Shown here piece by piece: positions 1 through 64,000 of a stretch of DNA of 64,000 nt. The notes beneath the pieces were generated by a model. It was not told where the DNA came from, did no database searches, and saw only the letters and a program-made list of their open reading frames with translations. The DNA comes from Tetradesmus obliquus (taxonomy: Eukaryota > Chlorophyta > Chlorophyceae > Sphaeropleales > Scenedesmaceae), in the NCBI GenBank assembly GCA_030272155.1, contig CP126199.1, positions 5,196,501 to 5,260,500 of the forward strand. Direction: 5' to 3'. Numbering within the stretch: position 1 is the stretch's first letter; each line of letters opens with the position of its first letter. A program made the position numbers and the translations under genes.

Positions 1-68
1 AAGTGCCTCTCCCAGCTGTGCAGTCTCCTGCCATGTTACATCAGCACTGCTATTGCCGCTGCCCTCAC

Positions 69-2833
69 CTGCCGCTCTAACATGAGCCGCTTTTGGCTGT
101 GCAGCGGGAAATTTGTCTGGAAGTCCTTGGCGTCCTTCACGTAGAAGTTCACGCCGATGCGCGCCGTCTGGAACTCCACTGTGAACTTTCCATCCTGCAC
201 CAGGCTGTAGCTGGGCTCCGAGGAGCTGCTAAACAGCGTGAGGCCCACAATCAGCAGCACCGGCAGCAGCTGCGGGCGGCCGCAGCAGCAACACCACCAC
301 AGGTCAGCAGTTGCTCAGCAGTCGACACGACTACAAGACACATGTGCCAGCTGTCAACGCTGCATGCCAACCAGTGGAATGCAGCAGCATCCAGCTGTAG
401 CTCGCAACATGCGCTGACAGCTGCTCTGCTGAAAACCACACAAGACCTCCGCCTCGTCCATGACCTGCACAACAAATAAAATATATAAAAATTCACCATT
501 GCTGCATAAAGCAGTAACAGTTACTGCTGCAGCGCAGCATAAACAATATATGATAATAGCACAGTTGGCTCACCTGCATGAGCCCCAGCATCGCGCCGCG
601 CTGCTGCTCCTCGCGGCTTGGCGGCCGCTGCTGCTGCGCTGCTTGTGCACGCTGGGCAGGGAAGCCGCCAAAGTGGCTGCGGAACACGCGCGAGTTGCCG
701 CCAAAGCCGCCGCCGCTGCGCAGCGGAAAGTCAAAGGCCAGAAAAGCATGACATGCATGGTGAGGTTGTAGCGCAGTGCAGCAGCAGCAGCAGCAGCAGT
801 GTCCCCAACAGGCCATGCACGTCACGCAGCACATACTCAAGGCAAGCAATAACCCACATGCACGACGTGTGCTAGTGACAGCTGACCTCCTGAGCTGTGC
901 GGAACTGCCGGCCTGTGTCCGCCAACACACACAAGGCAGCCAAACAGCGACAGCCACAGCCGTGACAGCTGATACACTTCATGTATGCGTGGTGACGCCT
1001 GCATGCAGCCTCACCCGAAGAACATGTTGAAGATCTCCTCTGGGTCAAAGTCATCAGGCCCGCTGTAGTAGTACTGCGCAGCGCTGGGCCCCCGCCGGCC
1101 TGACGACGCTGCTGCTGCCTGCGCTGCTGCACTGTTCTCGTACCCCGTCCTGCAAGCAGGAGACACACACAATTGCTTGGTGCGTTGTCAGGCGGCAGTG
1201 CACAGTGCAGGTGCCATACAAGAGCAGCCGTCTGCTTCGTATTGCTGCTGGCTGTGCCGCTGATACAAGATGTTGCTGTGGATCCAGTCTGCTAATATTC
1301 AGGCGGCAGCAGCTGCTGCCTCTCCTGCTGATGGCCCAGCCCCATATCATCCTCGCACGTCCCGCACCTGTCATAGTAGGCTCGCTTGTCAGCGCTGCTG
1401 AGGCAGCTGAAGGCCTTGCTGAGCAGCTTGAAGGCCTCGTCAGCATGCAGCGCCTTGTTCTTGTCAGGGTGCAGCCGCAGCGCCAGCTGCGGTGATGCAC
1501 ATATGTAAGACGCAGCACGTTGAAGGGCATGATGAGTGAACGGGTATCAGCACAATGACAGAAAGTCCCAGGTGAAGCTGCTGCTGAACAACGAATGAGC
1601 AGCCGGGCCAATACACGTGCCCGCATGCTGGCTCACGCATGTGCATGCATGCAGATGTACATGCATGCTGCACCACTTTGTGCCTTGCCTCCGGCCAAGG
1701 GCACGCACACGCATTACAGCAGGTCCGAGAGTGCTGTTGCACATACATTAGCGTGCAGCTGCACACACATACAGACGCGTGACAGTCGTAGGGGGGCGGC
1801 CACCACAATGCACCTGTCATCAGTGATCTCAGAGCGAGCTGCAGGACTCTAAAGCAAGCATGCACAGCAGATACCTGGCGCCCGCCTCCTGCATGAAAGC
1901 ACAGTTGGCTGGCACACAGTGGCTGTAGATATGCAATTGCACACGAGAAGCTGCACACTTCCCATCTGCAGCAGCTGTCCTCACCTTCCTGTACGCCTGC
2001 TTGATGTCTGCCTCAGATGCATCCTTCGGCACCCCCAGCACATCATAAAAGCCCTTGGCTTTCAGGATCTGCTGCACTACCTGCCGCTGCTCAGGCGTAA
2101 CAGAGGGGTCCTCCTGCACTGGCTTCTGCTGCTGCTGCTGCCTGTTGCGAAGGCCCTCACTGCCACCCATGCCACGCGGGTGCTGCTGCTGGCTGCTGCT
2201 GCCGCTATGCTGCTGATGTGAGTGCCGCGCACTATGATGCTGCTGGCTGTGCTGCTGTTGGCTGTGCGCCCGGTTGTGCTGCTGGTGCTGCTGGTTGTGC
2301 TGCTGCTGCCTGTGTTGCTGCTGGTGCTGGTCGTGGCTGCTGCTGCGGTCACTGTGTCCGTTGGCTGCTGCCGGGGCGGTTCTGCCATCGCGTGTCAATT
2401 CACTAATGAACACCTGAACCTGCAGCAGCATGCTTTCCGTCTGCACAATGGCAGCACAGTGGTGAACAGGGCAAACTGCATAAGCCATGGTCCCTTGAGT
2501 AGTTAACAGCCGCTGCTACATCAACAGCTACGCCACACAGCCAAATCGAGGACTGTTTGCTGCCAGGTGCAGAGCAGCACTGTGTAGGTTCATAGTTGTC
2601 CTGCAAGGGCTTCCGCACACTGTAGTGCTACAAGGCACAAGTGCAGCCATAAAGTATATGCTTGGCAGGCAGCTGTGTATGACAACGCAGAAGCCCACCT
2701 GGCTGCAGCGGTACAGCTTGTGTGCTTTTTGGCTGAACTTTTCAGCACGGACATGATCGCCTGCCCGCAGCGCTGCCTTGGCTATCTCCAAGCACTCAAA
2801 GGCGGCGTCGCGGTTTGCTATGCTTTCAGACAT
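69..2833 (-). CDS. DnaJ/DUF1977 co-chaperone (DNAJB12/B14 type), C-terminus off left edge
   Basis: Exons on the minus strand: 2833-2699, 2419-1985, 1486-1368, 1149-1015, 715-574, 269-69, then a GTGAGG donor leading out of the window; splice phases agree throughout. The N-terminus (MSESIANRDAAFECLEIAK) matches the short helical repeat that opens DNAJB12/B14 proteins. A long Gln/His/Ser linker follows. The J domain is FYDVLGVPKDASEADIKQAY plus LHPDKNK, so the HPD motif is intact and lies across the exon 2/3 junction. A Gly/Phe-rich stretch (FFGGGGFGGN) and a hydrophobic segment (LLPVLLIVGLTLF) precede the start of DUF1977 (YSLVQDGKFTVEFQT). Family knowledge: ER-membrane J proteins with a cytosolic J domain that recruit Hsp70 for membrane-protein quality control. 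No exon-edge duplicates were seen in this gene, unlike most neighbours. It is divergent from the SET gene. Confidence 0.88.
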
Positions 2834-4304
2834 GCTGTGCTGCACTGCCTGACGTTATTCAGACACCTGACACAAGCACCCAGCTGCTATGTCTCCTGTC
2901 TGTCCTGCAAACAGCAGCACTGCAGGGCCAGTACAACAGGGCATAGCAGCAACGTCAGTGTTTTGCTGGATGTAGCTGGATCGGATGCCCAACACCAACC
3001 CAAAACTGTAAAGTTTCATTACATGCATACATGAGGCGTATACACGCCAGCATGTCAACTAGGGCTGCTCCCAAGGTGAGTGCAGGACACAGTGTGCAGA
3101 TGGCGTGACCACTGGCGAACCAAAGCCAGCCGATGCATGGAAAACGTGCAAATGTATCATGTATAACATGGTGATGTAAGCAACAGCGAAACTGCAATGT
3201 GGAACGAACTGAGCGTGGTAGGCAGGGAACACCAGACAAGCGCGCCTACTATGGCAGCACCAGGTTACAACGCTGACCATCTGGATGTGCTGTTCTTTTT
3301 CACCTTTGAGCGTGCGAGGCTACCAGAAGCTAGCAGGTAGGACCGATGGATGAGCACGATGAAGGAACAAGCAAAAGGGAGTTGCACCTCGACGTCTGAT
3401 CAACAAGCCAGCGATCTGCTTGCAAACACTTGAACGAAAGACACCTGTAGTGCACACCAGTTACTCCTTCCAACTGACCAGGGACATGTGATACCATAAC
3501 AAGTTACTCAGCACAGGCTCGTGACCTCGTATGGCCTCATTAGCGCGTTATTGAGCGCTACCAACGTTGAAAATGGCGCATACTCAGCTCTCATAAGCAC
3601 TTGCTGCACATCATCAACAGCAGCATTGGCAGCAGCAGAAGCAGCAGCAACATGCATGTTTCACCAGCAGCAACACAGCTGCGACCTGCAGGGTACTTGC
3701 CAGGCACCCAGAACTGTCTGCCTCAACCTTTACCAGCTGTCCTGCAAACACGCGGTACGCCAGGAGTATGTTGCAGAGGTGCTCGTGCTCAGACGGCCGA
3801 CCTGCACGGATGTCCACACTGCGCATTTTACAGCCACTCTCACGCACACTTGCCTGTGAATCCCCTGCAGGTCCTGTGTCAGTTTGCAGCAGAAGCAGCA
3901 GCTGCAGACACCCGGTCGCCTGCAGCAGCAGCCAGAGTGACGCTGCAGAGTCAGCAGGTGCCAGCTGGCTGAGGTAGGATACCCTGCCTGTGCAATAGCT
4001 GCACAAGCCGCAGCAGCAGCAGCGGCAGCAGTTGCAGCAGCATCCTTGCTGGATTCAGTTCATCATGCACACAACTATGTGTTCATATCAACACACATTT
4101 CTGTTCAGATCAGCAACAGCTCATACTCTGCAGACTCGGCAGCCGCGAAAGCGTTGGTTGTGTTACTGAACATGCATGCTCACCATGTGCGTGAGTGTGC
4201 AAACTCGTTGTGCAACTATCATTCAACATGGTGTTGTATGTATGGTGAGTTTGTATCCTCATTCGTGTTGGTTGGTGGCGGTCTGACCCATAACCGTGCA
4301 ATGC
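2834..4304. other. Divergent intergenic region between DnaJ and SET genes
   Basis: No coding exon could be supported. Short CAG runs occur (3620-3650, 4010-4040). One or more 5' exons of the SET gene probably lie here, because its first recognisable exon has no upstream ATG in frame; a GTGAGT donor at 4250 is a candidate exon end but its phase does not fit cleanly. Confidence 0.5.
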
Positions 4305-7300
4305 AGAGACCGACAGTCTGCTGGCGGCCGCGGCAGGGGCAGCAGCAGCAGCAGAGGCAGGGGCGGCGGCAGGGGTGCAAGCAGCGGCAGGGGCCCAGGC
4401 AGCACTAGGCCATCAGCTGACCAGCGCAGCAGCAGGGGTGGCGTCAGAGGCAGGGGCAACGGCGGCGGCAGGTCTGGCGGGCAGCGCAGGCAGCAGCTGT
4501 CTGATGCTGACAGTGATGCAGCAGCACAAGCAGCAGGAGATGCTTTCAGCACTCCCAGCAAAGGCTGGGGCTACCGCAGCGGGTACATCCGGTACCCCGA
4601 CGGGTATGACGCTGACAACCGCGATGATTACAACAGTCAAAGTAACAATGACGAGGATGACGAGGATGGTCCAGAGTTTGACCGCCGGCGCAGCGCCAGA
4701 AGCAGGGACAGCAGCAGCAGCAGCAGAGGCAGGGGACGCAGCCCGCCCTCTCGCAGAGCAGCAGCAGCAGATGCGGATTCAGGTGCCTCTGATTTTGTGG
4801 TGATTGGCAAAGCTGAATCGGGCTCCTACATGCATGCACTGTCAGAGCTTGAGGGCAAAGAAGGTGGCAGCTTCTGGGAGTCTGCTGTTGTGGATGATGA
4901 AGAAGAGGAGGAGGAAGAGGAGTATGAAGACGGCGGTGAAGATGAGGAGGAAGATGAGGATGAAGTTGGCGTGGAAGGTGGGCGGGAAGTTGAGCGCCGG
5001 GTGACACAGCGATTAGCACGCATCCTGGTTGTTGTTTGGCAGCTTGTCCCCGAAGCATGGCATGCACGGTTACTTTGCAATCGAGCAGCACACAACTTGT
5101 ACATAGCTCACCTCTGAGCTCTGCAGATGTTGTCCAGGTTCACCTGCTCTCTTGCGCTGCCTTTGATCATTGCTTCTTGCTGTTTGCCCTTGCTGCTGCG
5201 TCTACTGCACTGCAGAGGTTGCCAGCCTTATGCGAGAGCTGGCAGAAGGGCTGGGAGACGAGGAGGAGGAGCAGCAGCAGGGGCAGACGCAGCCGGCAGC
5301 AGCAGCAGCAGCAGCCTGGCGCGCCTGCTACATCAGCCGCCAAGTTCCAGCACCACAGCTGGGACCTGTGGCACTCAAGGCAGCACCAGGTGCGAGGCAT
5401 GCTCATATTCAATGTGAGACTGAGTCATTTGGATATGGCCTCAGTTACCATGGGGTGAATGCATTGTTTGTAAACAGCAGGATGCAGGTGCCCAGGCTCT
5501 AGCTGTGATGTGTGTTGCGACAGGCAGGTGTGTTGCAAGAGGTGCCCAGGCTCTAGCTGTGATGTGTGTTGCGACAGGCAGGTGTGTTGCAAGAGGTGCC
5601 CAGGCTCTAGCTGTGATGTGTGTTGCGACAGGCAGGTGTGTTGCAAGAGGTGCCCAGGCTCTAGCTGTGATGTGTGTTGCGACAGGCAGGTGTGTTGCAA
5701 GAGGTGCCCAGGCTCTAGCTGTGATGTGTGTTGCGACAGGCAGGTGTGTTGCAAGAGGTGCCCAGGCTCTAGCTGTGATGTGTGTTGCGACAGGCAGGTG
5801 TGTTGCAAGAGGTGCCCAGGCTCTAGCTGTGATGTGTGTTGCGACAGGCAGGTGTGTTGCAAGAGGTGCCCAGGCTCTAGCTGTGATGTGTGTTGCGACA
5901 GGCAGGTGTGTTGCAAGAGGTGCCCAGGCTCTAGCTGCGATGTGTGTTGCGACAGGCAGGTGTGTTGCAAGAGATGCGCGACACAGGGACATCAGTCGTA
6001 CGCGCAAGCACAGGCTAGCAGGCAGTGCTTTGCGCGCTGCTTTGCGCAGTGCTCGTGCTGCAGCACCTTTTTAAGGCTTACTGAAAATGCTGTATAACTT
6101 TTCCCGCCACACTGCTTGCCACACACTTTCTGCGCTTGCAGGAAAGGGCCGGGGCCTGTTCACAACTGCTGCTGTTGCTGCTGGGGACCTCCTGCTGGTG
6201 GCCCAGCCGCTGGCGCTGCTGTACTGTGAGGAAGGCACCACACCTGAAAACGAGGAGCTGGCTGAAGCACTGGCAGCAGCAGCGGCAGCAACAGCAGCAG
6301 CAGCAGGAGCGCAGCCGGCCAGCAGTAGCAGCAGCAGCGGCAGCAGCGGCGGAGGGCTGTCGCTGTGGCAGCAGCATGCGCTGCTGCAGCTGCGGGCGAC
6401 AGGTGAAGGGCCGGACACTGCTGCTGTGGATCCGCAGCTGCTGCAGCAGCTGCTAGGAGACCCTGCTGATGTGATAGCAGCTCCACAGATTGACCAGGCC
6501 AGCAGCAACAGCAGCAGTGAAGAGGCGAGCACGCAGCAGCAGCAGCAGCAGCAGGTAGCGCCACTGCCGCCGGCCAGTGCTGCTCTGCCGGGTGCCGACA
6601 GGGTGCTGCAGATTGTGCATGCCAATTGCACAGGTGAGGCTGACGCAAGCCGCAGTGCTTGGGCTCTGTTTTTTGTGCTTGATGCCTCTCAGAAGGGACC
6701 TTTGAGATACAGCCATGCAGCTGCTGCTGCAGCTCAGGCTCAATCGTCGCACGGTGACACAACAGCAGACAGATGCACCAGGTGTCTGGTTACAGCCCAT
6801 CCGTTTTGAGCGATTGGTGCAGTGTGTGCACATGTGCAGCTCCACACGCATGTATTGCTGCAGCATTGAACGCCATCTGTCCAAAAAGTGACACCCGACA
6901 GTGGTACCCTGATATTTTGCAGGTGAAGAGTTTGAGGATGCAGCACTTGCGCTGCTGCGTGGCAGCACCAGCTGCGGCCATTTGGGCGTGTGGCCTGCTG
7001 CAGCCATAATCAACCATGCTTGCTGCCCCAACGCACACGCGCTGCTGATAGGAGACAGGCTGGTGAGCAGCTGTCATATCAGCCCATGCCTTAGCTACAA
7101 GTTGTTCTGGCTGCGCGGCACACCTGTCTTGAGATCAACACACTGCAAGCACGCTAAGCGTTGTCATGTCAGCCCATACCTCTGCTCCACTTTTTTGGCT
7201 GTGCAGCACACCAGGCGCCGCCCCATCCACACACCTCGTCATGTAGGCAGCAATACGCCATGCACTTGCCCAAGCATACACAAACACACGCACACACGTC

Positions 7301-9113
7301 CTCGCATGCCCTGCGCTGCAGGTGGTGCGTGCAGCGGAGGACATTGCTGCAGGGCAGCAGGTCACCCTGAGCTACCTGGGGCCGCAGCTGTTTGCGCCGG
7401 CGGCAGTACGCCAAGAGGAGCTGCGGCAGCAGTGGGGCTTTGACTGTGGCTGCGCCAGGTGGGTGCGACACAGCCAACATGAACACATGTGTCTGTGGTG
7501 TGATTATTGCATGAGGTGCATGATGAGTGCGCTCAACCATTGAGAACGTATTCTACATCCAGGGCTCGACACACCACAAGCAGCGACTGACAGGCGCTTC
7601 TAGAACCTGTTGCATCATGTTGCAAGTGATCTGCTGTTCAAAACATATGGCCCCTGTCTGTCATGATGCAGGTGCAAAGCAGAGGCACGCTACGCCGGCA
7701 GCAGCAGCAGCAGTGAGTCAACAACACTGTCGCAGCTGCTCATGGACACATACACTGCCTGCCAAGGCATGGCAGAGCAGCTTGATGAGGCAGTGGATGA
7801 AGATGATGCAGAGGCAGTAGCAGCCATGCAGCAGCAGCTGCAGGGGATGCAGCAGAAGGTGGAGGCAGGCATACGCGCAGCAAAGCCGCCCGCCAATGTG
7901 CGCCGGTGGCTGCAGGTATGTCTGTCGAACGGCGTGCATGCCACGTTCAGTCACTGATTCATCACAATCAGCATATCCCAGTAGCATTGGGCACTTGGCG
8001 CACAGCCAGGGTTGGTGTATTCAGTTGGCAGTTGTGCGCACAGCTTCACTGAGATGGAGCTGCTGCTTTTTGGCTGAAGTTGGCTCACAGCGTCTGCTGT
8101 GTGGCTTCTGTTTCACTTTTGATGCTGCTGCTGCCGCCGCTCCTGCTGCTGCTTCTGGTGGTGTTACGTCCATTTGGATTTTTCAAACCACGCCAAAAAG
8201 CCACGCCAAAAAGCCACACAATTCCAGCAGCATCTGCGCCGACAGCTGCTACATTCTTCAGAACACACAACTGTTGCTGCTGCTGCTGCTGCTGCTGCAG
8301 GCCTCAGTGTACGATCTGTACGACCTGCTCAGCCTCTGCGCCGACCAGCTGCCCGCAGCACCACCCAAAGCAGCAGCCAGCGGCAGGCGCGGCCCAGGCA
8401 AGAAGCAGCCTGCAGCTCCCGCAATAGAGTCGGAAGCGCTGGCGGCTTGTGCGCGCATTGTGGGGGCCGTGACGCCGGGCAGCAGCGCACATGCAGACTT
8501 GACGACTGAGTACATGGTCAGGTGGGTTGTGCTGTTCTGCGTGTGCTCTACGCTTCTTTGTGCTGCGCTGCATGCGCATCCGCATGCGCATGCGCATGCG
8601 CTGTTTACTGGCTGTACGTCAGGTTATCCAGCCCTCATCATTACGGCTATGGTGCGCTTGCATTTCTCCTCTCCCGTCAGTGACAACCCGTTCATCTGCA
8701 CTCCACCTGCGGTGGCTCGTCCTTTCAGAAGTATTGACTGGTGCTGCATGTTTGTAGTCGGGGCTTTCTCGTAAACAGTGTGGAACGAGGCATACTCGTT
8801 CTTTGATTGCGTGCGTGTGCATTTGGATGTATGTGCTGCAGGACTGAGGCCCGCTTTGGTGAGGGCTACCAGGAGGCTGCAGATGCGCTGCGCATGTGCC
8901 TGACATGACTCTCAAAACATTGTTTGTGATTTGCATGTTGTGTGTGCGTCTGATTTGCGCCGCAGGTCTGAGGCCCGCTTTGGCGAGGGGCACCAGGAGG
9001 CGGCAGATGCGCTGCGCATGTGCAGCGCAGCACATGTAGCTCGCTACGGGCCCATCAGCAAAGGCTTGCTGCAGCTGCTGATGGACACGCGTGCTGGCGC
9101 AGCGCTGCTGTGA
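4305..9113 (+). CDS. SET-domain protein with RG-rich acidic N-terminal extension
   Basis: Exons: about 4305-4977, 5216-5389, 6142-6633, 6923-7062, 7322-7458, 7672-7915, 8301-8521, 8966-9113; phases match at every junction. The N-terminus carries RG/RGG repeats (GGRGRGSSSSRGRGGGRG) and a long Asp/Glu tract, typical of RNA-binding or nuclear proteins. The SET domain is split: the opening GKGRGLFTTAAVAAGD at 6142, a low-complexity Ala/Gln/Ser insertion, then INHACCPNA (AdoMet-binding NHxCxPN) at 7010-7030, VTLSYLG, and a post-SET-like Cys cluster WGFDCGCARCKAE. This places it with SMYD/ASHR-type lysine methyltransferases, but no MYND finger is seen. The C-terminal part is helical. The start codon is unresolved. 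The last exon exists in several tandem copies, and its TGA overlaps a possible GTGAG donor, so a further 3' exon cannot be excluded. The substrate is unknown. Confidence 0.8.
5488..5972. repeat. 54-bp minisatellite, nine near-identical copies, inside SET-gene intron 2
   Basis: A 54-bp unit beginning GTGCCCAGGCTCTAGCTGTG repeats nine times with almost no divergence; the last copy is degenerate. It lies wholly within the 5390-6141 intron. Because 54 is a multiple of three and the unit lacks stops in several frames, long artefactual ORFs run through it on both strands. Each unit contains CAGGCAG followed by GTGTGT, which resembles adjoining acceptor and donor sites. Confidence 0.97.
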
Positions 9114-9367
9114 GTTAAACCTCTGAGATGCTGCAGATCTGCCGAGAGTTCACCCGGCTGCACGTGGTGCGCTACGGGCCCATCAACAGGGGGCTGCTGC
9201 AGCTGCTGATGGACACGCGGGCTGGAGCAGCACTGCTGTGAGTAGTTCACTGAGATGCTGCAGATCTGCTGAGAGTTCAGCCGGCCGCATGTGGTGTGCT
9301 ACGGGCCAATCAGCAAAGGCTTGCTGCAGCTGCTGATGGACACGCGCGCTGGAGCAGCGCTGCTGTG
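8842..9367 (+). repeat. Tandem copies of the SET gene's last exon
   Basis: The exon start at 8966 (CAG then GTCTGAGGCCCGCTTTGG) has an upstream copy at 8842-8901. The exon end (encoding RYGPISKGLLQLLMDTRAGA) at about 9045-9113 recurs at 9160-9240 and 9295-9367. The three ends all read CTGCTGTGAG, so TGA stop and GTGAG donor are both conserved. Copies differ by scattered substitutions. Confidence 0.9.
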
Positions 9368-10637
9368 AGGCAGATGCTTACAGATGTGCTGTAGTTCTGC
9401 TGCTGTTTGTGGATGCGGGCATGATGAGGCATTCTCGGGTGCATCGGCACGCGGCAGCTTGATGCTTGGTGCCGGCTGCTGCATGTTCTGGGTTGGCTGA
9501 TGTCATGTGTGGTGGTAGCTGCGTTGAGCGCTCCATAGGCTTGATGGTAAACAGCGATCATCTCTTGCTTAGCTCTCTTGACTCATTGAATGAGCCCCAA
9601 GAATGTAACTGAGGTTTGTCAGTGATTTGCTCGACCAGATGAGCCTCTTTTGGCTTTGATTGTGAGTGGGCCTGCTGAGCCCCTATGACTCTGCTGTTGG
9701 TACAGGATGCCGCTTAGCACAGTGCTGGTGCTGATGATGGTTGCAGTGGATGCCGCTTAGCACAGTGTGTGCTGTTTGCGCTTGATCTTGATTAGATCTT
9801 GCTTACTTACAGATGTCATCTCAGTGCTTTCTGGACCCCACGAGCCTTGTCTGGCTCCTTTGTGGGTGGGCCTGCGGCCCTACTTTGGTAATTGGTGATT
9901 GGCAATTGGTAACTCTATCAAGGGCCCGTACTGTAGGTGCACAAGGCAGGTGCATTGCTGTGCACACTTGACACGCACAGAGGCGGCAACCTGTTCAATG
10001 AGAGAGAGGTCTGTTACAGGGGTGGGCAAGCTATCGCCCTAGAGCGAGTCACTTGCCCCTCTTTCAGCTCACATATCATGAGAACCCGATAGCAAGCCAC
10101 AAGATGCAACCAAAGTAAAACTCCAGAGGCATCTTGCAGCCCCTACCTCCCCATAAACCAACAAGTACATGCAGTGCAGCATGTGCGAAGTGCAGCACGA
10201 AAAGCAGCAGGGTGCTCAAAGCACAGGGCACAAAACGCACAAGGGAAGGCAGGCATGGTCCAAACAGCAAGCGGGATGCACAACGGTGCTGCTTACCATA
10301 GGTGTTCGGCATGATTGCACCAAGGCACTGCTGTACACACCAGACTGCAGCAAGCAGGAGCACGCGGGACCGACAGGAGACACTGCATGTGACATGCAAA
10401 CTAAGGTGCTACTGCTTCTGCAATCCTCATGGCTGACAAGCACAGAAGCACGCAATGCGACACACAGAGCTGAAAAATCAAGCACAGTGACACACGACAT
10501 GCAACATGGCCTTGCCAGAAAGTGGAAATTGGACAACTACTGACAGCACATCATGTAAAAGCAGGAAGGTCAACCAGAGCGGGGCACCAGTACAATGCGC
10601 AGCTGTGCTGGATCAGATCGCAAGAACGGGTGATCTT
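9368..10637. other. Intergenic region, no gene recognised
   Basis: No conserved coding exon seen. Near 9690-9770 a short segment containing GGATGCCGCTTAGCACAGTG is present twice in tandem. The AT-richer stretch 9880-9920 repeats TTGGTAATTGGTGATTGGCAA-like words. Confidence 0.5.
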
Positions 10638-12010
10638 CATTACATTACATTACATTACATTACATGCTCCACTCAACGAGGAGTGGGAACCCCAGTCAGG
10701 TCTTCAAGCACCGCAACACGCCAATGAGCCGGCGCAGCCTCCATTGCCACAAAATCAGCAAGCAATTCCCAAAACCGCAAAACCGCCTGCTGCTTCGCCT
10801 CCTGTGACACCTGCGCTAGTAGTTGCTGTCGCTGTTGTTGTTGTTGCAGCAGCTGCTGCTGCCTACGCTGCTCAACCAGCTGGTTATGCTGTTGCTGCGC
10901 AGCAGTGAGAGCTGCAGGCTGAAACACATCTGTAACAGGTACCTGCCATTGCGGCGGCGGCGCAGACGGCCGCGGCGCAGCAGGCGCGGGCGGCGGAATG
11001 TGCAGCGTGTTAGCCTGCCGTCGGCCAACATCCATGGCATTCAGAGCAGCTAAACAAATAAACCCCCAAACACCCTGGTGGAGCCGCTTAGGGCCGGGAG
11101 GCCGCTGCATCAACCAGACATGCCGCATAGCAAGCGGCGGGCGGCCTGCAGCCCGCGTACACCATGTTGCAGGCAACGCAGACAGCAGGCTGTCAATCAC
11201 CGCTACCGCAACTGGGCACTCCCAAAAATGGTGCACCAGACCAGGGCACGCAGCGCCACACATGCATGTATCATGCTGCTGGTGCATGCGCTGCGACGTA
11301 GGCAGGCCATCCATGATCAGCCGCCAATACGTCTCCTTGTACGCATTATCCCAGCGCATCTTCCATAGTGCGCCCTGGGCGGCCGCCACACATTGCAAAC
11401 CACGAGTCAACGCCGCGGGCGGGGCACCCGCACCGATCGCAACACTGACAAACCTAGTGCGCCGCTCCTGGCGCTCAGCACGCAGGGGACCAAGCTGCAA
11501 TGAGGTAGCTTCACGAACAGACAATTGCGCAACAGACACCGTCTTGCCGCGATGATTCCGCCAGCCTAGCCGCGCCACCAACATGGCCTCAACATGCTGC
11601 TCTGCTGCAGAAGGCACACATGGCGGGTCTGGCACAGCTGCAGGCGGCCAGGGCCGGTCTGCTGCAGGATGCCGCACAACAGCCAAGGCAGCCCGATGCC
11701 ACGGCATGGGCAACAAGTTAACCAAGTCTGTCAAATCTGCCGATTCGTTGTCTGCATTGCTGAAGTTGGAGCCGTACGGCAGCAATGGGTGTGGCAGCTG
11801 CTGCCGTGCAGCATGCTGGATCACATGCCAGGCGCGACAGAGATCGGCCACAGTGCGGATGCGCGGCCGACACTTGCCGCCAGAACATGCATGTGGCCCG
11901 CGCACAGAGGGCACGGGATGCATTTGCAGCCCACCGGGCACAAACCCAACCATTGCTTCATTGAGCAATATACCACCCGGGTTGTAGTGGTGTATACTAG
12001 ACGATATGTA
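10638..12010 (-). mobile_element. 5'-truncated non-LTR retrotransposon (LINE)
   Basis: On the minus strand a 431-residue open frame ends near 10673 and is followed by a (TAATG)n tail (plus strand CATTA x5 at 10638-10662). A 3' microsatellite tail and a 5'-truncated body are the usual signature of target-primed reverse transcription. Frame coding similarity extends a little upstream of the first ATG (to about 12010) and then stops. I could not identify a target-site duplication with confidence. Confidence 0.75.
10673..11968 (-). CDS. LINE ORF2 C-terminal fragment with zf-RVT zinc-binding motif
   Basis: The intact 431-residue frame contains the block WDNAYKETYWRLIMDGLPTS followed by CMCGAACPGLVHHFWECPVA, the CxCG...HxxxxC pattern of the zf-RVT domain found after the reverse transcriptase in plant and algal LINEs. 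A Gln-rich C-terminal tail follows, with no intron signature. The RT catalytic region (YxDD) is missing, so this copy is not autonomous. The lack of frameshifts in 1.3 kb suggests a young insertion. It is not a host gene in my view. Confidence 0.75.
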   Translation of the reverse strand: MLNEAMVGFVPGGLQMHPVPSVRGPHACSGGKCRPRIRTVADLCRAWHVIQHAARQQLPHPLLPYGSNFSNADNESADLTDLVNLLPMPWHRAALAVVRHPAADRPWPPAAVPDPPCVPSAAEQHVEAMLVARLGWRNHRGKTVSVAQLSVREATSLQLGPLRAERQERRTRFVSVAIGAGAPPAALTRGLQCVAAAQGALWKMRWDNAYKETYWRLIMDGLPTSQRMHQQHDTCMCGAACPGLVHHFWECPVAVAVIDSLLSALPATWCTRAAGRPPLAMRHVWLMQRPPGPKRLHQGVWGFICLAALNAMDVGRRQANTLHIPPPAPAAPRPSAPPPQWQVPVTDVFQPAALTAAQQQHNQLVEQRRQQQLLQQQQQRQQLLAQVSQEAKQQAVLRFWELLADFVAMEAAPAHWRVAVLEDLTGVPTPR

Positions 12011-13797
12011 TTACCTATTGGGCCAGCTGACTGCCCTGTGATCATCGCAGTTTGTAAATGTCCCGCAGTATATGCATTGCTGCTCTCAAGAGATCTAGGG
12101 GAGACATGCCATGCTATTCACAAGGGCTGACTTTTTCGCTGGAAAACTTTTTCGCTAAAAGTATTTATGCGACGACTCCATATTGCACTACAGCCCGGAG
12201 CAGAAGCAGGAGCTGCACATGCTAATCTGAGGTTCAACAGCCATGGTGGCCTTTCGGGGGACCACTTCTTGCCATGTGAGTGCGCATTATGTTGCATGAT
12301 GCTTATGCTTGTAATGAATGCATTCGGCAACTTTCTTTATATGGTGTCAAACGTTACCCTGACTGCCGTCGTGAACCTGACTTATACCCAACGACCACAA
12401 ACACAACCATCGCAGGCAATCAAAGCGGTGCCTGCGGTGTACTGCGCCAGTGTTGCAGCACTGGCAGCAGCCACTATTGCTGTTGTACACAAATGGTGCC
12501 TGCTGGTGCAACGAATCGGCCAACGACACTTTGCTGTGTGCCTGCCAGCCTGGATGCGATGCCCAATGCAATGATGGCAGGTACAGTGCCACGAAAACAG
12601 TTTGCGTTGATACGATACCAAAACACAATCCTGGAAGTCAGCCAATGGCTGACGCAACAGCAGCAGCCTGCCACACAAGCACTAGGCTATTGTACATGTG
12701 GCCAGAAGCCATGCATTGGCGAACTGTTGGTCGCATGCGCACACAATTCACCTCAAATTTGCCCAGCGCAGGATCTGCACGCAACTGCCTGACAGGCGAG
12801 CAGCTGCTAGTGCACGGCACTCTCCAGTATGGTGGTGCACGCAGTATGCCTCAGCCGCACACGTGCTGCCGGCTGCCGCGCTGAATACATAACACACAAC
12901 CCACCAGACCCCAAACGGCTGCAACATGCAGCAATGCTCAACTGCGGAGCACTGAACCGCCAGGCAGCAACCAGCCATGCACTGATCTCAGAAGCGCTGC
13001 AGCTGTGAGCCGGTAATGCCAGTGAACCAACTGTGCTCAACCCGCAGTGCAATGCGCGAGCTCGGCTCAAAGCCGTGCCAACAACAGGCTGCCAGGTGTT
13101 CACCTGGGCATGCTGCCAGTAGCTCCATCCTCTTTTAGAAACAACGGATCAGGATGGTGACACACTGCGGTGCCACCATCTGTGACGCATCATATCAAGG
13201 CCAGAACATAACTTCTTGTTCAATGCATATTGCTACCTTAGGCTGGTGGTATGCCGCAGCCAGCGACAACAGCTTGGAACCATGAACCTGAGCATCACTT
13301 GGCCTTGGAATGATGACATGCTCCGCTTGTGCACAGTGCAACCACTAATGGGCGTGCATGCTGTGCATTGCAAACTCTTTTGAGCAAGTCATGCTTCAAG
13401 GTGCAAATGTATGGCAAGACAGCTGATGCGAGCACAAACATGCACAATCAGGATCCCTTATCAACGTTCCTGATCTCTTCCCTTAGTTCTCTTCTCGCAT
13501 TCATACCAGGTTACTCTGCCACAAACACATGCTGCACACACCAAATCATGTAGGCCCTAGCGCAGATGTTTGGCGCTGCACCGCTGCTGCCGCCTGCAGC
13601 CCAAAAAGCAGCATGAGCCCATTGGAGAGCGATGCTGCAGTGCAAGGCATCCCCCTTTCTGGCTGGGCCCTGAAATGTGAACTCTTGAGCCAGATCACCA
13701 GCCAAGAAATCTGCATGTGATGCATCTTGACGTTGTGGATACTAGCCAGTACCACGAGGACTGACAGCTCAAACTTGGACAAATTACTGAGATAGTA
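12011..13797. other. Region with weak Cys-rich reading frames, no firm gene
   Basis: Around 12480-12640 on the plus strand one frame encodes a Cys-rich stretch (CACQPGCDAQCNDGRYSAT), with Cys-rich sequence in a different frame just upstream (12375-12480). This could be remnants of a secreted Cys-rich protein broken by frameshifts, or missed short exons. No family could be named. Nothing was recognised in 12890-13797. Confidence 0.25.
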
Positions 13798-16687
13798 TCA
13801 AGGGGCTTCCTTGCCAAACTCTGCTTCATAAGCTGCCTTCTCAGCAGCCCACTGCTGCTTTGCTCCTGGATAGTCCACAAACCACCAGGTGGGGTGGTGC
13901 CACGCCAGTGCAGCAGGCCTGCAGTGCAGCACAAGCAGCAGGAGGCAGGAAGGTTCTCAGCATTGTGGTAGGTCTTCCTGACTACTAAAACTCACAGGGT
14001 GGGGTGGTGCCACGCTAGTGCTGCAGGCCTGCAGATAATAATGTAGAAGAGTGGCAGGGGTCGGCAGCAATCGTGAGCTGACCATTGAATTTCTAGCCGC
14101 CGTCGACGGCTAGCATGCATGCAGCCACCAGCAGCTAAATTATACAAGCAGCTCAGATGCAGCCGGCGGCGGCATCCTGCTGTGGCCACCCATCTGTTGT
14201 GTGCACTGCAACAGCCACCAGGCTCCTGAGCAGTTCCAACACGCTAAATACGAACGCACCTGACAGACGCAACATCGTGCTCCACGACCTTCATAAGTTC
14301 CTCGAACACCGCCTTCTGGCCATCCAAGTTGAGGTGCAGCCCGTCAGTGCGCAGCAGCTGCTGCCAGCCATGCTGCCGCGTGAAGAGCTTCCATACGTCA
14401 AGCAGCGGCAGCGACAGCTGCGAGGCAATGCTGCGCACCGCTGCTGCGTAGCGCGCGGTGAACTTAAACGTGCGGTTGGGGGAGCTCTGCGGCACAGACA
14501 TGCTCAAGGTCAGTATGTGTGCCGTGCAGCAGTCAACCAATTGGTCGAAGTTGACGGTGACACGTTGCACAACAACTCCTGCTGTGTGGCTTCACGGCTT
14601 GGGCACAATACATAGCTTCAAGGCTTGGGCACAATCGATGCTTTTTGTACCTGGCGGCTACCTTGAGGCAATTGCAGTGTCATATCTCACTGCTGCTGTT
14701 GCCTACCAGCTGCAACAGGCAATGAATCCGCCAATGCTTTGCTGCGCAGCTAGCCATGCTGGAAACACCCATCACAGTGCGATACAGCTGTATAAGCTAT
14801 GATGGGCATTCGACATTGAATTTCCATCCTGACAAATAGCATTTCTGCAGCTCACCTCGCCCGGCAGGATGGCTCCTGGCGCCGCCTCTTTCACGGGCGG
14901 CGGCCATATCAAATACGCCCGCCACATCGCGCAGCAACTGCATAATCGGTGCAAATCATTTGTACAGACATCACGGTGAAGATGAAACCGCAGCTCACCT
15001 CGCCCGGCAGGATGGCTCCTGGTGCGGCTTCATTCACAGGCGGCGGTGTCACCAGCAGGATGTTCTGCACGCCAGCTGCCTGCAGCTGCTGCACAATGGC
15101 CACCAGGTTCCTCGCGTATACATCCAGGGGCACGTGCGCGGCAGCGCTGCAGCGAGAAACAGCCAGCAGGCAGCAGAGCTGTTGGTGGCGTTTTTATACA
15201 GTTTTAAGTGCTTGGCGTACACGTCCAGCGGCACATGGGCCGCATCGCTGCAAGCACAATGCAATGCGCCAGTGTTGCGCAGCACAGGCAGCAGGGGTGT
15301 GATGGTGAGGCGTACACATCCAGCGGCACATGCGCAGCAGCGCTGCAGCAGGGGACAGGCGGCAGGCAGCAGAGCTGTCAGCGGCAACGTATGCAGTTTC
15401 AGGTGCTTGGCATACACGTCAAGCAGCACATGAGCCGCAGCGCTGCAGCAGGAGACAGCCAGCAGGCAGCAGCGCATTTAGCAGCAATATACGCAGTTCC
15501 AGTTCTTGATTGACACGTCCAGGAGCACGTGCGCAGCAGCGCTGCAGCAGAAGGCAGGCAGCAGGCATGCTTTGCGCATGGCAGAGCCGGCGGCAAAACA
15601 GCTGCTGTGTTGTTCTTGTGGAAGCTTGCTGTATACCGTCGTGTCTGCTATACAGGTTTTACTCGCTGCTGGCTGGAGTCCTGTCTCAGCAACTTGCCGC
15701 TGTCTGGCAGCCCACCTTCTAGTGCCGATAATAAACACACCAAGGTGCAACTTGCCAGCTCAGCTCTGCTCACTCACTTTGCGCGGTCTGGCATGGAGGC
15801 GTCATTTGCTCCCAGCCACACAGTGGCGAGCGCGATCTGCTGGCTGCTGGTGCTCTGCAGGATCTCTGGCAGCGACAGCAGCATGGTGGCTGTGGTGTAG
15901 CCGCCAAAACCACGGTTGACGACGTCAGCCTGCAGGCAGCACGTGGAAGTGTGAGATGCATGAGGAAGGTGTGATGTGTGTCATAACAATGACATCAGCC
16001 TGCAGACAACATGAGGACGGTGTGACGTGCAGTACATCAGGTGCCACCGAGTGATCCCTGCTTCCTCGTTGTAGGGGTAGCTGCATTGTACATGCGCCTG
16101 CTTTGTTGTATGCATCCCCGCAATTGCTGGTGTTGGTTGAACCACGCACAAGACCCCAACCTGTCATGTTGGTTAACCCACGCACAATTGTATCCCTAAA
16201 CCCACCTTGCGTGCATATGCGCTGGCCAGCCTCACGGTCCAGCCCCCCTCAGGGACCAGCCCACCTTCTACTTGTTCAGCTTCATATCAAAACCGAAACT
16301 CAAACCTGAACCCACCTTGCGTGCATATGCACTGGCCAGCCTTACTGCCCAGCTGCCCTCAGGGACCAGCCCACCTCTAGATGTGATTTGTCAGACCTAG
16401 GCGCATTTTAATACATCTCACCCACAAAACCCTAAACCCACCTTGCGTGCATACGCACTAGCCAGCCTCACGGTCCAGCCGCCCTCCGGGTCCAGCCCAC
16501 CCTCTGTGATGCTGTCGCCGATCGTCAGGATGGTGGGCCGCCTCCAGATGGTGGGCTCCGCGTTGCCCAGGTACGCGCCGGGCGCGGCGGCTGCGCTGCG
16601 GCCGTTGTCGGGGCTGGGCACGACGTCTGAGGCGGAGGCAGCGGCAGCAGGAACGGCAGCAGCAGGAAGCGGCAGCGGCAGCGGCAT
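13798..16687 (-). CDS. SGNH/GDSL esterase paralogue 1 (isoamyl-acetate-hydrolase-like)
   Basis: Exons: 16687-16442, 15929-15778, 15146-14999, 14486-14260, 13918-13798 (297 residues, phases agree). Catalytic blocks: ILTIGDSITEGG (block I Ser), NRGFGGYTT (block II Gly), WLGANDAS (block III Asn) and TDGLHLNLDG (block V Asp/His). TPPPVNEAAPG and the C-terminal WHHPTWWFVDYPG also fit the IAH1/CPRD49-type family, which hydrolyses small acyl or acetyl esters; the substrate here is unknown. A hydrophobic Pro/Leu/Ala-rich N-terminus may be a signal. Alternatively a first exon at about 16978-16895 (MELAAAKRAFNGLFLAHLLL) could supply a signal peptide, but its phase does not fit. Introns carry edge duplicates of exons 1, 2, 3 (both ends) and 5. 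Exon 2 (152 nt) and exon 3 (148 nt) match paralogue 2 exactly in length and phase. Confidence 0.88.
13991..14034 (-). repeat. Duplicate of GDSL-1 exon 5 start
   Basis: CTGCAG then GCCTGCAGCACTAGCGTGGC duplicates the acceptor and first codons of exon 5 (13918) about 115 bp upstream, and here ends at a GTGAGT donor, forming a possible 33-nt cassette exon. Confidence 0.85.
14853..14905 (-). repeat. Duplicate of GDSL-1 exon 3 end
   Basis: About 50 bp repeating the end of exon 3 (14999-15050), including the PGE codons and the GTGAG donor. Confidence 0.85.
15208..15556 (-). repeat. Four duplicates of GDSL-1 exon 3 start
   Basis: The acceptor and first ~35 nt of exon 3 (AHVPLDVYA codons) recur at about 15210-15255, 15303-15352, 15407-15452 and 15508-15556, spaced roughly 100 bp. 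Most copies keep the GCTGCAG acceptor. They are tandem copies of an intron-exon junction, not full exons. Confidence 0.9.
16203..16375 (-). repeat. Two duplicates of GDSL-1 exon 1 end
   Basis: The last ~60 nt of exon 1 and its AAG/GTGGGT donor (16437-16500) recur at 16203-16266 and 16312-16375 with a few substitutions. Confidence 0.9.
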
Positions 16688-18559
16688 CCAGGTGACCCAG
16701 GCAACGGACTTCGTTCGATGAAATTATGAAAATGACCTTTGACGTGACTAGTTCTGCCTTAAGTTGCAAATAAACCCATATTTGCAGAAGGTGCTGTGAG
16801 GCATGGCGTTTCTGATGCTTCCAGTTGAGCTGTTGCGCCAGCCGGACACGCGGCGCAGCTGCTACTGCCACCCCTACAGCCTGCGTGGCTCACCTGCTGC
16901 TACAAGGTGTGCGGCCAGCAGCAAGTGGGCTAGGAAGAGACCGTTGAAAGCTCGCTTTGCTGCTGCAAGCTCCATGGTGTATGCGCCAGTTGAAATATGA
17001 GGGTAGCTGGTGCCAGCAGCAGCTGTGTAGCAGCGCACAACACCTGCAAGAATCAGCCACAGCAGCGCATGCATCCATTAAGTACCGCCAAGTCTCGCAC
17101 AACTACGTTGAAATGGTATAGTTGCAATGACGCCTTGGGAGGTGCTGCGGGCTGAAGCGTGCTCCTGCTGCGAATGTGACCAGGACCTTCACATACCCAG
17201 AACTGCAGACGCCAGTGACGCTCACTTAGTGGCTTAAATTCTACATTATGTAAGTTTTGCACGTTTTAAATTGTTTCACGCCGGGATCGTGGGCGTCAAA
17301 TTGGCACGAGACATGCAGCTTCACCACAAGCTGCGACAAGACACAATAACTTATCTAGACAGATTAAAGCCATTCAAAATTGCAAGCTGGGGTGGTCTGC
17401 GTGCGTGGCAGCTGTTTGTATGGCAGCGGTGCCTTGATGTGTAGTCTGCGACCAGCGATGTCTAATCAGCTGCACCCACACTGACCTGAACAACGCTGGT
17501 GAACAAATACTGATGTATAAACTATTGTATGTTTGTGCCGGCGCACTTGAGGTGTTGTGGCGAGGCAGGCTGCGAAAGCACAGACGCGAGTTCCTTTGCC
17601 TCTAGCGAGCCAGTTTCTTCAGCATTATATATGTAGATGACGTGAAACAGGCGTCTGTAAGGGAAGTTCAAGTATACTGGTCGCGGTGGTACCTTACGAG
17701 TTACTTGTCATGAGCTTCCTCATAAAACGTCGATCTCGCGGCTCGTGCTGACGGTACCTTGCTGCAATCAGCGCTTGACAACTTCTATATTTTTAAATGC
17801 ACAATGAAGGCCCAGTTTGTCGCACTCGTCACTGGAAGCCGCTGTGAGATGGCCTGTCAGGACAGCTGGTGACCGATATCTTTTCAGCCGCAAAATGTAC
17901 TCGATCAAGCGGAAGGCTGCTTTCATACTTAGTTTTGGTTTATTCAACACTTAAGGTGATTGCAAGCCTGCGGATGGCCTACACCTTCCTTGCTGCTTGA
18001 AGAGCACGGAGAGCCCCTTGGCTCCTTTTTCATAGCTGGTCATACCCAGACTTTGCGGTCACAAAAGCACAGCAAAACTTTGCATGTGATACCGAAAAAA
18101 ATGCGACGCTGGTGGCACGCATACAAACAATTGAATTTTTCAGAGCTTGTTACCCCGTACCAGCAGCAACCAGGCACACCATCAGGTCAAAGCGCAGCAC
18201 GCAGGGTCGCCATGTTCTTGCTGATATGCTGCTTGCTCAGCAGCAAACTGCTTTTCTGCATCTTGGTACAGCACTCTCCAGTTTGGATGGTGCCATGGCA
18301 GTTCCGACGGCCTGCACAAGCAGCATCACCCGCAGTAGCAAACACAACAGTCCCGCACTTGTCAGCCAGAGTCTGTGCATGGTGTGAAGCATCCCAGTGA
18401 AAAATTTGCGGTGGAGTTTGTCCATTGTGCAGCTTGATGGAACGGCAACATAAACAGTTGAGGACGGCATCGGGCAGCTACGCACCATATTCCACCACAA
18501 GCTGTTCCTGCCGCATGTGCTGCTGCTGCCAGTCAAAACTACTGCTGAAGCCAGCACCC
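16688..18559. other. Intergenic region between GDSL-1 and GDSL-2
   Basis: The only items of note are a possible signal-peptide exon of GDSL-1 (16895-16978, minus) and a possible last exon of GDSL-2 at about 18480-18545 (minus; FDWQQQHMRQEQLVVEYGA then TAG). The rest, 17000-18450, shows no recognisable gene. Confidence 0.45.
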
Positions 18560-20361
18560 TCACCTGGCTTGTGGCAGCTGCTTTTCAATGAGCTGCATCA
18601 GTGCCGAGTACACTTGCTGCTGTCCCTGCTTGCTTAGGTGAAGCCCATCTGACGCCAGCAGCTGCTGCTGCCAGCCCTGCTGCTGCACAAAGATCTGCCA
18701 GACATCCAGCAGCAGCGCAGCAGTCTGCGCCGCAGCCTCCCGCACTGCAGCTGCATACTGCGCAGTGGTGTTGAACAGCCTGGGAGGGGCGCCCTGCGGC
18801 GTTACCGGCAGCAGATGATGCAGCACAAGTGAAACTCACTGTGGTAAAGCGCAAATGCGATGCTAGCGCCGTATACATCTACCAATCAGCCGGCCATGCA
18901 CTGGCCCCAGAGAGCAACCTGAACAACACAACACAGCACCCACACACTCACAGGTCGGTGGGTCAAGTGTGATTATAATGCTTACATGCAACTTGCAAAC
19001 CCTCTGTCTACAGAATCAGTCATTCGCCTCACCTCCCCGGGCTTCACTGCATCAGGCGCCGCCTCATTCACAGGTGGCGGCGTCAGCAGCACCACCTGCT
19101 GCACGCCCGCCGCCTGCAGCTGCTGCGTGATGTTGCGCAGGTGGCTGCTGTACTGCTGCAGAGGCACGTGTGCGGATCCGCTGCAAGCACAATGCGCAGC
19201 AGCGTTGCGCAAGGCAGGCAGCAGTGTTGATTGTGATGTCGAGGCAGTGGTGGCAGCGGTGACGGCATTATTGCGAAGCAGCTGCTGGGTTGAGGAGAGC
19301 TGAGCAGTCTCTGGCCTCCCAGCACATGCAAACTGGCTGCCGGCGCTGCGCAGACACAGCAGCAACTGCTGGCGTGATGCTGGGCTTGCCCAGGTAGCGG
19401 CTTGGCAACTGAGCAAATGCAAATGGGTCCTCACAAGGCAGGTGAGTGGCACTGTGGTTGAAGCTCTGTTGCGCCGTCACCTTGCTGAGCAGCCACTGCA
19501 AAAGCAAGTGCTTTGTCACAGAGCGAGTCGCTGACGTCAGTCCCATCGCAGCTGCAGCTTGCTAGTCCCACTCACTCTCTCCTGTCAGGCAGTGCCGCAT
19601 CGTTTGCTCCCAGCCATACTATCGCAAGCAGCACCGGCTGCCTGCTCAAGCTGTCAGTGATCTCACACAGCGCCAGCAGCGTCGCAAAGGTATTGAAGCC
19701 ACTGAAGCCCCGGTTGATGACATCAGCCTGCAGGAAAACAGGTACACCAGAAGTCATGCCGCAAGCCATTGCGGGCGCATTGCAACTGCTGCCTGACGTG
19801 TCCCTAGCGCTGGGGCCTGCAATTTATGGCACGGTGACTGTTGCTGCTGCCGCTGCTGTTGCTGCTGCCACACACCTTTCTTACATACGCTGATGTCAGC
19901 TTTGTAGACCAGCCTCCATCTTCCGCCTGCCCTAGCTCTGTCAAGCTGTCACCCAGCAGCAGCAGCGCGGGCCGCCTCCATACTGATGCAGGCTGTTCCG
20001 TGCTTTCGCCAGCTTCTGCACCTGCTGTGCCGTCTGCTTTTAGCCTCACCCTGCTGCTGCTGCGCTTGTGGCAGCTGTTGCTGCTGCTGCTGCTGGATAA
20101 GTCAGCAGGCCAGCCCTGCTGCGTGTGTGCTGCTGCTGAGGGTGTGGCTGGGCCTCGCAGGAAGCTGATGACAGCAAGTGAGGACAGCAGGCATGCTGCT
20201 ACTGCTGCTGCTCTGGGCACGTGTGAGTTTGCATTCGAAGCTAGCCAGGTTTGCTGCAGCTTCCTGGGGATCACTGGGAAGCTCAGGGGCGTGCTAGTGA
20301 GGCGCAGGTGCTGCTTTTCTGGGCTGGGTGCATAGACCATAAGGTTTGGCCTCTCGGCCAT
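18560..20361 (-). CDS. SGNH/GDSL esterase paralogue 2, membrane-anchored
   Basis: Exons: 20361-19876, 19727-19576, 19180-19033, 18793-18560 (339 residues if the TGA at 18560 is the stop). The N-terminus has a transmembrane stretch (AAAVAACLLSSLAVISFLRG), suggesting a type II membrane or secretory-pathway protein. Catalytic blocks are ALLLLGDSLTELG, NRGFSGFNT, WLGANDAALP and SDGLHLSKQG. The TPPPVNEAAPD block is also present. The intron pattern matches GDSL-1. The stop overlaps a good donor (CCAG/GTGAGGG), and a homologue of the GDSL-1 C-terminus lies only about 20 nt further on, so the true 3' end is uncertain. Unlike its two paralogues, no edge duplicates were noticed. It is divergent from GDSL-3. 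Confidence 0.86.
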
Positions 20362-21384
20362 GTACTGTTAGCTGCAGCTGCTGGAAAGCCGAGCTACTGT
20401 GGAGGAATACAGCAGTGGGTGCTTGGGGGTGTCTGACTAGCAGCGGCACATGTCTGGCAGCAGTGGCATGGGCAGCAGCAAAAGGCCTAATGGGGATAGT
20501 ACCTAATGCTTCAAAAAGGTTTTCTGGGTCGTAAGGGTGCTTTCTGGTTACGTGGATAAGGTGGAACGGACGTCAACTGGCAGCATGCCTTGCTAGGGTG
20601 GCCTGAAAGTTGTTGGGACCAGTGTCCTGGGAGCGCAGCATGACGGTCTCCGCTGAACTGATGCAACCAAAGTTTTAAAATTCCACTATGAGCTCCAAGA
20701 TTTCGACTGGCTTTGAGCATCGCTAGTGCGAGCCCGGACAAATGACAACGTGGGAAGGGCGCAACATGTAGTGTACCACGCGTGCAACGAATGCTGCATG
20801 TGTCTAATGCTGAGAAATAGAGCCGAAAACCTTAAGTTACATCGTCAACACGTTCATCACTGGTTGCACCGCACTCTGCTGCCTGCACGTCTGCCAGACG
20901 AGCTCTTTCAATTGGCCTTCAGCGACTGCATGGAATTGCCGCTGTATCAATCAGTCACCTGTTGAAGTTGCCTCTGTCGTCAGCTGCGGCGTTTGGCACT
21001 GCTGAAGCCGAGTCACCCGGGTGCCCCGGTTTGGCCACCCCGGCAGGTACTTTCCCTGCCAAATTGCTGCTTCGGCCCCGTGTTCATCCTTGACACGCAG
21101 CTTGAAGCACCGTAGCTCTACTTTTTTTAGTTTAACTGCGCTGCCCTGGCAGCTGTGCTTGCACTCAACAGCAGTAGCCTGGTGTCACCCCTCCAGCTGC
21201 TAGGTGCTGTTGTCTTACAATATCTGCAGCCGGCAGCCCAGTACAACCATCAACGCCTGCCATAGTCAACACTATTTCCACGCATGCAATTTCACCTGCC
21301 TGCAGCTGCATTGCGACAGCAGCAGCGCACAACCAGCCTGTGCTCTTGTCTGGCAGTGCAGGCTGGCACCACCACAGGAGCAGC
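20362..21384. other. Divergent intergenic region, GDSL-2 / GDSL-3
   Basis: About 1 kb between two divergently transcribed paralogues, presumably holding both promoters. No conserved coding sequence and no clear TATA element were seen. Confidence 0.5.
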
Positions 21385-24158
21385 ATGAGAGGAGCAGCAG
21401 CAGTGCAGGCAGCATGGCTGCTGGCAGTGTCACTCCAGCTGCTGCTGGCACCACAACAGGCATCTGCAGGTGATGTCAAAGCAAATGTGGATTTAGGGCT
21501 GAGCTGGCAGTGGAGCAGCTCTGTGTGGCGAATGGATGTTGTGCGATCTGTCTGTTACCGTGTCCAATCAGAATAAGTTATTTACAGTGGTGCCTATGTA
21601 CCATCTAACAGCCACACATAACTGTGTGTAAGGGGGTGACTGGGTGAAGGTATGCTGTAACCAGGCTGTGTGCAACAAGCTGCCTGGGCACCCAGGCCAG
21701 GCAGATACCGCGCATGCAGTGCAGCACTGCTGCCACTGCAGCAGCACACAGACCAACTGCCCCACCATACCTCACCAGACTACGACACCACACCCAGCCT
21801 TGCCGCTGTTGCCAGAGGGAGGGAGGGAGGGAGGGCAAAACTACAAAATGCAGCACACGAACGATTGTGCTGCAGTGAAAAGCAAGCAGTATTATATGAA
21901 CTGCTGCGACCTTACATACTCACACAATGCAACTAGGGTAACAATGACAATAACATGTGCACTACCTCACAGATCCATCAGATATGGTTGTGCCACATCC
22001 TACACCCAGCTGGCATGTTGCAATGCTGGACATGCTGGCATCTTGGGACCTGTGAGGAACAACGCAATAGTTTCTGGCTAGGCTTCCCATGCACAATAGC
22101 AAGCAATCTGTTGACATGTCACACTGACCCAGTTTAGTCCAGCATGCCAGCCTCACTCATTGCCCTGCCGCCCTGCACACCTGTCCCGCAGCATCTCAAG
22201 TTCTCACAGCAGCTGATGCAGCCGACCAATCCCTATGTCACATTGACACAGTTTACTCCAGCATGCCAGCCTCACTCATGCCCTGCCTCCTTGCACACCT
22301 GCCCTGCAGCATCCCAAGCTCTTACAGCAGCTGATGCTGCCGACCAGTCCCTATTCAAGCCCATGTTTGTGTTGGTGGGAGACTCCATAACTGAGTTCAG
22401 CTTTGAGGAAGGCGGCTGGGGCATCCAACTGGCAGAGCTGTACAAGCGCAAGGCGGATGTTATTAACAGGGGCTTCGGCGGTTATAACACGCGCATGGGG
22501 CTGTTTGTGCTGGACGAATTCATGAACAGCTTTGGGGCGGGACGCATCAAGCTGGTGACGCTGTGCTTCGGCGCAAATGACGCCTCGTCGCCCAACGGCA
22601 TCGGGTGAGCAATCAACCCGTGGTTGATGCTCGTCGGTTGGTGACATCAGTGCAGCAGTTTCCAGCAGCCGTGCAGTTGCTGGCAGCCTGCAGAAGGAGT
22701 GCCAGTTGTATCCAGTTTCATGTGTACATGTATGCAGAGTGTTGTTCAGCAGCAGCTGCCACGTGCTGCGCGCTTGTTGACAGCCCTGCTGCTCATGCCC
22801 GGCCTGCTGCTGCAGCGGCTACCTGCATGTGTCCCTATCCGAGTTCAAAGCCAACCTGGAGGCCATGATCAAAAAACTCAAAAGCAAAGGCATCAGAAAC
22901 ATTGTCATAATGACACCCCCACCTGTGGTTGACCGTATGGTCAGAAAGTCAGATGGCACGCTGGCACCCACACCTACCCAGGCAGATATGAAGCAGTATG
23001 CTGCTGCTGCCATGGGTGTTGCCTCTCAGCAGGGCGTGCCGAGTGTGGATGTGTTCAACATCATACTGAAGTTCAAGAACTGGCAGGTGAGGCTGTTGTG
23101 AGTAAGTGATGACATGATGTTGTACGAGGTGTGTACATGTATAGCAGGGAGTGCCCAGCATGGATGTGTTCAACATCATTCTGAAGTTCAAGAACTGGCA
23201 GGTGGGGCTGTTGCTAAATATGTAGCTGATGACGTTATGTTGTACAAGCTTTGTTACATGTGCAGCAGGGCGTGCCCACTGTGGATGCGTTTACCATCAT
23301 ACTAAAGTTCAAGAACCTGGCAGGTGCGTACGTGAACTTTGCAGTTGCGGCAGTTTGTGACCAGCCGTAGCTTCTCAACAGAGCGTGCTGAGTGTAGATG
23401 TGTTCAGCATTGTGCTCATGTTTAGGAACTGGCAGGTGCGTGTGGTGCGCTGTTGAAGCAGGTGCAAAGTGGTCGTCAACACTCACCAAGCGCAATGAAT
23501 CTCCAGAGTGCGCAGTGCATAGAGGCACAGCCACGATGCCTGCTAGCAGTGCCCTGTTGTTTCAACTTTTTGCATGCATACCAGCAGCGAACTTCAAGTG
23601 CTTGCCCTGCTTGCTCTGCCTGCATACCATATGCAGACGTCTGCGCTGAGCGGTGACGGCCGCCACGTTACCCCCCACCTGTCTTGTCACACACATTGCG
23701 TGCATGCCACCAACAAGCTTCAAGCACTTCTGCTGCATGCTTTGCCTGCTTCTCTCTCCTCTGCAGACGGCTGCGCTGAGCGGTGACGGCCGCCACCTGA
23801 CCTACCTGGGGCAGAAGGCTGTGTATGACGGCCTGATGTACGTCATCAACAACAACCTCAGGTCAATCAGGTGCGTGAAGATCTGGATAAAGAAAACTCT
23901 ATTTTCATACTTCAAAGTTCACTTCAAACCCAAGTAGGAGAAGAATTTAACTGGGACAGAAAGCGCTGTATGGCCTGATGTACGTCATCAACAACAACCT
24001 GAGGTCGATCAGGTGAGCATCAGATCAGATGCTGCCAGCTGCCGACCCAGCAGCTGTAGCAAGCTGGTGATGCGCATCAAACCTCTGGTACTGCTGCTCA
24101 GCTGCCCAAATCATGTCTGTTGCGTACTGTGTGTGGCATCTGACCCTGCTAATCGCCG

Positions 24159-24194
<36 letters not shown>

Positions 24195-24959
24195 AGTATC
24201 GGGTCGCTGCCCAACCACATGCCCAACTACAGGGAGGTTGATGCGCGCTACCCGGCAGACACATTCAACAGCCTCTACGGGTGGGTGCAGCCCCTGGCAG
24301 TGTGGCGTTCATATATTAAGCCCGTAGTTCTTTCATGATTATTGACAAGACCTTCATTAAGCCTGCAGGGGGTGCATCGTCTTCTGCAGCTGCTGCTTTG
24401 GTGGCAAGTCAAGTACTAGGCACCATTGTACTGCTGGTAGCTGTTGACTTGCACTGCACTTATAAGCGCTGTGAGCCGGCGCAGGCGCTTTAAACCAACA
24501 GCACCTGATGCGCATTGCTGATCAAATCAAAGTCTGACATCAGCGCCGCTGTGTCTCCGTGCTTGCAGATACAAGATCAACACGGGCGTGCAGCTGCCGC
24601 CCTCTGCGCCCACACCAGCTCCTGCAAGTGCTGCTGCACCTGCAAAGCAGCCCAGCAAGGCAGCACCAGCAACCTCCGCAGCTGCACCAGCAAAGGCAGC
24701 TGCCAAGGCAGCCCCGGCCCCTTCCACAGCTGCAGTGAAGCAAGCAGTGGCATCTGGCAGGCCAGCTGCAGCTGCTGCAGCAAAGGCAGCTCCTGCAGCA
24801 AAGGCAGCTCCTGCCCCAGCCCCTGCTGCTGCACCCGCCAAACAGCCAGCAGCAGCCAAGCAGGCACCCAGCAGCAGCAGCAGCACTTCAGCGAAGCCTT
24901 CGGCACAGCGGCGCCCTATGAGAGGGCAGCAGCAACAGCAGCAGCAGCGGCAGGGATAG
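21385..24959 (+). CDS. Secreted SGNH/GDSL esterase paralogue 3 with Ala/Pro/Lys-rich tail
   Basis: Exons: 21385-21469, 22310-22604, 22816-23086, 23767-23870, 24197-24280, 24569-24959 (409 residues, phases agree). Exon 1 encodes a signal peptide (MRGAAAVQAAWLLAVSLQLL, cleavage probably after APQQASA). Catalytic blocks: FVLVGDSITEFSFEEGGWG, NRGFGGYNT, CFGANDASSP, GDGRHLTYLG. VIMTPPPVVDR and LPNHMPNYREVDARYP fit IAH1/CPRD49-like enzymes. After the catalytic domain comes a ~125-residue Ala/Pro/Lys/Gln low-complexity tail ending [10 protein letters not shown], absent from the other two paralogues; it may attach to wall or matrix. Edge duplicates of exons 2, 3 and 4 fill the introns. The intron before exon 5 ends with (CTG)n then TAG. 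Confidence 0.88.
22120..22236 (+). repeat. Duplicate of GDSL-3 exon 2 start
   Basis: A ~118-bp unit covering intron end plus exon 2 start (CCCGCAGCATCTCAAGTTCT) is repeated immediately upstream of the real exon start at 22310. Both copies keep an AG acceptor. Confidence 0.88.
23144..23437 (+). repeat. Three duplicates of GDSL-3 exon 3 end
   Basis: The exon 3 end (codons for GVPSVDVFNIILKFKNWQ, donor at 23087) recurs at about 23144-23202, 23258-23322 and 23370-23437, progressively more diverged (VFSIVLMFRNWQ in the last). CAGGTG at the donor position is kept in all. Confidence 0.92.
23633..23690 (+). repeat. Duplicate of GDSL-3 exon 4 start
   Basis: CTGCGCTGAGCGGTGACGGC occurs here and again in exon 4 at 23770; the upstream copy encodes the catalytic DGRH motif but runs out of frame soon after. 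Confidence 0.85.
23957..24014 (+). repeat. Duplicate of GDSL-3 exon 4 end
   Basis: Repeats the codons for GLMYVINNNLRSI found at 23830-23868, again followed by AG/GTGAGC. Confidence 0.88.
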
Positions 24960-26089
24960 GGTGGCTGGGATCAGCCCAGCGCCGAACAGGTTGATGAAGC
25001 ACATTGAACATGCCTTGGTTGGTAGGTGAAGCACTTTGCATGGCACAATGAGCAGAGGAGGCTGTTTAAGCAGCAGCTTGGCAGTTTCCTCCAACAGATA
25101 CAGTGCTCTGCGAGCCTTGTGTTGTTCCGAGGTGTCACGTGATGCTTCGCCCCAACACATGAACTGCAATGCATGCAACACCCACTGCCAGTCTGTGGTT
25201 TGATGTGGCGCACATGTTGATTAGTTGCAGGGAGAGTGCATTTGACTGTTGTTGGTGATGCATGTTTGTGTCTACAGCGTACGGCAAAGGTAGAGGGAGA
25301 GTGAGAGAGTGTGTGCACTGCTAGCGCAGTGGAAAACGAGTTTCCTCAATTGCACTTGGGCATACGAGCGTGTCGGGCATAGCATCATCCCCACTTTGAT
25401 GAAAGGGCAGCTGATCAGACCAGCACTGTTCGGCAATCCCTTGATCTGTCAGGGTGTAGCTGATTTTCAGCCTCAGTTGCAGAGGAAATTTCCACATCCA
25501 TGTGCTACGATGGCTGCTCGGCAGCCGCTGTGCGCACGTGGGAGCAGATCATGCCTGTGCTGCTTCCGCACGAGGCAGATACGCTGTGCATGCTGTTCTA
25601 ACGTGGGCCTCAAGTGCAGACAGTTGCTGCTGGTGTCGTAGTAGTTGGCTGTCGTTATTTTGAAGACAGCAGCATGCAGGCACTGCATGCATTTTGCGTT
25701 GTGTAGACCCACTTTGTTGTAGTTTGGTTGCTGCTTTCATTAATATCCTGCATAGATCAACTTGACTAAAACACATGTTGCAGGATGTGTGGTAATTTTA
25801 GAGATACTTTTGAAAGCTTGTTCTGTACTACAGAGCTGCTGAGCAGCCACATGGCTCAGCAGCCAAGTGCTCTGCAGCAACTGCCAGTGGGTGGGTTCAG
25901 CGGCCTCCGGCAGTAAATGGCGTTGGAATGTGGTACGCACGCGTGCACATGCCGGTACGGTTCAGTTGCGTCTTGCTGCAGTCCCTTGCAGCCTGCCAAA
26001 ACCTGGCAGCAGATCAAACTGCTGCTGGGCAGTGTCAAGAGCAGACATATAGCCAGCGGAGTGCCTTAATACTCCCATTTTACTTCAGG
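24960..26089. other. Intergenic region, nothing recognised
   Basis: No conserved coding exon, RNA gene or element was recognised on either strand. Confidence 0.5.
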
Positions 26090-26119
26090 GAGTGCTCCCA
26101 GTGTACTGCCAGCAAGACA

Positions 26120-26470
26120 CACACCCTACCCCCCTGGAGCAGCACTCCGGAATACTCCCGCTACTCCCGCCCGCACCCACCCAGGCAGGCCCCTGGAGTA
26201 GCACTCCGGAGTACTCCAGCTACTCCGGGTACTGGCCTAGTGCCAACCTGCCCTGGAGTAGCACTCCGGAGTACTCCCGCTACTCCCGCCCGCACCCACC
26301 CAGGCAGGCCCCTGGAGTAGCACTCCGGAGTACTCCAGCTACTCCAGTTACTAGCCTAGTACTAACCGGCCCTGGAGCAGCACTCTGGAGTACTCCCGCT
26401 ACTCCCGCCCGCACCCACCCAGGCAGGCCCCTGGAGTAGCACTCCGGAGTACTCCAGCTACTCCAGGCAG
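26120..26470. repeat. GGAGTACTCC-rich tandem array, left arm
   Basis: Roughly 110-bp units, about three copies, built from GTAGCACTCCGGAGTACTCC, CAGCTACTCC and a CCCGCCCGCACCCACCCAGG segment. GGAGTACTCC is a perfect 10-bp palindrome. The array ends CCAGCTACTCCAGGCAG, whose reverse complement opens the right array at 28072. Confidence 0.92.
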
Positions 26471-27129
26471 TTCAGCATGTCAGCTAGCGTTCGCATATAC
26501 TTATAATTATTTCAAAGCAACGATAATTGCTATAAGTCAATATATATTCCGAGTGAACAGCTGTACTTCAGCCAGACATTCACTTATCGGGCACGTGCAG
26601 TATGCGTGCGATGGTTTCCGCCCAGCGGCGCGGCTTTGTTCTTAACACCACAAAGGGGAAGATATGTAGTTGTAGCTTTCAATGCAGGACACTTGGAGCG
26701 TGCCAATCACGACATCAAAAGTAGTTTTACTGTTGACCAGGTTGCACTGAACAGCACTCGAGTATTTCAGCATACACGACAGCACTTTGTTCACTGCATA
26801 GTGAGGCGTGTGCCCGGTGTATCCTGTATGAGTTGCACACATCAGTGCACTGTGCAGTGGTGCATGGGACATTTCTGTCGCACTACAGCACAAGCCCATT
26901 CAAGCAGAGGGCAGCACAACTGCCTGCTGCATCTTCTGCAGGATGCCGCATCAGCTGGCATGCATGCTGCGTAGCTGCATCTCCACTGCTGCTGTTGCAT
27001 GTACAATGTAATTTGCTGTTTGCCTTCAGATGAACAACCCTATGTTGTTTGCACGCTTTGATAGCGTGCAATTGTTGTGCAGCATGAACAGAAAGCGAGG
27101 GCAGCTGAAGCACCTGGGTGCTTAGGCCT
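26471..27129. other. Between left array and telomere-like block
   Basis: An open plus-strand frame at 26606-26974 shows no recognised family. No other feature is supported. Confidence 0.4.
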
Positions 27130-27520
27130 ACACGCATCACCTAAACCAGACCCTGCACCCTTCACCCCAAACTACCCTAAACCCCTCACCTGCATGCATC
27201 ATCTAAACCGAATTCCCACACAGAACCCTAAACTGCGTACTGGCTACGCTAAACCCTAACCCTAGCCTCCTAAAACCCTAACCCTAACCCTAGGCCACTG
27301 CTAGGCCGCTGTGGGCGGCCCACAGCGGCTGAGCCAGCACACCACCACAGGGAAGCACGGCCTAGCAGTGGCCTAGGGTTAGGGTTAGGGTTTTAGGAGG
27401 CTAGGGTTATGGTTTACCTCCGCTCGCATCGCCGCACTGACACCCTAAACCCTAAACCCTCACCTGCACGCATCACCCTAAACCAAACCCTGCACCCTGA
27501 ACCCTAAATCAAACCCAGCA
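27130..27520. repeat. Degenerate interstitial telomere-like repeats
   Basis: Multiple CCCTAAA and CCCTAA words, in the same orientation on both flanks of the hairpin at 27250-27416, interspersed with CACCTGCATGCATCA-like spacers. They match the plant/green-algal TTTAGGG type plus a TTAGGG variant. Confidence 0.85.
27250..27416. repeat. Telomere-motif inverted repeat (59-bp arms, 49-bp loop)
   Basis: Left arm 27250-27308 and right arm 27358-27416 are reverse complements over 59 bp with a single mismatch. Each arm contains telomeric units (CCCTAACCCTAACCCTAGG) and ends with GGCCACTGCTAGGCCG. The loop contains a second small hairpin, CTGTGGGCGGCCCACAG. The near-perfect arms imply recent origin or active maintenance. 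Confidence 0.95.
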
Positions 27521-28071
27521 CGCCACGTCTAATGTTTCTGGAGGAGACGTGTGCTCACGCTGCTGCTGCTGCTGCTGCTGGCTGGCTGCACAACTGCCGC
27601 AGTGTACAGTGTACAGCATGGCGGCGGCATACAAGACCTAATTGCTTGCTTCACTGCCAGTCTACAAAACAGCACCGTGTCCCCGTTGTTGTGTATGGGT
27701 TTGATGTCACAATTTAGCTGTTCGTTCGATTACCTTCAGTGTATGTTGATCATGAGCACTGCTGTGCTGAGGTGCAGCTGCTGTTCTTGTGGGGAGTTTG
27801 ACCAGTGACCGAGCTGGGCCTGTAGGGTTGACCGAGGGAAGGAAATTCGGCTTTTGCACCCTCATGCGGTGCAATCGTTCACATTGCAATATTTGTCGAT
27901 GCTTGTTTGTTAAAAGGCGCGTGCACCGAAGGTTCACGTCAAGCTACCCAGAAGGAAGTTGTGGCGAATGCGTGAGCTCAGCCAGAACAAGAATGTAGGT
28001 TCGGAATGATAGAAAGTCATTGTCATTGTCGCAAATGGCGCATCTGCACTCTCGCGTGAGTTTAAAGGTCA

Positions 28072-28380
28072 GCCTGGAGTAGCTGGAGTACTCCGGAGTG
28101 GTCCTCCGGAGTGGTCCTCCAGGCAGGTCGAGGGTTCTGCGGGAGTGGTGCTGAAGCACTCCCAAAGTACTCCCAGAGTACTCCCACATACTTCCTGGAG
28201 TTTAAAACCAAATTTGGAGTACTCCAGGAGTACTCCTGGGTGCTCCAGTCAGGGGTACTCCAGGCCCAACTCCATGGGAGTTGGGGTGCCACCCCCGGCG
28301 GGAGTAGGTGCCTACTCCCAGCCACTGAAAATCAAAACTCCCACAAAACTCCGGGAGTGTTCAGGTACTCCGCTGGCTAT
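28072..28380. repeat. GGAGTACTCC-rich array, right arm, inverted relative to left
   Basis: Begins CCTGGAGTAGCTGGAGTACT, the reverse complement of the end of the left array, then GGAGTGGTCC units and further GGAGTACTCC-like palindromes up to about 28380, more diverged than the left array. Confidence 0.88.
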
Positions 28381-29574
28381 ATGTGCAAGAGCACCATGGA
28401 CGTTGCTCTGGAGTGGGACACACTGTAACCAGAAATTGATCAAACCCGTCTACAGACAAGTTATCTGTGAGCTTGAAGCTCACTTGTGGCTCACTAACAA
28501 CCGCCCAAAACTGCCAAATGCCTATTTGTTGCACATCATGTCTGCATCATGCCCATGGCGGGCCGGGGCACACACACGTTGCTGCTGCATGTGCGGGGCA
28601 CAATGCTGCTGCATGGCCACAACGCCCGAAACAGGCAGCAGGTGTGACGCCTGACGCCCTGAAACAACGGCCGTATCCCTACACATAGCTGCACTAGTGG
28701 CAGTACTGCCGCGTGCGGTGCCGTTCACACAAACGCATGCAAAAAGGTTGCAGTCACATCCTGCCAGGTGGCCACAGTGACGACACATTCAATGAGGGCC
28801 AACCGCTTTGTCAGCCATGGCATAACACAAGTTGTGCAACAGCGCCGGCAACACGCATGCCTACATGCAGGTTCAACCCTGGACATCTGCAGCACAGCAG
28901 CCATCACAATTTGCCAAAAAAAGCAGGGGTTCAATTGCAGCCCTGCACGCACATGCCATACAGCGTTGCTGTCACAGTGTAATCAAACCTGCACACTGCA
29001 TGCAGCATGCTGCTGCCTCCACGGCGGCAAGAGAAAGCCACAGAGGGGTGGGCATGGAATCTGCCAAATGCTGGGTCGCAGCCAGCTGCCAGTGCACGAC
29101 CTATCACTGCTCTGCAAGACTCTGGCTCGCCTGCTGAGTTGCTGTGCTGTGCCGCGCTGCCAAAGAACTCCACAGCCTTGCCGTACAACACACACGTTGG
29201 GATGCGTGACAGCCAAGCGCAAGTACCTACTGTGACCCAGTGTACACCAGCTGCTGACTTGGGCGCCTTGTGGCGCCTGTGCAACAACAGCAGTGGCAAT
29301 GATATACTTGCAGCCCAGCGCAATGCACTACGCGCGCACCGGCAGCCGCGACCAAGCACAGCGCTCCTGCTGGCCCATGGCTTGCTCCTGCCATGCACAT
29401 GTCACGCCGCTGCTGCTGCTGCCTCTCTGTGCATATGCTGCCGCTGTCCTGGCTCGTGTTGCGCTCTGCCTGCTGCACCTCCGCTCCTGCAGCAGCTCGG
29501 CTCCTGCTGCAGCCCCACTGCTGCTGCAGCTCTATTACGACTGCTGCTGCTGCTGCTGCCGCCGCTGCTGCTGC
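28381..29574. other. Unassigned region with open frames on both strands
   Basis: The minus strand has an open frame at 28931-29398 and the plus strand an overlapping Cys-rich one at 28768-29235. Neither shows a family I recognise. It may be an old transposon remnant or 3' flank of the sigma-adaptin gene. (CTG)n occurs at 29551-29575. Confidence 0.3.
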
Positions 29575-29884
29575 TTAGGGCCCCGAGTCCCCTTCGCTGC
29601 CGTCCTTGGCCTGCTCCACCAGCTGGTCCTGCGCCTCGATTACCCTGCTGATGGCGCGCTTGCTGGGCTCCTGCAGCTCGCCTGCAGCAGCAGCAGCAGC
29701 AATATGAGGGTGATGCCTCACTGTACTGCTGGAGCATTCATCAGTGCTGGTGTGACAGTGCACAGGACTGGTGTTTCAGAGAGCAGGCATCACGAGGCGC
29801 AAACCTCGTAGGCCATGTTGTGATCTGGCTACTGCTGCTCACCCTGCTATGCACGTGTACCAAAACCTCAGTCATGTGCCAGTG

Positions 29885-29917
<33 letters not shown>

Positions 29918-30953
29918 CGCACCTGCTGTGAGCAGGGCCAGCACATCAGTGCGCATGCATCACATCTGCATAGCTTTGTCGCCCAAGCTCCACCGTCTGC
30001 TGCTGCTGCTGCTGCTGCTGCTGGCCTCACCTGCTATGAGCAGCTCGTCCAGGATGTAGTAGGCCTTGTGGAAGTTGAAGATGAGGTCCAGCTCGCACAC
30101 GTTGCCAAAGTACATGTCCAGCACCTGTTGCGGCCAGCAGCAGCGCGCAGCAGCAGCGCATCATAAGCAGGCTAGGTGACGTGTTACAACAGAAGCCAAA
30201 ACTGGGTGCCAGACTGTTGCGCTGCCAGTGGCGTGTGTGCGATGCTGCTGTAGCTGCTGGGGGCATGAAGGGCTGTCCTGCAAGCAGCTATGCACGCACA
30301 CTGCGCTTGCAGGCGATCAAGCCAGGTGGTGAGCTGTTCAACGAGTGGCGTCCCTGAATTGCAGATTGCGAAGCAGCTGCTGCTGTGTTGCTGCCAATTT
30401 TGCTGCTCGCGCTGCTGTCAGTGCTGGGAACTCCAGCCACAGCCATAAAGCTCATGTCCTGCAGGCAGCACTGCAGCATGCGGACTCACCTCAACAAAGT
30501 GGTGGATGATCTCCAGCACCAGCAGCTCGTTATCTGACGAGTCAACACCACACAGGAAGTACAGGCTTGCGTAGCGCTTGTAGACCAGTTTCAAGTTCTT
30601 CCAATCCACAAAGTTGCACAGCTTCAGCGGCCTAGACAGCACTAGGGGTGTGGTCTCTTTGACCACGCGTGCCCGCTCCTTCTGGGTGTATGTTGAATAC
30701 CACTTGGCAAGGCGGACCTTGCCTTGCCGGCTCATGAGGATGAAGAAATGGATCTGGCAGGGGTTGACAGGAGAGCAGTAGGCAGTGATGAGCAGCAGTA
30801 AGGCAGCAGTTCGGGCAGTTGCAACGACACTTCAGCTGCTGCGTGCTGCCTGCAAACAAATTTCGGTATTGAGTAAAGACCAAGAGTAAGGCACATCGAT
30901 CATGCAGGCAGCATCACTGCTTGCGAGCCTAGGGCTTCTCATGAACTTACCAT
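29575..30953 (-). CDS. AP1S: AP-1 complex sigma adaptin
   Basis: Exons: 30953-30951 (ATG only), 30753-30490, 30124-30031, 29681-29575; 155 residues, the family's usual length. The protein reads [19 protein letters not shown], then [40 protein letters not shown] and [20 protein letters not shown], diagnostic of clathrin adaptor sigma1 (longin-like fold). It is the small subunit of the AP-1 heterotetramer that sorts cargo at the trans-Golgi and endosomes; dileucine signals bind at the sigma1 surface. The first exon donates only the initiator Met, directly followed by GTAAGT. The exon 4 acceptor abuts a (CTG)n tract. A short copy of the exon 3 end with its donor lies at about 29918-29945. Confidence 0.96.
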
Positions 30954-31995
30954 GGTCCCTGCTCCTCGGGGCAGGGCCCCAACGTCAGGTGGAGTCTGTC
31001 AATATCAATACACGTCTGATCAAACGTTTTCAAAACGCGGAGGGCAGCTGCCGAGCAGACGCGATGAAGTGGCGGGTCAACTGATGCGTGTTCTGCTGTG
31101 CTGTCTGCACTTGTCAAGCTTTGGCGTCCAAGCTTCAGCAAAAGATGATGTCAAACTGGAAAAACATTGAGGCTAGTTTTGTACGGTGTCTGTGCTGATG
31201 GCCAAGTGAACCACAGGGTATACTTGCTGCTCTGCTGCTTTCCATCTTGAACCACGATGACATTGTCACTGACAAGCCCTTTTGTCTCCCCGTTTTTGGC
31301 TAGGAATAGCATCCCGTTCAAATCAACGCCCAATGACACAAACAACAGTCATATCTTACAGCTGAACATGTGCCCAACCTGGCGTCATGCTCGCAATATG
31401 TTCTGCTATGCTTCACCAAGCAAGCTGCTGAGGACACACCAAAACCTTGCAAGTGGCTGAACTGCGCTGATCGTCTTTTAAGCTGTGATAAGATATAGTA
31501 AGATAAGATAAGATCAGATGAAGCCTGCAATACATGTGCACATGCCGCTGATTCAAGCATGCCATATGTGCCGTCGTTGACGGCACCAGGCAGCTGTCAG
31601 CAAACGGGCATGGCATAGGGCGTGAAGACGTCACAAACTTGCTGCAGGTGGAACCTGCGCTGCTGCACTATGAATGCTGCACATCCCACCATACACCAAC
31701 ACCATAGCCTTCTCAAGCGCGCTTGAGTGCAATCCAGGACCGCCCCCAACACAGAAACACACAAACAAACGTGTATGTAAAGCACAAGCATGTGGCACAT
31801 TGACAGCTTCTTCGTGAGTATCATGCTTGTGCAAGCAGCTCTGATCATCAGCCTTGTACAGCTGAAGCAGCCCTTACCCGACCTCATAAAAGACCAGAGA
31901 ACCAGCACTCAAACCCCGGCATAACAAACCACTGACCACAACCTGGCACCCCTCAGTGAGTGCCAGCAACACCTTGCCTGCACTTCCTGCCTGCA

Positions 31996-32026
<31 letters not shown>

Positions 32027-32375
32027 TTCTGCTGCTGCAGCAGCCAAACTGCTGCACTCATTTACTGCCAAACTGCTGTTAATCGCCGCCTGGCTGATGC
32101 AGCCCTGCGCTTAGCCTGAGAACTTCACAGCCAGAGATGTTTTTGGCGAGTTTGCTGCATCTGCTAGCACAAAGCAGCAGCAACGCAGGGGATGACAAGT
32201 TACACTAGGTCAGAGGTATGCCGAGCAAAGAGGAAAGAAGGCATGGACAGCAGCAGCAAGCAATCTTGATTCACAACACCCAGTCAGGTGTTGCAGCGTT
32301 CAATGATTCATTGCACACATAAAAAGCTGGCAACACAGAGCATTCATGCGCCGCGCATCTGCAGGCACTGACACA
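30954..32375. other. Intergenic region, AP1S to PTAC14-like
   Basis: A small minus-strand open frame (31345-31151) is unrecognised. A TAAGATAAGATAAGAT microsatellite is at about 31498-31514, and mixed CTG/CTT repeats at 31995-32042. Confidence 0.4.
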
Positions 32376-35300
32376 TCAAACCGCAACAGCGCAGCAGCAG
32401 CAGCAGCAGCAACGATCCTCACCCAGGCATGGTGCGCAGGTGCCGACTGCGTCCAGGCATCCCTGCAGGATGCTCTTCTCTATCTTGGTCAGGCGCGCCG
32501 CCACCTTCTGGCGTGGGCTGGCTTCCGGGTCCTCAAGGATCTCCAAGTCACGCCACAGCGGGTGCCTGCAAGCAAATGCATTGCAGCAATGGGCGGATTA
32601 TGACTACTACACATACACACCTGCTTGCGTGCCTGGATGAGTGCATAGTCTATGAATGGCGCTGGCTGCAGACCTTCAAAGAATAATTCTGTCACATCAC
32701 AGTGGCTGCTTTGCGGCAAGGACACAGCACACCAGATACACGTGAGTGACGAATGAGCTGCAACTGAATCTTGAATGAGTACAAGTAAAGCAAGCCCGTC
32801 AGGATCTTCAGGCCACCATGCTGTTTGCTGCAATCGGCCTCACTTGTATCCAGCCATGCGCTCGTTGAGGTGTGCCGCCAGGTGGCAGGCCGCTATCTGC
32901 TCCAGCTGAGGGTCAAATGCAGCAGCGCCCTCGCTGAACACCACCTGGCAGCAGCAGCAGCAGCAGAAGCAGCAGCAGCAGAAGCAGCAGCAGCAGAAGC
33001 AGCAGCGGCTCAGGTGGCAGCGATGGTTACAGGAGAAACAGGCAAGGCTTTCCACAGCAACAGGGAGAGCAGTGGCCACAGCAGCAGCAGGCAAGGATTC
33101 CCACACCCCACCGTGTGCAGCTGCTCATGCGTGCAGCCTGCACCCTAAGCACCAGTGAATAGCAGCTGCAAGGGTGCATTGAAGAACACGTGCTCTGCCC
33201 ACGCCAACACCCAAAGCCTAAACATCAGGCAAGTCCTGGAGCCAAAGATATGGTGAATGTGCATATGCAGGCAATGCGCAGCCCAGCGCCAATGCGACTG
33301 CTTTAGCCACCAAGGACGCATTCGCTGCAGCTGCCCAGCTGGGAATGCCACTGCACAGGCATATGCATGTGTTGATTGTGCTCTGCCCACCACCCACCTT
33401 GTCCAGCTGCTCGTGTGTGGTCGCGAAGGCCAGGCGCAGGTACGGCAGCAGCAGCGGCGGCAGCGGCTGGCCGCGCTTCATGTCAAAGGTCTGCAGCGTG
33501 GACAGGTTTTCCTCCTGTGCAGCAGGAACGCCGAAGCAGCAGCAGCAGCAGCAGCAGCAAGCAGTGATGGCTAGATGTGACACGCCATGTACACCTACAC
33601 ACCATGTGTTAAGGCAGGCGCAGTTGTTGCTGCTTCACTGTTCCCAGTTTGCACTCAAGCGCTTGCTCGTCTCCACCCTGCACCCCTGGATTCGAAAACA
33701 GGTAGTAAAAAAATAACCAGGATCTCACCTGCAGGATGCCGCGCTTCACTTTGTAAAGCGGGTCGTTTGCAGGCAGTGTCACCACCAGCGGCAGCTTGTC
33801 GTAGGGGTTTGACTCATCCACAATTCCGTAGTTGAGCAGCAGGCGGCTGTTGGGCTGAGGGCCGCACCATGCATACAGCGGCTCGCCTGCAGAGGGCAAA
33901 AGGTTGATAGGTACCATACATGTTTGTAACGTGTCTTGAGCGATGCTGACGGTGACCATGATGGTTGCAGCAGCTGCCGCCGCTGGCAGATCCATCCCCA
34001 TTACTGGGGTGCCAACCAGCACCAGCAGCCGCGCAAGCGAGGCTTGCCATTGCTGTGATATTGCTGGTCAAACGCACATACAAAATGCGGTCGCATGACA
34101 AGGGCAACATGGACAACAACCCACATATGCGCTTCCGACGTGCTGCCGGGCTCACCTGGCTGGTAGTCCCTGTCCACAACCAGCTCCACACACTTGTTCT
34201 CAGGGTTGTACTTAAAGGTGGCCTGCAGCATAACAAGAGATGCGTGTTAGCGACGCACAGGCGCAGCGCTGATATGGTGTGCATGAGCAGACGAAGGCCA
34301 TTTCGCAGCAGTTCCATGTGGGCACGCACCTTGGCTGTGCTGCTGTACGACAACAGCGGCGGCCCAAGGGGCACCAGCACGAATTGATTGAGGGAGCTGT
34401 CACCGGTCTGGCACACATGCACTGTAGTGCTTGTTCATATCCACATACTGGGTGAGCAGACATGGCTACAGAACCCACAAGACATAGATGGAAACTGTTC
34501 TCAATCTCCTCAGACCATGACGATAGCGCAGCGCTGACAAGACACGTGAGCAGACAGCTGCCATGTTGCAGCACTGTTATGTGTGCACGCACCTTGGCTG
34601 TGCTGCTGTACGACAGCAGCGGCGGCCCCAGGGGCACCAGCGCAAAGCGGCGCGCCAGGGCCACGCCCTGCAGGTGCACGATGCTGGCCTGCACGGCAGC
34701 AAAGGCCTGCTTGAAGCGCACAAAGGGGAAAGCTTCTGTGGGAATGTCAAAGGGGTACCTGCAGGATGTAACATATTACATGACAGTGTTGTAAGACTCG
34801 TTACATTGAGTTGCTGGCCTGCACGGCTGCCAAGGCCTGCTTGAAGCGCACAAAGGGGAAGGCCTCTGTGGGGATATCAAAGGGGTACCTGCAGTATGCA
34901 TGGCATTGGAGAACAGTGTTGCGTGACATGACTGGCGCCGGGCATCAATTTGTTTTTTTTGTTGTGAAAAGGGCAGACACAATGCATGCAATAGTCCGCA
35001 GCAACGCTATGCCATGTACTAAGCAGGCAGAAGAACCTTGAAAGAAACATCCCGAGTTCTGTTACAACGCAGCGCATAACATGTTACGTAACACCCACTT
35101 GTTGAAGAGGCTGCCGGCCATGAACCACACGCCGTCCAGCTCGTTGTACTCCTTCTCAATGCCTGCCAGCCGCGCCCGCACAGCAGCAACAACTGGACTG
35201 CCCTGCAGGGTGCAAACGCATTGCAAACAAAGCCAATCGGAAAGTTGCGTGATGCAAGTGTATATGCCAGCCGCGCCCGCACAGCAGCTACCACGGGACT

Positions 35301-37831
35301 GCCCTGCAGGCAGATGATGTGATGCACACAGATAATACAGCAGGTCAGTCACACTGTCACGCGTCATCAATGCCAGCCAGCCGCGCCTGCACAGCAGCCA
35401 CCACAGGACTGCCCTGCAGGGTGCAAGTTGGTCAGCGCAAAAACCATCATTATGTTAATGACTGCTGTGCGCTTGCCAGCCGTGCACACACCAGGCTGGC
35501 TCTGCAGGAGGCATTTGCATAGCATACACACTCTGGCACAGGTCACACGTGGTCATGCATGAGCCAGCTGCTCATGCGGCCTGGGCTTCTACCTCCTGCA
35601 CGTACCCTGCACGTGCGCGCATCGCAGCCACACAGAACTGCCCTGCATGAGAGGAGGAGTGTGCCTCCTGTCAGCACTGCTGCTGCTGCTGCTGCTGCAT
35701 GGCAACAAGACTAGCAAGCACAGCAGCCACAATACATGCCAACACAACACAGCTGCCAGCACTGCCCACCTGCAGCAGGTCTGTCAGCTCCTCGTCGCTC
35801 CACAGCAGCGGGGACTCCACCGCCTGCACGCCACGCGCACGCTGCCTGTCCAGCTCCTTGATGTATTGGTGCCAGAAGCCCTCCTTGCCCACCTGCAGTT
35901 ACAACACAGGGCATAGCGGCAGGTAATGCAGATAGGTGTGCTGCCTGTCCAGCTCCTTGATGTACTGGTGCCAGAAGCCCTCCTTGCCCACCTGCAGGGC
36001 AGGAAATAACAGAATTCTGTGTTACTTATGGGGTGTTTGATGGTAGACATGTCACATAGAAGTGCCTGTCCAGCTCTTTGATGTACCGGTGCCAGAAGCC
36101 CTCCTTGCCCACCTGCATTGAAAGTTACAGCACGGCATACTCAAGCAGTGAGTTGATAATGTACTCCAAGGGTTTTGGATTGGTGTGCTGGTCAAGCTCC
36201 TTCAGTGGTCTCTCTACAGCTTGCACGCCTTGCACAGCGTCGTACAGCAAAACACTCTCCTTCTTTTCGTACATCATGTACAGCGCCAAGCACGCCAGCT
36301 CGCTCAGCTTGCCAGCAGTCAGCATCTCCGCAAGGCCCTCCGACTCAAAGATGCGGTCCAGCGTCACCGCCAGCTTCTCAGGCACCACAGCTGTTAACAC
36401 AACGGCCGACAGTGCGCAGAACACCTAGCTGGCCAGGGGTTGCTGACACCATGCAACTGGCACTAAAGCATTATAACGCCTTGCACAACGTCATGCAGCA
36501 AAACACTCTCAACTTCTTCTCGTACATCATGTACAGCGCCAGGCATGCCAGCTCGCTCAACTTGCCAGCAGTCAGCATCTCCGCAAGGCCCTCCGACTCA
36601 AAGATGCGGTCCAGCGTCACCACCAGCTTCTCAGGCACCACAGCTGTTTACCGCGGGTGACATAGTGCAAAACACCTAGCTAGCCAGGGACTGCTACCGC
36701 CATATACGATCGGCACTAATCCATCATAACGCCTTGCGCAGCAACACACAGAGCAGGATTCACTCACCTTCTTTTCGTACATCATGTGCAGCGCAAGGCA
36801 TGCCAGCTCGCTCAGCTTGCCAGCAGTCAGCATCTCAGCCAGGCCCTCCGACTCAAAGATGCGGTCCAGCGTCACCACCAGCTTCTCAGGAACCACAGCT
36901 GCTTGAAAACAGTGACAACATGCCAAACACGATAGCTAACTGACGCCTACAACACCATAAGAAAACAGCAACCGGTCTACACCTTGCACGCCTTGCACAG
37001 CGTCACGCAGCAAAACACGCTCACCTTCTTCTCGTACATCATGTACAGCGCCAGGCATGCTAGCTCGCTCAGCTTGCCAGCAGTGAGCATCTCCGCAAGG
37101 CCCTTACTCTCAAAGATGCAGAGTGACCACCAGCTTCTCAGGAACCACAGTTGCTTGAAAACAGTGACAACATGCCAACCAGGACAGCTAGCTGACACCT
37201 GCCAACACCATAAAAAAGCAGCAACCTTTCTACAGCTTGCACGCCTTGCAAAGCTTCACACTTCACCCCATACTCACCTTCTTCTCATACATCATGTACA
37301 GCGCCAGGCATGCCAGCTCGCTCAGCTTGCCGGCAGTAAGCATCTCCGCCAGGCCCTCGGACTCAAAGATGCGGTCCAGCGTCACCACCAGCTTCTCAGG
37401 AACTGACAGCGCCACGTCACCCGCTGCAAGTGGCTGCGCAGCGACAGTCACATCCAGCGGGCGGCCTGCAGCAGCAGCAGCAGCAGCAGCAGCACTCTCA
37501 GAAATTGACAGGGCCACGTCGCCTGCTGCCAGCGGCTGCGCAGCGACAGTCACTTCAAGCGGGCAGCCTGCAGCAGCAGCAACGTGTCACATGGCACCTG
37601 GGATGCACTTGTGGGATGCGCCAGTTGTCGCAGCCTTCCCTATCATGTTCAGCGTCAAGCTGCTGTTGCTGCAAGAGTCATAGCGTCAACGCACTGTCGT
37701 CAGCTGCCCATCCTCAGCAGGCAAGCGGAGCTGCGTGCACGTCACAATTGTCAGGGGAGAAGCTGCATGTACGTCACAACTGCCCAGAAGCTGTCCGCCT
37801 CCTTGTGGGGAGGATGCTCCATTCAGGCCAG

Positions 37832-37862
<31 letters not shown>

Positions 37863-38578
37863 ACTGCCGTTGATGGACCAAACAGGCTGTCTCTGCCAGC
37901 TCCCAAAAGATACGCGCTGCAGCAGATCTGCTGTTGCCTGCTGCAGCATGGTGCAACAACACCCAACGCCGGCCGTGAACGCACAACACAACCACGCGCC
38001 CAGCTGATGCCACTGCAGAGCTGACAGCTGGCCATGCACTGCACCAAACAGGTGCCAAGACAATGCCCTAAAGACATACAGTCACAGCTCCTAGGCGCCC
38101 CTTTACTAACAGGCACACAACCGCTTGAGCAGGGAACATCATCTAGTCAGCTGCTGCTGCTCAGCCACTTGCTGGTTCTCCTGCTGCGCCAGCTGCACAT
38201 CATCCAAATGCGTCAAAGACACATATCATATAAATTGTAACAGCAGCAGCTGCTGGGGTCACCTGCTGCCTGCACCTCCAGTGTCCGCAGCTCAACCTTG
38301 TCTTGTGGTGCGCCATTATCCTTCAGCCATTTCATCAAGCTGAGCCCAGGTGCCTCAGTCTTGTGCTCTGCTGTTGCTGCAGCACACACCGGCCGCCCTC
38401 TGCGCCTGCTGCTGCTGCTGCTGCTGCTGGGGCGGGCGGTTGCTGCTGGCCTGCTGCGGCTGCATACGCGCACGCGGCGAGTGAGGGCCTGCGGAGGAGC
38501 GCAGCGTCAGACAGCAGCACAAGGCAGAGTCGCAACGCATACATGCCCTGGCTGGCTTACATCCTTTGCACCGAACAT
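32376..38578 (-). CDS. PTAC14: PTAC14/PAP7-like plastid SET-family protein
   Basis: Exons: 38578-38561, 38488-38263, 37465-37278, 35892-35770, 35202-35099, 34758-34593, 34222-34156, 33886-33729, 33514-33398, 32944-32844, 32705-32619, 32565-32376 (514 residues, phases agree). The first, 18-nt exon is inferred. The N-terminus is Arg/Ser/Ala-rich (VCSRSRPAATARPSSSSSSS), fitting a plastid transit peptide. Blocks include LMKWLKDNGAPQDKVEL, LSELACLALYMMYEKK, YIKELDRQRARG, VESPLLWSDEELTDLL, EKEYNELDGVWFMAGSLF, LARRFALVPLGPPLLSYSS and WCGPQPNSRLLLNYG. These match land-plant PTAC14, a SET-like partner of the plastid-encoded RNA polymerase. As there, the AdoMet NHS motif after RFALVP is replaced (LGPPLL), so methyltransferase activity is doubtful. 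Introns are packed with exon-edge copies. A generic Rubisco-LSMT-like SET protein is the alternative. Confidence 0.85.
34325..34395 (-). repeat. Duplicate of PTAC14-like exon 6 end
   Basis: Copy of the codons for FVLVPLGPPLLSYSSTAK and the AAG/GTGCGT donor found at 34593-34640, placed ~250 bp downstream in the next intron. (Exon 6 is 34758-34593, counting the 18-nt exon as 1.). Confidence 0.9.
34811..34892 (-). repeat. Duplicate of PTAC14-like exon 6 start
   Basis: About 80 bp copying the start of the 34758-34593 exon (YPFDIPTEAFPFVRFKQ codons, with PTEAFPF intact) plus its CTGCAG-type acceptor. Confidence 0.9.
35265..35648 (-). repeat. Four duplicates of PTAC14-like exon 5 start
   Basis: The CAG acceptor and codons SPVVAAVRARLA of the 35202-35099 exon recur near 35265-35312, 35371-35420, 35470-35512 and 35602-35648, with increasing divergence away from the parent. 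Confidence 0.85.
35938..36117 (-). repeat. Two duplicates of PTAC14-like exon 4 start
   Basis: The acceptor plus codons VGKEGFWHQYIKELDRQ from the 35892-35770 exon recur at 35938-35998 and 36062-36117. Confidence 0.92.
36256..37152 (-). repeat. Four near-complete duplicates of PTAC14-like exon 3
   Basis: The ~135-nt block encoding VPEKLVVTLDRIFESEG through YMMYEKK (parent 37278-37410) recurs at 36256-36395, 36521-36650, 36771-36903 and 37021-37152. Reading frame is open in all but the copy at 37021-37152, which has an internal deletion. The donor GT survives in the copies at 36771 and 37021 and is mutated in the other two. An AG acceptor (AGCAG/CTGTGGTTCC) is present ahead of the copy ending at 36903. 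Confidence 0.95.
37488..37575 (-). repeat. Duplicate of PTAC14-like exon 3 start
   Basis: Copy of the acceptor and codons VTVAAQPLAAGDVALS lying just upstream of the parental acceptor and separated from it by (CTG)n; it remains in frame with the parent. Confidence 0.9.
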
Positions 38579-39552
38579 TTGAAGAATATTATATAGGAAG
38601 GACGGGGGATGAGTGATGTATGCATGCTGATGTCTCAGGAGCTGCCAGCGCTACAAGGGCCAACCTGCAGCAGCTGCTGTACTGCAATACCAGACAGCAA
38701 CGTGAGTTGCCAGCAACGCAGCTGCAGTAGACATAAGGCCAAAACCATGTTGATTTAGATGCCAATGCGCCATGGAACCGCAAGCACCAGCAGGGCACGA
38801 GCACGACAGATGTTGCAAGCAAGCAGTAGTCACTGCAAGATGCAACACACGCCAGATCTGCGATCCTGCCGACAGGCAGGTTGACATAGCTTGGTTTTTG
38901 TACTCACATTGCCTTCGCACTGCCTACTGCCTGTTCGCAGCGTCCCAGAGGCCGATTGCATGTTGCAAAGTGTCAGGTGTACTGGAACACGCGTGATCTG
39001 CTGCCACTAAATGTTCCAAATGTGTTGTTTTGCACGTTTTAGGCGGTCACGAGCCGTTTCGATGACTTTGCTGCAGCACAGCAAACACCAGCTGCACGAC
39101 TTGGACTGTATAAGCACACGCCTTTCAATAACCACTGTTCTTGTTAGCTCACTGCTGCTGGCATCCTGAAAAACAACCCTCTTGCGGGTGGAGAATGTGG
39201 ATGGGCGCCAGCAAGTTCTGACATGGCACATGAACAGACCAGCAGGCGAGCTCAGCTGCTGGAGTCGAACGACTCGACACCCACAAACATTGCGGTTTTT
39301 TAATAATCATTGGTTCTGTTCCCAGGCGGTTCCCAGCGCATCTCCCAGGACATCTTTATCAGAGTTCACACTGCTGCTGCTCCCGAATCCAGGATTGAAT
39401 CGAGCACACCAGTTGCAGTCAAGTCTATACCACTTGCAACATTTTCCATGGGCACCCCTTAAGCTGTAGTGCGTCCCTGGCCGGTAGCAGGGACACCAAC
39501 AGCAACAGCATCCCAGCAACAGCAGCAGCAGCACAGCAGCAGTAGGGGCACC
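38579..39552. other. Divergent promoter region, PTAC14-like / LWD1
   Basis: About 970 bp between start codons of two divergent genes. A TATATAAT word at 38587-38594 (minus orientation) lies only ~10 nt from the inferred PTAC14 start, too near for a classical TATA box of that start. No gene seen. Confidence 0.5.
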
Positions 39553-40376
39553 ATGCGGGACTCAGATGATGGAGCTGCTGGAAGGAGGGCAGAGATATAC
39601 ACATATGAAAGCAACACGCTGGTGTATGCCATGAACTGGAGTGTGAGTCGACCTCTGGCTGCACTCCTGCAGCACTATGCAAGGATACAGCATTGTTGTG
39701 CCTGAGATACAGCATGTTGCACCTGCAGCATGTGTGCTGATGGTGCAGCAGTTGGTGCTAAGTATAGGTGCATGCACAGCAGCTGCCGCATCGCACATGC
39801 ATGCATGCAGGAGGCTAGCTGCACCATGTTGCAACATGCGAGCAGCTGATTTTCAATGATATCTAAGAGGTTGCTACCGCGTGTTGTCCAGCAGCATTTG
39901 GCAGCCGTGCCAGCAGCGAGGAAGCAGTTGTACCTGCTGACGACACGCTGATGATGGACCTCCCGCTGCTGCAGGTCCGTGCTGACAAGCGGTACCGCCT
40001 GGCAGTGGGCAGCTTCAAGGAGGACACAAACAACCAAGTGGAGATCATCCAGCGTAAGCAGGGCCTGGCTAATGCATTTACAATCAGACGAGAGGCTGGG
40101 ACATGTCCCTGGTAGCAGCAGGACAGCACAGCTCAACTGCAGCTGGCAAACACAGTGCTAGATGTACTACCTTGCTGCAGCAGCTGCAGATGCAGCGTGT
40201 TCAGACGTGAAAGCAGCAGCCACACAATGTAACAGTGCATGCTGTGTCTACACGCCCAGAGCAATCAGCAGCAGCAGCGCGCAGACCTCGTAACTTGTCA
40301 CACATCAAGCTGTCAATCTTGCTCCCCATCTCCGCTGCTGCTGATGCTGCTGCTGCCGTTACTGCTGCTGCTGCAC

Positions 40377-40428
<52 letters not shown>

Positions 40429-40430
40429 AC

Positions 40431-40469
<39 letters not shown>

Positions 40470-43400
40470 TTGCTGCTGCTGCTGGTGCTGCTGCTGCTGG
40501 CACCAGTGGATGAGGAAAACAGCCGCCTGGTGTGCGACCCTGCGCTGACCTTCCAGCATGCCTACCCGCCAACGAAGCTCATGTTCATACCAGACAAGTG
40601 AGAGCGCCAGATGAATACATGAACAGATGCATGCTGTGTTGCTGCGTGTCAGCTAGCATCACATGCACTAGGGCAACAAAGCTCATGTTGATCCCTGACA
40701 AGTGAGCGCCAGCGGATTCAATGTCATTGGATGCCAACACACACAGACTTACTGCTTGGTTGTGTGGCTGCAAGCATCAGATGCAGCGGGGCAGCAGCTG
40801 ACCAGTGATAGCACCACTGTGATCCGCTGTTTATGTTATCATGTGTGTGTCCTGCTTCACCTCGCGCCCGTTCTACCCTCCGGCGCAGCTCTTGTCAATT
40901 GTGGTTGCATGGTAATGAGCCAACGACCAGTACATATGCACATGTGCTGCGGCTGCAGGGGCTGGCGTGCGGCCTGACCTGCTGGCCACCAGCAGGATGC
41001 AGCTCTTGCCATACACTGTTACAATCGACCAAGTTTATCCACATGTGCTGCATGTGTGGCTGCAGGGCTGGCGTGCATCCTGGCCTGCTGGCGGCCAGTC
41101 GGATGCAGACCTTGCTATACATTTTGAGATTTGAGCTAACCCCTGTGCATGCGCTGTGGCTGCAGGGCTGGCGTGCGACCCGACCTGCTGGCCACCAGCG
41201 GGGATCACCTGCGCATCTGGAGCATACAGGACAGCGCGGTGGTGCTGGACCGGCTGCTGACAAATGTGTGTGGAGTGCATTTAATTTTAGAGAGTTTCAA
41301 ACTGGCAGAGAGTGCCTGGAGCATACAGGACAGCGCAGCGGTACTGGACAAGCTGCTGACTGATGTGTTTTTTCTGCATAAGATTCATCAATGGAGGGGA
41401 AGTCAGAGAATTGTTCTGAGCATTAGATAAGCTTGAAAGGGTCGTGGGCATGGTATAGAGAACGCACACACGTGCACACCTTATATGCTTGTTGTTAATA
41501 TATCACGCGCGCTGTGCTTGATGATTGTGCATGTGTGCACCTCTGCGTGCTGCTGCAGAACAAGCAGAGCGAGTTCTGTGCGCCGCTGACCTCGTTTGAC
41601 TGGAACGACGTGGACCCCAAGCGCCTCGGCACCAGCAGCATAGACACCACTTGCACCATATGGGTGAGGCGCACCAAGTTTGTGCAAAACTGCAAGTTGC
41701 AGTGACGCGCATGCTGCGTATGGTGGTCAGCAGCAGCATAGACACCACCTGCACAATATGGGTGAGACGCGCGCGCGGCTACAAGCAGCAAGTTCCACTA
41801 TGTGTATGCTATGACAGCCTGCTGTTTTGATACACGTTTTTGTGGCGGGTATGCTGTGACAGCCTGCTGCTGAGCGGCTGTTGGGCAGTTTATATTTTGC
41901 ACCGCAACTGGACGTTGAGTGCGGCGTGGTTGGCTGCTCTGAGGCCTACCATGCCTGCTGACAATGCCTCCTGCTGTCACCGGCGCCTTTTTAACACATG
42001 AACTCATGTGTGTCATCTGTGCTGCATTCTGCTGAGCAAGTCAAGACATTGAGCGCTGCGTGGTGGACATGCGGCTGATCGCGCACGACAGCGCATAGGG
42101 TGGCGCCCAACACAATTGCAGCTTGCTGCCGCCGACGCCATCTCACACATGTGTTTTGCGCATCACACTTGCTGCTTCACACGTCACAACGCGTTTGCGT
42201 CGCATCTTGCCTGTCAAACAGGACATCGAGAGCGGCGTGGTGGACACGCAGCTCATCGCACATGACACGCAAGGGGTGGCGCAGACACAACAGCTGCTGT
42301 CAATAACACATACACCTGACATAAGTTGTGTTCTTTGTATCATTTGTGCACGCAGGATATCGAGCGCGGCGTGGTGGACACGCAGCTCATTGCGCATGAC
42401 ATGGAGGTGCACGATATCGCTTGGGGCGGCGTGGGCGTGTTTGCAACAGCATCTGCAGATGGCAGCGTGCGCGTGTTCGACCTCAGGTGGGGCACCTCTT
42501 GCTGCGTGTCTTGCTGTGCAGTGAACGCCGTGTGTTTCGACCTCAGGTGCAGCATGTTGCGCTGCTGTGCTGTCTTAGGCTGACGCATGTCTTCACAGCC
42601 GTGCCGTGCCATGTCGTGTCGTGCCGAGCCTACGAGCCGTGTGGTGCCGTGCCGTGCCATGCGTCCTGGCTGGACTGGCCTCTGCTTTCTTTGGGTTGAT
42701 TGATGTGCTGCGCTGTGCTGCAGGGACAAAGAGCACTCCACCATTTTCTTTGTGGGCCCTGCTGACAATGCTTTGCACTGTGCTGTACTGCACTGTACTG
42801 CACTGTTCGGTACTGCATTGTACTGCTGCAGGGACAAGGAGCACTCCACCATCATCTTTGAGGGCCCTGCTGACGCGCCGCTGCTGCGGCTGGGCTGGAA
42901 CAAGCAGGACCCGCGATACATTGCGACGCTGGTGGCAGACAGTCCAAAGGTGCGGCTGGTTTGAATTTGTGTTGCTGGTGTGGGTCACCCATTGCTATTG
43001 AAGTGGAAAGGCAAGCCCTACACGGCTTGTTAACCAGCGTGCAAGCGTGCGCAAGCCTGCTTCAGCAAGTCAAAAGGCCTGCGGTTGAGGCGAGCAGGCC
43101 GTTGATGTCTCGCTGCATCGCTCTGCTGTTTGCAACACCGCAGTTGGTCATCCCAGGCATCACTTGCATCCATCACATGGCCTCCACTGCATTTATTGCA
43201 TCCATGGCAGTTTGATAATCACATGCATTGCATTGCTGTTCAAAGAGAGCTCTAACACATCGCCGCAGGTGGTCATTCTGGACATCCGGTACCCCACTGT
43301 GCCCATCACGCAGCTGGCGCGCCACAACGGCTGCGTGAACGCGCTGGCCTGGGCGCCACACAGCGCCAGCCACATCTGCACAGCAGGCGACGACTGCCAG

Positions 43401-44266
43401 GTGAGCTGCTGCGGCAGGGGCTGCAGGAGATGAAAAACGCCTGCAGCATGTATGTAATGAAGGCCCGGCGCGAGCAGCAGTGCTTGTGTGCCCCGGCTGT
43501 GCCTGCTTGCGCTTGTGCTGCTGACCCAGGCAACACGTGAACAAGGTGAGTGAGCAGGTGTACACACGGTCAGGCAATGTCTGATCCAAGACTCGGTGCG
43601 ATCTGGCTGGGCGCCGCACAGCGCCAGCCACATCTGCACAGCAGGCGACGACTGCCAGGTGAGCTGCTGCGGCAGGGGCGGCAGGATATTGATTGCAACA
43701 GCCTGCAGCAGTCATGGCTGCCAGATTAAGTCCATGCACTTGATGCTTGTACGCGCTGGCTGCGCTTCAGGCTGCATTGTGCTGGGTTGGTGCATTCCTC
43801 GCGTAAGGCGATTGCACAAGGCAGTCAGGCATGGACGTTGCAAGGTGCTGTCGGCTGTAGCAGGCGCTCCACTGCTCTCAATGTGTTGCTCGTACCTTCT
43901 CCTGCATTGTCAACTGCTGCTGCTGCCGCTGCTGCTGCTGTGGTGCTCATGGTGCAGGCGCTCATATGGGACTTATCACCCCTGGGGCAGTCAGCTGCAG
44001 GCGCAGCACCCAGCAGTGCAGCAGCGCCAGCAGCAGCGGCTGCAGACGGCGGCAACAACAACATAGCATCTTCTGCAGCAGCAGCTGGTGCTGCTGCAGG
44101 CGCAGTAGGTGCAGCTGGTGCTGCCGGCGGGCCTGGCAGTTACAACTTGGATCCTATTCTGGCATACAGTGGAGGCGCTGAGATAAACCAGCTGCAGTGG
44201 AGTACAGCGCAGCCAGATTGGGTGGCAGTGAGTTTTGCAAACAAGACGCAGATACTGCGGGTGTAA
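39553..44266 (+). CDS. LWD1: LWD1/TTG1/DCAF7-type WD40 protein
   Basis: Exons: 39553-39642, 39975-40053, 40507-40597, 41166-41265, 41559-41663, 42356-42486, 42832-42949, 43269-43400, 43958-44266 (384 residues, all phases agree). Diagnostic blocks in order: [133 protein letters not shown] [17 protein letters not shown], and the end [10 protein letters not shown]. The family is a seven-bladed propeller acting as a scaffold: LWD1/2 in the plant circadian clock, TTG1 with MYB-bHLH complexes, DCAF7 with DDB1 and DYRK kinases. The LWD1/DCAF7 branch fits best. The exon 9 product carries an Ala/Gly/Asn insertion before the last blade. Intron 2 ends in a long (CTG)n; introns 3-8 contain about ten exon-edge duplicates. 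Confidence 0.95.
40374..40500 (+). repeat. (CTG)n tract against the LWD1 exon 3 acceptor
   Basis: About 125 bp of CTG triplets with occasional CAC, TTG and GTG interruptions, ending only 6 bp before the CAG acceptor at 40504-40506. It creates spurious poly-Leu/Ala/Gln frames. Confidence 0.95.
40955..41107 (+). repeat. Two duplicates of LWD1 exon 4 start
   Basis: CTGCAGGG-CTGGCGTGCGGCCTGACCTG type junctions (GVRPDLLAT codons) recur at about 40955-41000 and 41062-41107, ahead of the real junction at 41166. Confidence 0.92.
41307..41370 (+). repeat. Duplicate of LWD1 exon 4 end
   Basis: Copies the codons for [15 protein letters not shown] and the downstream TGATGTG, ~90 bp after the parental exon end. 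Confidence 0.9.
41727..41770 (+). repeat. Duplicate of LWD1 exon 5 end
   Basis: AGCAGCATAGACACCACCTG and the TGG/GTGAG donor are repeated ~100 bp downstream of exon 5. Confidence 0.92.
42043..42283 (+). repeat. Two duplicates of LWD1 exon 6 start
   Basis: Codons [15 protein letters not shown] with acceptor context occur at about 42043-42100 and 42221-42283, before the parental exon at 42356; each has an AG immediately before the DIE codons (the second, ACAG, is a standard acceptor). Confidence 0.92.
42523..42770 (+). repeat. Duplicates of LWD1 exon 6 end and exon 7 start in one intron
   Basis: TTCGACCTCAGGTG (exon 6 end with donor) recurs at 42536-42549, and CTGCAGGGACAAAGAGCACT (exon 7 start with acceptor) at 42718-42768, so this single intron contains both kinds of echo. 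Confidence 0.9.
43600..43682 (+). repeat. Duplicate of LWD1 exon 8 end
   Basis: The codons [17 protein letters not shown], the CAG/GTGAGC donor and the following GCTGCGGCAGGGG are repeated from 43350-43420; about 80 bp nearly identical. Confidence 0.95.
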
Positions 44267-45781
44267 GGGCTGCTGGTGTCCCTCAGCAGCTGCCAGCGGT
44301 CCATGAACGCAAGCCAGTAGCCCAACGTCGACATGATGTTGGACACTGTGATATGACACTATGATATGACGCCGTGCATTGCTTGCTTGGAGTCCAAGTG
44401 CTTGTGCAAGCGTACAACATATCAATTATTCATGTGCAGTTGCGTCATGTAGGGTGTGCCTGGCACTCAGCACGTGATACCATGTTTGCTGACAAATGCT
44501 TTGAGCCCGGCGCGTGCCACGCGTGCAGTGCACACGGTGTGTCTGTGTTTGGAGGGTGGTTTGATGCACCCAAAGGAGCACCAGACTGGCCCACTATGTA
44601 GGGTTTGCATGTGCATACTCTACAGTGAGCAGGGGTTTGCTGCTGAAGATGCCAGCTTGCCGCAAGCACTGGCAGTGCAAGCATTCCTCAAAGCTTGTGC
44701 TTCATGGTCCAAGACATGTGAGTGAGCATCAATCATCATGTTTGATTGTGTAGATTTTCACAGCATATATTCTGCAACCATTTGCACAAAGCACCCACGG
44801 CAGACGATCAGCCATCAGATATGGTTGTGAGGGCAGGTGAGGGTCGAGGGGTTGCCACAGGGGTGATGACGCGGATTCGTCGCATATCAGCCTTTGTGCA
44901 ACCTGTAGCTGCTGTTTGATGCCGCTTCAACATGTTACTCAATTATGTACGTCTTAGTCGCTGAGCCCGCCTGGGCCAGGCAGAGCTGTAAAGTTGGGGA
45001 CTCCACCCGCACCCTAACCCCCAAACAGCTTGTACCCACGCAACCTGCCAGGGCAGGGTGAAAAAAATCTTGGCTGTCCTCTCCTAGCATGTGTGACACG
45101 GCAACACGGCCGCCCCTTTCCCCAATTGTGGCTTATGGTAACCATAATATGGTTCGCTCACTGAAGATATCACAGGGGCCAGGTACAATAACAGCTGATC
45201 CAAGACGTGTTCACGATCATATGAAACCAATCTATATCACGTTTTGCTGACAAGCCGATCAATATCTACCCTCCTAGAGCCATAGGTCAGCATTGTCACC
45301 AGTCTCGGAGTTCTCAGGTAGGCGTGGCGACCACGTTCATACAGTTGTTCAATTCAGTTCTGGTTAAAGATTGTCTGTGTCTGCGTTAGAGATGCCTTGC
45401 CATCTTGTATCACTGGCGGTCTCAGTGTCATCAATAATTGATTTCAGGACAGCAGCTAGCGATGCCCTGTGATAGATTATAGTCACTATGCTGCTGCCCT
45501 ATCGTGTTGTTGAAGTCTTGCTTGCCATGGGTGGCGACATGAGAAATTCGTCGAAACGATTGAACGCTGCTCCAGTCGACACCATGCAGCAACGCAATGC
45601 AAGACCAGCTATCAGAGTCGTGAGTAGAATACCTATTGAATCCGCATGCACTCGTGGATTTTCGACAAATTTTCAAGGATGTTTCGTAGCGTCATCCTCA
45701 CAGGCCGTTCATGGCGAACACTCGGCACCTTTTTGCGTTGCAGGACTCGCCACGTTGGATATCGTGATTAAACGCTTCATC
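44267..45781. other. Intergenic region, LWD1 to RCC1-sushi gene
   Basis: No gene recognised. The reading frame of the next gene is open upstream of its chosen start (back to an ATG at 45488), but that extension has no recognisable content and would bury the signal peptide. Confidence 0.45.
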
Positions 45782-48767
45782 ATGAACTGGAGCTCTTGCT
45801 CTCGACTGGCCTGCGTGATCGCGGCTGCGGTGTGGCTGTTGGCCCTGCCATCTTTGACAGATGCCCTTGACACATCCACTGTTTGCAATGGTGTGGCAGA
45901 CGTGGATGCCGGTTGGGGGCACACATGTGCTATTGCGAAGGACGCCACTGTGAGATGCTGGGGGGTAAACACTGAAGGACAGCTGGGTAACGGCGACAAT
46001 GCTATGATCTTGAGTTATCTGCCCGTGGTGGTAACAGCTGTTACCAGGCCTGCAGGCCTGACCAATGTGCTCAGCATTGCTGCCGGACACTCCCACACAT
46101 GTGCAGTGCTGGACGATGACACAGTACACTGCTGGGGCTTAAATGAGGCCGTCCAGCTGGGTGATGGCAACTCTGGCGACTCATCTGCAAACAGCAACGT
46201 GCCTGTGAAGGTGAATGGCACCGGCCTGAGCAATGTGCGTAGCATCGCCAGTGGACAGCAGCACACATGCGCAGTGTTCAAGAACGGCACTGCATGCTGC
46301 TGGGGCTGGAATGGATATGGCCAGCTGGGTGATGGCAGCACCATCAGCAGCAACGTGCCTGTGATGGTGTCAGGCTTGACCAATGTGCGCAGCATTGCCG
46401 CTGGAGAAAGGCACACATGCACAGTGCTGGACAACGACACTGCAACCTGCTGGGGGGCTCAACTACAACGGCCAGCTGGGGGACGGCAGCACCACCACGG
46501 CGGGATGTTTTTGCAAACCTGCGCCCGTGTTGGTGTCGGGCTTGAGCAATGTGCGCAGCATTGCTGTTGGTTCAGCGCACACGTGCGCCGTTCTGAACAA
46601 CAACGCCTCAACCTGTTGGGGTCAAAACGACCGCGGCCAGTTGGGTGATGGCAGCACCACCAACTCGGGCTGTTTATGCAAACCTGACCCTGTGTTGGTT
46701 TCCGGCTTGAGCAATGTGCGCAACCTTGCCACCGGGAGCTACCACACATGTGCAGTTCTGGAAAATGGGACTGCAAGCTGCTGGGGAGTCCATGATAACG
46801 GCCAGCTGGGTGATGACAGCACCGATGAGAGACATGCCCCGGTTGCGGTGTTGGGCTTGAGCAATGTGCACAGCATTGCCGGTGGGGAAACGCACACGTG
46901 CGCAGTTTTGGAGGATGGCACTGCCCGCTGCTGGGGAAACAATGCATACGGCCGGCTGGGCGATGGCAGCGATGTTGAAAGACACGCCCCTGTTGAGATG
47001 GCATGCCGTGAGTAACATCGATATTAGTTCCAGCTTGAAGGTGTTGTGTGTCAGGCAGCAACTTGCTTTGAAAGCAGTTTGCAAGCATCTGCCAGCAAAA
47101 TGCACGCATCCACATGCAGAGAGCACGGCCTGCTTCAATGCCAGCCGTAGGTGCAGCACATCAACTATGCAGCATCACAACCAACCTGGCTGCTGCAAAG
47201 CTGAGGGGCCACCTGTTCTGCCCTGATGCTCACTCTGCAGCGTGCACTGGCGAGCCCAGCAAGTTCAGTCCACCCTTGCCTCCAAACTCAGCCTGGTCCT
47301 GCACCGGCAGCACTGAAGGCAGCACGTGCGTGGCTGGTTGCAACCCTGGCTACACTGCTGCTGGTTCCACCAGCTGGATCTCCACCTGCACATTTGGTAT
47401 CTGGAACCAGCCTGCCGCAGATATGTTGGAAAACCCGCTGATCTGCATGCCCGATCGTGAGTGCCGTAAGAGATGATGAGCTTGCCTACCGGTTTTGTCT
47501 GTGCCGCCGGCGATGCATGACTGCAGCAGCTGCCTGTACAACTGTACATCGGCGGCTGTGGCCGCGGCAGAGCTTGTTCGCCACCCATGCTGCTGCGTTG
47601 ACTGTCATTGTTTTGATCGCACCTGGAGCAGCGGCTAGCATAAGGCTGCATCTCTGCAGTCTGGTTGAGTGCGCTTGGCTCCTGCTGCTCCTTTTGCAAC
47701 AGCAGAACAATTTTCGGTTATGCATGCTGTCAGCGAATGCTATACAGTGCATGTGCTGACGGTGCGCTCTGCACGTCCTGGAACTTAACAGCCTCTCTGC
47801 ACTGTTGTTGTGCTGTATCGTCTGCCATATGAATGCAGCTTGCTCTAAAACGGACCCTACTGATGAGAACAGCCTAGTTGTCCTGCCCAGCCTTGCTACC
47901 TGGGTCTGTACAGGCAAAGCGCACGGTGATGTGTGCACTGCAACATGCAGCGGCGGCTACCACAAGCACAGCGGCACATCCTGGCAGTCTACGTGCACCG
48001 CAGGTCACTGGCCTGCGCCTGCTGTCAGCACTTCTGGCGACACACCACTGGTGTGCGACCCAAATGGTAGGCATGTTAACAATGGCGGACACACCGTTTT
48101 GCCGACAGTTTTGTTGTGTGCTGAGGCCGCTGAAGATCCTGTGCCGGGTACTGCTTGTGTTAAACCAGCCGCAGCTGTATCAGCAACTTGCCGCTGTTTT
48201 GTCACCTTGTGGAAGGGCTTGTCAAGGCAGCAGGGCGGCTACGTTCTGAAGCGAGCAATGACTGCAGCAACCACCTTCAGCTTCAGTTGGTTAGTGATTT
48301 GTGCAGCAAAGTATTGTAGCGCTTGAGTACTAACAAACTGTTTTGGGGCGTGCCAAATAACCAGCGCGTGTGTGGCGAGTGTCTCTGCTGCAGGCTGCAC
48401 CGGCACTCCTGTAGACACAGCACCCGACATGCCTGCACTGTCCTCTTGGATCTGCCCCAGCCTCATACATGGCTCCAAGTGCAGGGCAAACTGCAACAGC
48501 GGCACCACTACCGCAGCAGGCACCTCCTGGGTGTCCACATGCAACCTGAGCAGCTGGGGCCAGCCAGAAATTGACACCGGTGGTACCGCAAAGTTGCTGT
48601 GTCAACCCTGTGAGTGTGTTGCTGCTGCGCAACTGCCGGAGATGCTGCTGTGGTGCCTGTAATTTGCTTAACCTGCAGCAGCTGTTGCCTGACTGTTGCA
48701 ATGCATGTTCGTATACCTTGCTTGTGTAAGAACAACCGACCCTTCAAAATGAGGATGCCTGACGAGG

Positions 48768-48800
<33 letters not shown>

Positions 48801-49014
48801 CAACACAGCGTGCTATGGCTCCCCAAGCAGCCCAAACATGCCGGCTGATGCTGCTTTCCTGTGCAGCAGCTTTGAACACGGAGCCAAGTGCAAGGCCTAC
48901 TGCAACGCCCAGTTCACTGTGGTGGGCAGGACCGTGATCGTGCATGATGCCACATGTGTGGCATGCTACTCTGCACAATGCACTCAGTATGCGTTGCAAC
49001 ACCTGCTGCACTGA
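45782..49014 (+). CDS. Secreted RCC1-propeller protein with C-terminal sushi-like modules (one frameshift)
   Basis: Exons: 45782-47007, 47241-47456, 47839-48066, 48394-48609, 48809-49014. The start is chosen because it gives a signal peptide (LACVIAAAVWLLALPSLTDA). Exon 1 encodes seven RCC1/BNR-type repeats, each with HTCAV, CWG and GQLGDG motifs, enough for a complete seven-bladed propeller. Exons 2-5 each encode one Cys-rich module resembling sushi/CCP domains (GSTCVAGCNPGYTAAG; GDVCTATCSGGY; GSKCRANCNSG; GAKCKAYCNAQ). Exons 2-4 are 216, 228 and 216 nt, all phase 1-1, as expected for shuffled modules. In exon 1 the frame shifts in a six-G run at 46452-46457; one G fewer would keep repeat 4 in frame. 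This is a sequencing error or a real lesion. The function is unknown: probably cell surface or wall. The 3' end may extend further. Confidence 0.8.
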
Positions 49015-49976
49015 CTGCTGTGCACTATGGTTTGTGTCTGTGGCCCCGTATGCAGGAATGCGAGGTTTCAGCGGCGCTGGGGCCCAGCGTGAGGTTAAAC
49101 CAGTATCTTTCCTGGAGTTCTCCTTGAGCTTTACGTTGCCGAGTTGTTCTGACACACCCTGCTGAATGCCGATGATTTTGTGCTTTACATGGTCACACTA
49201 CCTGCTGCAGCTGTCACAGCTGCACCAGTTGTACTGTATCGGGGCATTGCATGTCCCAGCTGTTCTGCGTGTGGGTACAGACCCACACCTCTCTTCTGCA
49301 CGTTTGTACATGGTGTGAACCAGGCTGTGGTGGTGCAGCTGGATCGTTGCTTCATGTCCAGCGGCAGCAGAACCGCTGTGCGGCTGAGTGTGCGATGGTT
49401 CCTGTTTTCGTTGGCGCTGCTGTTGGTGCCTCAGTGCTGTCTTGAGTTTTGAGTGTTTGGACGTGTTTTGGTTGCTATCCGGCAGAGCCTGTTCCTGCCA
49501 CTGAGCCTGTCGAGGTTGCCCATGCGCAATGCCCCAAAGAAATGTCACCCCTAGGCCATGTGCGCCACACCCACATACCAACACGTTCTGTTGTTATTGG
49601 CTTGTCATGCACGGCCCACGTTTTGTCACTTGGTGCTCATGGCCAACCCCTCATGTAACCACCCCCTCTGCTGTTAGCCGCCAGTTTACTCTTAGCCGCC
49701 TATTACACATCCGGGAACAATTGTCTTGCAAGAGTGGTGGCATTATGGCAAGGTCAGAGCAACGCGCCCTGCACACTTTGATGCAAGCGATTCATTCGCA
49801 CGGCTCTGCAGGCACAACTCACGATGAGTGTGCGCGTGCCACATACCAAGGTTACCCAATGTAGGGCCACAGGCCCGTCCTCGCGCGTGTAGCCCATGCT
49901 AGGTGCCCAGCAATGCTGCTGCCACGCTAGCGCTGACACAGCAGCGCTGCTACTTGGGGTGTGATATCAGCTGCTG
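49015..49976. other. Convergent intergenic region
   Basis: Lies between the 3' ends of the RCC1-sushi and UBP14 genes. 49868-49935 repeats the 3' end of UBP14 exon 18 (GGGCTACACGCGCGAGGACG on the minus strand). A further module of the RCC1-sushi gene could lie at 49056-49165 but shows no Cys framework. Confidence 0.5.
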
Positions 49977-52900
49977 TTACTGCGCCGGCCCATCCACGCG
50001 CGTGTACACGTACATGTAGCCCATGCTGAGGGGCGGGTGCTCGCTGGCCGCCACCTTCTCGTCGTTGAAGATCACCCATCGGCCATCCTGCAAGCACACA
50101 AGGGCAAGGACAACGATGGGATGCACAACCAGTCTATCATCACAGGGCATGTAGCACAGTACATCAACATGTGTTTGGGTTTGGTGCTGGGCGATGTGAG
50201 TGATGGCTGCTGCCTGCCACTGCTACCGCACATGATGAATGCATCGATGATCTGCTTGCATGTACCTGGATGCAACACCTTTACATACATGACCCCTCAA
50301 ACCTCCAACTAACCGCGCCGCACACACCTTCTTCACGTGTGCCACGTAGTGCCCGCAGGCCGTGTTGCTGCCCATGTGGCTCACGATGCCCAGCAGCTTG
50401 TAGTGCCCAGGGCCGTCCAGCAGCTGCGACCTGCAGCAGCAGCAGCAGCAGCAGCAGCAGCACCAGCAACGATAGGTAGCAGCCACGTCAGGAGCTGGAA
50501 CCGCTTGATCACAGCTTTAGGCACCCGCAATCCACCCTGTGATGCCCTCATTGCCTTGCCATCCTTCGCATGCTTCTGCTCAGCAACCAGCGGCAGCGCT
50601 GCTGCAATGCTGCAAGCACCCGGCCGCACCTGTTGCCAGCTGCTGCTGCGTCAGCGCCGCCGCCTGCTGCTGCTGCCGCTGCGCCGCCCTTCACTGCTGC
50701 CACTGCTGCTGCCAGGTCGTCCATGTGGCTGAAGAGCCAGTCCCCAGCCCTCTCCACGTTGCCGCCTGTGGCTGTGAGAGCCGCCTCTGCTGCATCTGCC
50801 TCAAAACCCATTGCTGCCAGCATCGACACCTGCATCAAGATGCAGCAGCAGCAGCAGCACGGCGAATGCTTATTAGTCAGGCCGGTGTCAAGTGTGAAAG
50901 TGCCGCCTCTGCTGCATCTGCCTCAAAGCCCATGGCTGCCAGCACGGACACCTGCAGTGTGTTGCAGCAGCAGCAGCAGCAGCAACACAGACTGATAAAG
51001 TACGCTGGTGTCAGATGTGAAAGCTGCCTAAAAACCCATCGCTGCCTTTGAATCAGACTGGTGTCAGATGTGCAAGTGCCGCCTCTGCTGCATCTGCCAC
51101 AAAGCCCATCGCTGCAAGCATGGACACCTGTAAGGTGGGGCAGCAGCAGCTGTTGTGGAAACGAAGAGGGGCATTTGCTGCAGTGGCGCGCTGCTGCTGT
51201 TGCCGATTAACCCAGGGGAGAGTGTTGCCGCCAACCACACACGTGGCGGTAGCATGCAACACCATTACACGTGCAATAATAATAGATACACACATGCATT
51301 TGACATGAACGTAGGATGCGGCACACGGCAACAGTCGTGGCGGCAACCACATGCTCCACCAGCACCATGCATGTTACAATGCACAGAACGCCCACCTTTT
51401 CAGGGTCATGCTGCTGCTGCGCGCCTGCTGCTGCTGCTGCTGCGGGTGGCGGCAGCGGGTCATTGAAGTCGGGGTCTTCCATGTGCGCAAACACCCACTC
51501 CATGGCCACCTCTGCATTGCTGTTGCCCGTGGCCACAGCTGCAACAACAAAAGGCCAGGGGCAGAGGTGAATCAGGTGGGCGTTGACAGCCATGCATGGG
51601 TAGATGTGGCATGAGACGTTGGCGCCTCAGCAGTTGGTGCTTGCAGTGCTAAACGCCGACCCCACACCAGCACGGAGACGTCATCCCAACAGTGCGCAGC
51701 AATGCATCACGGGCAGTCGTCGGCAATGCATCATGTAGGCGGCAGCCGTATTCCCCGTGACCAACAACCTGCTGCTGCCGGGAGCTACAGCCGCTGCATC
51801 GGCCTGTTTGACGGCCGCACATACGACGCATGAGGAGGCATGCAAGCCCAACAAACGCCGCAATTCTGCGCCAGCCTATACACAGGCAGCACTGAAAAGC
51901 ACTAACCGCAACAAGCCGTGCAAGCGACACATTGCCTCACCTGCCCGCTTGCTACCGTTTCCTGAAAAGCCCATGGTCACCAGCTGCGTCACTATCGCAG
52001 GATCAGGCTCTGGTGCTGCTGCTGCTGCTGGTGCCGCTGCACCGCCGCCTGCTGCTGCTGCTGCTGCTTCCTCTGGCTGCAGCTGCTCCGCTGGCTGCGG
52101 CCCGCTGCTGCGCAGCTGTTCAATGTGAAGCTCCTCAGGCATGGGAACTTCCACCTCGAGCTTCTTGGGGGTCCAGTCCTCTGTATGTTGTGAAGTTCAC
52201 GGCGAAGTTGCAAAGTTCACAGTGAAACTATGAAGGTCAAAGTGTGGTCAATGAAGATTTCAAAGTGCAGAGTGAGTACATGCAGTCAAAGTGGATATGG
52301 TGGCAATGCCTTGCTGTGTTTGTGGTGGGCGCTACCAGAGCCTGCCATTGTGACACATGTGGTGCTTGCGCAGCGGCATCAGCACCACAGTCGGGACACA
52401 CATACATACACACATACATAAACAGCTGCAGTGCTGCTGCTCACCCGCCACGTAGTAGCGCTTCAGCACCAGCACCAGCACTGGAGGGAAGCTGGCGAAG
52501 CGGCTGGTGCGGCTGGCGGTGCTCTTGCGGCCGCCCAGTGCAGCAGACGCATAGTCGTCAAGCACCTGTGCGGAAGCACGGCCATGAAACATCTTCATCA
52601 GCTGGTGCAGCTGGAGGCACTGCGCTGCTGCTGAACTTGTAGCTGCTGGCGCAGGCATGCAAATATTTGAGGCGCCGCCGCTCGCGACGCAGCTCGCAGA
52701 CGGCTGGTGACGGCGCTGAAGCTCACGAATCATACAATGGACAACAAGCCGTGCCAGCTGACAGCATTAGAATTAGAATGCACGGAATACAAGCTGCATA
52801 ACCATGTTGAAACTCAGAGACGTGCCCTACAGAAGCGTCTTACGTTATTCATGCACAGACAGCAGAAAGCATAAGCAGCAGCACACCAAGCTTGATCCTG

Positions 52901-55900
52901 CAGGCCTCACCTCAGCTGCTGTGAACTTGTTCAGGCATGCCTCAAAAGGCACCACAGGCAGCACAGGGGACTCCGCAGCTCCCGACTTGACGGCAGCAGC
53001 AGCAGCGGAAGCGGCAGCAGCAGCGCCTCCTCCGCCGCTGTCGCCTGGCAGCAGCACCACACTGGCTGCTGGGTCGCTGGTGGCATCTAGGCTGCTGTCT
53101 GCGCCAATGTATGCGCTCGCCTGCGGTGTAATGGGGCAAGAGAGTGAGTTCAGCAGAGCTAGTTAATGGTCCTACTCTACTCGACAGGTTCAGCGGAAAG
53201 AATGGTTGCGTCAACTTTTGTGACAGGGATGCAGTCTGGTGTGCTTGAGGGCGCAGTGACGCGTGTTTTCTGCAAACCATGCCCGCAAATGTATCAAGGG
53301 GCATAGCCCATGCAGTGCTGAAACAGCCAACACAACAGCAACCCACACACCTAGCATGTTGAAGTCATGCTGTACACCCTGGCCATGGAGACGCCACATG
53401 AGCCTCAGCACCTGGTTCAGTCAGCCAGACAGCAACACAGCGCTGTGCCATGCATGTCCTGCCTCGAGCCACTAGCTGCAGCAGGCTGAGCTGCAGCACG
53501 CGTGCATGCACGCTGTCCATCCAGATAACGCACCTGCTCCTCCTTGAGCCGCTGGCGCTTGGCCTCTCGCTCCTTGTAGGCTGCCACGGCCTCCTTGTTG
53601 GTGGCAGCCTCCAACGGGATGTGCAGCTCCAGGCTGGCAGCCATGGCGCGCCTGCAGCAGCACAGTCATGGCAAACACGATGCAGGGATAAGGTACATAA
53701 GAATGACAGGTGAGCTGGCAGGCACTCAGCCCTGTAGAAGGTGAGTATTGAAAGCAGGGCTTCTGCTGCAGCTCAGGCAGCTGCTGTGCTCTGATTTGAG
53801 AGAGGATAGTTACATGTGGGTCCTGGCACCATCCTAGATGGTATGAGCCCCAACAGGTTGAATGCAAGGTCTGAGACCAGAAAGGAGAGTGAGCACCGTG
53901 CACACAACACAATGCACACCCTTGAACACCAAATCTCTCATGGTGTATGGGCTGCTGTTTGTACTCGAGCTTTTGAAGAGTGCTGCTATGGAGCACTCTC
54001 ACACGCCCCTGCATTCTCAGGCAACATGCGGTTGAAAGCAGTCAGAGTGCTGCAGTCGCAGCAGCAGCAGCGCTCACCTGTAGCTGACTGCACTGCTGGT
54101 GAGGCACTGCCCCAGGCACGGAGGTCATGCAAGGCATGCAGTCAGACTAACTGTGTCCTGTCCAGCAGCTCACCTGTAGCTGACTGCGCTGCTGGTGAGG
54201 CATTGCGTGCGGTACTCCAGCTGGAAGCCAAACACAGAGGGGGTGAGCGCCTGCACACATCACATGGCACAACATAGGTTACAATTCATACGTCAGACAC
54301 ACGAGGCATCACAGCCTGCACAACGTGAAGCCAAATTTGAGGGCGTCAGCGCCTGCAAGTTATTGGCAAGAAGGCCACCAGCAGCCTCTGATGAACAGCT
54401 CGGCAGTGTCAGGCATCAATGCATGCACCAGATGGCAGCATATGATGTGCTGATAGCAGCTGCAGCATGATGCAGGGTGAGTTGCAGACGACATTGATGC
54501 ACGTGGGTATGCGGCACAGGTCAGTGCATGATGCTGCATGATACGATCAACCAGCTGCAGCACGAGGCGAGATGCATGATGCGTCACCAGCTGCCAGCTC
54601 ACCTGCTGCTCTCCTAGCCCGAGGCGCGCTGCTGCTGCATGCTCGCTCCTGCTGATCAGCTGCAGCAGGTGCGTCAGGTACTCAGCAGCATCCTGCAGCA
54701 GCAGCAGCAGCAGCAGCAGCACAAGCGTTGGTACGCAAGTTAGCAGCGCCAGGTCACATCGTGCTTTGCAGGCACTTGCAGCAGGACCACCAGCAGACAA
54801 ACACCAGCAGGCTCTCAGTAACACTGCATGGCACCACCGCAAATCATCTGGGTTACGGCAACAAGCTGCATGACACGCAGCAGCAGAGCCAGCCGCAGCA
54901 GAGCCAGAGCAAACACGCCGCTTGTCAGATTACAGCAGTAACAACCTCAAGCACGCCTCACCTGCTGCCTGCCAGAAGAGTACTCAGGGTGGCCCTTGCC
55001 CACAAGTGCCTTGAAGGCAGCAGGCTGCACCCAGCGAGGCTTTATTGGCACGCAGCAACACAGCCGGGCGCACGGACCCACCCCCTATAACAGCAGAACA
55101 GCAACAACCTCAGCATGCCTCACCTGCTGCCTGCCAGAAGAGAACTCGGGGTGGCCCTTGCCCACAAGTGCCTTGAAGGCAGCAGGCTGCACCCAGCGAC
55201 GCTTTACGTGGCACACAGCAAAACAGCCGGGCGCACGGACCCACCCCTATAACAGCAGAACAGCAACAACCCCACCACGCCTCACCTGCTGCCTGCCAGA
55301 AGAGAACTCGGGATGGCCCTTCCCAACCAGAGCCTTGAAAGCAGCAGGCCGCACACTGTTTGCCTCCTGCAGCTCACTGCCAGCAGCACCACCACCCAAG
55401 CTTGCTGCATCCTGAGGCTCGCCTGCTGCACCTGCTGCTGCAGCAGCAGCAGCTGCACCGGCTGCTGCATCCACAGCATCTGTCTCCATAGGATCGGACT
55501 CTGCTGCGGCTGCAGGTGCAGCAGCAGCAGCATCAGCAGCGGCTTTGGGCTTTGGTGGCGGCTTGCCTGTGCGGCCGCTGGTGAGAGCTAGGCCGACTTT
55601 GGCCATCTGTGTTGGCAGGTCGCCTGCTGCATCTGCTGGGGCGCTCTCAAAGATGGCTGGGGCAGCAGCCGCGTAGCGCTGCGCCACCTCTGGCAGCGAG
55701 AACAGCACCTGCATTCATGGCAGTCGACAATAAGACTGAGCAGCAAGGAAGCTGTTGATGATGCAGCTGTTGCTGAGGTTGCATAACACCAACTTGCAGT
55801 GAAAACGACTAGCACCTGGCAACCCTACGCACGCACCTGCAGCATGAAACCCCTACGCATGCACCTGCAGCACGCTGTTGATGTATGCATAGCCCAACTG

Positions 55901-58900
55901 CTCTGCAGCAGCCGCCACGCGCATTGCAGCACGCTGTGCATGTAGGAGCTGTTGCCCAGGCTGCTTCAACCACTTTACAAGCCAGCGTCAGACACATTAG
56001 CAGCTTGCCCCAGCCACGCACCTGCAGCACGCTGTTCATGTAGCAGCTGTTGCCCAGGTTGACGAGGCCCACGTGGCCCGGCCCTGCCAGCTGCGTCAGC
56101 TGGGCACCCGCCTCCGTCAGCGCAGAGAACTCGTAGGCCACGTTCATGTCAATCTCCAGCTCTGCCATGGTCTTGGCGGTCTTCTCCATCTACAGGTGAA
56201 GTGCAAAAACAATTGAGAATGAGGAGATGTAGCCACAGCACATATGTGGAAAGGCCACGATCATGTTGAGCTCCAGCTCTGCCATGGTCATATGTCAGCG
56301 CTTCTGATCTATTCATGCAAACATAATCACTTGCTTATGATCCGATGGCATCAACAAATGAGCACTCTCACCTGCATCATGTTGATGCCCCAGTGCGCCA
56401 GGTGTGCTGCCAGCTTTAGGTCCTGCACCACATCATCTTCATCAGGCGCGTAGCTGTACACGTCAGCACCGCTTGGCGTGATGTTGCCCAGCTTTACCAA
56501 CAAGAACACACGATATAACTCAAACATACAGCACCAGCATGTGGCATTTCGGCAGAGGGTACAGTGACATAAACAAAACAAACCAACTCTCGACGGAAAA
56601 AAACATTCCCACCTGCATCATGATTATGCTCCAGTGCGCCAGGTGTGCCGCCAGCTTTAGGTCCTGCACCATATCATCTTCATCGGGAGCGTAGATGCAC
56701 ACGTCAGCGCCTGAATGCGTGATGGTGCCCAGCTTGACCAATGATGTTTGAAATATATATACCCCCAAAGTTATACCCAAAACAAACAACACAAAAATGT
56801 GATGTTCATCTGCCAATGGTCATTGTTACAAGGACGAAAACAACATCAATCAACAGTTGACGGAAAACCACTCCCACCTGCATCATGTTGATGCCCCAGT
56901 GTGCCAGGTGTGCTGCCAGCTTTGAATCCTGCACCATGTCGTCCTCATCAGGCGCGTAGCTGTACACATCAGCGCCTGAAGGCGTGATGGTGCCCAGCTT
57001 GACCACCAGCGGGTACTTGCGCCCCGTGGCCTCAAAGTGGCGCAGCGCAGAGCCATTGCCGCCGCTGCCATCAGCAAACTGCAGCAAGGCACAGTGCAAT
57101 ACATAGAAGCCAGGTGCAAGTCAGGTGAGTGACAGGGGCCGGCACAGCATGGTATGTGTGGTGCTTGCCAGCGATGTGCCCCATGGACAGGTTGAGCCGC
57201 AGGTGGAATGCGCTGAAGGCGACACCTGAATTGCCATAACACCACAACAAACATAACGCAACATGTGCTGACCTGGCGGCCCGAGCCGATGTGTCCCGTG
57301 GACAGGTTGAGCCACAGGTTCTCTGTCACGCCTGTCTCATCGCAGCGCCAGTCAGCAGGGTTGGGGCTGATCTTGCGGCCGCTGTCCAGCTGGGGCAGGC
57401 CCTCGGCATACCTGGCAGCAGCAGCAGCAGCAGCAGCAGAAGCAGCAGCAGAAGAAGCAGTGGAAATGAGCAGGAACCGAGACGACACCAAACATTTTCT
57501 TCATGCAGCATTTTATCAAGCAAAGCATGCAGCCTCACCTGGCGCGCTGCTGCACACAGCTTAGCTGGACACAGGTGAGCTGCATGTAGCTGACTGCACT
57601 GTGCCGCTGGTAGCTTGTGCATATATGCATGCATGCACACCTGGCAGCAGCAGCAGCAGCTGCAGCAGCCAGCTCACCTGCTCACGCGGCGCTCCTCCTC
57701 CCAAGCAGACACCGCCTCCTGCTTGCTGGCGTCCTCGTGCGCCTGGCACACACAGCAGCACAAGTCACAAGTTCATCAGTCTGTGAACAGCGGTGCACAG
57801 CCAGCCGCACAATGCGCTTGCTGGCGTCCTCGTGCGCCTGGCGCACACAGCAGCACACGTTACAAGTTCATCAGACGCTGAACAAAAGTGCATACCCAGC
57901 CGCACAATGTGCTTGCTGGCGTCCTCGTGCGCCTGGCACTCACAGCAAATGAGTCACAAGTTAATCAACTCAGTACGCAATGAAACGTCAGACATAAGTT
58001 CAGAGTGGACCACCTACATGTTTTTGCAACCATGACTCACCTGGATTGCGTTGATGACGTTAATAACAAGCTCAGGCAAGTCAGCACACGGCAGATCCAC
58101 ACGCAGCCGCGGCTGGCCGGCCCCTTGCAGCACCACCAGAGCTGCGGTCTTGTCCAGCGTGTAATCTTTCTGTGGCTCAACCGCAAAGCCGCCCTCAGTG
58201 CCCAGCGCAAGTTTGGTGGGCTTTGAGGCGGCGTCTGCTGCTGCTGCCGCTGCCGCTGCTGCCAGCTCATCCTCTGGAATAGGTACCTGGGAGAGTTTGA
58301 GGTTTGTGTGCAGATGCAGGATACCGGCAAGGCAGTGGCAGAAGTGAGACAGATTGTGTGGCAGAAATTGGGGGGTTATCGGCGTGTGTGTGAGCGAGTA
58401 TGCTGTTATGTGTGCCCTGCAGGTGGAGTTACACTTTATCGCTCCACTGCAGCAGCGCTGCAGGCCGCATGGCTATTGCTGCTTCACGCGACCCTGCTGC
58501 TGCAGCGAGCCTGCTGCATGCCGTCTCCAGAACACCTTGCAGGAATCATTGCCGTGTTGGCTGTTTCCTGCCATGCATGACTGTCATGCTGCTTGCAGAA
58601 AACTCTGTGGTGCTGTTGCCACCTGCACACATTGCAGACCGCTGCAATAACAGCAGCTGCAGCACCCAGCCGGCCCATCAGTGTGCGCACCCGTTTCCAC
58701 AGCAGGTGTAGGTACAATGTACTGCCTGTCTTGCGCTGGTCAAGCTCCACATAATCCTCTCCAAAGCCCTTGCAGGAAAGCAGCAGTCGACAGGGACACA
58801 ACAACATTGGTCAAACCCCAGTCAAACTTCAGCAACCTAATCAACATTATGGCTGCTGCTGGGCGGGCCAGCGACTGTTGTGTACAGCAGCAGGAGCAGC

Positions 58901-59392
58901 AGATGATGCGGCATGCACTGCTTCCTTGGTGTCAGCAGGGCAGCAGGAGGCGAGATCAGGAGAGCTGTACTGCTGGAAAGCTGTTTTGCACGTCAGAAAT
59001 TGCCATGCATGTAGTTACAGCACAGCTGCTGCTCCACAAGCGATCCACAAAGTGTTAATGAGAGCACAGCAGAGCGAACAAACATGGCACAAGTGCAGCT
59101 GCTGCCCCCGGCAGCAATGCATACCCTGATCTGCAGTATTGAGATAGGAAAGACTAAGATCAGCGCTCAAGCTGCCTGCTATGCCGAATTTGAGCGATGC
59201 CCCTGCCTCCCCCCTTCCTTGCTGTTCACACACCTGCCATGTCTTCAGGTTGACATAGAGCCCGCCTGGAGACTCCGGCGTGTCATACGAGTACATGCAC
59301 TCGTTTTTATAGACCTTGTCGAAGTGGCCTGGCGCCTGCAGGCCCCGCATGCCTGCCCGGACCTTGTCCAACACGTCTTCGGCAACTGCCAT
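49977..59392 (-). CDS. UBP14: Ubiquitin-specific protease UBP14/USP5 (isopeptidase T)
   Basis: Eighteen exons: 59392-59234, 58768-58691, 58286-58041, 57742-57678, 57411-57273, 57078-56878, 56189-56022, 55708-55286, 54692-54603, 54220-54174, 53651-53534, 53120-52911, 52565-52445, 52180-51941, 51538-51396, 50829-50630, 50430-50328, 50087-49977; 953 residues, phases all agree. Order: N-terminal variant UBP region ([14 protein letters not shown]), ZnF-UBP (TENLWLNL), Cys box [13 protein letters not shown], a long Ala-rich insertion in exon 8, two UBA domains ([27 protein letters not shown]), His box [10 protein letters not shown] and WVIFNDEKV. The family disassembles unanchored polyubiquitin by recognising its free Gly-Gly end. 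Catalytic Cys, His and Asn are present. Three of the four ZnF zinc ligands are replaced, a clear departure from the family. Introns carry about thirteen exon-edge duplicates. Confidence 0.95.
50885..51130 (-). repeat. Duplicates of UBP14 exon 16 (UBA2) start
   Basis: The acceptor and codons [18 protein letters not shown] of exon 16 (50829) recur at about 50885-50953 and 51065-51130, with a degenerate fragment near 51010-51045. Acceptor CAG/GTGTCC is retained in both full copies. Confidence 0.93.
54957..55200 (-). repeat. Two duplicates of UBP14 exon 8 end
   Basis: Codons for [19 protein letters not shown] and the CAG/GTGAGGC donor (parent 55286-55350) recur at 55119-55200 and 54957-55040, with flanking intron sequence, forming ~160-bp tandem units. 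Confidence 0.94.
55855..55962 (-). repeat. Two duplicates of UBP14 exon 7 end (catalytic Cys box)
   Basis: Copies at 55920-55962 and 55855-55895 encode [13 protein letters not shown] and [12 protein letters not shown] in place of the parental [13 protein letters not shown]: the catalytic Cys is lost in both. The nearer-to-end copy keeps the CAG/GTGCAT junction. Confidence 0.88.
56370..56740 (-). repeat. Two duplicates of UBP14 exon 6 end
   Basis: About 120 nt encoding [20 protein letters not shown] through [10 protein letters not shown] plus the donor (parent 56878-57003) recur at 56610-56740 and 56370-56496, both open in frame and followed by GTG donors. Confidence 0.95.
57165..57225 (-). 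repeat. Duplicate of UBP14 exon 5 end
   Basis: Copies the codons LNLSTGHIG as LNLSMGHIA within the following intron, ~100 bp from the parent. Confidence 0.8.
57812..57933 (-). repeat. Two duplicates of UBP14 exon 4 start
   Basis: CCAGGCGCACGAGGACGCCA (acceptor and AHEDASK codons) occurs at 57722-57745 (parent), 57812-57843 and 57905-57935, spacing about 90 bp. Confidence 0.92.
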
Positions 59393-60777
59393 CCTTGCCA
59401 CCCCGCGGTCAGCAGTAGGATCAAAGATACGTGATCGTAACTTTAGAAAGTTTGCAGCCTTGTACTGGTCCCAAGGCCAGCGCAAAGGGCAGGCACTAGG
59501 TGCAGGAACACCTGTCTGCTCTGCCGCTCTAATCACAAGCTTGTGATGAACATCCCCAAAGCAGAAACAATTTCAAGTGAAGAAACAGCTGGTGTTGTGA
59601 GCACTGGCTGTCTTGTTGCTACTCTTGTCAGTGACAAGCACCTGCATGCCAGTTGCGTACTGCGTCTGTTGCTGTTGTACTGCCTGCAATGGGTGTGTGC
59701 TGGCCCTTCTTTTCGGGTTGAGCGATGTGCTTCGACGGTCAATTGTAGCCATATGCTTCGGCAGTGAGAATGTGAACACTCTGGTGAAATGTGCGCACCC
59801 TCAGGGCCTGCTCCCTTTGCTGCGTTTCTAGTAGAGACAGCTAGAGACAGCTCTGCACACCTCCTGCAGTGCACACTGTGGTACCAGTGGTCCCTATTTC
59901 TCTTGTTGTTCTCCTCTACCCAATGAGCCTGTCAATGGCTCCAATGAGCCTGTCAATGCACCCGGCGCCTGCATTTTGAGTTGCCAGCCGACTCGGGCAG
60001 CCACGTGCATAATCTGGTCAACTTGACCTGCCAGGCTGGTAGGAGCAGTGCCGACATATGCGAAAGCCTGACGGCGCCAGCAGCCACTACAAGTCGTCCC
60101 TCAACATCTGTGAAACTGCTTACTCCACGAAGCTAATGTTGTGTGATGATGCAGCTAGCATGGCCAGGAAAGTCACCGCAGTGGCCTCATATCACTCCTG
60201 ACGGTTCCCTACCGCTTCTCGTGCTGATCGCAGCTGCCATCACTTTACCATTCCTTTGGCAGTCAAGTGTTCTAATTCAAGGAAATTTTGCACATCGCGG
60301 CACGGTTGTGCAGCGTCAACAGTCAGCTTGCAGGACCTTATTTCCCCGGCATAACGCATCGCTGTAGCACAGCTGGCGCCCTCAGACCGTCGTTTAAGAG
60401 CACTTGTATCACTTCAATGATACGTTTGAGACAGTGGAAGTCACAAGAAGAGTGGATCGCCATCTAATGTCCGTCATGTCCGGCTTGGCACATCATCATG
60501 TTCAGCGGCCTCGGGATGGCAAGTCACATACTTCTCTGAAAACTGTGAAGATTTTCCAATGACCTGCCGTGTCTCCATGTCTCGGAACTTCTAGTCTATC
60601 TGGAGAAGATTTTCGTATCGTCTGACGGGCAGCGCACAGCCCTCCACAAAAGCCTTGATTGGGCTTGGTACCACTGATTTAGTGCTCGTTTTTGGGCCCG
60701 GCGCTCGGCCGTGGCTGGGAATGGGAAGCAACGAGGCAGGGTAGCAGGCCCACCTCTTACCTACCACCCGGGCGAGC
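59393..60777. other. Divergent intergenic region, UBP14 / GAF-like gene
   Basis: A frame at about 59970-60135 (plus) encodes HVHNLVNLTCQAG and ends in TAA; 59925-59965 repeats AATGAGCCTGTCAATG twice. This looks like a remnant or isolated exon of a Cys-rich secreted protein, not assignable. Presumed promoters for both flanking genes lie here. Confidence 0.35.
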
Positions 60778-61878
60778 ATGGGCTGTGTCAGCTCCAAAGG
60801 GGAACAGCAACCGGGACCATCTGAAGTAGTCACTGCAAACCACGCAGCAGTGGCGGAGCTGGCCGCCTGCATAGGGAGCAAAGCAGCTGCAGCAGCAGCG
60901 CCAGAGGCCAGCACAGACACTGGAAAGCATCACCATGAGCAGCGTTGTGTGCAAGCTGCTGCACATGCAGACAATACGCCAGCCAGAGATGCCACTGTTG
61001 AGGCTGACCAGCATCAGCATCAGCGGCAACAGCAGCAACAAGAGCAGCAGCAGCAGCAGGAGGCAGCAGGGCAGCAAGCCGAACCAGCGCAGCCGGCAAC
61101 CTCTGCCATGACTGTCATCCGCAAGGTGATTACAGTCAGCCATATCTGCAGGGCTCACTTATATTTGGTGCCGCACAGTATATGCTGTGCGCCCACAGCT
61201 GCAGTAGTTGAACCTGCGGAGGCTACTGCAGATGGTCAACAGCAGCAGTGGCAGAGCGAGCAGCAGCAGCCTCATGCAGCGCGCAAGCAAACTTGCAGTG
61301 CAGGAGCATGAGTGACATGCACACACCAGTGGCTTGCAGTGCGCCAAGCATGCCCGAGCAGCGGCAGCAGCAGCAGTTGTTTCCGTAGCACAAGCGTCTG
61401 TGTGTCATGCTGTGTCTTCTGGTGCATGCGGGGCCAGGGTTACATGCACACTCGTGCTCCCTGCAACCGCAACAGCGTCATGTGTAGCTTTCCGCGGTGG
61501 CAATGGCAGCGTGCAGCTGGAAGCAGCAGGAAGCAGCAACGTAGCAGCTGGCGGACGTCTGTGCAAACAATAAATGGACACCCCCTCTTGCCCACTACAA
61601 CCTGATAGCCCAGCGCTTCGGTCTGGCAATGCTGATGCTGCACTGTAGTTGCTGCCATGCTCACTGCAGTAGGTGTCTCGTGCGGGCCAGCGTACCGATG
61701 CAGGGACTGCATCTCATCTGCAGGGAGAACAGCTGGGCCACCAACTTCGCTGTGCTGCACTGCTGCTGCTGCTGCTGCTGCTGCAGGCCAAGGCAGTGAT
61801 GCAAGAGCTGCATGCCATCTGCGGGGAAAACAGCTGGGCCACTGATGCTGATGCTGTTACTGCTGCTGCTGCTGCCAC

Positions 61879-61913
<35 letters not shown>

Positions 61914-63334
61914 AGGCCAAGGCGGTAATGCAGGAGCTCCATGCCATCTGCGGGGAGAACAGCTGGGCCACCTGCTGCCAAGCAGCGCAGGTGCTGCAGC
62001 AGCAGCTGATGGACGTGACAGCAGTCAGGTGCGGCGCGATCTTTGTGGAGCAGAATGCATGCATGTGGCAGCGATTGGGGGCTGCTGCAAATGTGGCGAG
62101 GAATGTTGCGGCGCTGTGGTGTACTGAAGCAGAGGCGCATCGAGTGCTTGATGCTGCAGGTGCTGGTTGTAGCCGTTTTGTGTGGGCCTTGCAGCCGGGT
62201 ACGTGCTGCAAGCGTTGCCTTGCATCTGAACCGCTTTCTCCCATTCCTTGCTGCACCCTTGCCTGCTTGCTATCACTACCACTCTTGACCTACATCGCTT
62301 GCTCTTCTGCTGCCTTGCTGCGTGCTTTGCGCCCTGCAGCATTGCTGCACAGACTGGCAGCCCAGGCACATGCATTCTAGCCGGCGCATATGGGCCTGGC
62401 GCAGAGTGGCAGCAGCATCAGGTTTTCATGTCGGGCGCCCACTGGTCGGCCTGTGCATGCCTGCAACATGGCAAGCCGCACCTGTACCGCACAGGGTCAC
62501 CCGAAGCAGCAGCAACAGCAGTAGCAGATGAAGTGTGGCCGCAGGTACGGCTAAATAATCTGCGCCTTGCAGGAAAGCGTCCGCAGGCACATGCAAAGCA
62601 GCATCAGCAGCAGAACGTCGCAGCAGCCTGTCAGCAATGAAGAAAAGCAGCGCACGCAGCGCATGGGATCCGCCAACATGCTTGCACTCCAGACAGGAAG
62701 CACTACCACTGCAGCAGCACCGCCCATCCGCAGCTGCATTGCTGCTCCCGATGCCCCATGCTACTGTGCAGTAAGTGTGCGTTGGAAGCGAGCTTCAGAC
62801 AGTGCTCTCCTCTCTATGCTGCACTTAATTGCTGCACTGTTTTTGTGCTGCTGGCAGGACTGGGCCTATCTGCACAAGGAGCACGGCCTGAGCACCTTCC
62901 TAGCAGTGCGCATTGCTGACGCTCACGGCCGGCCGCTGGGCGTGCTGTGCCTGGCTTCAACTGCCACCGACGCATACCAGGAGGAGTGGTGCGTGGCCAC
63001 TGCTGCTGCTGCTGCCTAGTGTACTGTACTGCTGGTGTGCATGAGTCTAGCGCGCTGGTGGTTGTTAGCTCTTCTGTGGGACACAAAGCACTGCAGCCAT
63101 GTCACTATGGACTGTGGCCTGTCCACATGAGGGACAGGACAGGACAGGACGTGTTCTTGGGGTGCATGATGCTGCAGGAGGCAGACGCTGCTGAGCATGC
63201 CTTGCTTCGGCACAGCTCTGCCGCCCATCCGCTGCTGCTGCTCCTGCTGCTGCTGGTTGCAAAACGCAGGTGGGAGCCGCTGCTGAGCATGGTGTGCACC
63301 AGCTTGGCCAGCCTGCCTCTGCTCACCCCTTGTC

Positions 63335-63380
<46 letters not shown>

Positions 63381-64000
63381 GTCTGCTTCAACCACTGCTG
63401 TTCAGGTGGGAGCCTCTGCTGAGCATGGTGTGCACCAGCCTGGCGAGCCTGCTGAAGAGCCCCGTGATGGCCGGCCTGGCAGAGCTGGCAGGCTGCCTGG
63501 TGGACACGCGCGAGGAGTTCAGTACACTGGCCAAGGCCTTCATCCAGGTAGGTTTCTGAATAGTATGCAGGCAACATAGTAGGTGTGTTGTTGGTATCTG
63601 TGCATGGGGTAGGGTGTGCCTGGTGGACACGCGCGAGGAGTTCTCCACGCTCGCGAAAGCTTTCATTCAGGTGCGCGCTGCTGCCGCTGGGCAACACTGC
63701 GCTGGTGTTCATGCATGTGGCAGCGTGTGGCAGTGTGTGAGGAGTTCTGCTCACTCGCGAAAGCCTTCATCCAGGTGTGCTGCTGCTGCTGCTGTGTTGT
63801 GCATGCTGCCTTGACATGTGGCATGTATACATGTGTTAGTGAGCAGGCGCATGGCGATGTGCTGCCAGCCATGCTGCAATGGCTGTTCCCTGCATATGCC
63901 AGTGCCTGCTTTTCCTTTCTATCCCTTCCTCTCACCTTTTGCCGTGCCAACGCCGCGTATTGTTGATGCCGCAGGGCTCGGCAGCACTTGTGGAGGCGGT
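60778..64000 (+). CDS. N-myristoylation-motif protein with GAF-like region, 3' end off window
   Basis: Starts MGCVSSKGEQQ: Gly2 with Ser6 fits N-myristoylation and Cys3 fits palmitoylation, implying membrane attachment. Supported exons: 60778 to about 61120; 61916 to about 62200 (AKAVMQELHAICGENSWAT, LQQQLMDVTAVRCGAIFVEQ); about 62364-62543 (CILAGAYGPGAEW); 62573-62770; 62858-62988 (LSTFLAVRIADAHGRPLGVL); 63406-63547 (WEPLLSMVCTSLASLL); 63975 onward (GSAALVEAV). Junctions from 62543 on agree in phase. The segments RCGAIFV...VRIADAHGRPLGVLCL...WEPLLSMV look like a divergent GAF domain. In green algae such N-terminal arrangements can precede protein kinase domains, but nothing here shows one. 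Exons between 61120 and 61916 are unresolved. Edge duplicates flank the 61916 and 63406 exons. Confidence 0.6.
61695..61850 (+). repeat. Two duplicates of the 61916 exon start
   Basis: Codons for QELHAICGENSWAT recur at about 61693-61740 and 61787-61850; the second has the full CTG-tract plus CAGGCCAAGG acceptor context. Confidence 0.92.
63265..63330 (+). repeat. Duplicate of the 63406 exon start
   Basis: CAGGTGGGAGCCGCTGCTGA and following codons (LLSMVCTSLASL) precede the parental acceptor by ~135 bp, separated by (CTG)n. Confidence 0.92.
63618..63778 (+). repeat. Two duplicates of the 63547 exon end
   Basis: Codons for DTREEFSTLAKAFIQ and the CAG/GT donor recur at 63618-63671 and, shorter, at 63735-63776. 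Confidence 0.93.

Follow-up and report, generated by a model that had tools for sequence, protein, structure and literature searches.

The 64,000-nucleotide stretch of Tetradesmus obliquus DNA analysed here, which we refer to as the window, raises the question of why pieces of exons recur in the introns next to them. An earlier note on this DNA had claimed that exon edges are copied repeatedly, in the same orientation, into neighbouring introns by local tandem duplication, which selection would tolerate where an intact copy is still spliced. We find that this repeated copying of exon edges with their splice sites is real and beyond chance.

Sequences and gene models

The window was compared to itself by blastn (E≤1e-3, dust on), with pairs less than 3 kb apart defined as local. 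Exact gene models from spliced homology alignment are available for eight CCT chaperonin genes, each on a contig of its own, for LWD1 and for a truncated AP1S. The eight chaperonin genes together with LWD1 of the window form a core set of nine modelled genes. The 212 local repeat pairs found in modelled genes group into 81 families, with pairs within one array being non-independent. LWD1 and UBP14 were modelled with the human DCAF7 and USP5 sequences as queries, and the other window genes are described by an ab initio gene model. Latter is otherwise accurate (86 of 91 donors and 85 of 91 acceptors right in leave-one-out predictions on eight genes) but over-predicts exon number up to about twofold in these genes. 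In CCT1, it places 28 exons against 13 real ones of at least 45 nt, in line with the expectation of the note that the copies create cryptic exons. Gene models of such algae may thus contain phantom exons.

Exon edges are copied outward into adjacent introns

Repeats in the window are predominantly direct and local, with 83 same-strand pairs, 75 of them local, and five inverted pairs, all local. Similarly, 20 fetched stretches contain 283 direct local pairs and four inverted ones, compared to none in dinucleotide-shuffled copies. In modelled genes, these duplications cross exon-intron junctions and follow a strict placement rule. Exon starts are copied upstream in 66 and exon ends downstream in 75 of the 212 local pairs, where random placement would give about 17 each, whereas the reverse placements, exon starts downstream and exon ends upstream, both count zero (about nine each at random). 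The direction and orientation described in the note were thus correct, as was the near-absence of full exon copies, of which there are none among the 212 pairs (about five at random). Exon-exon pairs (2, about 25 at random), pairs inside exons (7, about 24) and intron-only pairs (62, about 107) all fall below random placement. The fraction of pairs at edges amounts to 0.695, compared to 0.324 at random (sd 0.036, maximum of 1000 placements 0.461). The note would have been refuted by duplicates equally common elsewhere; in the modelled genes this check came out the other way, with far fewer duplicates at a distance from exon edges. Only four of the 81 families are purely intronic, and the other 77 touch an exon or an exon echo, as we term the intronic copies. 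This bias persists after masking of exon-derived sequence: of the 40 intron-only pairs that remain, 27 have their two copies at edges of the same kind, no more than 60 nt away, while 10 are mixed and in three neither copy is attached. Comparison of each exon with its own two introns (100 introns) gave 163 same-strand matches and a single reverse one. Upstream copies start at exon base 1 in 62 of 77 cases, and 64 of 86 downstream ones run up to the last base of the exon. In total, 65 of 200 splice edges in modelled genes bear copies, with up to seven echoes on a single edge. At the CDS ends of 10 genes, several of them approximate, no echoes were found on either side.

The distribution among genes is uneven, as the note had stated. 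The modelled CCT6 contains no echoes and four of 14 arbitrarily placed stretches no local pair. In these 14 stretches, 15 of 29 families touch both exon and intron of the ab initio model, a weak excess over the 11.8 expected, and one stretch (L031) carries duplications in the absence of any predicted gene. Direct local pairs are present in fetched stretches of all 17 contigs, though not all at exon edges. A survey of 59 gene clusters from six Pfam families outside the window gave 17 contained echoes, distributed over 10 clusters.

Within the window, 32 of 37 families touch a predicted exon and intron (17.2 for shifted labels). Among the genes named as echo-bearing, homology models confirm LWD1 (nine echoes) and UBP14 (16 echoes), all on the same strand, and local duplications are found in the SET-like and GAF-like genes (Table 1). 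The claim is not confirmed for AP1S, as blastn detects no local pair in the interval from 27.5 to 34.2 kb. The predicted gene 29575-38335 also takes in AP1S and therefore fuses at least two genes. No Pfam match was obtained in two open frames of the SET-like gene and in one open frame (18982-19473) of the predicted gene 13798-22194. The former numbering of GDSL genes 1 to 3 could not be mapped onto the GDSL gene at about 22.4-24.7 kb, which contains local duplications.

Table 1. Genes, echoes and local duplications located in the window.
Feature	Position	Strand	Basis or remark
LWD1/DCAF7-like WD40 gene	39580..44263	+	spliced alignment to human DCAF7, nine confident exons
LWD1 confident exons, first five	39580-39642, 39975-40053, 40507-40597, 41166-41265, 41559-41663	+	spliced alignment
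LWD1 confident exons, last four	42356-42486, 42832-42949, 43269-43400, 44140-44263	+	spliced alignment
Downstream echo, end of LWD1 exon 40507-40597	40674..40701	+	86% identity
Two upstream echoes, start of LWD1 exon 41166-41265	40960-40996, 41066-41098	+	92%, 82%
Downstream echo, end of LWD1 exon 41166-41265	41316..41360	+	89%
Downstream echo, end of LWD1 exon 41559-41663	41728..41761	+	91%
Two upstream echoes, start of LWD1 exon 42356-42486	42045-42090, 42222-42267	+	83%, 91%
Upstream echo, start of LWD1 exon 42832-42949	42724..42766	+	91%
Downstream echo, end of LWD1 exon 43269-43400	43603..43658	+	96%
UBP14/USP5-like gene	49995..59314	-	spliced alignment to human USP5; 20 exons of at least 50 nt; zf-UBP_var domain
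Two upstream echoes, start of UBP14 exon 57678-57742	57816-57837, 57910-57932	-	100% over 22 and 23 nt
Two downstream echoes, end of UBP14 exon 56878-57078	56372-56502, 56613-56740	-	87% over ~130 nt each
Three downstream echoes, end of UBP14 exon 56022-56189	55751-55781, 55865-55885, 55925-55963	-	homology model
Two downstream echoes, end of UBP14 exon 55286-55400	54962-55030, 55124-55192	-	87%, 90%
Downstream echo, end of UBP14 exon 54174-54250	54078..54110	-	94%
Upstream echoes, start of UBP14 exon 50695-50829	50899-50951, 51024-51046, 51075-51125	-	homology model
Local duplications, spacing 124-128 nt (and 255)	8832..9369	+	predicted gene 4176-9760, SET-like per earlier note
Local duplications, spacing ~95-143 nt and multiples	13879..16505	-	predicted gene 13798-22194, GDSL-like per earlier note
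Local duplications, spacing 115-145 nt and multiples	22116..24015	+	in and beside GDSL gene 22363-24738
Dense local duplications, spacing 99-130 nt and 265	34261..37581	-	predicted gene 29575-38335
Array, 4.7 copies of ~253 nt	36212-37403	-	inside the 34261..37581 duplications
Local duplications, spacing 101-130 nt and multiples	61681..63794	+	GAF-like gene; Pfam match weak, below cut-off

Architecture and divergence of the arrays

With two longer units set aside, 107 of 147 units measure 95-150 nt and the remainder spans 69-260 nt; the note had given a period of about 90-250 bp. The lengths of exon part and spacer are uncorrelated (-0.16 and 0.06, 147 units). Spacers are at least 43 nt long for start and 36 nt for end echoes in these units, and a branch-point-like T[AG]AC motif is enriched 30-70 nt upstream of the AG (97 introns). 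Echo units cover 20,954 of the 51,929 intron bases in the nine genes. Of 67 nearest echoes, 37 have a flank that matches the spacer over its whole length (z≥4), as plain tandem duplication would give; 13 cases are doubtful and 17 show no such homology. The relatedness of flanks does not drop with distance along the array (.28,.23,.26 and.27 for ranks 1-4), and in 11 of 174 triples, from five of 35 arrays with six of the 11 in a single one, the outer flanks are related and the middle one is unrelated.

A fresh array contains three identical 54-nt exon heads and two identical 83-nt spacers. Its outermost flank lacks detectable homology to the spacer. A genome search with the latter (E≤10) hit the array itself twice and no other place. 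Plain tandem duplication of the locus in its present form does not explain this array, which requires either a homogenisation of exon heads or a first event that imported a new spacer.

Splice sites are largely retained in the echoes. Setting aside 24 echoes that end farther from the edge, the projected dinucleotide is kept in 68 of 72 (GT) and 58 of 67 cases (AG), and the identity at donor positions +1 to +5 is.96,.97,.94,.65 and.92 and falls to.39 at +6. The consensus is kept though the adjoining intron is often unrelated, as is also the case in the fresh array. Echo flanks are related in 49, unrelated in 57 and intermediate in 35 cases, with near-equal third-position divergence of the exon part across these classes (17.3%, 17.7% and 19.9%). 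Such similarity is expected of homogenised exon parts; selection could yield the same pattern. In 49 alignments that hold both parts, introns differ by 22.3% and exon parts by 4.2, 4.1 and 18.1% at the three codon positions. In the youngest echoes, polarised changes by codon position (13/12/32 vs 19/18/20, p=0.003) show an excess at third positions, to which changes in the exon lineage may have contributed. Conversely, a frameshift is present in 22 of 163 echoes, just one of 34 indels in exon parts has a length divisible by three, and some changes create stop codons. Coding constraint thus does not currently act on many echoes.

A possible mechanism of array formation

The placement rule, the exon-touching families, the bias after masking, spacer homology, the uncorrelated lengths, the retention of splice sites, the near-equal exon-part divergence, the relations among flanks and the fresh array together favour exon-anchored tandem arrays that evolve in concert, which would be born by duplications spanning a splice site and renewed by recombination in their exon parts. 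Judged from sequence, we consider this reading to fall somewhat short of an even chance. In a first step, a local duplication would span the splice site, breaking once in the exon and once in the intron at a depth of about 40 nt or more, on the acceptor side beyond the likely branch point. The copy still attached to the remaining exon would then retain an intact splice site, and the protein would not change. This step is evident for many nearest copies and might be the general origin. In a second step, the exon part common to all copies could serve as substrate for unequal exchange or gene conversion, with the real exon, held by selection, as master that cannot be lost. Exon parts would consequently stay alike, while intronic spacers would diverge, duplicate, delete and be shuffled as cassettes. 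Finally, contraction of an array may turn a former echo into the real edge, and such part-time use as working splice site would keep its GT or AG, its branch-point region and its coding sequence fit. Since purely intronic duplicates without conserved master would decay, arrays would accumulate at exon edges and introns grow outward from exons. Frameshifts and non-triplet indels, uncorrelated identities of start and end echoes, the weak excess in arbitrary stretches and the geneless duplications of L031 speak against concerted arrays, and the lack of echoes at CDS ends fits solely with an added argument concerning UTRs.

A bolder version, which we regard as possible but doubtful, views exon edges as masters of perpetually renewing arrays, where recombination in the exon part would swap the intron-side cassette that serves the exon (either branch point and tract with the AG, or the donor with its downstream intron). 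Introns and splice sites would thus turn over while exons remain fixed, and the intron would store tested spare sites.

Alternative explanations

A simpler scenario would treat echoes as neutral debris. Duplications in tandem, about 70-260 nt long, would arise anywhere, and those crossing a splice site would be tolerated and remain recognisable for longer since only the echo drifts. This is compatible with the approximate 1:2 ratio of exon to intron divergence (identities of.908 and.821 over edge alignments), with the loss of 13 of 139 dinucleotides, which is close to the yield of 5% change per base, and with intron growth by about one unit per echo (length = 337 nt + 125 nt per echo, r 0.74, 99 introns), latter confirming the proposed link of echoes with long introns. 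It does not account for the edge fraction or its persistence after masking, for flank relatedness that is independent of exon-part divergence, or for third positions differing by 18% compared to 4-5% at first and second positions, a ratio above what a frozen exon paired with a neutrally drifting echo would give. We consider it unlikely. The duplication and tolerance proposed in the note are supported in part: junction-crossing duplications are real, but the explanation is not sufficient, because it predicts purely intronic duplicates to be commonest, which are almost absent, and because it does not predict the codon-position and splice-site signatures beside unrelated intron.

Somewhat less probable still is a function in splicing, where echoes would be kept as extra donors and acceptors with exonic enhancers that aid the recognition or stepwise removal of long introns. 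Besides the splice consensus kept beside unrelated intron, it draws on the presence of echoes in all 30 introns above 620 nt, out of 99, compared to three of 21 introns of up to 300 nt, a trivial relation if echoes lengthen introns. Start and end echoes also co-occur in introns (23 with both, 15 and 20 with one kind and 41 with none, p=0.012) and around internal exons (24 of 90 with both, p=0.005), with their counts per exon correlating at 0.37. However, 35 of the 58 echo-bearing introns contain just one kind, which precludes inside-out stepwise splicing as general mode, and unit lengths show no preference for multiples of three (51 of 147). Moreover, the product of one echo-bearing gene matches the solved PSII D1 protease, whose source we take to be T. 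obliquus, at 385 of 387 residues, and the solved protein does not contain the echo with intact AG that lies 91 nt upstream of exon 6 of this gene. In this one gene with known protein, the edge in use is that of the copy continuous with the remaining exon, as the note had assumed. Ratchet sites of recursive splicing would need an echo acceptor followed by a GT that rebuilds a donor; among echoed exons inspected by eye, which are part of the set, some begin with GT and many do not.

We attribute a low probability to nested insertion, in which a copy of an exon with flanking intron would insert mid-exon, leaving the outer halves as echoes and the insert as real exon. It would account for the missing whole-exon copies and for exons as target, and in 13 of 26 two-sided exons the end of the start echo and the beginning of the end echo meet within 8 nt, compared to 6.5 (p=0.0003) and 8.0 (p=0.005) in two different shuffles. 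This excess vanishes at tolerances of 4 and 6 nt (6 and 7 of 26, p 0.2-0.45), the best identities of start and end echoes of the same exon are uncorrelated (rho -0.26, p 0.20, n 26), 31 of 90 internal exons have one-sided echoes, and the whole-spacer matches conform to plain tandem duplication. Finally, an artefact of assembly or sequencing is hardly credible, since the majority of copies diverge by between several percent and 30%, local direct pairs extend over all contigs sampled and the D1 protease gene matches a solved protein, with no support found beyond a conceivable misassembled repeat in the one fully identical array.

Significance and relation to known systems

These arrays make a source of intron growth legible in sequence. 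About one third of the real splice sites tested have near-perfect decoys in native exonic context, mostly no more than a few hundred nucleotides away, and the arrays constitute a natural experiment on how the spliceosome chooses among near-identical sites. We found no genome-wide account of such exon-edge copying in literature search listings, in agreement with the note, which knew of no matching system, although single boundary-crossing duplications are known. Its suggestion that echoes seed new introns or mutually exclusive exons found no evidence in modelled genes, where echoes sit within introns between homologue-aligned exons.

Introners, elements that copy themselves into many genes, resemble the arrays in the repeated generation of intron sequence across a genome, whereas in the alga old introns are enlarged and the one spacer searched is confined to its own array. 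Tandem exon duplication and mutually exclusive exons equally involve local direct exon-derived copies in introns, but none of the 212 pairs in the alga includes a whole exon. Minisatellites and tandem repeats evolving in concert display a tandem period, interspersed unit types and a repeat part that is more alike than its flanks, all shared by the multicopy arrays described here, which differ in having one conserved coding exon edge as unit and a splice site as boundary. In a potato RNA-dependent RNA polymerase gene, one tandem duplication took in the 3' end of an intron and the start of an exon, and with them a putative branch site, a pyrimidine tract and an AG; a new intron with a recruited donor resulted (PMC4974935). 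This is the same kind of DNA event as a single start echo, although it concerns one gene and a new intron, whereas in the alga no new intron was seen and multiple copies lie at both exon edges in many genes. In the tandem genomic duplication model, a duplicated exonic segment with AGGT supplies both sites of a new intron (PMC3443670). The local direct duplication, whose product is spliced out with the protein unchanged, is common to both systems and finds its counterpart in the whole-spacer matches of the nearest echoes, but in the alga it is the existing introns that become enlarged.

Copies of exon edges and their placement

Intronic copies of an exon edge with its splice site, here termed echoes, were quantified in eight CCT chaperonin genes, which were fetched to obtain exact exons from an assembly of 17 contigs and 104.66 Mb, and in LWD1 of the window. 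The window spans C9:5196501-5260500 of this assembly. Human proteins served as guides in the spliced alignment from which the CCT genes were modelled; seven of them align at nearly full length and CCT3 only from residue 56 onward. As GT/GC-AG ends are forced and stops disfavoured by the aligner, neither such ends nor the scarcity of stops in these models count as independent evidence. Putative exons shorter than 45 nt were removed as alignment noise (50 nt for UBP14 and LWD1), and the nine-gene counts were made without UBP14. A first ab initio gene finder, which collapsed into hundreds of micro-exons, was discarded, and its recalibrated version was applied solely to the remaining genes of the window and to fetched stretches.

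The nine genes contain 212 local direct pairs, to which AP1S adds none. Copies of exon starts in the upstream intron account for 66 and copies of exon ends in the downstream intron for 75 of these pairs, each compared to about 17 at random placement, and the opposite placement was found in none (random about 18). Whole-exon copies, described by the earlier note as nearly absent, are in these genes missing altogether (random about 5), and pieces from the inside of exons (7, random about 24), exon-exon pairs (2, random about 25) and intron-only pairs (62, random about 107) are all depleted. The same note had named duplicates equally common away from edges in a genome-wide scan as a result that would speak against it; in the modelled genes, edge pairs instead make up 0.695 of all edge and intron-only pairs versus 0.324 at random placement (sd 0.036, maximum of 1000 draws 0.461). 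Out of 100 exon edges of each kind, 34 starts and 31 ends have at least one copy, and the number of echoes rises with exon length (rank correlation 0.32 and 0.35). When pairs were grouped into families, 77 of 81 touch an exon or the echo of one; the other four do not, one of them ending 2 nt from an exon. Coding-sequence edges other than splice sites show no echoes on either side in 10 genes, some of whose ends are approximate.

Because a selected exon would keep its own echo recognisable for longer, we masked every exon and every exon part of an echo as an intron-only test for such a detection effect. Of the 40 pairs that were left, 27 have both copies at the same kind of edge, 10 are mixed and in 3 neither copy is attached to an edge.

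Distribution among genes

Self-comparison of the window yields 75 local pairs on the same strand versus 5 inverted ones. UBP14 and LWD1, to which the earlier note ascribed echoes, have 16 and 9 of them, all on the same strand. With the recalibrated gene finder, 32 of 37 families in the window touch a predicted exon and an intron versus 17.2 in the null, whereas 15 of 29 versus 11.8 do so in 14 arbitrarily placed stretches, a weak excess. In one of the latter (L026), all 11 pairs found at a laxer setting touch a predicted exon, which in one case measures 12 nt, and two others (L031 and L034) contain duplications touching no predicted exon. A chaperonin Pfam search already displayed adjacent matches covering overlapping profile positions. 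A survey of six Pfam families (229 match rows), scoring in some families just the best candidates, yielded 17 contained echoes in 10 of 59 gene clusters. Of these, 10 copy an exon start upstream, 5 copy an exon end downstream and 2 deviate; two of the 17 are comparisons between echoes. That the feature is not uniform, as had been noted, is evident in CCT6, the sole CCT gene without an echo in its span, whose introns are also short (120-410 nt).

Anatomy of the units and intron growth

Counts of unit lengths, splice consensus, flank relatedness, breakpoints and array order leave out echoes not within 2-16 nt of an edge, and two units above 260 nt were left out of the unit-length statistics. The exon part of a unit measures 20-101 nt with one of 159, the lower end reflecting the detection limit, and its length is uncorrelated with that of the intronic spacer, which has a floor of 43 nt at starts and 36 nt at ends (medians 69 and 81). 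At starts only, this floor falls where branch-point-like motifs are located, at 30-70 nt upstream of the AG. Unit lengths show no preference for multiples of three (51 of 147). The proposed association of echoes with long introns holds, intron length amounting to about 337 nt with a further 125 nt for each echo (counted without AP1S and UBP14), and recognisable units occupy 20,954 of 51,929 intron bases.

Other repeats and an open frame are included in the table. The 54-nt array differs from echoes in period and identity and the L022 array from echo units; the ~119-nt units seem to belong to a distinct repeat or mobile element.

Coordinates of echoes and of other features in the window and in fetched genome stretches
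Feature	Location	Strand	Description
Start-echo, D1 protease gene	L038 5749-5796		48 nt copied from the start of exon 6 at 85% identity; AG intact
Fresh array	L021 2627-2959 (C1:3002627-3002959)	minus	Three identical 54-nt exon heads, two identical 83-nt spacers
54-nt unit array	window 5486-5977		Nine near-identical copies, 99% matches; early part of predicted gene 4176-9760
~119-nt tandem units	window 26131-26467 and 28072-28384		Rich in CTCCGGAGT-like palindromes; inverted partners ~2 kb off
Open frame	window 10673-12007	minus	444 codons, without Pfam match, beyond predicted genes
Long array	L022 7957-9686		Spacings 297 and 447 nt, ~77% identity

Conservation and use of the copies

Echoes keep the GT in 68 of 72 and the AG in 58 of 67 cases, with a donor identity of 92% at +5 and 39% at +6. 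Where one alignment covers both, divergence is 22% in introns and, in exon parts, 4% at codon positions 1 and 2 and 18% at position 3; comparisons of echo with echo give 6, 7 and 19%. Such a codon-position ratio cannot arise if the echo is neutral and the exon frozen. Frameshifts are found in 22 of 163 echoes. If the species is very diverse or a hybrid, alleles that had diverged before the duplication may account for some of the excess seen at free sites; context-dependent mutation as source of the third-position excess is rejected, its relative neutral expectation being.21/.20/.22.

The use of copies is illustrated by a gene on contig C3, whose product is identical in 385 of 387 residues to the solved photosystem II D1 protease 1fc7 of Scenedesmus (Tetradesmus) obliquus, which places the genome in this species or a very close relative. 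The query was assembled from open frames joined by eye and confirmed by spliced alignment of the 1fc7 chain. A start-echo is located 91 nt upstream of exon 6, and the solved protein contains the exon 6 sequence once. Of the two possibilities raised in the earlier note, splicing of the outermost or of the innermost copy, it is the innermost site that is used in this one gene.

Proposed origin and turnover of the arrays

The intron flank of an echo is unrelated to that of the real edge in 57 cases, related in 49 and unclear in 35, exon-part divergence being about equal for related and unrelated flanks, and flank types are interspersed along arrays without gradient. Among the nearest copies, 37 of 67 have a spacer that shares homology with the flank of the echo over its full length, which demonstrates that plain tandem duplication does occur.

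The most economical account is that of arrays recombining in their exon part, whose footprints we observe and whose exchange steps we infer. Unequal exchange or conversion within exon parts would keep these similar and leave spacer types interspersed, and the same recombination would duplicate or delete spacers as cassettes. Now and then, a former echo would be turned into the working edge, a turnover by which echoes would retain fit splice signals and coding positions while tolerating recent damage. The restriction of arrays to exon edges would follow since, as we propose, only there is one copy indestructible.

Less probable alternatives are a selection of echoes for a role in splicing and their origin by nested insertion. 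The latter gains from 13 of 26 exons in which the exon-internal breakpoints of start- and end-echoes lie no more than 8 nt apart (p 0.0003-0.005); at 4 or 6 nt, no excess is found. Copying of exon part and consensus without flank agrees with the outermost copy in the fresh array, between whose flank and the spacer no homology was detected; as general birth state it is rejected on account of the 37 of 67 matching nearest spacers. The gene hosting this array is GTPase-like as judged by eye, the spacer matches nothing else in the genome at E<=10, and the lack of a match of the array to a phage collection is uninformative. Inside-out nested splicing is not general, and a mini-exon nature of the echoes, with both splice sites, though plausible in two arrays, was rejected by eye, an AG before end-echoes or a GT after start-echoes being inconsistent among the copies listed.

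Relation to known systems

Among the accepted ways in which introns are gained is tandem genomic duplication (PMC3443670). The earlier note had no described system to match the echoes; a potato gene is known in which the end of an intron together with the start of an exon was duplicated once (PMC4974935). Among the matches listed from open-licence PMC papers, no title or abstract opening describes arrays at splice edges across a genome. The underlying type of duplication is known, and the echoes of the alga are unusual in their scale and in their strict rule of placement.
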